A stretch of 64,000 nt of DNA from Siphonodentalium dalli (Eukaryota > Mollusca > Scaphopoda > Gadilida > Siphonodentaliidae). The position numbers were made by a program, and so were the translations under genes. Location of the stretch: assembly GCA_032622095.1 (NCBI GenBank), contig CP136069.1:155919043-155983042 (forward strand), given 5' to 3'. A model generated the notes under the pieces. It searched no databases. It had not been told where the DNA came from and saw nothing but the letters and a program-made list of their open reading frames with translations. Shown piece by piece: positions 1-64,000 of this stretch; position 1 is the stretch's first letter; every line of letters starts with the position of its first letter.

Positions 1-345
1 ATTTTACAGACCGTAAATTAGGGCCGATGAGATCGGCCCCGGGCACTGAAAGGGTTAAACTCAACAATAAAATTCTGTGTGATATCACAAAGTACCCTGC
101 CAAAACCTGCTTTGATTTGGTGAGGTGGGCTATCAGACACAATATCATTAATAATAGTTATTTGGTTGAGCGATTTGCATTTAATTACATCGAAATGTGC
201 ATTATATTGCTGTGTGTACCGTTATCATCAAATATTCTATATGTTTACAGAGGAGATGGCTTAAGATAAACACCATGCTTACTGCCGAATCCTGTTATAA
301 CCAACATTCATCATCATATCGTGACTTTTGTACAATACTTTTAGT
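1..345. other. No recognisable feature
   Basis: AT-rich non-coding sequence to the left of the large palindrome. The short open frames here resemble no family I know. Confidence 0.4.
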
Positions 346-3300
346 CCCCCCCCCCCCCAGGACTCAACTTCACCCAACTAATTTTCGTCCTTAATGTCTC
401 CTCTAATTTTTTTCACTTGTTAACAAGAATAAAAAGTGGCCGCAGAGACTCCAGACAAGATGGCGTCCATCATGGCGGCCATTTAAAAAAAATGCACCAG
501 GTCTCTTTGATTGTCGTTATAGTAAAGATGATATCACATGCGGTCTTGTTTTCCGCTCGATTCGTTATGCTAATATACAACCCTTACAAATTAGCCAAAA
601 ATCCGACACCAGAATCCAATATGGCGGCCAAGATGGCCGTCGAAATGTGAAAATATGCTATTTTTCTGACATGTTACCACATTTCGTTGGTCTCTGTGGG
701 AAAATGTTGGCATCTTTGCGTCATGTTATACATTTATTTATCGAATAGAGGAGTCATTGTCGAACACAAGGGGACCATAATATACATTCATTGCGGGATA
801 TTTTTGTCCGATATCACGTTTTCCCAAAAGCCGGTATAATAGGTCAAAGTCGAATCCACGTTAATAACGCGATGTAATGTTTCGAATCAATGAATGTTAT
901 TCCTATTATAACAACACCCATGCATATATATATGTGCAGGAGATACTCGAGCTAGGATACCTCTTATACCTGAGTTGAGGAATATTTACCCAAATCCAAG
1001 ATGGCGGCCAAAATGGCCACCAGAAATAAAAAATCGCCGAAAATCGCCGATTTTAACATCAGTGAGCATTATTGTCATGAAAACTCCACACCTGTTTACT
1101 ATTGTGAGTTGGGAACACTTAGGCGAAGAACATTCCTTGTACCATATCGAAACAAAAGTCCCCCAAATCCAAAATGGCGCCCACAATGGCGGACAGATTT
1201 TGAAAAATCACCGAAATTCCCTCATAGTCACATCATTGGGCATTATTGTTGAAACAACTCCATCCATGCTTACAGTTGAGTTGGAAATACTGAGGTGAAG
1301 TAATTACCTTACATCTCATGCAAGAAATTGTTTTCCAAATCGAAGATGGCGGCCAAAATGGCGACCGAAATTTGAAAACACGCCTACATTCCTTTACTTT
1401 CTTAGGATTGGCGTTATTGTTTCGCGATTTCTACCCACCATTACATGTTGATATGTATGAATTATTCATTAAGGTTTGCAAGTGATACTCACAGTCAATG
1501 TGGCGGCCAAACTGGCGGCCAGAAATTGAAAAGAAGCCGATATTATCACATACTAATTTCAACTTTTTGTCATAATATCGATTTGTATGGACGAAACGGT
1601 ACATAATATAAGCCATCTATTAGTTCCAACGTAAGTCGTAGCCTTTTGGAAGGATGAAAATCCACAATCGCGATGTGGCATTTCAAAATCCATTCTCCAC
1701 ACTGGCCGTAACCGTATATAGGTGCTCCGAATAGTCATATTATGACTTCCAAGAATCAAAACAACAGTACCTGAGCCACATTCAGCATTATCTAGACCCG
1801 TTTCCGTCTCTTCGTCAGATTAATCTATCTCGCTCACAACAACAGTTTACTACACTTCTGTAGAAGGGTCCCACTAATCGGAATGTTTCAAACAATACAT
1901 ATGCCGGTGTCCAGCTCACATGTTTGTTTCGAAAGCTTAGAATTCTTAGCGAGCTTCATTCGTGGTATAGCTTATGGTATAATTCAGATGCTACATATGG
2001 GGTATAGGCGTCATCTTGTGCGATACACTAGAAAGGTATTCGGTCGATGCGTATACTAGCTTTCAGAAGGACCTACCTATCTGCGTATTGTCAGCTTTGG
2101 TGACCTAATGGGGTTAACAACGTGTACACCTGGTGATCTTCCCAAACAGCCACTTCTCAATATATGGTTCGTCAATTCACATACTCATCTAATGCACTGA
2201 CGTACCCGGACAACTTCTGTATATGGCGTCGACTGTTGGAAGCCCGACATTTGACGGATGCATTTCTGCTAAGGCGTAGAAGACCATAATGCATAATATA
2301 CCCAAACTCCTTGAACATGATCATAAGAACAATCTTGTTGGCGTCCAGCAATCGTCTCACCGAACATATTCAAGCAGATGATAACAATACACATGGTGCT
2401 AGTTTGTGGGTATGTGTCATGATAGTGGAAATGCAATTGGACCATGACTGCACCGCCCCTTATTTTGTTATGTTTTAGATTCAGACAGGATCTCATGTGT
2501 GGCTTTGCTTTCCTTGTATGCTAAGATTGTATGTTCCCATCCGTTTGGAAGCCGTTCTTAAACAACTGGACCAGGCGTGTGCCATTGGCTACTGCTGTAT
2601 AAGCCTCACCGAGACTGTGGTGTAGTCTTAAAGGCGATACCTTTGATAGTTGGTTGATATGTCATACTCACGCTGGGTGGTATGGTTCAAGAAAGCACAA
2701 ATGCCATCAACAAAAGGGTGAAATGTTCAACGCGAAGAACATCCACAGGAATGCTACGTTGATGAGCTCTTGCATTCAGTTCAACAAACGTTGGTACACC
2801 AAGTGATTTCTTGGTAACATCACCATTGCGACCACTTTCCTGCATGAGACATTAACTACTATATTATAAAGTTATATATATATAAAGCTATATGACCATA
2901 AAGGTCGCGTTCCCCAACGTCCACAGCCATTGCCATCGAGACTGTAAATTGTTCTTTAAATACATAGTGAAATAAATGCACAACAGTTCCTGACATTGTC
3001 TTGAATAATATCGCCCACATACTGACACTAACCCTGAGAGAGGATAACAAAAACGCATACATTCATGCTGTAAAGACATTATCCTTTAGTCAATCCGACT
3101 GTTTTGAGGGAGGCTAGCATAGTATTATCCAGACAAAAATGTACGTAGTTGACTCAGAAAGGCTTCGAAACTGATGTGGAAATACAATGTTACCACACCA
3201 AAAAAAAAAACCGACACGCATGACATGCACCATGTGTAAGGTGGTGTATACCGTGGCCCATTTCATTCCCACTATCATGGCGCATGTCCACACACTAGCA

Positions 3301-5314
3301 CCGCGAGCATTGTTCTTCTCTGCTGGGAGATATTCGACGAGACAACTGCGGGGCGTCACACAGTTTGCTTCGAATCATGGTCAAGACGTGTGGGTAGTCT
3401 GTACACTATGGTCTTCTCCTTAGCAGATAGACATTTGTCCAAGGGAATGAGACAGCTAACAACCTTCGAAACACTGTCGAAATTGTCCACATATGACAAT
3501 GCGTTCGCTGAGTTTGCGAGTTGACGAACCATCTATTGAGAAGTGACTAGCTAACTGGTTCGCCAGGTGCACATGTCGTTATCCCCATGGGGTATGAGAC
3601 ACATACATAGAGATGACCTTCTGTAAGCTTGTATACTCATCGGTCATATGCCTTCCTAGTTCAAGATGACGCACAAATATCATATTTAGCAAATATTTAA
3701 AATCGTAAGCTAGACACCGGAAAATGAATTGTTTGAAACGTTATGACTAGAGGGACCCTACTCCCAGGAAGTGGTGAATACTTTGTCGGTGTGAGCGACC
3801 TAGATTTATCAGACAAAGAAATGGAAGCTGGTCCAGATAATTATGGACGTGACGTGGCAGATCAGAATCTGTTATCAGGTAATTGTTCTGATATAACTAT
3901 TCGGTGCACCTACGCTTACGGCCATTATCGGCGCTAAGTGGAGAATGGATTTCGAAATTACACATCGCGATATTAATGGTGGTTTTTCATCTTTCCAGAA
4001 GGATACGAGCTATGTTATGCGTTTTGATACCTTTAAGTTGAACTAGTAGATGGTGTATATACAGTTTCGTCCATACATACCGATATTATGACAAAACGTT
4101 GACATTAATATGTGAAAATATCGATTTCTTTTCAATTTCTAGCCGCCAATTTAGCAGCGATCTTGGCTGTGAGTATCAATTGCCAAACACTAATGAATAC
4201 TTCATGTCACTATTCCATATCAACTTGTAATGGTGGATAGAAATCGCGAAACAATAACGCCCATCGTAAGAAAGTAAAGGAATGTAGACTTGTTTTCAAA
4301 TTTCGGTCGCCATATTGGCCGCCATCTTCGATTTGGAAAACAATTTCTTGCATGAGATGTAAGGTAATTACTTCACCTCTGTATTTCCAACTCAACTGTA
4401 AGCATGGATGGAGTTGTCTCAACAATAATGCCCAATGATGTGAATATGAGGGAATTTCGGTGATTTTTCAAAATCAGTCAGCCATTGTGGGCGCCATTTT
4501 GGATTTGGGGGACTTTTATTTGGATATGTTACAATGAAAGTTCTTCGCCTAAGTGTTCCCAACTCACAATAGTAAGCAGGTGTGGGGTTTTCATGACAAT
4601 AATGCTTACTGATGTTAAAATCGGCGATTTTCGGCGATTTTTTATTTCTGGTGGCCATTTTGGCCGCCATCTTGGATTTGGGTAAATATTCCTCAACTCA
4701 GGTATAAGAGGTATCCTACCTCGAGTATCTCCTGCACATATATATGAATGGGTGTTGTTATAATAGCAATAACATTCATTGATTCGAAACATTACATCGC
4801 GTTATTAACGTAGATTCGGCTTTGACCTATTATACCGGCATTTGGGAAAACGTGATATCGGACAAAAATATCCCGCAATGAATATATAATATGGTCCCCA
4901 TGTGGTCGCCAATGGCTCCTCTATATGATAAATGTATAACATGGCGCAAAGATGCCAACAATTTCCCACAGAGACAATCGAAAGGTGGTAACATGTCAGA
5001 AAAATAGCATATTTTCACATTTCGGCGGCCATCTTGGCCGCCATATTGGACTCTGGTGTCGGATTTTTGACTAATTTGTAAGGGTTGTATATTAGCATAA
5101 CGAATCGATCGGAAAACAAGACCGCATGTGATATCATCTTTACTATAATGACAATCAGAGAGACCTGGTGCATTTATTTTAAATGGCCGCCATGATGGAC
5201 GCCATCTTGTCTGGAGTCTCTGCGGCCACTTTTTTTTCTTGTTAACAAGTGAAAAAAATTAGAGGAGACTGTAAGGAAGAAAATTAGTGGGGTGAAGTTG
5301 AGTCCTGTGGGGGG
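346..5314. mobile_element. ~5-kb foldback element: two ~2.4-kb imperfect inverted arms
   Basis: The left end reads poly-C then CAGGACTCAACTTCACCC. The right end is its inverse, ending GGGGTGAAGTTGAGTCCTG plus poly-G. Paired positions sum to roughly 5660-5710 throughout (for example 998-1016 with ~4660-4678, 1660 with ~4000, 2166 with ~3525, 2420 with ~3275). The arms therefore pair almost to a centre near 2850. Arm identity looks high in the outer 1.5 kb and lower inside. The arms carry many ATGGCGGCC motifs. The open frames seen are mirror readings of the two arms and I recognise no transposase. It is probably a long-TIR (foldback) DNA element. Confidence 0.85.
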
Positions 5315-6059
5315 TTGCAGAGGTCGACCAATATCTCCTGGACTATTTGGTTAAATAAAATATGTTTAAACTACATTCTAATTTGGACACCCCCACTTGG
5401 CCACCATCCCAACGAGACCTTCTAGACACGTCACTGGTGTTATGCCTGAAACAACTGCAGTTGGAAATTTCACACCTAAAATACATTGAGATTCATTTTG
5501 AAATAATAATTTCCAAACCAGTATTTAGTATAAAAGACTTTTTGGGGCTGAATTAGCCATCAGTTGGAAACTTTCGGCGATGGTGAATTGGATTCGCGGG
5601 TATCATTTGTGCAATTCCAGTTTAAAGTGACACAACAATCTTCACCAATATACCCCGATTGACTGAAGCAATAATATATATATATACGGCGGAATCCCGC
5701 AGATTACTATTTTTAGCCACAATTCCAATCCGCGCGATCCGATTGGTCGGCGACCTTTCGTCTGGTCAAAACACGTTTCGAATAAGTTCGTGTGTTGTTG
5801 ATATTGTCAACAGCGGGAATTCTTAGCCTGATGACCAAGGAGCCGAGTGACTCGGGTCTCAATGGGACCTGTTGGAGAACCAATCGTTCAAACACGCAGA
5901 TTTAAAAAAAAAAGGGTGCCGGGTAGATAGCGTCAGACAAATGTACCGCGGCATGTAGCAAGTGCAATTTGACACTGAAATGTACTAAGCTATATATGCA
6001 TGTATGGCTTTGGATTGGACTGGCTGCATTAGGCCTACACTGACTACATACAGGCCCTA
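5315..6059. other. Unannotated AT-rich stretch
   Basis: It contains a short AT dinucleotide run near 5672-5686. I see no gene and no long repeat. Confidence 0.4.
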
Positions 6060-6067
6060 GCTGCAGA

Positions 6068-6457
6068 CAGGGGCGCCGGAAGAGGGGGGCAGAGGGTGCA
6101 GCTGACCCCCCTGCCCTTGACCAGGGGGGGGCGATCGGGGGGGGGGGGGCAGGACTTGCCCTTTTTCTGGAGACAGAACATGCTTTTTGTGTGTTTAATC
6201 TCGTGTTTTTATAGCAAAATATTACTTTTTTCGTCCAAATACCACCAATTTCACAAGGAATATTAATTTTTTGTCAATTTTATCACAAAACGGCCATAAA
6301 AACCGACAAATACCATTAAAATAGGGATTTTTGCCACTATGAATTTATGGTTACTTTCCCGAGTTTGCGGAGAAAATGCCCTTTTTAGCGGAAAAGTGCC
6401 CTTTTTGTAGGCTCTGCCCCCCCCCCCCCCCGCCCTTGGATGCTTCCTGCGCCCCTG
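6068..6457. mobile_element. hAT-type MITE (390 bp) with 8-bp target duplication
   Basis: Terminal inverted repeats CAGGGGCGCCGGAAG and CTTCCTGCGCCCCTG bound the element. The flanks GCTGCAGA (6060-6067) and TCTGCAGA (6458-6465) match at 7 of 8 bases, the size typical of hAT elements. The interior has inverted G-rich and C-rich tracts and repeated TGCCCTTTTT. No coding capacity. Confidence 0.8.
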
Positions 6458-6610
6458 TCTGCAGATTCAAATTCAACATGTCTCAACAGTGACCTGTATA
6501 GTATTAAAATGACTAATTTCAAAGTGTGTGGCCCAATATTAGATATATTTTTTTGTTGGGGGAAGTGTAGATCATGCCATGAATGATCTCTACTCTGGGT
6601 AATATGATTA

Positions 6611-7827
6611 TGAGAGGCCACTTTCACATTTATATTGAATTGCGCTTAAGTGCAATTGAATGCGCTGAAGCAAAATTTATTGCACTTAAGGGTAAACGAT
6701 TGTGCATTAGTGCGATAAAATATTGTGCTTAAGTACAAATAGGACATTCATGCTTAAGCATTATGAGTTGCACTTAAGCATGATTAATTGCGCTCAAGTG
6801 CAATTAATTGTAACTACTATCTAACCTACCCATAAAATATTCATTGTCATAACCTGGAGTATCGCCTAGCATCACAAGAAGAGCATGTGCTAATTTTAAC
6901 CTTTTTAAATAAGCCTAGTACGGTTACCTCTAACTGTATGTGTGCAACAATCAAAGATAATCCATAATGTCATATAATTATCAGCATCCCTTATATCCAA
7001 AAAATGATGTCTCCTCTAGTATGTTTTAATATAATTTTTTTTAAGAATTTTTGCACAGATTTGGGATATAGCTATGGTCATATAGCAAGAATGTGGTGTC
7101 ACTGTATGAGGGTTTGCTCACTTCATATGGTGTACTTATTGACTTAAATCGGGTGAAAAACCCTAAATATTGTCATATTATCAGCATCCCTGTCCCAAAA
7201 ATATGTGTTTCATTCCGGGAGCTTTGGTGTCTCACTCCTCGAGCTCTGTTAGTTTTATTAAATCAGCGTCTCTTGCACAGATCTATAGCGTGACACAAAC
7301 TGTAGCGCGAATATGGTGTCACTGAGGACCTGCTTCCCTCATATGGTGCACATGTATATATACTCGAAAATCAAAGTTGCCCCAACTAATACAGAAGTCA
7401 ATGCTATCACGAATTGCCTGAACTAAAACAGAAGGTAATGCTATCGCGGGTCTACCATATCAATAAAGAACTTAGACTTGCTCCCTACCCATCCAAACTA
7501 ATGAAAACAAGAGGTGATATGTCAGTAAGAACTAAGGTTGAGTTATGGATAAACCTATTTATTCACCAGGGGTGTTTTATATAATAGTTACATATAACCA
7601 TGAAATTCGCTTAAGATTAGCCAATTGATTGCGCACAGCAAGATTGATTGCGCTTAAGCACAAATAATTATGTTTTCAAGAACAAATTACTATGCTTAAG
7701 CGCAATCGACTGCACTTAAGATCAATGATAAGTTCAAGTAATTCTGCTTAAGTTTAATTATTTGTGCTTAAGTGCAATTATTTTCGCTTAAGCGCACTTC
7801 ATTACTAAATGGCAATTTGGCCTCCCA
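6611..7827. mobile_element. CTTAAG-rich inverted-repeat element, long copy
   Basis: The left end TGAGAGGCCA...ACATTTA and the right end (inverted) TGGGAGGCCAAATTGCC match the ends of the copy at 14236-14691. Sub-terminal regions (6636-6812 and 7605-7800) are packed with GCTTAAGTGCAATTA-like palindromic units. The middle holds a ~200-220-bp imperfect tandem duplication (6967-7170 and 7169-7350; TTATCAGCATCCCT occurs in both). No transposase. Confidence 0.7.
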
Positions 7828-9064
7828 GAGGCTGATGCCCGTAGAAATCATATTGTACCAGTGAAAAACCTGGGAACTTTTTGAGGTTTTGATAGGGAAC
7901 CTTATAAAGCTGAAAAAATAACACGGGAATATATTTCTTTGTTAATACCTGTCGCTTAACAGTTTATTCATAAATAGGCGAAAGTGCCAGCTCGAGATGA
8001 CATTATTTAACAGACTTGATGGGTGAGTTTGCTATGCGCACTTACAATCATGGAATTTCTCCAGGGTAATTAATTCAGTGTTTTTGTGATATCAGCTCAC
8101 TAAAGCCACAAAAAGCATGCATTTTCGAGCTGGGACCACCCCATACTTTTGAAGTTGATTATCTAGGAACAATTATAAACAAAGAAATATGTTCCCTGCC
8201 TTGTTTGTTCAATGTTATAAAGTTCCATATCAACACATAAAAAAATTCCCAAGTTTTGTACTGATGGAATAAGATCTCTACAGGCGCTAAGCAGAGTAAA
8301 GATTCATGTTCTGATCTAGGGGAGGGGGTTTCTTCAATTTCAACTAGATAGCTCCAGGCTGTTGACCCAACATTCAACAATAATTTAAACAAGGACTAAA
8401 TCATGCCAGAATGGGGTTTGTCCCACAATAATATTCATGATTGCCAACTACTCAATTAATAAATTCAATTGCAAGTCTATCACAGCTAGTGACAGTCAAT
8501 TGTGATATTCAGTTATTAACAGACTTTTTAATTATATTAAATTTAATTCATTAGTGAAAATTCATACATGTGTTAAGTACCTTATTAATAAATCATTTAA
8601 AATAAGTCTTCTTAAATATATCTCTTCATGATATTGATGATGTCCCTCCCTCCCATGGCAGACCCCAGACTCCTATTCTGAATACTAATAACAAATAGGT
8701 GATTTTTCTGTGTACCAGCAGGTACCAGATAAGAAAATATGGATAGTGACAATGGAGTGAAATCTCCTGGAACTGTATGATATATCTCGCTGAGAATAAT
8801 TGTCATTGAGCATCAAATTGATTATATTTTTTGTCAAAATGACATATGTGATATAATTCAGTCTCATACTTCTTGATGAGCTGGAGTTATGGACAATACT
8901 TCAGCAGCAAAAATGTAATTATTTTCATATTTATAATAGTGTGAAATAACCATGGCTTCTATCCTATATTTTGTGTATCCGGTACTCATGATTCACCTCT
9001 GTTATTCATGATTTATGGCAGGTGCTAGTACATGTATACCATCAGTAGTCAGAGTAATCAAAAC
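7828..9064. other. No recognisable feature
   Basis: AT-rich sequence without long open frames that resemble proteins and without an obvious repeat. Confidence 0.4.
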
Positions 9065-9066
9065 TA

Positions 9067-9170
9067 CAGTAATGCCCTAATTAGTCGATTCCATAACCAA
9101 AGCAGAATTATGGGTAACCTTTCAGGATTTAGTCGGAAATATGGCTTGTTGCCATTCATCGGAAATCTCT
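9067..9170. mobile_element. Partial CAGTAATGCCC MITE (left half)
   Basis: It begins TA/CAGTAATGCCCTAATTAG and follows the same order as the complete copy at 9257 (AGCAGAATTATGGGTAAC, TATGGCTTGTTGCC), then stops without the right arm. Confidence 0.6.
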
Positions 9171-9256
9171 CCCATATAATAATGAAGTGGCAGTGTCTCA
9201 GAAACAGAACATTAATTTGATTTGGCAAACTTAGGAGAACCACCACCATCATAGTA

Positions 9257-9434
9257 CAGTAATGCCCTAAATAATTGACTCCTTAACCACAGCAGAATTA
9301 TGGGTAACTTTTCAGCATTTAGTCGAAACTATGGCTTTCCGATGAATGGCAACAAGCCATATTTCCAACTAAATCCTGAAAAGTTACCCATAATTCTGCT
9401 GTGGTTAAGCAGTCGATTAATTAGGGCATTACTG
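9257..9434. mobile_element. CAGTAATGCCC MITE, complete foldback (178 bp)
   Basis: The TA target (9255-9256 and 9435-9436) flanks CAGTAATGCCCTAA and TTAGGGCATTACTG. The two halves pair over most of their length, so the element is close to one long hairpin. A TA target and palindromic body fit a Tc1/mariner-type MITE. Confidence 0.8.
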
Positions 9435-9591
9435 TATGTGGTTCATGTATGAGACAAAATACCAAACCTGGAGGGTCGGAACTAAAACTAATTACAACAA
9501 AAAATGTCTATTTAGGAATAAAATCAATTAACCCTTTCATTATGGGACCAGCATTCACCCTTCCATGATTGGAGCATTGGAAATATTGCCA

Positions 9592-9790
9592 AAAAAAACA
9601 TGTGCTAATGCATTCTCTTATATATGGTAGTTTCCAGTAGGGATCCTAGAATATGTAAGAGAATACATTACATTGGCCTAACAATATTTACCTTGACATT
9701 GTAAGCCAGTGCATTCTCTTATATATGTGAGGCTACCTAGTATGGTATCTGCAAATATAAGGGAATTCACTGCCACATGATTCATTGCTC
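9592..9790. mobile_element. Diverged element carrying the AATGCATTCTC hairpin module (two stems)
   Basis: GCTAATGCATTCTCTTATAT...TGTAAGAGAATACATTACA is followed by CTAACAATATTTACC and a second diverged stem CAGTGCATTCTCTTATATAT...AAATATAAGGGAATTCACTG. The right flank CTCCACCAGCGCAGTTCC recurs at 55321-55335, which defines a third outer type. Confidence 0.6.
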
Positions 9791-9904
9791 CACCAGCGCA
9801 GTTCCCATCAAGAAATGGTTATATTATATATTCGAGTCTCCCCAAGTCCTTCCAACTGCATGTTTTGTAGATTTTATTTTCCTGCTTTACAGAAGAAATA
9901 TAAT

Positions 9905-10135
9905 CATTTACAAATTTCCGGATTCACTAAAGATGGATTATCTCTTCCTCTAACATGTGTTGTATAGTTTACTGGTTATAAAATAATAAAAATAAGCCGG
10001 AGATACCATTAAAATACTGGAAATTGATTGTATACTATTATAATACTAATTGATAGAAGTGTTTCCAGGCAAGGGTCTTCGATTCATATTTATTATGTTA
10101 TACACAGGAAACTATAAAATAATTGTTACAGAAAG
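9905..10135. repeat. Diverged copy of the 12845-13215 foldback family
   Basis: It shares AAAGATGGATTATCTCTTCCT, TATAAAATAATAA and TTGATAGAAGTGTTTCCAGG with 12845-13215 in the same order. Confidence 0.45.
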
Positions 10136-10479
10136 AGATAATTATTAATCCATCTGTACGAGTAAGGATTTTTCAAGTTGTGTGTTTTCAAGAATGGGAG
10201 TGTATCACACTGAGCCAAATTCAATATATGATGGTCAGATATTTCAAAAACTAGAAAAAAAATTAACAGCTTTTTCATTGTTTTAGTAATTTTCTGACTA
10301 CAATGTAGATTGTGTACAAAACATGATTTCTTTATTAGTCTATGATGCATACAAAACTATTTTTGAACAAATTGTGTGTTAGACTTACAAACTGAAGGGA
10401 TTTCCAAACACCTTGTGATGCTATCTTTTTACAATTTAAAGTGTTCTAAGAGGAAAGTTCAAATAATTTTGCACATTTC

Positions 10480-10765
10480 ATGACTGGAGCTTCCTGAAAT
10501 TTTGCAAAAACACTATACCAATGCATTCTCTTATATATGCCAGTCTCCCATAGGCAGACTCACATATTTAAGAGAATTCATTGACCTAACATTTATCTTG
10601 ACCATGCAAGCCAGTGCATTCTTTTATATATACAAGGTGCCATATGGGAGACCATTATTTATGATTAATAACTGGAGCTTCATGAATTTTTTTTAAACCT
10701 GTACCAATGCATTCTCTTATATATGCGAGTCTCCCATAGGATGCCTTGCATATATAAGAGAATGC
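10480..10765. mobile_element. Hairpin-module element, third outer type, with adjacent extra stem
   Basis: GACTGGAGCTTCCTGAAATT leads into ACCAATGCATTCTCTTATAT stems at ~10519-10580 and ~10612-10650. A further complete stem follows at 10704-10768 after a second, related GGAGCTTCATGAAT flank. Confidence 0.6.
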
Positions 10766-10891
10766 ATTAAGCTAACAATACTTGTATTGAACTTCTAAGC
10801 CAGTGCCCTCTCTACTGATTGTTTTTTTCTATTTATGCCCCAACATTTGTTAAACAGACAAAAATACAAATGAAAGTGTCAATGACACTGT

Positions 10892-12300
10892 AGAGCTCAA
10901 CTTGGAAAGGGAATAATTTAATGTATTACAGTCAATGGAGCGATTAGAAATGTGGAAAGTTGAATGTCTAATACTAGTTAAAAGACATGAAGAGAAAAGT
11001 AAAATCCAAGATGGCTGCTGGCGGCCATGTTTTCAGCCGAATGACCCCAAAATGAGTCGTTCCCATCTACATGTCATCGTTAACATCCATGACAAATTTT
11101 ATGACGATCAGACTAAAGGTACGACCTGTAGCCCATGCTACAGAATTTAGTCATACAAAGAGTAAAATCCAAGATGGCTGCTGGCGGCCATGTTTTTGGC
11201 CGAATGACCCCAAAATTATTCGTTCCCATCTACATGTCAATATTATCATCCATGACAAATTTCATGATGATCAGACGAACAGTACGACCTGTGGCCCGTG
11301 CTAATGGATTAAATTTTGAAATCCAAGATGGCCGCTGGCGGCCATGTTTTTTGTTTGAATGACCCCAAAATGACTCGTTCCCACCTACATGACATTGTTA
11401 ATATCCATGACAAATTTTATAATGATCAGACTAAAGGTACGACCTGCAGCCCGTGCTGAAGAATTTAGTCATACAAAGAGTAATATCCAAGATGGCTGCT
11501 GGCGGCCATGTTTTTTGGCCGAATGACCCCAAAATTACTTGTTCCCATCTACATGTCATTATTAACATTCATGACGGCCATGTTTTTTGTCCAAATGACC
11601 CCAAAATGACTCGTTCCCATCTACATTCCAATTTCAATAGCCATGACAAATTTGATGATGATCAGACTAAAGGTACGACCTGTAGCCCGTGCTAAAGGAT
11701 TTAGTCATACAAAGAGTAAAATCCAAGATGGCTGCTGGCGGCCATGTCTTTTGCCCGAATGACCCAAAAATGACTCGTTCCCATCTACATGTCATTGTTA
11801 ACATCCATGACACATTGTATGATGATCTGACCAAAGGTACGACCTGTAGCCCGTGTCAAAGGATTTGGTCATGCAAAGAGTAAAATCTAAGATGGCTGCC
11901 GGCGGCCATGTTTTTTGGCCGAATGACCCCAAAATTACTCGTTCCCATCTACATGTCAATATTAACATCCATGACAAATTTCATGACAATAAGATGAACA
12001 GTACAGCCTGTAGCCCGTGCTAATGGATTGAATTTTGAAATCAAAGATGGCCGCTGGTGGCCATGTTTTTTTTCCGAATGACCCCAAAATGACTCGTTCC
12101 TATCTATATGTCAATGTCAACATCCATGACATATTTCATAATAATCGGATAAGGTACGAACTGTAGCCCGTGCTAAAGGAAATTGTTGACGCATCACACA
12201 CAGACACACATACCGTCATACACACACGTACACACGCACACACGGACGACGGATACCAAGCCATGGCAATAGCTCAAACTTTACAAAGTAAAGTTGAGCT
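10892..12300. repeat. ~167-bp tandem array (about 7 units) with inverted ends
   Basis: Units start AAAATCCAAGATGGCTGCTG and contain GAATGACCCCAAAATGACTC, CCCATCTACATGTCA and GGTACGACCTGTAGCCCGTG. Copies begin near 10999, 11165, 11320, 11487, 11720 and 11881, plus a shortened unit near 11570. The block ends with an ACACAC tract, CCATGGCAATAGCTCAA and AAAGTTGAGCTAA. The left flank has AGAGCTCAACTT in inverted orientation. It may be a non-autonomous element with amplified internal units. Confidence 0.75.
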
Positions 12301-12394
12301 AACAAATTTCATTTTTGGAAAAGTATCAAGACTGAAGGATTAATCTCAGTCATAAGTTAATTTTATTCAACGAAACACCAAAAAAAATGCCATG

Positions 12395-12615
12395 AGAAAA
12401 GCAGGGTATATGGATTTAAATTATTTCAATTTGCTCCGGAGGGGGGGGGGGGTGTTAATATATATTCAGACACGTATGTTACTTTTTTCATCTTTGACCA
12501 TTTCTGCAATTCACCCAGCCCCACAACCAATTTCTTTCCCTCTTTACAACTGTTTTCCCCAAGCATTTTTCAACACCCCTCCCCATCTGTCTGTCTGAAT
12601 ATATATGTGGAGATT
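12395..12615. other. Poly-G tract within a weak inverted repeat
   Basis: A run of 13 G at 12440-12452 lies beside TATATATTCAGACACG, which is mirrored by CTGTCTGAATATATAT near 12588. Confidence 0.4.
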
Positions 12616-12844
12616 CTATGAGGAAAAAACTATTTTTTTCCTCACAGAAACCCCACTGTGAAAATATTTCAGTGAATTTTGTGTTAACTAAAGCTATTGT
12701 TCTTGTTTAATATTACAGTTTTCACCACTTTTACATGAAATATTAAAGGGACCAATGCACTCGCAGCGCGGCAGTGGGTAAAATGTGCAAATATATTCGA
12801 TAAAAACATCACCTATTAGAAGAACATGGAGAAATAGATCAACT

Positions 12845-13215
12845 TTGCTCGATTGGCTTAAAGATGGATCATCTCTTCCTAAAATGTTTTCTATAATTTC
12901 TAGGGTATAAAATAATAATGATAAGTCAAGTTGTCAAAGACACCAGTCCAGAAACGCTTCTATCATTTAATATTACAACCGATTGATAATCAGTTGGGAC
13001 AATCTTTTTTTTTACTATTTTCCTGCTTGCTATGCTCCGAACGTTTTCTCAAGCAGTAAAATGTCACAAATTATTTGTAGGTATACTAGTATATATACCA
13101 GAAAATTCAAAATAGAATGAACAGTAATTGATAGAAGCATATCCGGACATTATTTTATACCCAGGAAAATATATAAAACTTGTAATAAGAATATATAGAC
13201 CATCTTTAAACTGTA
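12845..13215. repeat. Foldback repeat, ~370 bp
   Basis: AAAGATGGATCATCTC near the left pairs with TAGACCATCTTTA at the right. CAGAAACGCTTCTATCA pairs with TTGATAGAAGCATATCCGG. Confidence 0.5.
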
Positions 13216-13876
13216 ATCAAAATATCAGTGAAACAGAGATTATTCCTTAAGAAATAATTTCAAGAGAGGGCACTGATTTTCTAACCTTTCAACTCAATCA
13301 ACCTATATAATTAGGAGGCACAAGTTTGAAGTCAGAATCACTGAGTGCATTTTATTTACAACCAAAAGGGTTCAGAAACTTTTTTTTTAAACTCAATATA
13401 CATGTGATTGGTATTTACACATGTATGTACTGATAATTATTTTAGTATGAAATATTCTCCAGTCTTCATATACGGTATTACCATACGCTTGTGTATATAT
13501 TGCATTTTGTTATGAGAGGCCAAAAGTTACAATTATCGGTGAATCACTCATCCATAGAGAAACCAGGTTCATTTTAACTTCAGACTGTCAGGGAGGTGGC
13601 GACGATGTCACAGTGGGGTTGTCTCCCCCATAAACGTTTCCTTCCAAGTGGCCAGTTTCATACCGGTATAATATGGATGAATCGTATCATTTAGTATAAA
13701 TTATATTGCAGTCTGATAGATATCCAGACTCGTAAGAAAGAAATGAAACACGGTCTAATTTTATTTAGACTGGGTCTATTGATATGTTTTTTTTTAAATA
13801 ACGTGAGCTTTGTCACAATTTGGGTTTAAAAAAAAAAATGTGTCCAGTTGGCGCGTTGTCATCAGATAACTTAATA
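13216..13876. other. No recognisable feature
   Basis: AT-rich non-coding sequence. I see no gene or long repeat. Confidence 0.4.
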
Positions 13877-14089
13877 CAGTAATGCCCAAAGTAATTGACC
13901 ACTTAACCACAGCGGAATTATGGGTAATTTTTCAGCATTTAGTTGTGAATATGGCTTGTTGCCATTCATCGTAAAGCTCTCAACGAGAGCTTTCCAACGA
14001 ATGGCAACAAGCCATATTTCCAACTAAATCCTGAATTTGTTTTCCATAATCCTGGTGTGGTTAAAGGTCAATTACTTTGGGAATTACTG
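13877..14089. mobile_element. CAGTAATGCCC MITE, complete copy (213 bp)
   Basis: TA at 13875-13876 and 14090-14091 flanks CAGTAATGCCCAAAGTAATT and AATTACTTTGGGAATTACTG. The centre has the same GGCTTGTTGCCATTC hairpin as 9257-9434 plus a CTCTCAACGAGAG loop. Confidence 0.8.
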
Positions 14090-14235
14090 TATGTTCTTTT
14101 TCAAAGTATTTATTCAAAAGGAAGGCACGACAGGTGGGGGAAACGACAAAACATGTGGTGAGAAATGGCAAAATATATGGTGCGAAACAACCAAACGTGT
14201 GGGGCAAAGTGTATAAAACAACAATAGTACACATA

Positions 14236-14691
14236 TGGGAGGCCAAATTCACATTTAATTGCTAATCATGCTTAAGTGTAATTCATTATACTTAAGCATA
14301 AATTTAAACTTAATGCGCAATGCCTATGTGTAATTTATTTCCATTATGTATTTCCATTATACCATACTTAAGCGTGTTACATTATGCTTACATTTATGCG
14401 TAATTCATTTACGGTCACACATAATGCATTTACGCTAAAGTAAAGCATAATAGAATTGGAAAAACTCCCCTGAAGCTGAAATTGATGCAGTCAATTACGA
14501 TGCTAGTGATATTACCATCCGCCCAGAACATTAAACCTTACTAAGTTAGATACATGTAGGCTACCATTACATATAATGTTGTAAGGCAATACAAACCAAT
14601 TATGCTTAAGCGTAATGGAGTTACGCTTAAGCGTAATGGAGTTTAATACGCTTAAGCGTAATTAGCCATTAAATGTTCGATTAATCTCCCA
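14236..14691. mobile_element. CTTAAG-rich inverted-repeat MITE, short copy (456 bp)
   Basis: TA (14234-14235 and 14692-14693) flanks TGGGAGGCCAAATTCACATT. The right end inverts to TGGGAGATTAATCGAACATT. Both sub-termini are built from GCTTAAGCGTAATNA units. Same family as 6611-7827. Confidence 0.75.
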
Positions 14692-14821
14692 TATAGTACT
14701 TAATATATGCAATGATAATGTTGTTGTTTGAGCCATCCAAAATGATTTTGGAGTATAAATATAAGCAGCAAGCGAAATAATTGAAAAATAATTTATTATA
14801 TATGATAAACAAGCATAAATT

Positions 14822-15153
14822 TTAAATATTTAAGCAATAGCTCCTTGTTAGCATTGTTGAAAACACTCCATACTGTTGTTCCCCTCGCAGAGCAGATAGA
14901 AAACCATCAATATCACCGATATCAACAACCGACTGTTCCAGGTATTTCCATTCCACAGTTGTTTTAACAAAGAAGGAGTGTTCGTATTGTGAGCTGCTGG
15001 TACGCAGAAGTTGGAACGATTCTGTGTTGTTACACACCTCCTTCTCCACCGGATTTTGACTGACACAGTCCTCAAATTTTGTTGGCTGTATATTTCCCTT
15101 GAGTCTTTCTTCTCGTGTTCTATATAATCAGGCTTAGGCAGGGCTGAAACCAA
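14822..15153 (-). pseudogene. 3' relic of a non-LTR retrotransposon ORF2
   Basis: A minus-strand frame (14822-15049) reads SSSQYEHSFFVKTTVEWKYL then EQSVVDIGDIDGFLSAL. This is the pattern seen at the C-terminus of CR1/L2/Jockey-type ORF2 proteins (SFFPRTxxxWNxLPxxVV...FxxxL). An overlapping frame (14848-15153) supplies the preceding residues, so at least one frameshift is present. No RT core remains. It is a short dead fragment; the clade is not resolved. Confidence 0.55.
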
Positions 15154-15361
15154 CCCCTTGACTATTTTGTGGTATTGAACCAGCCACTGTTCTTTCCTTC
15201 TTTCTTCGAGGGGTGCGAGCTTTAATTACCTCAAACAGCATGCCTGTGACTGATCCATCATCTCGTCTGTATTTGTTCTTTTCTGTATTTGTTCTTTAAG
15301 TCAACATGACCGCTTTCGCAGATTGCTGCTTCCAGCAAGGAAGGATACGCACTACGTTCAT

Positions 15362-15692
15362 GAACTAGAGTTGCACATACTTCCGAGTGTGACTTGATGT
15401 GGTATTGAAAACAACTGGTATTTATCTGGCAGGTCCGATTGGAACTTGTATAGATGTTGGTGTATTTATTTTTGAATTTTATATTCAATATTGATATTTC
15501 AAATCTGACAAATTAATATGTAGGTCAAGTGATGTGATTCCAGAAAAAAATTCTCAAAAATATATTTATTGCAAAATTTAATAATTTACAAAGCGGACCC
15601 ACCAGATAAATACCTGATGTTTCTTATAGTACCACATCAAGTCACACTCAGAAGACTGAGAAGTATGCAGGTATGTGCAACTCCGTAACTTT
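15362..15692. repeat. Inverted repeat pair, ~85-bp arms
   Basis: AGTTGCACATACTTCCGAGT and GTGACTTGATGTGGTA (15370-15408) are mirrored by TACCACATCAAGTCACACTC and TATGTGCAACTCC (15631-15684). The stretch TTTATCTGG/CCAGATAAA extends the arms. The interior is AT-rich. Confidence 0.6.
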
Positions 15693-16194
15693 CAGAATTT
15701 TGCTCCGCAGATTTGCATGGAAATCCACTGTGACATTCACTTCCCAAAATCCATGGCGGAAGACACCCCATTCGCTGCTCTTTCCAATTTTTCGGCATCT
15801 TCGCGCTGACGAAAACGTCTTATTTGATCGCATTTTGCCAATTTAAGCTCAATATATATCGTCTTTTTCTAACGATATCCTGAAACGATGCTTGCTGTCA
15901 CTGACAAAACACAGGCAATGAGGTATACCCCCAATCTATTTATAGCAATCAGGGGAGATAAACCATGCATGCAGTTTTCAGAAGCGTTAGGAACAGGCAG
16001 TGAACAGCTGATTTCAACAACAACAACAACATGGTGGCGATTATTTTTGAGTCACTTTAATGACGTTCTCCGTGTTGGACGTAATATTAAGTTCTTGTCG
16101 CAAGGTATTGATGAGAACCTGTGCACGTACTGATGACATGTGCACCGACGCCGTTATGGTGATATATTATGCACGCGCGAAGGTTCTTGTCGTA
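15693..16194. other. No recognisable feature
   Basis: Mixed-composition non-coding sequence with a short CAACAACAA run near 16016. Confidence 0.35.
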
Positions 16195-16648
16195 CAGCAC
16201 CAGTCGAAATAAGTGGTATATTAAGCGCGCTATTTTCGCGCCCAATATAGCGATATTATTGCAATATTTTGCGCTTATATATAATAACGCAATTTCTCGC
16301 GCTTAATATTGCGACATCTTGCGCTCAAAATTGTGACATTTAAAGCAAATTATTGCTTATTCTATATTGTTTGTTGCATAACTTGAATACAGTCAATAGT
16401 TTAGATTTGTATATACTTATATTTGTAAATGCTATATGTACACTATATGACATGTACACTATATGCAGAGTATTTATTTAATATAAATATAACACTATCG
16501 GGTCTGTATGAATTTTTCGCTCAATACCGCAACAATAAGCGAAACATATTTTTGGTATTGCACTATAATCGCGCCTTTTCGAAATTAAGCGCGCTCAATA
16601 TCACAATAAAGGCGCGGCTCAATATACAATTTATTCTGACTGGTACTG
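16195..16648. mobile_element. GCGC-rich TIR MITE (454 bp)
   Basis: CAGCACCAGTCGAAATAAGT at the left matches the inverted right end CAGTACCAGTCAGAATAAAT. TTGTATATTGAGC continues the arm. The interior has repeated TTGCGCTTAATATTGCGA-like units. No coding content. Confidence 0.7.
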
Positions 16649-16724
16649 CAACCCCGGGGAACAGTATATAGGTTACCCATCGTGTTAATCAACCAATTGG
16701 TCACTTCGTTATCCTTGCTAAATA

Positions 16725-18492
16725 GAGACCTTTCGCAAAACTCACGTTTACGATTACGAATACGGATAGGGTACTACGTCACCAACCTTTGTGTACTTTC
16801 TAATCGTTCTCGTATTTTACTATCCGTAATAACGGTTACGATTTCATGGTTCCCTAATAAGCTCAAATAACACCTGAAATTTATTTTCTGCAATATATCA
16901 CTTTACTCCGTTCGAGACTGTATATGTATACAATGTAAACCATCCAGTTGTATTGAGCTACGACCTCGATATGCTGTTTAGATTGTCAATCACTGGACTC
17001 GTCGTCCTGAATCACGAGCTTCCCGCGAAATAAGATCGCTATTCACAACGGATAGCCATCGCTGGCTGCGACAAAAAACTTTACAGTAAGAGGAGTGAGT
17101 GCACCATGAAACCAGTCGCCACAAATACAGTATATAGTGTGCGATGCATGAGGAGTTTTGAGTGATTATTATGTGCAAGATATGCAGATATACAATATAT
17201 AGTGAAATTCAACAATTATTTAATTCAACAACACATGGTGGTGTCCTAAGTGTGCAGTTATAGAATACTTCAGGGGAGCCTAAAGAATGGCATAACTCTA
17301 TTAATGAATAGTGAAAGATTTTGTGTTCTCTTCCCCTTTCCCGAATTGAATAGTTCATTCAATTTAATAATATTCGGGTTTCGGTAGAAGTAGGGTTTTA
17401 TATATCCATGATAACTCTCTCGTAGAGTCTGTAATGCAGTGCATTTTTAAATTAAACGGAATTCATAACCGAGTTTTAAGTTACATAAAGTAGTCTTTCT
17501 GTCTGAGTAATCTGAACCTACCCATGATCCCGATTCAACTGGTAAGTAGTGATATCTGCTCCTGAGCCGTAACTAAAAGAATATTTGGCACACCCACCGG
17601 CATCAGCAGAGTTCATCAGTCTGTCAGGTTTGTTCTTTGCATTTATTTAAAATTTAAAATACACTCACAAATGCGGCATTTAAAGGTACTCAATCCGATT
17701 AGATGTCCCCATATCATCAGATTCCAAACAACAATTTTTTGTATATTCCGCTTCTGTTATCAGAATCGACAAAATTAATGCTAACCATGCACAGTCAACT
17801 ATATTATAACATTGCCCAAAACCTGTTATTTATCCACATTTTGTTCAACGAAATTTGGCCGGTTTGTCAAATATCTGAAAAAACCCCACTTGATGTACAT
17901 CTCATCTACCGTGTCGACTTTGTTTCGATTTGGTAGCACCAAAGTGATGCGCATCAGGGAGCACACCAACCTTATATGTCGGATTTCCTAAATCCAAAGA
18001 GGTGAAGCCGAAATCGCATTGAAATTAAATCGCGGACACGAAGGGGCTTGAACGATGGCGTCGTGCACATGGTTGATGTGATGTCCAAATTCAGGAACCC
18101 CTCTTCCCCATTAGCATAACGTCTATCTGGCCATCCATGCTAACAATGAACTGAATTTCCACCACATATGACCTGTCATTTATACCTGTATTGCCACAAC
18201 ATATCATGAGAATCCCGGGTCGTACGTTGTGACTGGTCGAATTAGTGACAATATTAACAGGTCATGATTATCGCATTGTTGTAAATGAGACGATAAGTGA
18301 AGTATTAAGGGACTGTATACCAAACACACGCTTTGAGTTGTAAAAGTGGTACGAAATAATGACCGTACGTGTTCGTCAAAACTCTTACGCGTAATCGTTT
18401 TGCGAAAGGACTTTTTGTCCACACGGATAGACTTACGACTACGAATAGCTATCCGTATTCGTACTCGTAAACGTGAGGATGCGAAAGGTCTC
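16725..18492. mobile_element. 1.77-kb TIR element with TA target, no transposase seen
   Basis: TA/GAGACCTTTCGCAAAACTCA at the left and GTGAGGATGCGAAAGGTCTC/TA at the right form the termini. The arms continue with ACGTTTACGATTACGAATAC and CGGATAG, itself repeated near 16828-16850 and 18424-18460. A MITE of another family (17684 on) sits inside. The interior encodes nothing I recognise. Confidence 0.75.
17684..17935. mobile_element. AGGTACTCAATCCGA MITE, left part only
   Basis: TTAA/AGGTACTCAATCCGATTAGA begins the same order of sequence as 19526-19974 (TTATCAGAATCGA, TTTTGTTCAACGAAAT), but the right terminus is missing. Confidence 0.65.
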
Positions 18493-19264
18493 TAATACTG
18501 CAAATTTTCTTCAGTGTCAATTGAATCACAACTTTGAACCAGCTCACATCGAATAGGAATACTCTAATAAAATTCACATAACCCTACAAAAACAAGTGGT
18601 AAGATTTTGTTCATTTTAAACTGATGTGAAACACCCCGGTAGGGTGATCAAATGGAAATGGAGAATAACCTTTCTCAAAGTATAGTTAGTTTATGAATAT
18701 TAATCCAAATTTACAACGCACACCGTCATTCTTATATATCAATTAAATGCGATGACTCTCGATGGCGAAATCATTTGCGTTGGTTTATCATCCATAGTTG
18801 CGTCCCGAAATGAGTTGTAAATATTTACAATTGCGCGTAGTTCAGACGATGGGGTGGTATGGTCGATTTCTTCGAGATATTCTGCGATGTTAGTAGAATG
18901 CTACTTTCCTCTAGTTGGCTTAGCGTCTGAATACTAACTTATAAGTTTCACGCACCCGAACAAGTCCACAGTATGTTTTTAATGATATCGAATTTAATAG
19001 TCGATTTTCGAGAGTTTTGATTACAAGATATGGAGTAAATATTTTTTTCACCAGATTTAGAGTTTCGGTTAGCCGGATCAACTACGATAGAGAGAGGTTG
19101 AGGTATCGTTGCCTATATACGATTATACGGTGTAAATTAACGCGCGTGTCGAAAACAAACGTTATGCAACAACGTGCCACAGTCCAAATGTATACATTCA
19201 TTGTCAATTGATTGTCGTCAACCATCACAATACTATGGCTATTTCAGTCAAGGGGAGATGTCCA
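18493..19264. other. No recognisable feature
   Basis: AT-rich non-coding sequence. I see no gene or long repeat. Confidence 0.4.
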
Positions 19265-19355
19265 CAATAAGCCATTGGCTTACTGCCAAATCCCTTCCCC
19301 ATTTTATCTTCATTTGATGTATATAATTATATTGGGAATAACAAATGTTTAAACT
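19265..19355. repeat. Interspersed repeat also at 22140-22240
   Basis: TCCCTTCCCCATTTTATCTT, then ATTATATTGGGAATAA and ATGTTTAAA, occur in the same order at both places. Confidence 0.5.
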
Positions 19356-19525
19356 AAACAAACTTTATGCTCATTTTCATCATTTGGTATAAATCGGATG
19401 GGATATCTTTAGTCTGGGATAAAGTATGACCTATTAAAGAGACGTGGCCAGATAGCATTCGTTGGCGTCTATTGTGGTGCTCAAAATTCATATTATTCTT
19501 GCCTGGCACGTCGTGAGTTTGTTAA

Positions 19526-19974
19526 AGGTACTCAATCCGATCATAGAGTCCCATATCACCAAGATACAACAACAACAACAAGATTTCTTCAAAATACGCT
19601 TTAGTTATCAGAATCGATTACTTGCAACAAAATAATTCTAACCACTATCAACTATGGTATCAAATTTCCCAAAACGTGTTATTTATCAGCATTTTGTTCA
19701 ACGAAATATCGCCGTATTATCATTTGATTATTCACGAAATTTGGCCGTATTACCACTTGTTTTAGAGTTATCCATCTTCATCTGCAATTTTGACCGAGTC
19801 AATCATTTTGGCGGCGTGTTTTTGGGCCACAAACAATTGAAATAACAAACTTCAAAATCGATATCTGATCACTTTGAGCGTTGATGGGTAGGTTCCTCGA
19901 CTCGAATCAAATATTTTTTACCCCCGAAGCCAAAGAAATAGTAATTTAGGTGTGTTTAATCGTATTGAACACCT
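19526..19974. mobile_element. AGGTACTCAATCCGA MITE, complete copy with TTAA target
   Basis: TTAA at 19522-19525 and 19975-19978 flanks AGGTACTCAATCCGA and the diverged right end ATTGAACACCT. The right half has CCTCGACTCGAATCAAATAT and CCCCGAAGCCAAAGAAATAG, shared with 44350-44828 and 48931-49015. Confidence 0.75.
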
Positions 19975-19978
19975 TTAA

Positions 19979-21134
19979 TCATCTCATTGTTCTCCTGATT
20001 AGTATTACAGTTGGTTTTTCACATGTATCTAAACTAAACAAAGCTAAACAAAGCCCCCAAACCAGTTATCATTCACTGAAATAAATACCCGGGGGGGGGG
20101 GGTAAAGGATGATGCGGTGGGTAAATTTATGTTTTCAAGGGGAGTACCATTGGAAATTGAAAGTTTGACATCCCCCCAACGAGGACTCTGTCGAGGCTTC
20201 ACCTCTTCGTGGATATTCATAAGCTATTTTGTAAATCCGTGCGATTGCATAATAAAATCATTTTTTGATGTAAGAAACGAAACGAAATTTAATACGATTC
20301 ACTTATAGGTACCAACGTTTGGCATCAATCCAAGACACTTAAACCTAATTAAATCGTTACCATTCATCGATCACACACTAAAGTGAGAAGTAAAACCATT
20401 CAGGCATTGACTCTCAATACATCGATGAAATAAGACCCTCGATCTTTACATTGGATTTATTATCCCGTTGGATATAAGGCATAGAAAACTCATCAAAGGA
20501 CCGAACACAGTACAAAACACTCCCCGCAATAGGCTGATTAAACGACCTCTTCGTATACCTATGTGCGATGTTCCGATCAGCGTGAAGCTATGTCCACAAA
20601 ACGACATAAATACGAATGTACCCAGGACTGCCATAATGACGTTCTATAAAATACAAACAAACACACTTCTCAATAGTCTGCATTCAATTTGTGATTGAAT
20701 AGCAGTTATCTGCGTAATGATTTGAACCACGGCGATTGGGATTTAACTCTAGAGAGGGAAGCGAGGTTTTCAAATTCGGTTAGAAATTCAGGGAAAGAAT
20801 TTTTCTTAGAGAGCGTTTTCGACATTTTTCGAGTTGATTCACTTGGAACTGACTTCCAGAATGTGGGTGTCATTGATATTCGCTCAGTGTATATGGATAT
20901 GCGTTCAAGCAGTAGGTAAGAATATAGGTGTCCGACGCATGTAGGTCACTTTTTGTCGAGTTTCAGGGCGTCCCACTATTCGAGAGTGTCACTCTCCCCT
21001 CGCTGTAATCCATATTCATGACTCATATATACTCCCGTCTTATATTGTATTAGCGTTTCAAACAAAAGGCTGCTATGCGATTTTCATGTCGACAATTTGT
21101 GGAATTTTATAACTAGAATGTGCATTATTATTAG
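19979..21134. other. Mostly featureless; one poly-G tract
   Basis: A run of 12 G at 20091-20102. The short open frames at 20468-20919 are not recognisable as proteins. Confidence 0.4.
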
Positions 21135-21350
21135 CCCCCCCCCCCCCCTCTGAAAATTGGTATTCATGATTCACCCATCTCTGTTAACTGGTATTCAGGA
21201 TTCACCCCACTCTGTTAACTGGTATTCAGGATTCACACCTCTGAAAACTGGTGTTCAGTATTCACCCCTCTGAAAACTGGTGTTCAGTATTCACCCCACT
21301 CTGTTAACTTGCAGTCAGTATTCACACCTCTGTTAACTGGTATTCAGTAT
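21135..21350. repeat. ~32-bp tandem repeat after a poly-C tract
   Basis: Fourteen C at 21135-21148 are followed by about six units of CTCTGTTAACTGGTATTCAG plus ATTCACCC(A), with GTTAAC/GAAAAC variants. Confidence 0.75.
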
Positions 21351-22335
21351 AGGTTTAAACAATGTTTATTTTCATCCCAAATAAAATATAATTAATGGAT
21401 ATGACACAAGGATATATAGAGACGTGGAGGGTGGAAGGGGATTTGACAACAAGCTTTAGGTCCTTATAAAGAAACCATCTCCTCAGAAAGGAATAGTGTA
21501 TACATATAGCAGTCAGTGAGAAGTGGAAGACAAGATTGAGTAAGCCGAAGAAATACGCTAAGAAGATTGATGACCTTTAATCATTTCATACGAGGGACGT
21601 GCAGACAAAGGGTGTGTGTCTAATCCCCGCTACAGCTAATCCCGATCCACAACTTTGGCAATAACAATTTCAACAGGTGGAAATTTCAAGATTGACACAA
21701 AATTAGTTGGAAATTTCAGACCAAGAATAGGATGAAAGTGGAATATTGTTCTACTTTCGGTACCCGACAAGTGGGTCCCTATATAAGCGGAAAAAGACTA
21801 ATCAAATTGTCAAATTTAGCCAGCGCCAATAATTTGTTCTACTCCACTACCCCCCCCCCCCCCCCAAAGCAACAATAAGAATCGAAACTCCACTTCTCCG
21901 CGCGTGGCTAAGGATAGGTATTGTCTATTGTCAGTCAGTTTTGTTTGTTTTTTTCTTTTCTTCGTACCATGTATATCTTGGTTGGAAGATTAAACATATC
22001 TATCTATCTATCTAGGTAATTTGTTTGAACTGAAATGGCCACCGTTGAGAATTGTCCAACCATTAGGGTGTTATGTTGAACATTTCCAACATCTACAAAG
22101 CTTAAGGTACCAGTATACTTCTATATTTACAACGCGACCGCTACATGCACTGCAAAATCCCTTTCCCATTTTATCTTTTTATAATGTATGTTGTCTATTT
22201 TGAATGTATATTATTATATTGGGAATAAAATATGTTTAAATTCCAACCCAATATTAAGAACCAAGGTGTGTAACTGGAAATTCTCGGACTTGAAAAGTTT
22301 GGTCCGGTTCAAGTGGGGTGCAGTTGGAAATTCCT
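21351..22335. other. Non-coding; poly-C tract and repeat fragment
   Basis: A run of 16 C at 21850-21865, a short TATC run near 22000, and the interspersed repeat at 22140-22240 that is also present at 19265. Confidence 0.4.
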
Positions 22336-22770
22336 ATATGGACCCGCCATATCAAATCCAGTCGTAAGTCGGGATTTTTTTTTACCCTGTGCCAATTCAT
22401 TCTCTTATATATGCGAGTCGACCATAGGTCGCCTCGCATATATAAGAGAATGCATTGGCCTAACAATTTTTTATCATTTTTTTTAAATAAATGTTTCTTA
22501 CAATTTTTAGGACATAAAATAAAAAACATCCATTACCATGCAGGGAGCCCCACACATATATAGAAGCATATAGAAGAGTGTCGTCTGCTCATGTTTGTCT
22601 GGGGCTCTGTATGGGTGAAATTATAAAATTGTTAAAGAATACAAGAAAAAATTATTAAAATTGTAAAAAATTGTTAGGCCTATGGTCGACTCGCATATAT
22701 AAGAGAATGCATTGGCACAGGGTAAAAAAATCCCGACTTACGACTGGATTTGATATGGCGGGTCACATAT
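22336..22770. mobile_element. ATATGTGACC-type MITE carrying two hairpin modules
   Basis: GACCCGCCATATCAAATCCA at the left and TGGATTTGATATGGCGGGTC at the right are inverted ends. The left stem is CCAATTCATTCTCTTATATA...TATATAAGAGAATGCATTGG. The right stem is reduced to its distal half (CCTATGGTCGACTCGCATAT...GCATTGGCACAGGG). Its end lies ~90 bp before exon A. Confidence 0.85.
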
Positions 22771-22862
22771 GGACACCCCTCCCTCAATGGATAACCTCTA
22801 GCTCCTACTTGTCAACAGCGTGCACTGGACCTGTATTGTATTTGTTGTTATTGATATTTCAG

Positions 22863-23048
22863 ATCTGCCGCCGGTGATAACTGTGGACAATAAAGCTGTC
22901 ACGTGGCCTGAGAATTCAATCATATCGACAACTACGACCCAGTATACTGCCAAGTGTACGGAACCACAAGGCAATTCCGTCACTTACTCTATTTACAGCA
23001 ACAACGGAAATGACCCGGCAAATGTAATCAATCTGGACGCAGCCACTG
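22863..23048 (+). CDS. Cadherin-like gene, internal exon A (first half of a cadherin repeat)
   Basis: This is an internal exon of a cadherin-superfamily adhesion receptor, extracellular part. It is preceded by a pyrimidine-rich tract and AG at 22861-22862 and followed by the donor GTGTGTAA. It is 186 bp and phase 1 at both ends. The reading begins (D/N)LPPVI, the usual start of a repeat after the DxND linker. It then has WPEN (PEN-type Ca-binding Glu), a TEPQGNSVTYSI stretch equivalent to the DxDxGxN...Y(S) strand, and ends at LDAATG. That is where cadherin repeats are commonly interrupted by an intron before the LDYE motif. The first codon is split, so at least one exon lies upstream, but none was recognised in 1-22800. 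The end of a MITE (22336-22770) lies about 90 bp upstream of the acceptor. Assignment to the superfamily is confident; the subfamily (Fat-like, CDH23-like or lineage-specific) is not resolved. Confidence 0.85.
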
Positions 23049-23284
23049 GTGTGTAATTCATTGCTTACAACGAAAATGACACGTCCAGGGTACACAATAG
23101 CTATATTCAACCACAAACACCCATGTATGGGTAACTTTTATACATAAACGTGTGTTGTCACGGAAGTCAGCTGACTCACGTGACCATTTCACTACACAAA
23201 CATGGTCAAATCGTTCATTACGCCCCCTGTGTATAATAATCTAGATATTCTAGATAGCTATGGTTCGCTGAGCGTTTTATTTAT

Positions 23285-23565
23285 AGATAATGGGAATTTT
23301 TGGGAGGATTAAAAGTCGAACTGCGAACCGGAGGCCGAGTCCGGTGAAAGGTGTAGTTGGAAATTTCAATTCAATAATGTTGATTTTTTGTTTGTGACAA
23401 GTTATGTCAATTGCAAATAAAAGAAATGAAAAAGATAATTTATAAGTCTTTACTTATATTTCCACTTTATTAAACATTTTTCGTTCTGCAGCCCGCTGGG
23501 GGGTTGTGGTCGGAGACGGCCGAGTCGGCCGCCGGTTCGTTAATTAGGTGCTGGTTGTTATTGTT
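23285..23565 (+). repeat. Interspersed repeat, + orientation (also 36425-36560 and 38740-39010)
   Basis: It shares GTAGTTGGAAATTTCAAT, AAGAAATGAAAAAGATAA and GGAGACGGCCGAGTCGGCCG with an inverted copy at 38740-39010 and a short copy at 36425-36560. Confidence 0.6.
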
Positions 23566-24284
23566 ATTTTAACGGAATTCTGAGTTGGTCATTCGCGAAA
23601 CCAATATATTTTATATTCTGTAATTACAATCATGGGTATATAATATATGATCTTGAGCGCGTTACCATTCTCACATTGGTTTTCTTGTTAGTTATGTGTC
23701 CAATGAACGTGTGCATATGGAACTTGTAACCAAAAGGAGAAATGCAATCTTCTGTTGAGTCGAATGAGCGACAAAGGCTACGCAGACGGCGGGAGAACGG
23801 GATTTGGCTTTTCTAGAGTAATTGTACCAGATTAATTTACCAGGGTAATTTACCTCGATATTAGGGTAAATTTACCACCGTAGTGCCGAGATACGCTTTC
23901 AGAAGGTTTAATATTTGAGATAACATAAGGCGTTAAACACTTTTTGACTTAGTTGACTTATTTTATACAATATTCTTGTCCCATTATGTTAACTTTTGAG
24001 TACGACACCGGTACTATTGTTTTCCACTGACTGACTAACATTTTTTTTTCTCACAAAAATAGACAGAAAACACTTCAGTTACGTATGAGCTACTGTGGAA
24101 TAGAGTTATCGCTCATGAATTGTAAAATAACTCTGGTAAGATCCAGATAAACCACGGTTTACCAGGCTCTATATATTCTGGTAAAATGTGGTAAAAATCA
24201 GGTAAACAATGATAACAATACTCTGGTAAAAGTCCTGTAAAAAGTACGTACCCCTGTAGATTCCTAGCAAAGGCTGATATTATC
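23566..24284. other. No gene; scattered TTACCA/TGGTAA motifs
   Basis: AATTTACC and CTGGTAAA recur loosely between 23820 and 24240. There is no defined repeat unit. Confidence 0.35.
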
Positions 24285-24427
24285 CATCATGACCTGGGGT
24301 GTGGGATGGAAAAATCTCACCCTCGGGGCCAGATATTTGGGCCGGACACGAGGCTTGCCGAGTGTCCGGACCAAATATCTGGCACCGATGGTGAGATTTG
24401 TCCATGCCCACATCCCAGGTCATGATG
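24285..24427. repeat. Short near-perfect palindrome (143 bp)
   Basis: CATCATGACCTGGG...CCCAGGTCATGATG, AATCTCACC/GGTGAGATT, CCAGATATTTGG and CCGGACAC/GTGTCCGG pair around a ~12-nt loop. Confidence 0.75.
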
Positions 24428-24565
24428 AATTATTTTTCTCCTAACCCAAGAGCCTCATTCCGATTTTTTTTAATACCAATATTTGGCACATTCCAGTAGC
24501 TTCGTAACGGTACATCTGAGGAGAAATCTGATAAGATATTCGTGATTATCTGTGATGGTTATGGT

Positions 24566-25022
24566 ATATGTGACCCGCCATATCAAATCCAGTCGTAAGT
24601 CGGGATTTTTTTTACCCTGTGCCAATGCATTCTCTTATATATGCGAGTCGACCATAGGTCGCCTCGCATATATAAGAGAATGCATTGGCCTAACAATGTT
24701 TTACAATTTTTTCTTGTATTCTTTAACAATTTTATAATTTTACCCATACAGAGCCCCAGACAAACATGAGCAGACGACACTCTTCTATATGCTTCTATAT
24801 ATGTGTGGGGCTCCCTGCAGGGTAATGGATGTTTTTTATTTTATGTCCTAAAAATGTAAGAAACATTTATTTAAAAAAAATGATAAAAAATTGTTAGGCC
24901 AATGCATTGTCTTATATATGCGAGGCGACCTATGGTCGACTCGCATATATAAAAGAATGCATTGGCACAGGGTAAAACAATCCCGACTTATACGACTAGA
25001 TTTGATATGGCGGGTCACATAT
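24566..25022. mobile_element. ATATGTGACC-type MITE, complete copy with two hairpin modules
   Basis: ATATGTGACCCGCCATATCA and TGATATGGCGGGTCACATAT are inverted ends, with AAGTCGGGATTTTTTTTACC inside. Stem 1 is at ~24622-24687 and stem 2 at ~24898-24963; CTAACAAT and ATTGTTAG mirror each other between them. The central ~200 bp includes GAGCCCCAGACAAACATGAG and CTCTTCTATATGCTTCTATA. Confidence 0.9.
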
Positions 25023-25803
25023 ACCATATACTGTAAAAACAACAAAGCGCGTTACCCGTGCGCGCAGGGTTAATATATACATTAGAGGTTGGAGGCTTTT
25101 CCTCACATGAATTAGCGTCCACGAATTCGTCCGTATTTATTTACTTGAAACGCCATTGTTTTAGTTGACAAAATACATGATGACGGATTGTTAAATTAGT
25201 TCCAGCTCTTAATTAAATAGGTAAAGCAGTCACGTGGGTAGGGTGACATACCTGGTCACGTGTTGGGTGAGACAGAGAAATCTCACACAGCTATCCCACA
25301 ACTGTGCTAAAATGAGTAGGGGGTGGGAGAAATGGTTTACCCCACTTAGTTATACTCTTGTAAATCCTGGTGTATTACCATTACATACATGGGCACCATA
25401 TCCATGCATGGCAATACCATAGGAACAAACGTTACAAGTTAGCCGTATATACGTTTGGCTAATCCTGACTAATAGGCACGTTGCGAACTACAAGTTATCG
25501 TTCAAACAGCTATCACCAAGCAGTAAACGTCACTAATTTCGTGGTTCGACGCCAGTCAATGACTTCTAGTTCACGTTCCGTATATATATAGTTGGCGCGC
25601 AGATAAGGGTAACTGAGCTACATGAAGATTGTAATTTATGGCAAGATATATGCGTATCAATGCAAGTGGCTGGCATCTGGTCACATTCGGTCAACATTTG
25701 AATGGTCTTCGTTGAACAATTTGTTTGATGAGGAAGGCATACTTTTTATGTATGGAGACGAACACACCTGTTATGTCTTTCGCGGCATACAGAACATGTT
25801 ATG
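25023..25803. other. No recognisable feature
   Basis: Non-coding sequence between two MITEs. I see no exon with cadherin motifs. Confidence 0.4.
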
Positions 25804-26213
25804 ATATGTGACCCGTCATATCAAATCCAGTCGTAAGTCGGGATTTTTTTACCCTGTGCCAATACATTCTCTTTTATATGCGAGTCGACCATTTTTAAAT
25901 AAATGTTTCTTACAATTTTTAGGACATAAAATAAAAAACATCCATTACCCTGCAGGGAGCCCCACACATATATAGAAGCATATAGAAGAGTGTCGTCTGC
26001 TCATGTTTGTCTGGGGCTCTGTATGGGTAAAATTATAAAATTGTTAAAGAATACAAGAAAAAATTATAAAAATTGTAAAAAATTGTTAGGCCAATGTATT
26101 TTCTTATATATGCGAGGGGACCTATGGTCGACTCGAATATATAAGAGAATGCATTGGCACAGGGTAAAAAAAATCCCGACTTACGACTGGATTTGATATG
26201 GCGGGTCACATAT
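25804..26213. mobile_element. ATATGTGACC-type MITE with one truncated stem
   Basis: It has the same ends as 24566-25022. The left stem is cut after its first half (GCGAGTCGACCATTTTTAAA), while the right stem (26091-26156) is complete. The central region is in the opposite orientation to 24566-25022. Confidence 0.85.
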
Positions 26214-26776
26214 GTTCGCGATGCAAGACAAAATCAAAAACATTTCGATCTTCCACACATTGTCAATCGCCTTAGCATTGATTCGCATAATAAAACGTGT
26301 CAAAACATTATTAAGTCAGGTTAAATGCTAAAGCTTGTTTTACTCAAATAATACACAATATTTATAGGACCTATACCACGTCCATACTTCCCCATATATA
26401 CTTATATCAAATGAAACCCCTATATTATCATTGAAAAATCCATTAGATATTTTATTATCTCTCACTAGTAAGTAATAGCCGCGTGCTTCCCGGGATACTT
26501 GGCATCGCGCCAAGTAAATAACCGCGCGGATCAATACTATTTAGAAAAGTCGCGCTTGACACCAATACCTGACATTGCAAAATGATTATTTTATTCATTA
26601 CAGTTCAACTTGTTTTATTCATTAAAATTCAAATGTTGTACAGTTTCGTTGCACTAATGAAAATAGGAACAAAAACAAAGATGAAAATTGTGGGACTATA
26701 TGTTTTGTCGCAAGACAGAGCGCCCAATACTGTCGTATACGGTTGTGAAGCGTCTCATCCAACGCAGTGCACTGCG
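26214..26776. other. No recognisable feature
   Basis: AT-rich. A small hairpin CTTGGCATCGCGCCAAG lies near 26499. Confidence 0.35.
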
Positions 26777-26885
26777 TGGGATATAAGATTTTATGAAACT
26801 CGCTTCATAAATTTGATTCACAACTCATCTACGACTCGTTGTGAATCCAATTTATCAACCTCGTTTCATGAAATATTATATCCCA
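26777..26885. repeat. Short palindrome (109 bp)
   Basis: TGGGATATAA...TTATATCCCA, TTTTATGAAAC/GTTTCATGAAA and GATTCACAAC...GTTGTGAATC pair in order. Confidence 0.7.
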
Positions 26886-27004
26886 ACATAACTCCCTGAA
26901 GATCCTCTATATAGTATAAACTGACAATTGGATCATAAACGTTACTCGTTTGCAAGTTATCGTATAGAGTGAATACGGACGGCAAGAAAAATCCTCTCCA
27001 GATA

Positions 27005-27275
27005 TCAAAACAGCGTGACGTACATGACGAGGAATGTGTGTTTACCGTGACGTACATGACGAGGAATGTGTGTTGACCGTGACGTACATGATGAGGGATG
27101 TGTGTTTACCGTGACGTACATGACGAGGAATGTGTGTTACCGTGACGTAATTCACGAGGAATGTGTGTTGACCGTGACGTACATGATGAGGGATGTGTGT
27201 TTACCGTGACGTACATGACGAGGAATGTGTGTTGACCGTGACGTACATGATGAGGTATGTGTGTTTACCGTGCTT
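27005..27275. repeat. ~32-bp minisatellite, about 8 units, with TGACGTA in most units
   Basis: The unit is CGTGACGTACATGACGAGGA plus ATGTGTGTTTACC, with GATGAGG and TTGACC variants. Most units contain TGACGTAC, a CRE-like octamer. The last unit decays at 27275. Confidence 0.85.
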
Positions 27276-27334
27276 GGCGTTAGTCGTCGGAACGGGATCT
27301 TGTAGTTCGCAACCTGCCATATATCACCTATTAC

Positions 27335-27880
27335 CAGGTCTGGCAATTCCCAAATATAGCTACAATAGCCATATTTGACTATTGTATCTATATTTGACTA
27401 TCGTAAAACAATATGTTTCCAATTTGTATTGCATGCAGACATGCATTGTCGCGAGATGTTGCAACTAAGGGTGAGGGGTATTGTGTTGTTACAACTTATG
27501 AAATCACTACCGATGACATTTACATTTCCGTTGCACCAGCTTGCGGAATATCAGAGAAGCATAGCTAAGCACATGCATCTGTTCAGATATTGGTTATGCT
27601 ATCTGATATGGGATTCATCCATATAGTATCTATTCTTCTTCTATTTAGGTACATTTATCTGGAAAAAGTAACAATATTGGAATATTTTGTTAATTATACA
27701 TTAACATGGCAAACAATATTAATTTACTAAGAGTATAATCAAATCATGTTCTTGTATATTTAAATTATTGTTGGATTGGGTTATCTCTCTTCAACCAGAT
27801 TCATCCGCCACCAATAGCCATATGTAGCTACAATAGCTACATATGGCTATTGTAGCTATATTTGGGAATTGCCAGACCTG
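27335..27880. mobile_element. CAGGTCTGGCAATTCCC TIR element (546 bp)
   Basis: The left end CAGGTCTGGCAATTCCCAAA and the inverted right end match for at least 30 bp, followed by TATAGCTACAATAGCCATAT. ATTAC flanks both sides (27330-27334 and 27881-27885), a 5-bp target duplication. The interior encodes nothing recognised. Confidence 0.75.
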
Positions 27881-28290
27881 ATTACGCACATGATTATATA
27901 GCTAACGTTCGGGATTCACGGTTAGACAGCGATTGATATTGAAACGCAGTAACACGTGCATGGCGCGCGAGGTTAGTATTACATTTCGAAATGAGTGTGA
28001 TAACTTTATAACATACTTTGACGAAATAAGGAGATTTGTATGACGAATTTACAAATTCACTATAGTGTACAACGTTGGTCTGACATATAAGTCAAATTAC
28101 TTTATTGTGTGGGTTGGCTTGGGGGAGGTTATATATAGAGGAACGCTTAGGAAAGCATTTCTTCACAGTTTAAAAGTTATTCTTCAAATATCTCCGTCGC
28201 TATCTAATCGTGAACCCCGATAAAGTATATTTCTATATCTAATCATGTGCGGATTGGCTACCAATAGATAATCGATAACTGTTATTTTAG

Positions 28291-28493
28291 GTAATGTGGA
28301 ACTGCTGAAAGGTGCTACCCTGGATTACGAATCTGTTAAGGCCTTCAATCTCTGGATCGATTGCACCGCGACAGCCACTGGGCTTCATAGTTCCTCCCAC
28401 ACGGCATTCACCTTGGTAATATCTGACGTCAACGAAGCCCCAGTTAACACGGGAGGTGTTTCCGCAAAAGTGACTTTGGCGGAGGGCACCGAA
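28291..28493 (+). CDS. Cadherin-like gene, exon B (end of one repeat, start of the next)
   Basis: The acceptor TTATTTTAG ends at 28290 and the donor is GAA/GTAAGT. The exon enters in phase 1 and joins exon A to give ...LDAATGGNVELL. It leaves in phase 0 after AEGTE. The peptide carries LDYE (the LDxE Ca-binding motif), a strand containing FTLVISDVNEAP, which is the inter-repeat linker DxNExP, and the start of the next repeat ending VTLAEGTE. Two Cys-free strands flank a short WIDCTATATG segment with one Cys. The phase match with A and C and the correct order of cadherin motifs support the splice choice. The downstream intron is ~10.7 kb and holds a tandem duplication, a TIR-bounded minisatellite and a LINE. 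Confidence 0.85.
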
Positions 28494-28595
28494 GTAAGTT
28501 TCTTGAATTGTTCAAACTTGTATTTGGTTGAATAATATTTACTTCCATACAAAATATTAGAAATAAAACAAAAATGATACATATATAGAATACTA

Positions 28596-28965
28596 GCAGG
28601 TTAGCCCGCCACTGGCGTGCTTGGTCAGAAACATGTTAATGATGAGCCCGACGTTGTCCGGGCTATTCAAAAACCAAATTTCAAGTCGATAGCTCCACCC
28701 GTTTCCGAGATCTGGTCTGCGCATGCGCGAAGCTGGCATCGCACGGACTCGGCGACCCGATAAAATTCGTATCCGGGGCAAGATACATTCACATACCAAA
28801 TTTCAAGTCGATAGCTCCACCCGTTTCCTAGATCTGGTCTGCGCATGCGCGAAGCTGGCGTCGCACGGACTCGGCGACCCGATAAAATTCGTATCCGGGG
28901 CAAGATACATTCACATACCAAATTTTAAGTCGATAGCTCCACCCGTTTCCGAGATCTCGTTTGCC
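28596..28965. repeat. 122-bp tandem duplication (about three units)
   Basis: ACCAAATTTCAAGTCGATAG and CTCCACCCGTTTCC recur with a period of exactly 122 bp (28676, 28798, 28920). GCGCATGCGCGAAGCTGGC and GATAAAATTCGTATCCGGGG lie between. It resembles non-LTR 3' UTR sequence in style; the family is not identified. It starts ~100 bp after exon B. Confidence 0.8.
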
Positions 28966-29517
28966 GGGATTTCTGAGAAGCATTATGCCTATATCCACAC
29001 TAACTACCCCCTTAAGCCCTGACCTAATACTATAACAATGATGCTGAACACTCTATTGCAGAAATGTTGTAAGAGTACTATGGCATCCAATAAATCTCCC
29101 CGCATAGGAAACCACTCAAAATCCCGTATATCTCTCTGCAGATACTAATAACGTTGAATGGTAAACAAACGCTCTTTACAGCGATGCGTCAAAAACAAAC
29201 GCTCATTAAATATCAACGCTATTAACCCCGAAGTGCCGATTGCGGTGATTTTGATGATTGGGAAGGGAGAAACGGTGCTCTGAGTTTCTCCAAAACGCGA
29301 CTACGGCGGTGTCCGTGGGATTTTACACAACAGGTGTTCATTAAATGTAAAATTTAAACAGATGGCTTTATTTATATAGTAAGCTAGGCGTAGGCGATCG
29401 TGGTATAAATCACAATATTGCTATGTATGTTGTCATAGCTGGTCAGTTTATTGTGTTTCGTTTGATTTATACATAGTTATGGAAATCAAACTATAACATA
29501 GCGTTCTCTCTCGCTGA

Positions 29518-32500
29518 GGCCGGTTTCAAACGACGATTTTTTGTCGACTCGAATCTAATTCCAGACCCACAATTGTATTATATGCGTCAAAGATGTGACG
29601 TATATATGAAACAATTAGATCCGTTTCAGACGCACCACAGACGAATCTCCGTCCAATTCAGATGAATCTTCGTTGGTGATGCGTCTGCAACCTGTCTTTT
29701 TTATATATGACGGATTTTTGACGACTCGAATCTAAAACATGTTACCGGAAAAGCCGAAAGCTGCCGAAGTACCGAATGCAAATGATATGATAATATATAT
29801 TATGTATATCCTATATATAAGCATTGCTTAGGTAACATTGTGCAAATTGGAATTATTAGAAATTATTTGGGTAGTTTGATATCTCAACCAACAGGGCATG
29901 TCACTGACTCAAATTTTATAATGGATATGGTACCACTGATTTATAATAATTCATATATACCGGTATTACATACATACGGGATAGGTGGTAGCCACGGGTT
30001 TATAATAATTCATATAAACCGGTAGTCATTATTGCAAGGCATAGGTCTCTGATTTATAATAATTCATATATATCGGTATTCCTCATTGTAAGGGGTAGGG
30101 GTGGTAGTCTTTGATATACAAATAATTCATTTATACATGTATAAGGGATATGTGATGGTAGTCTCTGATATAAAACTAATTCATTTATACCGGTATGATG
30201 GGTAGGTGATGGTAGTCTCTGATATAAAAATAATTCATTTATACCGGTATAAGCTGGTATAAGGGGTAGGGGTGCATGGTAGCAACTGACTTTTAATAAT
30301 TCTCATACTAGCATACTGGTATTCCTTATTGTAAGGGATAGGTGTTTGTATAGTCTCTGATTTATTATAATTCATATATACCGGTATTCTTTATTGTAAG
30401 GGATAGGTGATGGTAGTCTCTGATTTATTATAATTAATATATACCGGTATTCCTTATTGTAAGGGATAGGTGATGGCAGTGTCTGATTTATTATAATTCA
30501 TATATACCGTATCCCTTATTGTAAGGGATAGGTGATGGTAGTCTCTGATTTATATAATTCATATATACCGGTATTCCTTATTGTAAGGGATAGGTGATGG
30601 TAGTCTCTGATTTATATAATTCATATATACCGGTATCCCTTATTGTAAGGGATAGGTGATGGTCGTGTCTGATATATTATAATTCATATATACCGGTATT
30701 CCTTATTGTAAGGGATAGGTGATGGCAGTGTCTGATATATTATAATTCATATATACCGGTATCCCTTATTGTAAGGGATAGGTGATGGTCGTGTCTGATA
30801 TATTATAATTCATATATACCGGTATCCCTTATTGTAAGGGATAGGTGATGGTCGTGTCTGATATATTATAATTCATATATACCGGTATTCCTTATTGTAA
30901 GGGATATGTGATGGTCGTGTCTGATATATTATAATTCATATATACCGGTATCCCTTATTGTAAGGGATAGGTGATGGTCGTGTCTGATATATTATAATTC
31001 ATATATACCGGTATCCCTTATTGTAAGGGATAGGTGATGGTCGTGTCTGATATATTATAATTCATATATACCGGTATTCCTTATTGTAAAGGATATGTGA
31101 TGGCAGTGCCTGATATATTATAATTCATATATGCCAGTATTCCTTATTGTAAGGGATAGGTGATGGTAATATCTTATTTATTTTAATTCATATATACCGG
31201 TATTCCTTATTGTAAGGGATATGTGATGGCAGTGCCTGATATATTATAATTAATATATACCGGTATTCCTTATTGTAAGGGATAGGTGATGGTAGTCTCT
31301 GATTTATATAATTCATATATACCGGTATTCCTTATTGTAATGGATAGGTGATTGTCGTGTCTGATATATTATAATTCATATATACCGGTATTCCTTATTG
31401 TAATGGATAGGTGATGGTCGTGTCTGATATATTATAATTCATATATACCAGTATTCCTTATTGTAAGGGATAGGTGATGGTAATATCTGATTTATTTTAA
31501 TTCATATATACCGGTATCCCTTATTGTAAGGAATATGTGATGGCAGTGCCTGATATATTATAATTCATATATACCAGTATTCCTTATTGTAAGGGATAGG
31601 TGATGGTAGTCTCTGATTTATATAATTCATATATACCAGTATTCCTTATTGTAAGGGATATGTGATGGCAGTGCCTGATATATTATAATTCATATATACC
31701 GGTATTCCTTATTGTAAGGGATAGGTGATGGTAGTCTCTGATTTATTATAATTCATATATACCGGTATTCCTTATTGTAAGGGATAGGTGATGGCAGTGT
31801 CTGATTTATATAATTCATATATACCGGTATTCCTTATTGTAAGGGATATGTGATGGCAGTGCCTGATATATTATAATTCATATATACCAGTATTCCTTAT
31901 TGTAAGGGATAGGTGATGGTAGTCTCTGATTTATATAATTCATATATACCAGTATTCCTTATTGTAAGGGATATGTGATGGCAGTGCCTGATATATTATA
32001 ATTCATATATACCAGTATTCCTTATTGTAAGGGATAGGTGATGGTAGTCTCTGATTTATATAATTCATATATACCAGTATTCCTTATTGTAAGGGATATG
32101 TGATGGCAGTGCCTGATATATTATAATTCATATATACCGGTATACCTTATTGTAAGGGATATGTGATGGTAGTCTCTGATTTATATAATTCATATATACC
32201 GGTATTCCTTATTGTAAGGGATATGTGATGGCAGTGTCTGATATATTATAATTCACACATATATATATATATACCGGTATTCCTTATTGTCAGGGATAGG
32301 TGATGGCAGTGTCTGATATATTATAATTCATATATACCGGTATACCTTATTGTAAGGGATATGTGATGGTAGTCTCTGATTTATATAATTCATATATACC
32401 GGTATTCCTTATTGTAAGGGATATGTGATGGCAGTGTCTGATATATTATAATTCACACATATATATATATATACCGGTATTCCTTATTGTAAGGGATAGG

Positions 32501-34425
32501 TGATGGCAGTGTCTGATATATTATAATTCATATATACCGGTATTCTTTATTGTAAGGGATAGGTGATGGTAGTCTCTGATTTATATAATTCATACCGGTA
32601 TTCCTTATTGTAAGAGATAGGTGATGGTAGTCTCTGATTTATATAATTAATATATACCGGTATTCCTTATTGTAAGGGATAGGTGATGGTAGGCTCTGAT
32701 TTATATAATTAATATATACCGGTATTCCTTATTGTAATGGATAGGTGATGGTAGTCTCTGATTTATTATAATTCATATATACCAGTATTCCTTATTATAA
32801 GGGATAGGTGATGGTAGTCTCTGATTTATTATAATTCAAATATGCCGGTATCCGTCATTGTAAGGGATAGGTGATGGTAGTCTCTGATTTATATAATTCA
32901 TATATGCCGGTATTCCTTATTGTAAGGGATAGGTGATGGTAGGCTCTGATTTATATAATTAATATATACCGGTATTCCTTATTGTAAGGGATAGGTGATG
33001 GTAGGCTCTGATTTATATAATTAATATATACCGGTATTCCTTATTGTAATGGATAGGTGATGGTAGTCTCTGATTTATTATAATTCATATATACCAGTAT
33101 TCCTTATTATAAGGGATAGGTGATGGTAGTCTCTGATTTATATAATTCATACCGGTATTCCTTATTGTAAGGGATAGGTGATGGTAGTCTCTGATTTATT
33201 ATAATTCATATATACCGGTATTCCTTATTGTAAGGGATATGTGATGGTAGTCTCTGATTTATATAATTCATACCGGTATTCCTTATTTTAAGGGATATGT
33301 GATGGCAGTATCTGATATATTATAATTCATATATACCGGTATTCCTTATTGTAAGGGATAGGTGATGGTAGTCTCTGATTTATTATAATTCATATATACC
33401 AGTTTTCCTTATTGTAAGGGATATGTGAAGGTAGTCTCTGATTTATAATAGTTTATATATACCGGTATTACTTATTATAAGGGGTAGGGGTTGTACCACG
33501 GATTTATAATAATTCATGTATACCGGTATTACATATTATAAGGGGTAGGGGTGATAGCCTCTGATTTATCATAATTCATGTATACCGGTATTCTTTGTTA
33601 TAACCTTATATTTACTTGCATGGTATACACAAACAAGACAATTGTTTGCACGATATGACATTGCTTTGTAGCGCTTGTTATAGTATGGTTTATCCATCCT
33701 CATATATTCGCGCTGCAATTGCGCACACACATATATGCATAATTTATACTGTATTTTTATATATATCTATAACATACAGGCAATATATAGGCCTCTATAT
33801 CTACGCGTGACCATTTTGTGACTGTAACCGGGAGTGCACCTTTAAATATATCGACCGATGTATTAGATTCGACGCGACGAAGGTGCGTCCGTCTGAAACA
33901 AAATCGACCGCAGTCGCATCACCGACGGACTTAATACGGGCTGAGACTCCATTTGCACGTCATTACATTATTATGTAAGCCGATAATCAGTTGCAGATCA
34001 CAAACTGTGAAGACACCTCATATGAGCTGCCTACTCCAATTTTCAATTGATCAGATGTAAGAACACAATAACTATTCAATTGTAATAACATATATTTTAA
34101 ATCAAATTCACAAATGTCACAATCTAGCATAAACAAAACATAATTAACACCAATATATATTTCACCAAACGATAAGTATATGCACGACGAATTCTTTGTA
34201 TGAAATTTAATAATCTTGCTAATTACATAAAATGCTGTTTAATTTGAACAAAGATCCACCGATATTACTGTTGCTACGCTATTAAACAAACGACGATGTC
34301 TTACCGGAAATAACACAGGCTCTCAGTGAATAGATGCCGTTATCTGATTGGATAATGACGAGATCTGCGGAAGGGTCAATTAGATTCGAGTCGACAAAAA
34401 TCAGTCGTTTGAAACGGGCATAAAA
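29518..34425. mobile_element. TIR-bounded block enclosing a minisatellite
   Basis: The left GGTTTCAAACGACGATTTTT, TGTCGACTCGAATCTAATT is matched by an inverted right end (34376-34425: AATTAGATTCGAGTCGACAA, TCGTTTGAAACGGGC). A second inverted pair follows inside (TTTCAGACGCACC near 29628, GGTGCGTCCGTCTGAAA near 33882). There is no clear target duplication. Almost all of the interior is the ~62-bp array; no transposase is seen. Confidence 0.7.
29930..33600. repeat. Minisatellite of ~62-64-bp units, roughly 58 copies
   Basis: The unit reads TATATACCGGTATTCCTTAT, TGTAAGGGATAGGTGATGGT, AGTCTCTGATTTATATAATT, CA. The edges are diverged (29930-30350, 33440-33600) and the centre is homogeneous, as expected for unequal exchange. 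Two main unit types (AGTCTCTGATTTATATAAT and GTGTCTGATATATTATAAT) alternate in places (31560-32140), giving a dimeric higher order. A 200-bp block with an (AT)n expansion is duplicated (32251 and 32451). Confidence 0.95.
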
Positions 34426-34504
34426 GAGTCAAATCAATCGCATATTTGAATCTTAGTCTCCATTCAGTATTCTGGTCGTTGATTGGTTAAATCGGCATCA
34501 TGCG

Positions 34505-34690
34505 TATTTTTTTAGATTAGATTGGATTAGATTTTATTTTATTTTGATAACATATATATATACACGTTGACAGTGCAATGAATACAAAAACATAGTATAA
34601 CATTATGTGTATATAAATTGTGTGTATAACATAAGTAAAATCTGTTTCTATATATTATAACGTGATGTATATTTTAATCTCATTTATAAA
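34505..34690 (-). repeat. Probable 3' end of a non-LTR element
   Basis: TTAGATTAGATTGGATTAGA followed by TTTTATTTTATTTTGATAAC looks like the reverse of a LINE 3' end with a short-repeat tail. There is no coding support. Confidence 0.3.
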
Positions 34691-34744
34691 GCTGTGATGT
34701 GAAAAAATAAGAGTACGGTGGCTGGTTTAGGACATGTGATTTTT

Positions 34745-35010
34745 TTCGTGGCCAAGAAATAACTAATTCGTGACCACAAAATAACTAATTCGTGACCACG
34801 AATTACTAATTCTTGGCCACGAAATACTAAATCGTCGCCACGAAATAACTAATTCGTGGACACGAAATACTAAATCGTGGCCACGAATTAGCATTTCGTG
34901 GCCACGATTTAGTATTTCGTGTCCACGAATTAGTTATTTCGTGGCGACGAAATAACTAATTCGTGGCCACGAAATAACTAATTCGTGGCCACGATTTAAC
35001 TAATCGTGAT
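34745..35010. repeat. TTCGTGGCCACGAA tract with a 56-bp-arm perfect palindrome
   Basis: About 14 units of ATTCGTGGCCACGAAATAAC-type sequence. At 34832-34887 and 34895-34950 the arms pair perfectly around the 7-nt spacer TTAGCAT. The core GTGGCCAC is itself a palindrome. Confidence 0.9.
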
Positions 35011-36424
35011 ATACGTGATATGCAGTCCCATTGTTGTAATGGAAGCGGATATAGATGTCCACCGTCTTGGCATGAGCCACGGCGGTATGAGATAAAGGGT
35101 GTTGTAAGTAATCACCCCTTTCACCAGCCCGATCCAAAGTTGCCACCGTCCAGGGGGTTGGGGTCACATAGGGCACACACGACATTCAGTATATTGAACA
35201 AATCTGGGACGGCCATTTTGGATCGCGGAGGGTGAAAGCGGGTGAATGTTTAGTTTGTCTCAGGGGTCACCCTACAACTCACTTTATTCGACCTAAAATG
35301 GGGGGGGGGGGTTGCATGGGTACCATATATGGACCCCTCTGATCAGTTATCATTTTCGCTCGAGGTGGGCTGTTTTAAGGTGTGAAAATTTAGCTTGCTT
35401 TATATAACTTTATTGTCCTCCATGATATGAAGAGTACATTATCCATACACAAATTTACCATTTACAAAGAGGTGGTCGTTAACTTATATACACACATTTT
35501 GACATTAAAGAGTGAAATACAGAAACAAAGAAAATAAAGTAAAATCGTGCACACATTTCCATTCATAGCCATGCAGCATATACACCCGTATCACCCATCA
35601 ATCTGCACAAGGAAACACACGCAATTGAATTAACTTAGGATGGAGACCACTCGCTGACATTACCTCACAAACAGGCGAGCAATTGCACACACTTATGTGG
35701 CACATGTATACACATGGAATCACAGACATTTACACACTTATTCATATAGTCAGTCACGCTCTAACACACACGAGCCAACGAAATTCAACACGAATAGGCC
35801 ACACTACTCACATACATCGTCTATATATACGAGAAAAATCATGCATATACACATTGTCATCCACACAACAGAGCACTAAGCTTTTCCATTCTCTCTACTA
35901 ACAACATGACTGTGTCTATGTTATCAATGTGGTCAATAATAAACACACGGTGTACATTTATTAATAAAGGAATGCTGTGCTTGTGCACCTGAGAGATTTT
36001 AGGACGACGGACGTCAACTGGGTGAGCACCCACGTGCATGGGATTCAGTACAGTCTTTGAGTTTGGTAACTTAGTCGTGATTCATATACGTGTGTGTCTG
36101 AAATGGAAGGGTGATATATATAATTTACTTTATATTTATTAATTAGATTGCTTACCCCCCCCCCCCCCCCCCCACCGAAGATACCAATATGGTAAGTACA
36201 AAGTTCCAGGGACACCGAAGGCACAAGCACAGGCTAACCAAGCTTATTCGTTGACTGTAATGTGGCGCTTGCTGCGTGCGTCTCGATAAACAAAACATTA
36301 TATGACAATTTGTCAGTCGCCGTCAGAAAACTGCATAGAAACACGTAGGTTTGCCACAACTTGTGTGTGTGGCCAACAATGAATGAAACATAATACATAG
36401 TGTCTTCAATGAAAGAGTTATAAA
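35011..36424. other. No gene; poly-G, poly-C and CA-rich tracts
   Basis: Eleven G at 35300-35310 and 19 C at 36155-36173. CA-rich sequence at 35490-35880 follows ACTTTATTGTCCTCCATGAT, which resembles a LINE 3' end in reverse orientation. Confidence 0.4.
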
Positions 36425-36560
36425 CTTATAAAACCGTTTCTGACACACTGCCTCCGATAAGCCGAAATTAAAAAGATAATTTGTAAATCTTTTATTTCAA
36501 CTTTTATCGACTAAAGGTTGTAATCGGAGACAGCCGAGTCAGCCGCAAGTTCGTTACAAT
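36425..36560. repeat. Short copy of the 23285-23565 interspersed repeat
   Basis: AAAAAGATAATTTGTAAATC, GTTGTAATCGGAGACAGCCG and AGTCAGCCG match the other copies. Confidence 0.5.
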
Positions 36561-36594
36561 CAGCTGCGACATCTCTTACAAAGCACATTTTCAA

Positions 36595-38600
36595 GATTCA
36601 AGATTCAATAAGATTTATTTCGTATTCAATATACTTATAACAGATATATAATAACAGGACCCCACAAAAAGTTCAACTTGCAAGGGCAGTGCCCTTATGC
36701 TTGTATAATGTTATAGTGTTCAGTGTACGTGTATTGGTGTATATAGTGCGGGTACGTATTTACAATGTGTGTAGTAGCGTATATAGATGGACAAGAAGGG
36801 GTGGGCATGGGGTGGGGGGGGGTCGGGTTGTGAGATGGCGGTTATAGTCATTTTTTTATTTGTTATGCTTTATCTGGTAGCCAATATGAATATCTTGATG
36901 TCTTTATGCTGAGACTTGCGCGATCATCTTGCAATTTTCGAGAATGTGAGGAATACCAGTAATTTATAAGGTGATCAGCGAAATATGGGTGTGAATACTG
37001 CTTGATTTTGTTGAGGAGTTGGTTAAGATTATAAACAAGTTGATTAATTTTGCACTGTTGTTTAGATGAGTAACAAATAGTGACACATGGAGGAAATGTT
37101 TGCATAAATTTAGTTGGCCTGTTCCTCACCGGGAGAGCTGACCAGGAAAGGGGGGTTATACTATGAGAATAAAGAGAAGTTTATTAATTTCTGCCCCCTC
37201 TTCTGGACAGTCTCTGCCGCAAGGGACTGCTGGCTAGTATTGCCTTAGTATATATAATAGGGGAGAGAATGCATACAAACTGGATTGTTATTTGATAGTT
37301 GGGGTGTATTTATTAATGAAATGTGTTGTCAGGTACTTATGATATTTGTCACTAGTTTCTACGCGAAGCTTACAATCACATGGGAGTTCATTCCATAGAC
37401 ATCTGGCTCTGGTTGATATTACACTTCTTGATTTGTTTGTTCTTCTGAATTCACAATACAGATTTGAATTTGCTTTGAACCGTGTATTGTGGTTATGTAT
37501 ATCATATATATTAGTAAATATTGAAGACAGCGATTTGGGGAGTTTCTTTTGATGGAAATCATGTAAAATTTGTATTAGTTGCATGTTTCCAATGTCATTC
37601 ATAAATAGCAAATTGTGGTCCCTGCATATTTCTGTTATGCTTTATTTTTTTGTAAGATAGTGTGGCGATAGCTTTGTTTTGTATTTTTTCAAGATTTTCA
37701 AGGTTTTTCTTTGTTTTTGCACTCCATGTGGCATTACCATAAGTGAGATGTGGAATAATCAGTACAGAGTAGATTGTTTTCATTGTATCTCTGGGTATGA
37801 AATCACTGAGTTTTCTCATGACTCCTAAATTTTTTGAAAGTTTTTTAGTAATAGATTCCACTTGCATATTCCATGATAAATTTTCTTCAATATTAATTCC
37901 TAGCAATTTCGTGTTTTTAACTCTTTGTATCTGACTTTCATTGATCTTGAGCTCGGGTAGGACAGTTATTTTTTGCATAGATCTGTATTCGTAAAAATCA
38001 TGTAGTTAGTTTTTTCTAGGTTTAGAGATAGTTTATTAGCAAGAAACCATTTGCTCCATTTCTTTGTTGGCTACATCATATGCCTTACTTATATCTTTAT
38101 TAGAGTAAAATGCATTTGTATCATCAGCAAATAATATTAGATTCAGGTCCTTACAAATATTTGGAAGATCGTTCATATATATCAGAAAGAGTAAAGGGCC
38201 AAGTATATATCCTTGTGGAACTCCACATATTATATATGTTTGTGAAGACAAGTGGCCTTCATACTGTACAGATTGTTTTCTATTAGTCAAATAGCTTTGG
38301 AACCAGTTCGGTGCAAGCCCACGACATCCATAGTTTTCAAGTTTATTTTGCATTATATTATGATTTATTGTATCAAATGCCTTGATAGATCAAGGAATAC
38401 CCCAATTGTGAGTTCTCTATTATCTAGGGCTTGGGAAATTTTCTCTGAGAGATCAGTTAGTGCCAGAATAGTTGAGTGATTCTTTCTGAAGCCATATTGA
38501 CTACTATATAAAATATTGTATTTGGTTAAGTATTTTTGTTCAGTCGGTTATACATCATTTTTTCTAGGATTTTGGAAAATGCAGGTAACAATTCCTGTGC
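36595..38600 (-). pseudogene. 5'-truncated CR1/L2-like non-LTR retrotransposon
   Basis: This is a LINE copy on the minus strand, in the exon B-C intron. Minus-strand frames in order: near 38370 the end of an RT finger region (AFDTINHN); 38036-38353 with GLAPNWFQSYLTNRKQ, GVPQGYILGPLLF and the catalytic FADDT; 37595-37978 with the RT thumb region (KLLGINIEENLSWNMQ, LTYGNATW); and 37288-37611 with HNHNTRF and SFWNELP-like ARCLWNELP, the usual C-terminal signature of CR1/L2 ORF2. The 3' tail is the reverse of a TTCAAGA repeat at 36596-36612. The endonuclease and the first RT motifs are absent and the pieces lie in different frames, so the copy is dead. The RT core is unmistakable; clade assignment within CR1/L2/Jockey is a judgement from motifs. 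Confidence 0.85.
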
Positions 38601-38739
38601 ATGATATAATCTTACTTGTAAAACATAATTAACACCAATATGTGGAACTGTATAGTGTATAAACAATACTTTGAGTATAATTCAATAACTGTTTCATACA
38701 CTCACGTCGGAACTAAAAACATCTATTTGAGCCGCCAAC

Positions 38740-39010
38740 ATAATCCGAACAATAACAGTTAGGACCTAATTAGCAAACAGTCGGCTGACTCGGTTAGTTT
38801 CGGCTACAACTTCTAGTGGGCTGATGAAAGAAAAATGCCGATAAAAGTTGAAATATAAGACTTTCAAGTTATCTTTTTCATTTCTGTTATTTGTAATTGG
38901 CATAGCTTATCACAAACCAAAAATTAACATTATTTACATTGTAATGTAAACGACAATAAACGAAATTGAAATTCCTAACTACACATTTTACCGGGCTCGG
39001 CCTCGGGCTG
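38740..39010 (-). repeat. Interspersed repeat, inverted copy of 23285-23565
   Basis: CAGTCGGCTGACTCGGTTAG, TTATCTTTTTCATTTCTGTT and GAAATTGAAATTCCTAACTA are the reverse complement of the + copy at 23285-23565. It ends about 200 bp before exon C. Confidence 0.6.
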
Positions 39011-39211
39011 AGAGAACACCATTACATGGCGTAATTATTATATCTCATCGGTATCCGGGTCGTTTGTGTATAACACCTCCACATAACGGCGTCGGTGTCA
39101 TCAGCATCCCTCGTGTCCTTCCAACCCATGCATTCCTTGAGACCAGTTGGTAAATTATTATACGTATTAGTTATCAAGGCTTAAAAAACTATATTCACGT
39201 TATTTTTGCAG

Positions 39212-39404
39212 GCAACGACTCCTATTATAACTGGTTTTGCATTCTCCGATCCCGACGGTGACACACTTCAGTATTCGGTTTCCGGATCTGGATCAGATCT
39301 TGTGTCTGTGCCGGACTCCAATTTGCCAAACCTTGCGGTGAAGACAACTCTTGATTACGAGGCTAATTCCGCGTCACCGTGTAAACCAGTGATATTTTCT
39401 GCTG
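39212..39404 (+). CDS. Cadherin-like gene, exon C (middle of the penultimate repeat)
   Basis: The acceptor TATTTTTGCAG ends at 39211 and the donor is G/GTAAGT at 39405. It enters in phase 0 from exon B and exits in phase 1. The reading starts ATTPIITGFAF, then SDPDGDTLQYSVSG, a DxDGD Ca-binding loop followed by the Y-S strand. It ends NLAVKTTLDYEANSASP, giving the LDYE motif of this repeat. The segment between SVSG and LDYE (SDLVSVPDSNLPN) replaces the usual F-I-D-x-x-T-G hairpin and is somewhat divergent. The exon is 193 bp. The following intron (8.5 kb) contains two large repeat blocks and a degraded LINE on the opposite strand. Confidence 0.85.
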
Positions 39405-40376
39405 GTAAGTTAAGTAGAACGACCTTCACCCTCAGAACAAATGTGTATACATTCTACATATTAGGTGTTACATTTTATCTTAAACATAATTGTGTTGAAA
39501 TGACACATGACATAGATGTGTCGGTGGAATTTTATCAACAATGAATATGAGTGAATATGTGAGTATATTATAGTTAGTAAATGAGATGTGTTTTGAGAGA
39601 CAAACCTCGTCAAAGCTACCATATTGAGCATCTGGCACTAGCTTTAAAACGTTGTGCTACAAATTATGTGCTGTTAAATTTTGACACAAACACGGTGTAT
39701 AACAAATTTTTAAGCTGCTGCCAATGTTTTTTTTGTAAGCTTTACGTGTTTTGTGTCTCCAATAGAACACATCTCATCTAATAACTATGATATACTCAAA
39801 TATTCAACATTGAGGAAATTCCACCGACAAATAATTATGGCATGTGTCATTTCTACACATTTTTGTTTATGCAGCAAGCCCCAGGGAAACTAAGAAGAAT
39901 TAGGATAAAGCTTGTCGTAATGGTCAACTTTAATCTCTCACAAATAATAAAAATAAACAACATGATATGTACATAAAAACATGTTCAGGATGTGGGTACA
40001 ACTGCAACACTCGTCGAATCGACAACAAATTTCGATTATATAAATACGAGCCGAACCGAGCGATAAACGAATGGCACACGATAAAAATTCTGGTCTCCAT
40101 GACTCAACATGTGTTAACAACAATGTGAATTTATAATTACGTACGTGAAAAATAACTAACAACGGGAAAAATACAAGACAAATTATTTTGGACTCTCGAA
40201 TGGCGGATGAAACTAAATTATGGTTTACATCCGCTCCCGGAACTAAAGTCAAGGTCACTTAATAAGGCTGCCCTGGAACCTGCCGCACAAAAGCAACCAA
40301 ACTTGACATTTAATTGCGACTTTAAGATAACATGTAACACATTATGTCGAACTTATACACATTAGTTCTAAGAGTG
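39405..40376. other. Intron sequence without recognised repeats
   Basis: AT-rich; the open frames here are not protein-like. Confidence 0.4.
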
Positions 40377-43300
40377 TTAGAGACCTCCCTGACCCCTGGA
40401 CAGATTTCAACCAAAGATGATGTGGTGACTCGGGGTACCCTGGCGGACATTAAACGGCGCTAGATTTTCTAAATTTTGATTTGAATAAAATATAATTCAA
40501 TGCTTTTTAATCGGTATTGTTAAATTGAGCAAAGAGTTCAATCTAAAATAATTTTAAAAATAAAGTGTTAAATTTAGTTCTTTTTTCTTTTAAATACTAA
40601 AATGTTTAAACGATCAAAATGCGTACAAAGCGCACACATGGGCCGCTGCTGAATAAAGTCTCTGTCTAAGATCAAAATGTGCGCAAAGCGCGCAGGCCCC
40701 TCCGACGCTGAATAAAGGCTCCTGAAGGGAGCCTGTTCCAGCTAGTCTATATATTAGTCTGGTCGTTGAAGCATTGGACCTAGACCAATTGCTTACAAGC
40801 TTTTTTTGGTGTCATATTGTCGGGCAGAATGTAGGGAACAACATATCCAAAATCCGCTAAAATCCGCTTTGGGGAAAATTCTCTATTGAAGATGGCATCC
40901 ATAATGCCCGTTGTTATCGGAAAATACTGAATTCTGCGGCAGGTGCTCCAATTAATGCCAAATTCGTAATAAATTGAAATATACACAAACATTGCTTAGT
41001 CGTAAACCATATATGTAGAATATTTTTCCCAAAATGGCCACAAAATGGACAAAATCGAATGAAATTAACATTTAGTGCAAAATTGAATATCTAGTCCTAT
41101 ACGAGTGAACAAACGCTCGAATATTGCGAGGAAGAATGACTACATGTATAAGAGAAACTTTTGATTAGAGATGTGCGAATTCTCTCTGATGTATCTCACG
41201 AGAGAGCAAGCGAAATCAGGGTCTTGTGGAACGGCTAAATCTGGACTCTTGGGTGTCCAGAAACGGAAAAATGACGCAGTTTTATCTGTACCGCTAATCT
41301 TGAATCGTGTGATATATGTGTAATTAAACAGCTAAACGGGATCTAGTAGGGATGTATTGACTATGCGGCCTTTCTCTAGAAGCAGAAATATATGTATTCA
41401 GAGCAGTCTCACGAATGAGACCGATCACCATTTATTTTTATATCTACGGTATAAAACCTTAAAAAAATAATTGCTATAAAACGGTATGAATTACGTTCAT
41501 ATTGTACTGGGGAGAATGCGTATATCCTATTGTACGTTTCTCAAAATAGTAGTTATAGTTGCCTCAGATCAAGTGATAAAACACGAATATTTCGCTTTTA
41601 TCACAAGAATGCGTGATGGTGTACCATGAACTAAATTTATTAATTCACAAATGAGTACCATAGACTGTCTTCAATAAATTCAAAACTTGACCAAAATTGC
41701 CTACATAATCTGTGACAGAGACTGTGTTTATACCTGGAAATTATATTTGGTTGAATTCACCAAGGCCACATATACGCGAAACTTACTACGTTGTCTTCAA
41801 CCGCATCACCGCGTTTACCCATTTTCCATAATGCTACACATGTCTGTTGCACACAGAATCACAACTAACAATATTGGGTGAATGTTCAACGTTGGAATAA
41901 CATCTTAAACGATGATCACCTGATATTTAGCACGATTAGTGGGTGGTAATGGTAATATATTTTCAAACAAAAATATACTGAAAACTAATAGTGTGCATTG
42001 CGCTGTAGCTTATTCTAGTTGTAAAGTGGCCACTGAAGTAATTTTAACAAAATTGTCTACTAAGAAACCGGGTTGGTAGCAGAATGAAAATTAGTCTTAC
42101 AAACAATGTACTATGTACAGTCTCTTTGACCTGGTGAGATTCTGTGCTAATCCATTGAAGATATGAGTGTTTCTTTACAGTATAATAACCATTGCGACAT
42201 ACGTGTATCGTTTATTATCACCGGGAGTGTTGACAATTCCGGAAATATAACTAGTATTTATACCTCTAGAGTATGCACTTAAATTTCGGCGTTGCATTCA
42301 ATATTTAATCACCATGCCGAATGAAACTACCATGCACTGTGAGGCGAAACATTAGTTCGTGTGTTGCATGCACGAGCTATTTTTGTTTTGCCCGACAGTT
42401 GGATGTTGGATAAGCAGAACACCCAAACGTTAAAGACGTAAATCATTGGGGGTTGACATGCTGTGCAGTGACCGATGATCCTTCAGATTGATCTGTTTTA
42501 ATGATGTGTGTACCTTTAAAGATATTTAACAACCGACTTGTATATTGCCAATACGTATTTCACTCTTATGTAGTTGCCCAATATGTTGCTTTCTACGTGG
42601 TATGGTTTGGAGTTGCGGCCATTTTGACAGCCATTTCATGGCCACGATTGTATAATTTTCTGTCCGTGTCACTCTACTCGCTCCCGCATTCTGATTTAAC
42701 ACAAACTGATATAACGGCATAATACTGATGCCACTATATATCGTATAATGACTTATATCGAGAACTGATGTAGTATAGACAACCATGTTGGACGCCATCG
42801 TGGATAACAAAGTTTCCCCAACGCGCTTTTTGCGGATTTTGGATATGTTGTTCCTGATGCTTTTCCGCGTCGAATGACACAGAAAACAGCTTGTAAACAA
42901 TTTGTTCTAGGTTCACCTCAAAATCGAGTCTCAACGATCAGACTATATACAAAAGAGTAGAATCTGACTGTCTGTTGGCCATTTTTTCTACCAGACCCCT
43001 GGACCTATTTCAACCAAATTTGGTGTGGTGAATCGGGGTGCCCCGGCGGATGTTGTAACGACATTAGTTCTTTTAATAGATGTTATTAATATTTTATTTT
43101 ATTAATAACTAGCTGAAACAGGCTCCCGAAGGGAACCTTTATTCGGCGTCGGAGGGACCTGTCACCCCTGTTTGTGATTCTTGCACGTTTTGATCTTAGA
43201 CGGATACTTTATTCAGCGGCGGCCCCTTTGTGCGTTTTGATAGTTTAGACATACAATTTGATTATCAAATTATATTAATGGTTTTGACTATCAAATTTTG

Positions 43301-43515
43301 ATAGTCAAAACCATTAATATAATTTTGTTTAGATAGAACTCCTTGCTCAATTTAACAAAACAGATGTTTTTGTTTTAAAAATAAATTAATTTGTTTTAAA
43401 TAAAAATAAAAATAAAAAAACGCCGTTATAACATCCGACAGGGTACCACGAGTCACCACACCAAATTTGGTTGAAATCGATCCAGCGGTCTGGGTGAACA
43501 AATCGCGAACACTAA
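40377..43515. mobile_element. ~3.1-kb foldback element with ~400-bp outer and ~150-bp or longer inner arms
   Basis: The outer left arm (40380-40760) contains GACAGATTTCAACCAAA, GGTGTGGTGACTCGGGGTAC-like sequence and TCCGACGCTGAATAAAGGCT. The outer right arm (43115-43512) is its inverse (AGGGAACCTTTATTCGGCGT, GGTACCACGAGTCACCACAC). Inside, CAACATATCCAAAATCCGC (40850) pairs with GCGGATTTTGGATATGTTG (42832), and GATGGCATCC with GGACGCCATC. An extra forward piece of the outer arm lies at 42980-43070. No transposase recognised. Confidence 0.75.
43268..43324. repeat. Perfect 28-bp-arm hairpin inside the foldback
   Basis: AATTATATTAATGGTTTTGA continuing to CTATCAAA is mirrored exactly after a single T. 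The equivalent left arm lacks it. Confidence 0.85.
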
Positions 43516-44192
43516 GGATAGTCTTTATTCATTCACCATTGTACAAACATAAGTGTTATATACATGTAATGGTATTAGAATATATGGATTTATAAGTATA
43601 ACGGTCAGTAAGCAACAATAATTTTGAAATAGAAAAGAAAGTGATGCGGTGTGCAATGAGTAAGTTATCCAGGAGAGCAGTTTGCAGTTTCATTAATAAG
43701 TCTGATAAACTTACATAACTTTCTCATAATATGTCTCTTACTATTAGCTAACAGAATTTTGAATTTCTTTTCATTGTGATTTCTGACATATGATTTTGGT
43801 AAATAAAAACTCGCATTCAAAAATAGCATGGTATTCATTCCCAATGACTTTCTTCGTACAAAAAGTGCATTTCCGATTAACACACGATGTGTTGTTCCAA
43901 CGACCAATTTCCACTGGCAGGAAATGATTCGCGGTTCTAAACCTTGCTAATATATAAATATCTTTGTGGTTCAATGAACCCAGATAATTTTCCATTATAA
44001 ATTTACCTTTTATAAGTTTATAAGCACGACCCTTTGACGATGATTCCATCGAGGCGTACCATTCTTGTTTAAATTGGTCGCTCACCTTTTGCATTAACGT
44101 GGATTCTACATGTTTATCATCTAAACCGTTCATTTAGTATAACCATATATATGATAAACCAGAATTGTCTAAAATTGCGCGGAGCGATTTAA

Positions 44193-45262
44193 AGGGGTAC
44201 TGTACGCCATTTTCTATAAATTCCCGGTATCAATTGCGATCTAATATCAATATTATATTTTTAAATAACGTATTTGAGTCGACTCGACGATGTCTACTGA
44301 AAACGTTCCGGTTAACAGGCTATCATAAAAGTCAAATTGAATTATTTAAAGGTACTCAATCCGATAAAACTCCTCTCAATTACTATGTCAATGGCTTCGG
44401 GGGTCAAAAATATTTGATTCGAGTCGAGGAAGTCACCCATCAAAGCTCAGATTTGTTAGATATCGATTTTAGAAATCTATTATTTTTCATTATCGGGAAT
44501 ACTTTCTGGCCCAGAACTCAGTCAAAATTGCGTTATTATTACCACTTGATTTTAGAGTTATCCATCCTTGTCTGTTTGAATATTGTTTTGGTGTACACAT
44601 CTCGCGCAGGTTACGAAACTGACGGCAATTATTAGTACTCATCTCGAGAACTAACAAATTTCAAAAATCAATATCTAATAACTCTGAGCTTTGTTTGATG
44701 GGTTCCTCGACTCGAATCAAATATGTTTTACCCCCAAAGCCAAAGAAATAGTAATATAGGACTCTCTGATCGGATTGTTGTTGTTGGAATCTGTTGAGAC
44801 GGGGACCCTCTGTTCGGATTGAGTACCTTTAATATAAATGAATTTATGGCTGGAGTCATAAAATGGCGAATTATGCCATTACGAGTTACCGTTCTTGAAA
44901 TCTCACATGTTGGGTGTCTTTTATCGACGGCCGTTTACGACGAACATTATTGAGTTGCGAACAAAACATGTTACATGCAAAAGGAAGTCCCGATATTTTT
45001 ATAGGGGGTGAGATTGTTCGATGGAAGAGATTGCAGGCATCAATTGAACTTCCGGTTCATCCTGCAACCTGCGTCTTCTCCGGTGAAGGTCAAAAACATG
45101 GGGCGTAGTTTGAAATCGTAATATTTTTATTTCCAAGATCAATATTTTCGTCGCTAAATTAGGTTTATACGAAACTCATATAACACGAACACAATCTAAC
45201 TTGAAAGTTATGTCAATGGGAGTAAATAAAAAAAATTGCCTATCTCTGTGTACAGTACCCCT
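44193..45262. mobile_element. TTAA-target TIR element inserted in the LINE
   Basis: AGGGGTACTGTAC and GTACAGTACCCCT are perfect 13-bp termini flanked by TTAA (44189-44192 and 45263-45266). The interior (1.07 kb) is non-coding and holds the MITE at 44350-44828. Confidence 0.9.
44350..44828. mobile_element. AGGTACTCAATCCGA MITE nested in the element above
   Basis: TTAA at 44346-44349 and 44829-44832 flanks AGGTACTCAATCCGA and TCGGATTGAGTACCT. Long sub-terminal arms pair (GGGGGTCAAAAATATTTGAT with ATCAAATATGTTTTACCCCC; TCGAGTCGAGG with CCTCGACTCGA). Confidence 0.9.
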
Positions 45263-46933
45263 TTAAGCCATGGAAATTCATATAGTTTTTCATTTGGAAG
45301 AGAATACATTAAATCGTATAATTGACTGCTCAATCGGTTACATTTACCTGTTACTAATTTCATCCAGAATTTCACTATTCGAAATTTGATTTTCACATGT
45401 AATGGTTGTCTTCCAAATTCCCCATACACCATATAACTGGGCGTTGAGGATTTCGGATGTAAAATTAGTTTGCAGAATTTAAGATGTACGCGTTCAATCA
45501 TAGAGTTATCACCCGTACCCCATACCTCACAGCCGTATAAAAGAATCGGTACAACTAATGAATCGAATAATTTTAGGTGTGTCTAAATTGAAAGCTTGTA
45601 TGTTCGCCCAATTTTAATAACCTCATACATCGCTTTGTTAGCGTTGATCGATACTTGCTTTTTCATTTCGGCGAAAGATCCTGTTCGATTTAATATTACT
45701 CCCAAATAATTAAATGTGTTTACGATTTCAAGTTCTTTGTTGTTATATTTGAACGATACATGCTTCAATTTCCGTTTTGAGAAACAAATAATTTTTGATT
45801 TTGGTATATTAACCCTAAGCATCCAGGTTGTACAGTAATCTTCAAAATAATTAATTTGTAATTGCAAATCTGCTTCAGATTCTGAGAATAGCACCGTGTC
45901 ATCAGCATATAGTAGCACGAAAAGTTTCAAGTATCGATCGAGTCTATCTTCACACTCTTGAGATATTGATTCTACACCTTTGATGTCAGTACTCCCTAGA
46001 AAATCTTGCAGGTCGTTAAGGTATAAACAAAATAAAAATGGTGATACATTGTCTCCTTGCTTTAGGCCTGTATATGAACGGAAATACTCTGACGATTGTC
46101 AGTTGTGGACAACTTTTGACTTGATACCGGTGTATATGTCAAGAATAATTTTATGCATTTTACCAGTAATGTTATTCAAAATAAGTTTGTGCCACATTGC
46201 CTCTCTACATACAGTATCGAATGCCTTTTCGAAGTCTATAAAAGCGCAATATAATTTTGTTTTAATTGTGTTAATTCTATTAGAGACTGTAGTATGAATA
46301 CGTTGTCAACTGTAGAGTGGTTTTGTCAAAATCCACTTTGGTTTTCGTGAATTATGTTACATTTATAGGAGTATTGATTTAATCTCGTATTTGAAATTGA
46401 CGTGAATAATTTGCCCATACAGCTGAGGATAGTTAATCCCCTGTAATTGTTTGGGTCACCGGTAGACCCTTTATTTTTGTATATTGGTACAATCAAACCT
46501 GTTTTCCACGAATCAGGGATAATGCCGCTGTCAAAGACAGCATTAAATAGTGAAACATATAGTGGCATTAGTTTACTCGCCGATGCTTTCAAATATTCAT
46601 TTATGATTCCGTCATCTGATGAGGATTTACGTGCCTTTAATTTGTGAATGCTACGGAATATTTCAGTTTCAGATATTTGAGAATTTAACTGGTTTAATTC
46701 GTTGACACCATCCGGTTGTTCATTCTCAGTTGCTGTATTGATGGGTGGACAGTTTTGGGATTGAACAATTCATAGTTTTAAAATATTCAGTTAATGTGTA
46801 TAATGATATACATGTATCGTACCTTTTTCTCGATTAGTTACCTCTAATGTCTTGCCAAAACTTTCGGGGATCAGTTTTAATGCGTAAGTCCATTTCGCTC
46901 CGGATTTTGATTTCATAATGATTGCTCGCTTTA

Positions 46934-47220
46934 TTAACCCTTTACCCAACAAAACGGCCAAAAACGCCCCAATAAAGCTTCAACAGTCTAAAATATCCTC
47001 GGTCTGTCTCAATAACACCATACAAATATGGATATCATTGGAACTGGTTCATTGATGGTTACAGTTATGCCCTGTGCCAATGCATTCTCTTATATATGCG
47101 AGTCGACCATAGGTCGCCTCGCATATATAAGATAATGCATTGGCCTAAAAACAATTCTACATTCTTTGACAATTTTATCATTTTTAATATGTGTTAAGCC
47201 AATGCATTCTCTTATATATG
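46934..47220 (-). mobile_element. Truncated piggyBac-like MITE carrying the hairpin module
   Basis: TTAA/CCCTTTACCCAACAAAACGG begins the reverse orientation of 49993-50443. It runs through TGTGCCAATGCATTCTC (stem 1 complete) and breaks off in the second stem at CTTATATATG, where LINE sequence resumes. Confidence 0.8.
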
Positions 47221-47955
47221 GAATGTTTTGTATTTTATCAAACATTTCGCTTACTTCGTTTATGCACATTTCGTCTAAATTGTTTATAAAATTTGTGGTC
47301 AAGTTTTTATCCCATTTATTCGCTGGTGTTTTGGTCCACCACAAGCATCACTACATTCGATCATTCGTTCTGTATCCATATTAGATTTGAAGTTAAGAGA
47401 CAGAGAAAGTTCCTTGTGGGCATCTGAAAATAAGAGTGAAAATTCTAGAATATTAAAATCAGTTATAAATTTTAGGCAATTCAATGATGAAATGGTATAG
47501 TCTACGACTGAAGCATCTTTACATGTCAATTGGCCGATATTTTTATTGGCACCGGTACGTCCATTTAAGATCAAAAGCTCATTATTTCGACACACATCTA
47601 ACAATCTTCTACCAAATGTGTTAACAATATTATCTTCACTTTTTTATAGTTTAAAAAATCTTGTTCAATTAGCCTGTTTCAGCAAGTAGAACATGCATAA
47701 GAGTCTGGTGGAGTCCCGGTGTTGTGGAATGGGAATATTAGGGGCAAGTAGTAACAAAGATATATATTCGGATCCCTCCCTTATTTGTTCAATGTTATAA
47801 ATAGGTCACAACATCATTATGTTTCCAGGTTTTGAGAAAGTGGAATATGATATCAACGGGCGGGGCCAGAGTAGAGATTCATGGTATGACCTATATGTAC
47901 ATGTACATCAGGACCATCATAAGCGCTTCCTATATAATTATGTTTGTTATTTCAG

Positions 47956-48146
47956 CTGAATCCGGCGGATCCTTTACGACAATTGCGACACTGGAAATCT
48001 GCATTTCAGACCTCAACGATAACTCCCCTATATTTTCCACCAGCACCTACACCAGCACGGTAGATCTTGGGTTCGCTGCTGTCACCGGCACCACCTTAGC
48101 AACAGCCGCCGCCACAGATGCGGACGGGTCATCGCCCAACAACCAG
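47956..48146 (+). CDS. Cadherin-like gene, exon D (linker plus start of the membrane-proximal repeat)
   Basis: The acceptor TTGTTATTTCAG ends at 47955 and the donor CAG/GTGAGA follows 48146. It enters in phase 1 (G/CT = Ala) and leaves in phase 0. The translation runs AESGGSFTTIATLEICISDL then NDNSPIF, a canonical DxNDNxPxF linker and the clearest cadherin signature in the window. It continues into STSTY and ATDADGSSPNNQ, the DxDxG..N loop of the last repeat, which is completed by exon E (ITYAM). There is one Cys before the linker. The exon is 191 bp. The downstream 3.9-kb intron contains two piggyBac-like MITEs carrying the hairpin module, a 21-bp and a 22-bp tandem repeat, and a LINE 3' end. 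Confidence 0.9.
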
Positions 48147-48390
48147 GTGAGACAATACTCTCCGTAACCGTCGATAGAGGCAAACTGTAGTTTAGAGTTC
48201 TGTCTCCTCGTTACGCTGGTCAGACCACTGCCTTTACGTACATGCAGAATGTAAGCTTATCTCACATTTGTTTATTACATGCAGTTGTTTGTACCACATT
48301 ATTCTGAAAATCTAAGCTGTCCATATTCAATTGGAGTTGTCCAGATAAGATCAAATTAGTCTCCCCCTTCGGGCGTAAGCTTCTGGTACA

Positions 48391-48790
48391 TTAACCCTTT
48401 ACCCAACAGAAGGGCCCTGTGCCAATGCATTCTCTTATATATGCGAGTCGACCATAGGTCGCCTCGCATATATAAGAGAATGCATTGGCTTAACACATTA
48501 CAAATTATAAAATTGTTAAAGAATGTAAGAAAAAATGGTAAAAAGTGTTAAAAAAAGATTTTTTTAGGCCAATGCATTCTCTTATATATGCGAGGCGACC
48601 TATGGTCGACTCGCATATATAAGAGAATGCATTGGCACAGGGCATAACTGTAACTATCACAATGTGGTCAAGGAGCCGGTTCCAATGATATCCATATTTG
48701 TATGGTTCTATTGAGACAGACCGAAGATATTTTAGGCTGTTGAAGCTTTATTTGGCCGGTTTTGGCCGTTTTGTTGGGTAAATGGTTATT
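48391..48790 (+). mobile_element. piggyBac-like MITE with two hairpin modules
   Basis: TTAA then CCCTTTACCCAACAGAAGGG at the left; the right end TTTTGTTGGGTAAATGGTTA has lost a perfect TTAA. Stems at ~48423-48488 and ~48567-48637. The 3' half (CATAACTGTAACTATCACAA on) is shared with 50302-50443. Confidence 0.85.
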
Positions 48791-48930
48791 GTCTATTATA
48801 TAGTTAGAGCTACCTGTCTAACAGGGTATGGTATGTATATAATACATAAGTATAGACATAAAGATCAGGCCTGTCGAGTTGAGTCCCAGTGAGGTTCGCA
48901 AGCATGGTAAAATACTCCACCAGGTATGTA

Positions 48931-49015
48931 TATATGAGCTTGGACGGATGGGTTCCTCGACTCTAATCAGATATGTTTTACCCCCGAAGCCAAATAAATA
49001 ATAATTTAGGAGTGT
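48931..49015. mobile_element. Fragment of the AGGTACTCAATCCGA MITE (right end)
   Basis: GATGGGTTCCTCGACTCTAA, TATGTTTTACCCCCGAAGCC and AATAATAATTTAGG match the right halves at 19880-19960 and 44695-44760. Confidence 0.65.
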
Positions 49016-49332
49016 TAATCCGGTTTATGTATCTGTAATGCCAGTCACGAAAATGAAACCGACTCATGTAATAGAAGAAAACGAAACACGATATATTTAT
49101 GGGCGACCATTTGGTCTAAACATTTGCCAAATGACAATCAATAGGTGTTCAGTAACAATGAATAAGTCAATTCAAAAATAATAGAAGTCGCTTAAAAATA
49201 AATATATGTTAAATAAAAATTAATAGATATAAAATAACACCAATATAATTATGATAACCCGTCGTTGACGAACAACCGAGAAACGGAGTCGAGCGCTTCT
49301 TCACCTTGTCCCGTATATGTAACCAATGTATG

Positions 49333-49425
49333 AAACCGCATGGTTCGGCGCGAGGACCGCATGGTTCGGCGCGAGGACCGCATGGTTCGGTGCGAGGGCC
49401 GCATGGTTCGACGCGAGGACCAAAT
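49333..49425. repeat. 21-bp tandem repeat, about four units
   Basis: CCGCATGGTTCGGCGCGAGGA repeated with point changes. GC-rich in an AT-rich intron; the multiple-of-3 period keeps several frames open, which is not evidence of coding. Confidence 0.85.
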
Positions 49426-49474
49426 GGACCAACATACAAACAACTGGTTAAGCATTTGTGTCAAGTGTTTGGAT

Positions 49475-49620
49475 AGGATAGGATAGGATAATTTTATTTA
49501 CAATACACATATGAATAGTACAATGGAATTAACATATAACTAGATAATAATGAAGTATATTGCTGGGGGGAACATAGCCCTGCCGGGCTGTCTCCCTGTC
49601 TTGGAATCTGAACACTAATA
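49475..49620 (-). repeat. Probable LINE 3' end with GGATA repeat tail
   Basis: GGATAGGATAGGATA followed by ATTTTATTTACAATACACAT and GGGCTGTCTCCCTGTCTTGG resembles, in reverse, the 3' UTR and short-repeat tail of a CR1/L2-type element. No coding part is present. Confidence 0.45.
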
Positions 49621-49992
49621 GAATCAAATGATTCACATTCGGGACCAAATTAGAAGATCAAAACGAAGTACCCAACACACATTTTTTGGTTCTTTACGAA
49701 TAACCAAAATAAAGAACCAAATCCACATGGAACCAAATTCTTTTTTAAATTTTGTCCGGATGAGAGAACCAATCTATAAGCTGTTATGGTTCTCTATCTG
49801 GGTCTGCTTGTAAATGAGACCAAATAGTACCTTTTGGGTTCCCCATTTGGTTCAGTCTCAATGCAAGGAAACTTATGAGTGATTGTGAAACATTATGCTG
49901 GGATACTTTATTACAATAGTTATTGTAAGCACGTTTCAGGTATCGTGGTTTCAGAATGTTCTATTAGTTCGTAAATACGTTAAACTGTTTAA

Positions 49993-50443
49993 CCCTTTAC
50001 CCAACAGAACGGACCTGTGCCAATGCATTCTCTTATATATGCGAGTCGACCATAGGTCGCCTCGCATATATTAGAGAATGCATTGGCTTAACACATATTA
50101 AAAATGATAAAATTGTCAAAGAATGTAAATAAATATTATAAAAATTGTTAAAAAATGTAAGAAAAGATTATAAAATTGTTAAAGAATGTAAGAAAAAATG
50201 GTAAAAAGTGTTAATTTTTTTTTAGGCCAATGCATTCTCTTATATATGCGATGCGACCTATGGTCGACTCGCATATATAAGAGAATGCATTGGCACAGGG
50301 CATAACTGTAACCATCACAATGTGGTCAATGAACCGGTTCCAATGATATCCATATTTGTATGGTGTTATTGAGACAGACCAAAGATATTTTAGGCCGTTG
50401 AAGCTTTATTTGGGCGTTTTTGGCCGTTTTGTTGGGTAAAGGG
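49993..50443 (+). mobile_element. piggyBac-like MITE with two hairpin modules, intact ends
   Basis: TTAA at 49989-49992 and 50444-50447 flanks CCCTTTACCCAACAGAACGG and GTTGGGTAAAGGG. CCC-type ends with TTAA targets are the piggyBac signature. Stems at ~50018-50083 and ~50225-50292. No transposase, so mobilised in trans if at all. Confidence 0.9.
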
Positions 50444-50447
50444 TTAA

Positions 50448-51339
50448 CATTGATATCACACGATTGTGGTTCACCGAATAGACCTCGAAGACGTGCTGAT
50501 GATGTCTGAAGGAAATGTCGAATTATATTTATAAAGTTATTGTTCCGTAATTTGTTTCTCCTATTTGTGATATGAAAACAGAGTTACACCCCCCCCCCCC
50601 CCCCCGCAACCAATCCAGTGATTATTCTAAATATGAATGAAAATAATCTAGGATTGTGTGCATTTGTATTGTAAAGGAATGATGCTTGATATAGTCTTTC
50701 CTAAATAACCTAAACCCCAAACGCGTGGACCGATTACTAAAATTTAGATCGGACTTTTAAGCTAGGTCGTGTTTCCACACACACCTTGGGTTCAGTGTAT
50801 TTGGTTCCATATGAAACCAAAGAAGAGTGGAACCAACCTGTTTGGTTCTATGTTGGTATTTGGTTCCCCGGTAACCTAATTGGGAACTTTTTTAGAGTTT
50901 AGAGAACTAACAGAGAATCAATTGATTCATCTTTCGCAACTAAATCTCACTAAACCAATGTTAATGAAATGTTGACCCTAATTTGGACCCATTAGATCTA
51001 GTTTCGGAATTATCAGTTGAATGACAACAGAAAAATTATGGAAATATAAGGAAAATTATATCACAGGAAAAAAACACACAACGCAAATGTATTCTTGGAT
51101 AATTGCACTTTTAAATCTTATGAACTGAACAAGAATGATGATAAGATACCATTGACTAATCAAAATTGATCACTATAATCACTTAATATATATTATTGGT
51201 CAGGGTTAAAGGGACGCAATGCCTTCAAAGTTAGTTCATGCAAATTAAATTAAATTATATAAAAGTCTATAAAAAAAACAGCAACATTGATCGGACTTTA
51301 TCCAATAGCAAATACCATAACACAATCATCTCGTTTCAC
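50448..51339. other. Intron sequence; poly-C tract
   Basis: Seventeen C at 50589-50605. TTTGGTTCC/GGAACCAAA-type motifs recur loosely at 49650-49860 and 50790-50900 without a clear unit. Confidence 0.35.
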
Positions 51340-51660
51340 TCAATTGATTAATCAAGGGAGCTAAGTTTATTAATAAAGATAGCTAAGTTGATGAAACAAG
51401 CTAGCCAATTTGATTAATCAAGATAGCTAAGTTAATTAATCAAGCTGGCCAATTTGATTTATCAAGATAGCTAAGATGATTAATCGGGCTAGCCAAGTTG
51501 ATTAATCAAGATAGTTTGATTAATCGAGCTAGCCAATTTGATAAATCAAGATAGCTAAGTTGATTAATCAAACTAGACAATCTGATTAATTAAGTTAGCT
51601 TGGTTGATTCACCAAGATACTTAAATTGATTAATCAAGATAATCACTAAAAACAAGATAA
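51340..51660. repeat. 22-bp AT-rich tandem repeat with palindromic TTGATTAATCAA
   Basis: About 14 units alternate AGATAGCTAAGTTGATTAAT(CA) and AGCTAGCCAATTTGATTAAT(CA), giving a 44-bp higher order. The array ends ~350 bp before exon E. Confidence 0.85.
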
Positions 51661-52013
51661 TAACCAAAAGTTGTTGGGCGGTTCTATACGTTGCCGTAAA
51701 CGTCTGTCACTAGGAAATAATGTGTTTCTCCAATTATTTCCTATGAACCGGGACAGAAAATGTTGCCATTTTTATAATACAACATTCTAACTTTTAAAAC
51801 ACGTGTATATAAAATGTGTGCAACACCAGATAGATGTATTTCTTGTTTTTTGTTTGTTAGTTTGTTTGTTTGTTTGTTTTTTTTTGTAATAATAGCGGTT
51901 GAAACACTCCTGGAAAAGGAGTTTCATATGAATTGTATTGTTGTTTTAAGTACGTTTTAAAATGTAATCACGAAAAACCGTGACATCTAAGTGAGTCCAT
52001 ATTATCTCATCAG

Positions 52014-52378
52014 ATAACATATGCGATGGATTCGACTGATTCTGGAGGAGATTATTTCGCTATCAGCAGCGGTGGTACCATAACTCTGGCATACCCGGTA
52101 GATCTCGAAGGTGGTGGATCCATCAGCGCTCGTATCATAGCAACGGATGGCGGATCTCCTACAAACACCGCGACAGCAACATTCGTTTGGGGAACCATAA
52201 CAACGACGACGTCATTCACTACGTCAGAGGGTCCAACAGGGTACTGCTTCTTCTGCAAATCAGACAACTTGATCGCCTTCATTTGTCTCATGGTTATAGC
52301 TGGAATCATCGCGGCGCTGCTCATCTACGGACTATACAACTACTGTACGACTGGAAACTTCCTACCGGACTTCTTGAG
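52014..52378 (+). CDS. Cadherin-like gene, exon E: last cadherin repeat, transmembrane helix, start of tail
   Basis: The acceptor TCATCAG ends at 52013; it enters in phase 0 and completes the last cadherin repeat. Visible motifs are ITYAM, FAISSGGTITL (the FxIdxxtGxI hairpin), a degenerate LDxE (PVDLEGG) and IIATDGGSPT (the ATDGGxP strand). A Thr/Ser-rich linker and a compact Cys pair (CFFC) precede a hydrophobic helix of ~22 residues rich in I/A/L (about 52269-52330). The cytoplasmic side starts YGLYNYCTTGNFLPDF. There is no laminin-G or EGF domain between the repeat and the membrane. The end is ambiguous. TTG AGG TAA gives an in-frame stop at 52380-52382, while AG/GTAATT is a usable donor that joins in phase to 53524-53559. 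I favour splicing but cannot exclude the short form. Confidence 0.85.
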
Positions 52379-52517
52379 GTAATTACGAATCAAATGAGCG
52401 GAATTGCAACCCATTGAACTCAACTTAAATGTCTAACTGTCGAAATACTCAATAGCAAACTATTCGACATGTGATATAGATATATACGACAAATGTAACA
52501 CTAAATACTGATTAAGT

Positions 52518-53327
52518 GGAAGTGGTAGCCCAGTGGTTAGAGTGTCGGACTTGTAATGGTGTTACTGCACCGCCGTGAGTTCGCGCCCGGCCGGTGGACT
52601 ATCGTCTCCACAACAGCACTGTGGGGGAACTACTCCTGGCGATTTGATTCTCTACCGAGCTTTATTTACATTCTCTACCGAGCAAAGTTTGCGGACGGCA
52701 TATACTAATTTACCTAACGCAGAGAATCGAGTTATTCGCAGAGAACCGAGCGCTCGGTAGAGAATCGGAGTCCTCAGCAGAGAATCGGAATCGGAAAATA
52801 AAAAGTCAATTTCTGTGCATTTCGGGATTAGTTTTTAACTTATTTTTACACACACTGATGGCCAGTGACTATAATTTCACGGTAGCTCTATGAAACACAC
52901 GAAACACTGTTCTAATGCTGTTGATTTTTACGTTTTATGCCGCGATTGCTCGATGGAGAATCGGAATCGTCGCTAAAAATGCTCACGAAACTCGGTAGAG
53001 AACCAAATCTCTAGGAGTAGTTCCCCCACAGTGCACAACAGTGGCTTGGCCAGATTAAGCGGTGTGTGTGCTATATATAGCCACACGCTGTTTCAAATCT
53101 CGCGCCAGGTTGTGACCCTTGGGCAAGGTCTCTTGTACTATGCTCGCTTCGTCGTACGACGAGAAATAGGGATCTGGTTGTTGGGTAAGTGTAAGCCAAG
53201 AGCAATGTTGTGAAGCGCCATTATGGCAGCATGCGTTTAAGGGTCGCTCAACATGGCATTACTCAACAGCTGGGGTAATAATGTGAAGCGCTTAGGGCCC
53301 TCGCGGGGATACGCGCTATATAAGCTC

Positions 53328-53360
<33 letters not shown>
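52518..53360 (+). mobile_element. tRNA-headed SINE, split by a hAT-type MITE
   Basis: The head GTGGTAGCCCAGTGGTTAGA (A-box-like) and GTGAGTTCGCGCCCGG (B-box-like) resembles a tRNA gene promoter. The body continues at 53042 (TGGCTTGGCCAGATTAAGC), with GAAGCGCTTAGGGCCCTCG and GCGCTATATAAGCTCCATTA, then an ATT repeat tail. This tail type is widespread in marine invertebrate SINEs. The insertion at 52617-53033 interrupts it. Confidence 0.85.
52617..53033. mobile_element. hAT-type MITE (417 bp) inside the SINE
   Basis: CACTGTGGGGGAACTACTCC and GGAGTAGTTCCCCCACAGTG are inverted ends extending to TTCTCTACCGAG. CACAACAG is duplicated at 52609-52616 and 53034-53041 (8 bp). The uninterrupted SINE at 53963 shows the empty site. 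Confidence 0.95.
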
Positions 53361-53361
<1 letters not shown>

Positions 53362-53523
53362 GAAAAATCAGAACAATGTCAACCTATTTTTGGTGTCAAC
53401 CGATGTTGTGTCGGGAATTACATTTCCAACTGTTGAATATTCTGAACAATATTGGGATGTGAGACACCCTAACCCACATTCACCACGCCCCTATCTTAAT
53501 GCCGTTATACTATTTAATTTCAG

Positions 53524-53559
53524 GTCAACTCCAGATGACAATATTGAAACCAAGGAGAG
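53524..53559 (+). CDS. Cadherin-like gene, probable 36-bp cytoplasmic-tail exon F
   Basis: A pyrimidine-rich tract with TTTAATTTCAG ends at 53523 and a donor AG/GTATAA follows 53559. The exon is phase 2 at both ends (36 bp, 12 codons). Joined to exon E, it extends the tail as ...FLRSTPDDNIETKER, a hydrophilic, acidic and Ser/Thr-containing stretch typical of a cytoplasmic tail. The phase match and both splice sites are supportive. Its small size means the match could be chance. No catenin-binding region was recognised. Confidence 0.5.
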
Positions 53560-53962
53560 GTATAATATCGTATTATTTATTTGATAGCTAATAATTCCGC
53601 TTTCTACTAGAGTTCACGCTCATCTTTCGAACTGATGTATCTCTGGTCGGCACATCCGTCTCAATGCATACACGTCTGCCTTTGTGGCTAAACCGTTGTT
53701 TTATTGGGGGCGGGCGGGGGAGGCTTTGTGTTATACACAATCAAAAGAACCTGGGCATGAAGGTAATCATGATGGTCCAATGGACTTCAGAATCGGTGTA
53801 AATTCCAAGCATGCCCATTGTGAATTATATCTACTCTTTGGTGAGTGCACTCGAGTCCTGGGGATTGGGAGGGGGATATTCTCCTATAATACTCGCAGGT
53901 GCCTAATAATCGTGATGGCGTAATATTAGTGTTGTCCGGTCGCCAACCCCCCGAAATTCACG
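53560..53962. other. No recognisable feature
   Basis: Non-coding, presumably intron downstream of exon F. Confidence 0.35.
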
Positions 53963-54077
53963 AATAGCCCAGTGGTTAGAGTGTCGGACTTGTAATGGTG
54001 TTACTGCACCACCGTGAGTTCGCGCCCGGCCGGTGGACTATCGTCTCCACAACAGTGGCTTGGCCAGATTAAGCGCG
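53963..54077 (+). mobile_element. Truncated second copy of the same SINE
   Basis: Head and first ~110 bp only (AGCCCAGTGGTTAGAGTGTC to TGGCCAGATTAAGC). It is nearly identical to 52526-52616 joined to 53042-53058. Confidence 0.8.
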
Positions 54078-55110
54078 AACTCTAGTAGATTAGTCATGTG
54101 AATTTGCAACAGATTCCAAGTAACTGTGGTTTTACGTCTGGGAAATTTTTTTGGGGGGGGTATACTTTTTAGGGCGCTATAAAAAACAATTGCTCAAGGC
54201 TGACAGATGGCCAGCCGATAAAATCTTGATGTCGGATACCTGAATTTACAAAATCCGCAGAGAAAAAAACTTTATACGCGAAAACACACATCCGTGACCT
54301 GGCGGCCGAAATTCACTTCATGTCCCAATGCCAAATAATAGTGATCGTTTGTAATTTTCGCCAAAATTATTAATCGTGCTGACAATATTATTAGGCACCT
54401 GAGGTATATACTTATTAACACATTCAGCCTGTACTGTGACTGAGTATATATAGCCCGATCGTACACACGCTTCTGAACAACAACAATAGCTTTCCAGCCA
54501 GAACAATAGGCTTCACGAAGCCATTGTATATGGGTGTGACTAATTAGCGTCATCTGCCCAGTTGAAAGCCCCGTTTCTCTTATTCAACTGATATATTTTA
54601 TGGTCATGGCGAATATTCGTGGATTATAAATGCCTCAAAACATAATGTCATTCTTAAGCCGTCATAACCTCGTTTTAATTAACGAAAACAATAGTAATGC
54701 ATGCACATATAGGGGCGTCGACAATGCCATGCACATATATGCAAAGTTGACATTTTACCGGGGACTTGGAATATTAGTTCATAGAAATAAGAGGCAGCTT
54801 CCATGCATGCAATCGCGCAGTGGGCATTAAAAAATAACATACACCCACCGTGTTGGTGACGCCTATTTTTCGAATGGGTCTTGCGATAATCTTGGCTTCT
54901 TGAAGAGAGCTCTGGGTTTAAACATAGATGACCGTGGGTATCGTTGGTCCATGCGGTGTTCTCTCGAATGTTACATTCAAAAGTGTGCAACAGATAGCCA
55001 TTTATGACGAAATTTCATGACAATGTGCCAGGCTACTCTTCCAGCTGTCTAAACATAACCTAACACGTGACAGAATCTATCAATAGTAATACTGTATGTT
55101 ATGTTCAACA
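54078..55110. other. No recognisable feature
   Basis: Non-coding sequence. I see no exon or repeat I can support. Confidence 0.35.
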
Positions 55111-55114
55111 CACA

Positions 55115-55345
55115 TGACTGGAGGTTCCTGAAATTTTGCGAAACCCTGTGCCAATGAATTATCCCAAATGGAGCCTCGCATATATAAGAGACTAAATTGG
55201 CCTAACATAATTTACATTGACCTTGTAAGCCAGTACATTCTGATATATATGCGAAGATACCTATAAGGGAGACTCGCATATATAAAAGAATGTACTGGCA
55301 AAGTATCTTCAATGCTGCACCAGCGCAGCTCCTGTCACGAACTCA
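55115..55345. mobile_element. Hairpin-module element, third outer type
   Basis: GACTGGAGGTTCCTGAAATT precedes ACCCTGTGCCAATGAATTAT (diverged stem 1, with an internal loss). The second stem is ~55231-55300. The right flank GCTGCACCAGCGCAGCTCCT matches 9786-9810. Confidence 0.65.
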
Positions 55346-55532
55346 TGGCCGCCGATGTGGGTACTGCGACATAACGTAAAATTGGTCAACGTAACGTAAA
55401 GTTGGTCAAATAGTCATTAGCAAGAAGAGCGTGAAATCTATATATATATTCTTATTTTCGTTGTCAATAATTAATTCTCCAATCACAAGGGGTCGTGTAT
55501 TGAAACCTTTTAAGAAATTAATGTAGTGTTGC

Positions 55533-55628
55533 TATCTGGGGGACTGTGGTCGTTGGGGTACCTTGTGTGAACCGCAAAGCGGTCTCACTAAAAGTACCCC
55601 CAACGACCACAGCACCGTATCCCCCAAT
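55533..55628. repeat. Short palindrome (96 bp)
   Basis: GGGGGACTGTGGTCGTTGGG and CCCAACGACCACAGCACCG pair. The loop is GCAAAGC between two TGTGA/TCACT halves. Confidence 0.7.
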
Positions 55629-55839
55629 AACACACACAACCACGACATTCATTTCTTATATGTATATAGCTTTTTGATAATTTATTCCCATAAAAAGCTG
55701 AGTGTATTATTTAGTGTATATTCACACAAAAATCTGCCGAGAATTTGAGACTAGCCCACGCAGTACATTAAGTCAAACCAATATAATATTTCCAAGCATT
55801 TAGCAACGATAACGTGATATATATATATATAAATAACTG

Positions 55840-57530
55840 ACTTTAAATGCAATTCGGCTGAACTTTGAAAGCACGCCCATTTATTCTGTTGACCGCTTTT
55901 GAACGGCGCCACTTTTGACATATCTAAACCACGTACATTACACTCATGCATGCATGCCATAATGGAGATGATTATACATAAGTTTGGTGGTAATCGGCAA
56001 CTAAACCAATTCTTATCATAGTTATTACCCCCACCATCTCTCACCCAAACGGCACCAATTTGGCGTCTATAAATCACACGATTATATTCCTCTTTTCATG
56101 GAGAAATTTGGTGGAAATCTGTGCTAAAAACTAATTTTGGTGCCCCTCCCCTCCCCAGTGCACCCTGACTCGAACGGCGCCATATCATGGATGTGATTAT
56201 GTATAAGTTTGGTGGAAATCGGTGACAAAACTATATCATAATTTTGTTTGCTGCCCCTCCCCCTTTTCTGCCCCTGACACCAACAGTGTCATTTTAGAAA
56301 ATTTTAACCCGCACCATTATCTTCCTCGTAAAAAGTTACCCCTGTTAGACCGCCTTGGTGCCATCTCGATTGTACCCCGTGAAGTTATATATAGAACACA
56401 TACAGACTGACATATTCCCAAATATCTAGGCACCAAATGTGGTGGTTTTAACACGCACGATTTGATTCCTCATATCATTTGAGAAGAACATGTATGAATT
56501 TGATGGTAATTGGCACTAAACTTATTTTTATCAGTTTTGGTGAATCTCCCGTCCCTATTTCGGAATCAAGCGGCGTCACTTTTGACATCAATAAACAACA
56601 CACTTAGACTCATTATGAAGATGAATATATAGAAAATTGGGGAAAATTGGCGAGTATACAAATTCGTATCAAATTTAGGGCCCCCAAACGGCACCAATTT
56701 GGCGAATTTAAACCACACGATTAGATTCCTCGTATCACGTTGAAGAATATGTATCAATCTGGTGGAAATTGGCGCTAAGCATATTGTTTATCAATTTGTG
56801 TGTCTCTCTCACTCTCTGGGAACCCCTGACTCGAATGGCCCCACTTTTGACATCTTTAAACCACACAATTAGACTCCTGATATCATGGAGATGATTATTT
56901 ATAAGTTCGGTGCTAATCGGCGACTAAACAATTGTTTATAAAATTTATTGCCCACCCCACCCCTATACTATCTCTCACACAAACAGAACCAATATGGCGT
57001 CTATAAATCACACGATTAGATGATTGTGTATAAGTTTGGTGGCAACTAAACCAATTTTTATCAAATTTAGTGCCCACCCCCCCCCCCCCAATCTCTCATC
57101 CAAACGACCCAAATTTAGCGCCTTTAATTCACACAATTAGATTCCTTGTATCATGGAGAAGAATGTGTATCAATTTGGTGGAAATCGTCGCTAAAATTAT
57201 TTTTGATCAATTTTGGTACCCCTCTCTCCTTCCGCGCATCCCTGACTCAAACGGCGCCACTTTTGACGTATTTAAACACGCCATTAGATTCCTCATATCG
57301 TGGGGATGATTATATTTAGGTTTGGTAGCAATCGGCGACAAAAAAAATTGCCCCTCCCCTTTCTGCCCCTGACAACAACGGTGTCACTTTAGAAAATTCT
57401 AAACCGCACCATTATCTTTCTCGTAAAAAGCTACCCCTGTTATACGCTTTTGGTGCCATCTAGATGTCCCCCCTGCGAATTTCTATAGAACACAGACATA
57501 CAGACAGACATTCGCAAATATAGATATATC
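55840..57530. repeat. Degenerate tandem region, units of ~130-190 bp
   Basis: Recurring blocks: AACGGCGCCACTTTTGACAT, AAACCACACGATTAGATTCC, ATCATGGAGATGATTATGTA, TAAGTTTGGTGGAAATCGGC and TTTTGGTGCCCCTCCC, with roughly ten copies in one orientation. Two copies end in a longer block finishing ATAGAACACAGACATACAGA (56340-56410 and 57420-57520), suggesting a larger duplicated unit of ~1.1 kb. Confidence 0.7.
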
Positions 57531-58020
57531 TGTCAACAATTTATGACGTCGTGTTCGCTTTACGGTCTGTGTTATTGGGGTGTGAAACGTGTGTCTCAAT
57601 TAACAGTTCACCACTCACCGAAAAGGATTCTGTGTAACACAGACGGGCAATGTAAATATTGTTATGTAAACATCAGCTGTTACAGTTCAATTATTAGTTT
57701 CACAATATGTAATGCGAAGAACGTTAGCGCTTTCAATTAAGACGATTAAATCATGAAAGTGGGAGTTATATAGTATTTAGTACAGATCAATGTAATGTAA
57801 AATATTTCGCAAAACAAAGACCTTCATATTAATATTGAAACACAATTGCGATTGGTGATGATTATTGACAACACTGTAATAGTTGAGGTGTAAAGATAAC
57901 ATTGATTTAACCATGCAACATAATTATCGCTATTGGGTAATTTATAGTAATGCAAATACGAACAAAAACTATTTATCTTCACGTTCTTCTTTGTAAGCTG
58001 ATTTTTCTGATTTTTCACTT
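57531..58020. other. No recognisable feature
   Basis: AT-rich non-coding sequence. Confidence 0.35.
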
Positions 58021-58279
58021 GTACAAGACTTGAAATAGGGTGTGTGTCATTTGCAGAATGAGGTCCACAGAGGGTGAATTTAGTGATGCTATCCCACATA
58101 GCGGGTAAGCATCACCAAATTCACCCTCTGGGGACCTAATTCTGCTACACCTCAGCAGAATGAGGTTCCCAGAGGGTGAATTTGGTGATGCTAGCCCGCT
58201 ATGCGGAGTAGCATCACTAAATTCACCCTCTGGGGACCTCATTCTGCAAATGACAGACACCCTATTTCAAGGCTTGCAC
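58021..58279. mobile_element. Palindromic MITE with two internal hairpins, copy 1
   Basis: The outer TIR CTTGAAATAGGGTGTGTGTC, ATTTGCAGAATGAGG is inverted at 58243-58275. Two stems with the common core CAGAGGGTGAATTTGGTGAT lie back to back, each with a CCCGCTATGCGGGT-like loop (58049-58138 and 58157-58248). Confidence 0.85.
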
Positions 58280-59041
58280 TTGCACCTACTTGGAAGGCAT
58301 TGGTTCGCCTTAAAGGCTCTGTTAATTTTCGAACCGCCAGATCGCATATCATATAAAATATATGCCATATTAATATACTATTTGAGAGAGGAAGCTCCAA
58401 AATATTTTATTATCAACTTATTCGGTGTAATAAACTGTGAACATGTTGTTTTTGTTGAGGGTATCGACGTGTGTTATGTGCTTAAGTTTCATATGGACTG
58501 TGCTGCAAAGTCTATTATTTTCAATGGAAGGAGAATAACTTTATATCTTAGTTTGAATTCTGTTGCATTCTGGGAGCGAAACGGGGTGGGAAATGTTTCT
58601 ATGATTTCAGCTATTTTCTATTACTCTAGGGGCACCTTCTGACACGCATACGTAGTATTTTAATCATATTTTATTACATTGTTAAAACCGTATATCAAGG
58701 CAATATAAAAAAAATAATCAGTGTCTCGAAAATTAAACGGACCTTTAACCCTCCTATACTAAATACTCATTTATGAATACTTCCCATTGGAAATGTTATG
58801 ATAATAAGTTCAACAAACGTCTGTTGAACTTATCATCTGAACATTTTCCACCAATTAATATGAATCATCTGTACTCGTATTATCGTTTTGTTTATCTGTC
58901 GTCTGGTTTTATTACATGAACACCCATTCGAAATAATAATTGACCAATCCAATGTGTATTGTAATTCAATTGAGTATTTGTCACTAAAAACAAGCATTCT
59001 GATTGGCCGAGAGCGGCTAACTTTCGTTTTCGATTCACCGA
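58280..59041. other. No recognised gene; one open frame of unknown nature
   Basis: A + strand frame is open from inside the MITE to 58642 (160 codons in all). It has no motif I know and starts in repeat DNA, so I do not call it a gene. Confidence 0.3.
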
Positions 59042-59245
59042 CATCGGCCGCTTCAGCGTGCATCAAATCTGAATGTAGCACGGTTAAATTCCATCGGCGC
59101 AGAACGAGTAGAGAAACGAGCACACCCGCGCGTTGTTGTCTATAGATACCGTTCATCGGCCGCTTCTGCGTGCATCAAATTTGAATGTGGCACGGTACAA
59201 TTTCATCGGCGCAGAACGGAGTAGGGAAACGAGCCAACCCGCCAC
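59042..59245. repeat. 112-bp direct duplication
   Basis: CATCGGCCGCTTCAGCGTGC at 59042 and CATCGGCCGCTTCTGCGTGC at 59154. The copies continue with GCACGGT and CATCGGCGCAGAACG. Confidence 0.8.
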
Positions 59246-59410
59246 ACAGGAAATGATTACGGAGCAGTGTTCCGAGTAACGCAATGAACAAACCCAATGA
59301 TTTGTGCACGGTGACACGGCGAAATGAAAGTCTCGATTCGTGTCATGAAAATGACTAAATGATACTTTTTATACAGTTTTTTTGCAAATTCCTTGCTAGA
59401 TTGAATTACA

Positions 59411-59560
59411 ATGGAGATAAACGTACCCTGTTTCGTTGTACAATCTGGGATTCGAGCATGAAAACAGTTTGTGAACTCGCCGGCAAGCCGGGTCGTTCAC
59501 AAAATGTTTTCATGCTCGAATCCCAGAATGTACAACTCAACAGGGTATGTTTATCTCCTA
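59411..59560. repeat. Short near-perfect palindrome (150 bp)
   Basis: GGAGATAAACGTACCCTGTT with its inverse at 59541-59558, GGGATTCGAGCATGAAAACA with TGTTTTCATGCTCGAATCCC, and TTTGTGAAC with GTTCACAAA surround CGCCGGCAAGCCGGG. It ends ~100 bp before the candidate micro-exon. Confidence 0.8.
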
Positions 59561-59658
59561 AATGTATAACTGAGTGGGATAATCCATTTTGGTATATAAA
59601 GGTTATCCGAAACCTAAACATTATGAGTCACTTTAAGCTAATTTTGTCTCTTTCACAG

Positions 59659-59678
59659 GACACGGAAGCATCGGGGAG
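59659..59678 (+). CDS. Possible 20-bp micro-exon of the cadherin-like gene (weak)
   Basis: TTGTCTCTTTCACAG ends at 59658 and AG/GTAAGT follows 59678, so a strong acceptor and donor bracket only 20 bp. In phase 0 it reads DTEASG, in phase 2 RTRKHRG. Only the second phase fits directly after exon F. Without transcript data this is a candidate only. Confidence 0.15.
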
Positions 59679-60626
59679 GTAAGTTATTATCATACGTGCA
59701 TACAGAGTCATGGTGCTACTGTCAATGGCTAAATATCCCTTCCCGGCAATACACACAACAACAAATATATTTATGACATAATTAGCCCCTAATCTCGGCC
59801 TCATATTGTTAGTACGGGTGAGCTTACATTGCTGTAGATCTGTATACAGTTCTACACGCATATTAGTGTAAACGGGTTGATATAGAAATGCACACATAAA
59901 TAAAACGGTATTCGTTCGTGTGAGCAAAAATCATGTCCGGATCAACACCGAGGCATTGCGACAGGCAAATGTGATTTGAATAATTGTTACTTGGGCCTGG
60001 CGAATGTGCTTAATCTTTCTTTGTCATTTCAACCCATGTATTTCACACTGTTTAATCGAGAACCTGTGCGCTGGTGCGTGTGGTGACAAAGTACTTAAAG
60101 TAATCGTATTAATATTTGTTCCTCTTGGAGTTTGGTAATACCTTAGTACACCCAGTGAACAACAGGGCGACCGCAGCATATAATCTAGATATTTTGTTAT
60201 TATATGCTCACAAAGTTGTGATTAGATGGCAAATTCCGCATATTTCTGGGATAGGGGTCGAAAATGAAGTAGCCCTATTTCTATTTGTGTACACTGTTGT
60301 TTATTGTGTATTCCTATATTATGTGATTTGTTCTCATGCGACTTTCATTCTTTCTTCGAACCATTATCAACTGGTGTAAGAATAAACTGCTTTGGTCTGC
60401 TGATAGTTGATTAATTTTGACACGACACGACTCATGACTCATAGTGAATTGTAAATTACAAGAGTACTGATGAGCGCTCGTTCACTATCGGTAATCCTAT
60501 TGTGATCACAGTAGTCTGCGACACGTGACTTCACACACATCTGTATACAGATCTACAGCAATGTAAACCAACCCGAAGCCTCATATGTATTACGACCACT
60601 AAGCGCAGCTCCATAAGGACTTGGCA
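59679..60626. other. No recognisable feature
   Basis: AT-rich non-coding sequence. Confidence 0.35.
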
Positions 60627-60970
60627 CCAAGCCTTGAAATAGTGTGCCTGTCATTTGCAGAATGAGGTCCACAGAGGGTGAATTTACTGATGCTACCCCG
60701 CAAAGCGGGCTAGCATTACCAAATTCACCCTCTGGGAACCTCATTCTGCTGAGTTGTAAGCAGAATTAGGTCCCCAGAGGGTGAATTTGGTTATGCTAGC
60801 CCGCTATGCGGGGTAGCATCACTAAATTCACCCTCTAGGGACCTCATTCTGTGAGTGAGTAGATGGGCGAGAAGCGCCCGGGATGGTCGAAAAGATCGAG
60901 TGATCTTCTCCTTCACCCCAATCCTCATTCTGTAAATGACAGACACGCTATTTCAAGGCTTACTTGGCAC
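60627..60970. mobile_element. Palindromic MITE with two internal hairpins, copy 2
   Basis: Same architecture as 58021-58279: AAGCCTTGAAATAG...CTATTTCAAGGCTT ends and two CAGAGGGTGAATTTGG stems (60658-60748 and 60768-60850). An additional ~85-bp insert (AGTAGATGGGCGAGAAGCGC on) lies between the second stem and the right end. Confidence 0.85.
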
Positions 60971-61270
60971 AATGATGTCGATGGCAATGCCGGAACTTTA
61001 TTATTATAAATGTTAATTGGAATATAATTATGATATTCAATTTGTGTTGGGTTATTTAATGTTGACTGTGAGATAAGCATGTGTGATATGGGTTGTTGAA
61101 CAATTTTGTCAACATGAAAAGACACATTTAAAGTGGAACTATATTTTTTCTTGAAGGTGTCCTTTACTTCCTCGTTTGTTGTGATAAGGAAATCAATATA
61201 AATTGTGTTTAACCCCGGCCGTTTCCATGCTAAAATGTGATTATGTGATAAAATGGATCTCAAATTCGTA
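60971..61270. other. No recognisable feature
   Basis: AT-rich. A minus-strand frame (60925-61263) overlaps the MITE and has no motif I know. Confidence 0.3.
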
Positions 61271-61383
61271 GCAATTCTATACGAATTTTATTGACATCGT
61301 CCACTTAATTCGATTCGAGCCTCGTTAAGCTCGACTCGAATCGAATGTACTGCCCTCGGTTAATAAATTTCGTATAGAATTGC
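61271..61383. repeat. Short palindrome (113 bp)
   Basis: GCAATTCTATACGAATTTTA pairs with AATTTCGTATAGAATTGC. TTCGATTCGAGC pairs with GCTCGACTCGAATCGAA. Confidence 0.7.
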
Positions 61384-62283
61384 GACTCATTAGAGATGCT
61401 CTATTTAGGAAACTAGGAAATTAGCCCTTCACAAAAGTCGCAGCGATACACGCAGGTATATTTACGCGCATTTAGTACATGATCCTACCCTTATTCCAGT
61501 CATTAAACCCATTATATAATAACGATACACAACGGTCATTGTATAACAGGATATAGTGTCAGGTGTGTAACCAAATGTATTATTGTTGAGCAAATGTTAA
61601 TCCGAATCGGGGGACGATGAATGAAGAAGAATCGGTGTCTGTGACTGATATTTATGTAGTTTGATAAGTTATTTCATTAAATTTACGCCTTTAAATGCGT
61701 CAAAGAGTCTTATTTATCTGTGGCTATTTAGCAAACAACACATAGTTACGTGAAACGTCATTTGCTGGTCTTTTAGAAGCAACTGTTTGTTTCTCGTACC
61801 GGACCATTTGTTGATTTAAGTATGTTTATGGAGGTTTTGGATCAAGTTACAAATGGAATCTACAACTCGTCCCAAGTTCAGAGCGAAATTCGTCCAGTAA
61901 ATTAGTCCTCGCCAAAGACTCGAACCATACCTAATTTACTGTTGTTGTGTAAATGTCCTTATAATTATACTGGGGGCTCGTAGATCCTCTGCATATGACA
62001 AAGTGTCTGTAACGGCGATAAAATCCCAATTACCCAAACCAAACGAAGTATCTGTTGTTCGTGTCAAGCATTATAAACACTCTCAAATAAAACAAGTGAT
62101 TCCCTCTCATTTTGCGTATGTGCTGGCAGCGGGAAGTCCTGCGTAGCAGGGGACTGAACTCTACATGGAGTTTGGATTGAACCTTCGTATTGATAACCAG
62201 TATCACACCGATTGCCAAACGTGTTTTAAACGTCAAATTCTACAGCGTTATCCCTTCTATAACCAAACTCATTATTATGTATG
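61384..62283. other. No recognisable feature
   Basis: Non-coding sequence up to the 24-bp minisatellite. Confidence 0.35.
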
Positions 62284-63355
62284 CTGGTATACCCGTACTG
62301 ACCAATACTGGTATAATCCGTACTGGCCAATACTGGTATATCCGTACTGGCCAATGCTGTTATACCCGTACTACCCAATTCTGGTATACCGTACTGGCCA
62401 ATAGTATACCCGTTCTGGCCAATGCTGATATACCCGTACTGACCAATGATGGCATACTCGTACTGGTCAATGCTGGTATACCGTACTGACCAATGCTGGT
62501 ATATCCGTTCTGGCCAATGCTGGTATATCCGTTCTGGCCAATGCTGGTATACTCGTACTGGCCAATGCTGGTATACTCGTACTGGTCAATGTTGGTATAC
62601 TCGTACTGGCCAATGATGGTATACCCGTACTGGCTAATGCTGGTATACCGTACTGGCCAATGGTGGTATACCCGTACTTGCCAATGCTGACATAACCGTA
62701 CTGGCCAATGCTGGTGTACCGTACTTGCCAATGCTGATATACCCGTACTGGCCAATGCTGATATACCCGTACTGGCCAATGCTGGTATACCCGTACTGGC
62801 CAATGCTGGTGTACCCGTACTTGCCAATGCTGATATACCCGTACTTGCCAATGCTGGCATAACCGTACTTGCCAATGCTGATATACCCGTACTTGCCAAT
62901 GCTGGCATAACCGTACTTGCCAATGCTGGTATACCCGTACTTGCCAATGCTGGCATAACCGTACTGGCCAATGGTGGTATACCGTACTGGCCAATGCTGA
63001 TATACCCGTACTACCTAATTCTGATATACCCGTACTGGCCAATGTTGCTATACCCGCACTGACCAATGCTGGTGTACCCGCACTGACCAATGCTGGTATA
63101 CCCGTACTGGCCAATCTGGTATACCAGTATTGACCAATGCTGGTATACCCGTACTGACCAATGCTGGTATACCCGTACTGGCCAATCTGGTATACCAGTA
63201 CTGACCAATGCTGGTATACCCGCACTGGCCAATGATGGTATACCCGTACTGGTCAATGCTGGTATACCCGTACTGACCAATGTTGGTATACCCGTACTGG
63301 CCAATGCTAGTATACCCGTACTGGCCAATGCTGCTATACCCGTATCGTGTTCTAC
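62284..63355. repeat. 24-bp minisatellite, about 44 units
   Basis: The unit is TACTGGCCAATGCTGGTATA plus CCCG, containing the palindromes TGGCCA and GTATAC. Variants (TTGCCA, TGACCA, GATATA, GGCATA; loss of one C) are interspersed. Because 24 is a multiple of 3, long frames stay open on both strands; these are not evidence of protein. Confidence 0.95.
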
Positions 63356-64000
63356 TGTTCAATTCTGTTATGCAGACCATTGTTGGTACCAGAAAACGTC
63401 ATATCCTTTGACAGCTGAGGTAGTATTTTTCCCAATGGGAGTGAAGAACATTATGTGCCCTTTATTCAGTACTGGCATGATTATGTTTACCTGTAAAGGC
63501 CGATGTCGGCATAACGGCACCGCGCTTTTCTATTTACCACGTGCATGTTATCGCTGACTCGTATTGACCACTAATAACTCATATATATTACCTACGATAG
63601 TGATTAAACATTAGCAAAACCCATTTTGTTCATGCAGCCAGCAACTACCATGCTGGTGCCGCACCTGCCCAGCGTGCATAACATCACGGCTCCAGCATGA
63701 CGAACCAGTATCGGCCGGCACGGTAAACCGGTACCGGTCTGAACCGGCCACATATACCGGCATGTTTACTGGTACTACAACCTTTGCTGGTATGTGGGTG
63801 GATTACAAGATAGAGTTCTTCCGCTTTTTAAGCAGTCGTGATCGACATGTTGATGCAGTACATATGGTTGTATATGTTGTGTGGTGTTTTATCAATCGAT
63901 ACTTTCTACGCGGCAAGATTGACCTGTGTTGAGAAGCACAACTTGTAGCAATTAAATGCGATTGTGTTTATTGAAGTTCCGACACAATAGAGCATTGACG
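63356..64000. other. No gene recognised; CCGG/ACCGGTA-rich patch
   Basis: At 63640-63800 short motifs ACCGGTA, CCGGCAC and CTGGTAC recur in loosely palindromic fashion. The rest is featureless. Confidence 0.35.

What the first reader, a model, noticed from the sequence alone, without database searches (positions are those of the whole stretch)
22336..50443. One hairpin module shared by at least three different inverted-repeat element types
The module CCAATGCATTCTCTTATATA...AAGAGAATGCATTGG is a ~65-bp near-perfect hairpin with a 3-nt loop and a GTCGACC/GGTCGC neck. It occurs, usually as a pair flanked by CCCTGTG and CACAGGG, in three settings. First, MITEs with ATATGTGACC ends (22336, 24566, 25804). 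Second, piggyBac-like MITEs with TTAA targets and CCCTTTACCC ends (46934, 48391, 49993). Third, older elements with GACTGGAG/CTCCAGC-type flanks (9592, 10480, 55115). The outer sequences do not look related, so the module has been captured or swapped between transposon backbones. It may itself be mobile or may provide a function such as a small-RNA hairpin, a transposase-binding site or a replication-stalling signal.
Basis: partly seen in the sequence, partly recalled or inferred. Interest (0 to 1): 0.75.

Follow-up and report, generated by a model that had tools for sequence, protein, structure and literature searches.

The report
Hairpin cassette shared by unrelated mini-transposons
A very abundant 67-letter hairpin sits at the heart of several kinds of tiny jumping DNA whose ends look unrelated, and apparent hybrid copies in this genome suggest that ends have been swapped around a lasting core, somewhat as reported in corals.

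Summary
A 67-nt near-perfect hairpin (one conserved T·C mismatch, 3-nt loop), usually paired in inverted orientation between CCCTGTG and CACAGGG, lies inside MITEs with different ends. The genome (2.23 Gb, species not identified) holds 335,210 exact copies of its outer 15-mer. I find four end types: A (GTGACC ends, AT-rich non-TTAA target), B (TTAACCCTTTACCC), C (TTAACCCTTTCATGAC, older) and D (TTAACCCTTTGAGTGCC, one hairpin). The hairpin consensus is identical, 67 of 67, in A, B and D. Outer flanks of B, C and D agree only in a 10-nt piggyBac-like tip; A's match none. All 32 hairpin clusters in 264 kb have A-D ends within 190 bp: no stand-alone module was seen, so the module is not shown to move by itself. 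Pattern searches find apparent hybrids: 11 loci with an A flank before a B middle, 66 with a B flank before an A- or D-type middle. Best reading: a persistent MITE core whose ends are exchanged by recombination at the shared hairpins. Coral CMITEs are a close precedent. The hairpin's function is untested.

The parts
22336..22770 (.). A-type MITE: outer 22336-22382, hairpin 22392-22458, middle, half hairpin 22684-22715, outer 22723-22770
24566..25022 (.). A-type MITE: outer 24566-24614, hairpins 24622-24688 and 24899-24965, outer 24973-25022
25804..26213 (.). A-type MITE: outer 25804-25851, half hairpin 25859-25892, hairpin 26091-26157, outer 26165-26213
46934..47220 (.). B-type MITE, right part missing: long left flank 46934-47069, hairpin 47077-47143, arm remnant 47199-47220
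48391..48789 (.). B-type MITE: short left flank from TTAA at 48391, hairpins 48422-48488 and 48569-48635, right flank to about 48789 (last TTAA mutated)
49989..50447 (.). B-type MITE: TTAA at 49989, hairpins 50020-50086 and 50227-50293, right flank 50301-50443, TTAA to 50447
9607..9821 (.). C-type (older) element: diverged hairpins 9607-9669 and 9706-9772, middle 9677-9705, right end 9786-9821
10476..10768 (.). C-type element: left flank 10476-10514, hairpins 10518-10583 and 10704-10768
55113..55341 (.). C-type element: left flank 55113-55150, hairpin remnants 55164-55200 and 55230-55298, right flank 55299-55341
18..58 (+). Right end of a D-type element; its hairpin lies just left of the window (L103)

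Best explanation
The feature is a shared inner cassette (CCCTGTG - hairpin - AT-rich middle - inverted hairpin - CACAGGG) of several non-autonomous DNA-transposon (MITE) families. It does not move alone. The lineage of the core persists while its ends, which decide which transposase can move it, are replaced by recombination or template switching where two elements pair through their nearly identical hairpins. Shown: identical core in A, B and D with flanks that do not align; an older relative in C; loci that fit hybrids by pattern. Inferred: that the families were founded this way, that C is near the ancestral state, and that the core is kept because it helps transposition or repair in cis.
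For: Hairpin consensus identical in A (15 copies), B (39) and D (3). Middles of A and B, and of A and D, score above all 500 dinucleotide shuffles. After the 10-nt tip is removed, none of the 13 between-family flank comparisons stands out: 66 to 500 of 500 shuffles score as well (consensus strings typed by eye). B, C and D end in TTAACCCTTT; A ends in GTGACC beside AT-rich, non-TTAA flanks. Apparent hybrids: 11 loci A flank + hairpin + B middle, of which 6 of the 9 in the printed range also end in a B right flank; 66 loci B flank + hairpin + A- or D-type middle, 20 of which end in CACAGGGTA, or 14 places if one tandem array counts once. L066 shows a full A flank and hairpin and, by position, a B middle and B right flank. 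D is half a core between two D ends.
Against: Hybrids are rare (tens against 10^4-10^5 tips, though exact patterns undercount) and could be by-products of ordinary ectopic recombination, not steps in founding families. No ancestor of A, B or D without the core was found, so the direction of exchange is inferred. B, C and D share a tip, so for these three common descent with replaced subterminal DNA is not excluded. No benefit of the core was tested.
Confidence: 0.6

Rival explanations
1. One ancestral element: the core is its conserved middle and the flanks have simply diverged.
For: B, C and D share the tip TTAACCCTTT. Nearly every outer flank read carries the core or a remnant.
Against: A shares neither tip nor TTAA. 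Among A, B and D the hairpin consensus is identical at 67 of 67 while flanks do not align; drift alone would not do both.
Confidence: 0.15
2. The core is itself a mobile element that inserted into different MITEs next to CCCTGTG.
For: Sharp symmetric borders; in A the adjoining bases read ...TTTA / TAAA..., as an inserted element with a TA duplication would.
Against: 0 of 32 clusters stand alone; no flank that looks like an empty site among 20 A, 10 D and 10 C tips; no such duplication at the border in B; D has only half a core.
Confidence: 0.1
3. The hairpin is a cis-acting transposition site: a subterminal palindrome bound by a piggyBac-type transposase.
For: B, C, D have piggyBac-like tips and the genome has open piggyBac transposase frames. 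piggyBac and piggyBat transposases bind subterminal palindromes with their cysteine-rich domains (PMC11707139, passages seen).
Against: A, without TTAA or a CCYT tip, carries the same hairpin; none of 10 piggyBac loci fetched showed it; a piggyBac family with a TTAACCCTTT tip and no core exists (29 exact tips). It could still be the reason why the core is kept under the best explanation.
Confidence: 0.25
4. Transcribed copies give Dicer-processed small RNAs, as human MADE1 MITEs gave mir-548.
For: Very stable fold. Between C and the others two neck pairs changed on both sides while the T·C mismatch stayed; among 11 C-type copies 6 of 8 double changes are compensated, 3.5 doubles expected by chance. 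MADE1 precedent PMC1784062 (passages seen).
Against: Within A/B/D copies 58 single-sided, 3 double and 0 compensated changes in 1,798 pair cells, so copies decay freely; no Rfam family above its gathering score in window 46900-50500; 3-nt loop.
Confidence: 0.1

Closest known systems
Coral CMITEs (Acropora; Wang et al. 2010, PMC2872659; abstract, passages and sections 10 and 14 seen)
   Same: MITE families with different TIRs but a shared, highly conserved internal region; TTAA target sites, mostly CCCTTT-type tips; tandem arrays; origin of the internal region unexplained; one copy noted whose internal region is like that of another family.
   Different: CMITE internal region is 75 nt and the total is estimated there at about 1,600 copies in A. 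millepora; here the core is a paired hairpin with 335,210 exact 15-mer copies, it also occurs with non-TTAA ends, and hybrids are counted by pattern. The CMITE sequence is in a figure that is not held and was not compared.
piggyBac-type MITEs (TTAA, CCYT tips)
   Same: B, C and D: TTAA at the ends and CCCTTT tips.
   Different: A is not of this type; no autonomous B, C or D element was found among the 10 piggyBac loci fetched.
MADE1/mir-548 (PMC1784062, passages seen)
   Same: MITE that is a near-perfect palindrome and would fold as a hairpin.
   Different: There the whole element is the hairpin; here an element carries up to two, and no small-RNA data are at hand.

Membership tests
MITE (non-autonomous DNA transposon) | short, inverted terminal repeats, many copies at different places, no long ORF | tested here: met
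   410-457 bp (A, window), B tips mostly 350-440 bp apart; 25,987 A tips (<=1 mismatch), 91,612 exact B tips; none of the 8 ORFs of 120 aa or more overlaps the A or B elements of the window
piggyBac-type MITE: B, C, D | TTAA at the ends and CCYT tip | tested here: met
piggyBac-type MITE: A | TTAA at the ends and CCYT tip | tested here: not met
   GTGACC tips beside ATAT, AAAT, ATTT and similar
piggyBac-type MITE: B, C, D | autonomous partner with the same ends | tested here: inconclusive
   10 loci chosen from 128 listed PF13843 matches; none with B, C or D tips as its own ends
A as a transposon with a fixed target duplication | equal flanking bases at both ends | tested here: inconclusive
   four equal bases at 6 of 8 distinct loci, unequal at 2; but five of the six are ATAT, which reads the same on both strands, so only one locus (ATTT/ATTT) is informative in favour
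CMITE | same internal sequence as coral CMITE | not testable with these tools
   sequence only in a figure of PMC2872659
microRNA precursor (Rfam) | score above gathering threshold | tested here: not met
   best 37.7 bits against 60, window 46900-50500
independently mobile element | stand-alone copies with their own duplication | tested here: not met
   0 of 32 clusters

The most novel reading that the evidence does not exclude
A non-coding transposon core can outlive its transposases: when one source of transposase fails, the core acquires new ends by recombination at its hairpins, even across superfamilies (from a TTAA type to an AT-rich non-TTAA type), so that the hairpin core, not the TIR, is the unit of inheritance.
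Probability: 0.35. Interest if true: 0.75.

Novelty: new variant of a known kind. Interest (0 to 1): 0.5.

Why it matters
MITEs are classified by their ends. If a core can change ends, end-based families cut one lineage into several, and the puzzle of how MITEs keep amplifying after their transposase dies gets a concrete, testable answer. With tens of thousands of copies and visible candidate hybrids, this genome is a good place to test it.

Tried and rejected
Other outer families: I searched CCCTGTG plus the 15-mer preceded by C or T (1,438 copies) and read 15 of these loci: all were A, B or C variants, two A-type ones (L048, L051) with a foreign left flank. Viral spread: 0 exact matches of a 26-mer in IMG/VR. 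Core-less outers: I read 20 A tips without a partner at the usual spacing (about 16 distinct loci, since L060/L061, L065/L067 and L071-L073 are duplicates): 19 run into the hairpin arm, one of these rearranged (L062), and one (L063) breaks off inside the arm. Of 10 D tips 9 have the hairpin; L084 has lost it but keeps the half middle. Of 10 C tips 7 have a hairpin or its remnant and 3 are tandem arrays of C ends with no hairpin in the 117 bp read. Hairpin self-correction in single A/B/D copies: not seen. (120 matches of a shorter pattern) was NOT counted as hybrids, because a deletion within B's own left end can create TTTACCCTGTG. 'CACAGGGTA' and the middle fit D as well as A. In some searches only hairpins of exactly 67 nt were used (69 of 82; 13 dropped). 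Paper searches for sequence strings and for TIR exchange between MITEs gave CMITEs as the only close case seen; the library lacks most subscription papers.

Full report
What is there. The hairpin consensus is 67 nt: CCAATGCATTCTCTTATATATGCGAGTCGACC ATA GGTCGCCTCGCATATATAAGAGAATGCATTGG. Its outer 15-mer has 335,210 exact copies, while the reversed control has none. Folded as RNA with short flanks it reaches -55.1 kcal/mol, z -13.

Anatomy. In A and B elements two hairpins stand in inverted orientation around an AT-rich middle, bounded by CCCTGTG and CACAGGG. In C the hairpins are more diverged: 12.6% mean divergence from the family consensus in 12 copies, against 2.6% in 7 A copies and 1.0% in 18 B copies from the sample taken without regard to the module. 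D carries a single hairpin and half a middle between two different D ends that share a 20-nt tip.

Families. A tips: 12,950 + 13,037 (up to 1 mismatch). B tips: 45,784 + 45,828 exact. C tips: 1,491 + 1,575 exact, an undercount for an old family. D left tips: 2,712 + 2,590 (up to 2 mismatches). In 264 kb (20 stretches of 10 kb chosen by coordinate, plus the window) there are 32 hairpin clusters: 16 C, 9 B, 5 A, 1 D and 1 of B beside C; none lacks such an end within 190 bp.

Are the flanks one element? With the ten-nucleotide tip TTAACCCTTT, the B, C and D flanks match each other over exactly that tip. A's target: of 10 pairs of ends read, 8 distinct loci (two are inverted duplicates of others), 6 have four equal bases on both sides and 2 do not. 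Five of the six are ATAT, which reads the same on both strands, so the duplication is likely but not proven. Either way A has neither TTAA nor a CCYT tip.

The core is shared. The hairpin consensus is the same at all 67 positions in A, B and D. The middles of A and B align over 53 nt, and those of A and D over 46 columns, with scores above all 500 shuffles; B and D more weakly (20 of 500 as good); C with A or D only over 13 nt (8 and 5 of 500), C with B hardly (44 of 500). Between C and the others two neck pairs differ on both sides (G·C to T·A, A·T to C·G), while the T·C mismatch is kept in 10 of 11 C-type and 56 of 58 A/B/D-type hairpins. Within the 58 A/B/D-type copies there are 58 single-sided changes, 3 double ones and no compensated one, as expected of dead copies; in the 11 C-type copies there are 53 single-sided and 8 double changes, 6 of them compensated (3.5 doubles expected). 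So the structure seems to have been kept in source elements, not in each copy. These counts use the 69 of 82 hairpins that are exactly 67 nt long, and part of the A/B/D copies were fetched by exact motif, which lowers their divergence.

Apparent hybrids. An A flank directly before a hairpin and a B middle occurs at 11 places. Of the 9 that fall in the printed part, 6 also end in a B right flank. A B flank before a hairpin and an A- or D-type middle occurs at 66 places, 7 of them in one tandem array; 20 of the 66 also end in CACAGGGTA, 14 places if the array at C3:220.54-220.58 Mb counts once. Reversed controls gave 0 in each search. L066 is one hybrid of which I hold the left 121 bp: full A flank and hairpin, while its other end falls in the list. 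Outside its tip it reads ACCCAACAGTTATGT, which looks like B end sequence, so an A element may have landed in a B element before recombination at the hairpins; this is inference.

Partners. One search lists 128 matches to the piggyBac transposase family (116 of 649 first-look candidates were scored), many with open frames. In 10 loci that I fetched from these, the hairpin was not found; L032 has TTAACCCTTTATCTGCTATA at both ends, L034 at the right end, and L037 a TTAACCCTTTAGCCC right end; the stretch of L034 also runs into a neighbouring D end. The first of these tips has only 29 exact copies in the genome, so a piggyBac family without the core exists at low copy number. That would fit an amplifying role of the core but does not show it: other inverted-repeat elements of the window have no such core.

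Reading. I take the core as the lasting unit and the ends as exchangeable. The closest report I saw is that of the coral CMITEs, which already describes different TIRs around a conserved internal region, piggyBac tips and tandem arrays, with the origin left open. New here are the paired hairpin, the scale, a non-TTAA member and the pattern-counted hybrids. Hence 'new variant of a known kind'.

Noticed in passing
L039 and L040 (C1:4495950-4497740, C1:4549530-4551340): Elements with A-type ends and a single hairpin arm on each side enclose a Bcl-2-like ORF (L040: 177 aa, PF00452, E 1.7e-13); GCC-rich repeats flank it, the inverted repeat goes on outside the A ends, and by eye the L039 copy looks interrupted.
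   Followed up: partly
C1 about 742-786 kb and 826-926 kb; C1 94.237-94.292 Mb; C3 220.538-220.580 Mb: Evenly spaced copies of the module that look like long tandem arrays (steps about 14.5, 11.2, 7.9 and 6.0-7.7 kb), the last with hybrid-type copies. Seen from positions only.
   Followed up: no
L089, L090, L095; L017 2379-2490: Tandem arrays of the C right end (about 37-bp units) and of a 22-bp piece of the hairpin arm.
   Followed up: no
C1 1.79-1.83 Mb and 3.55-3.59 Mb; C1 12.475 and 12.528 Mb: The same A insertions appear with inverted flanks at two places, pointing to inverted duplications.
   Followed up: no
window 58021-58279; perhaps also L011, L053, L055: An inverted repeat of 126-bp arms without the hairpin core; stretches with CCCAGAGGGTGA in L011, L053 and L055 look like the same element by eye, not aligned.
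   Followed up: no
window 34741-34977: Inverted repeats including perfect 56-bp arms 7 nt apart.
   Followed up: no
window 62360-63557: Long repetitive ORFs on both strands, probably a minisatellite.
   Followed up: no
L032, L034 and places: A low-copy piggyBac family with TTAACCCTTTATCTGCTATA ends and open transposase frames, so possibly recent activity.
   Followed up: partly
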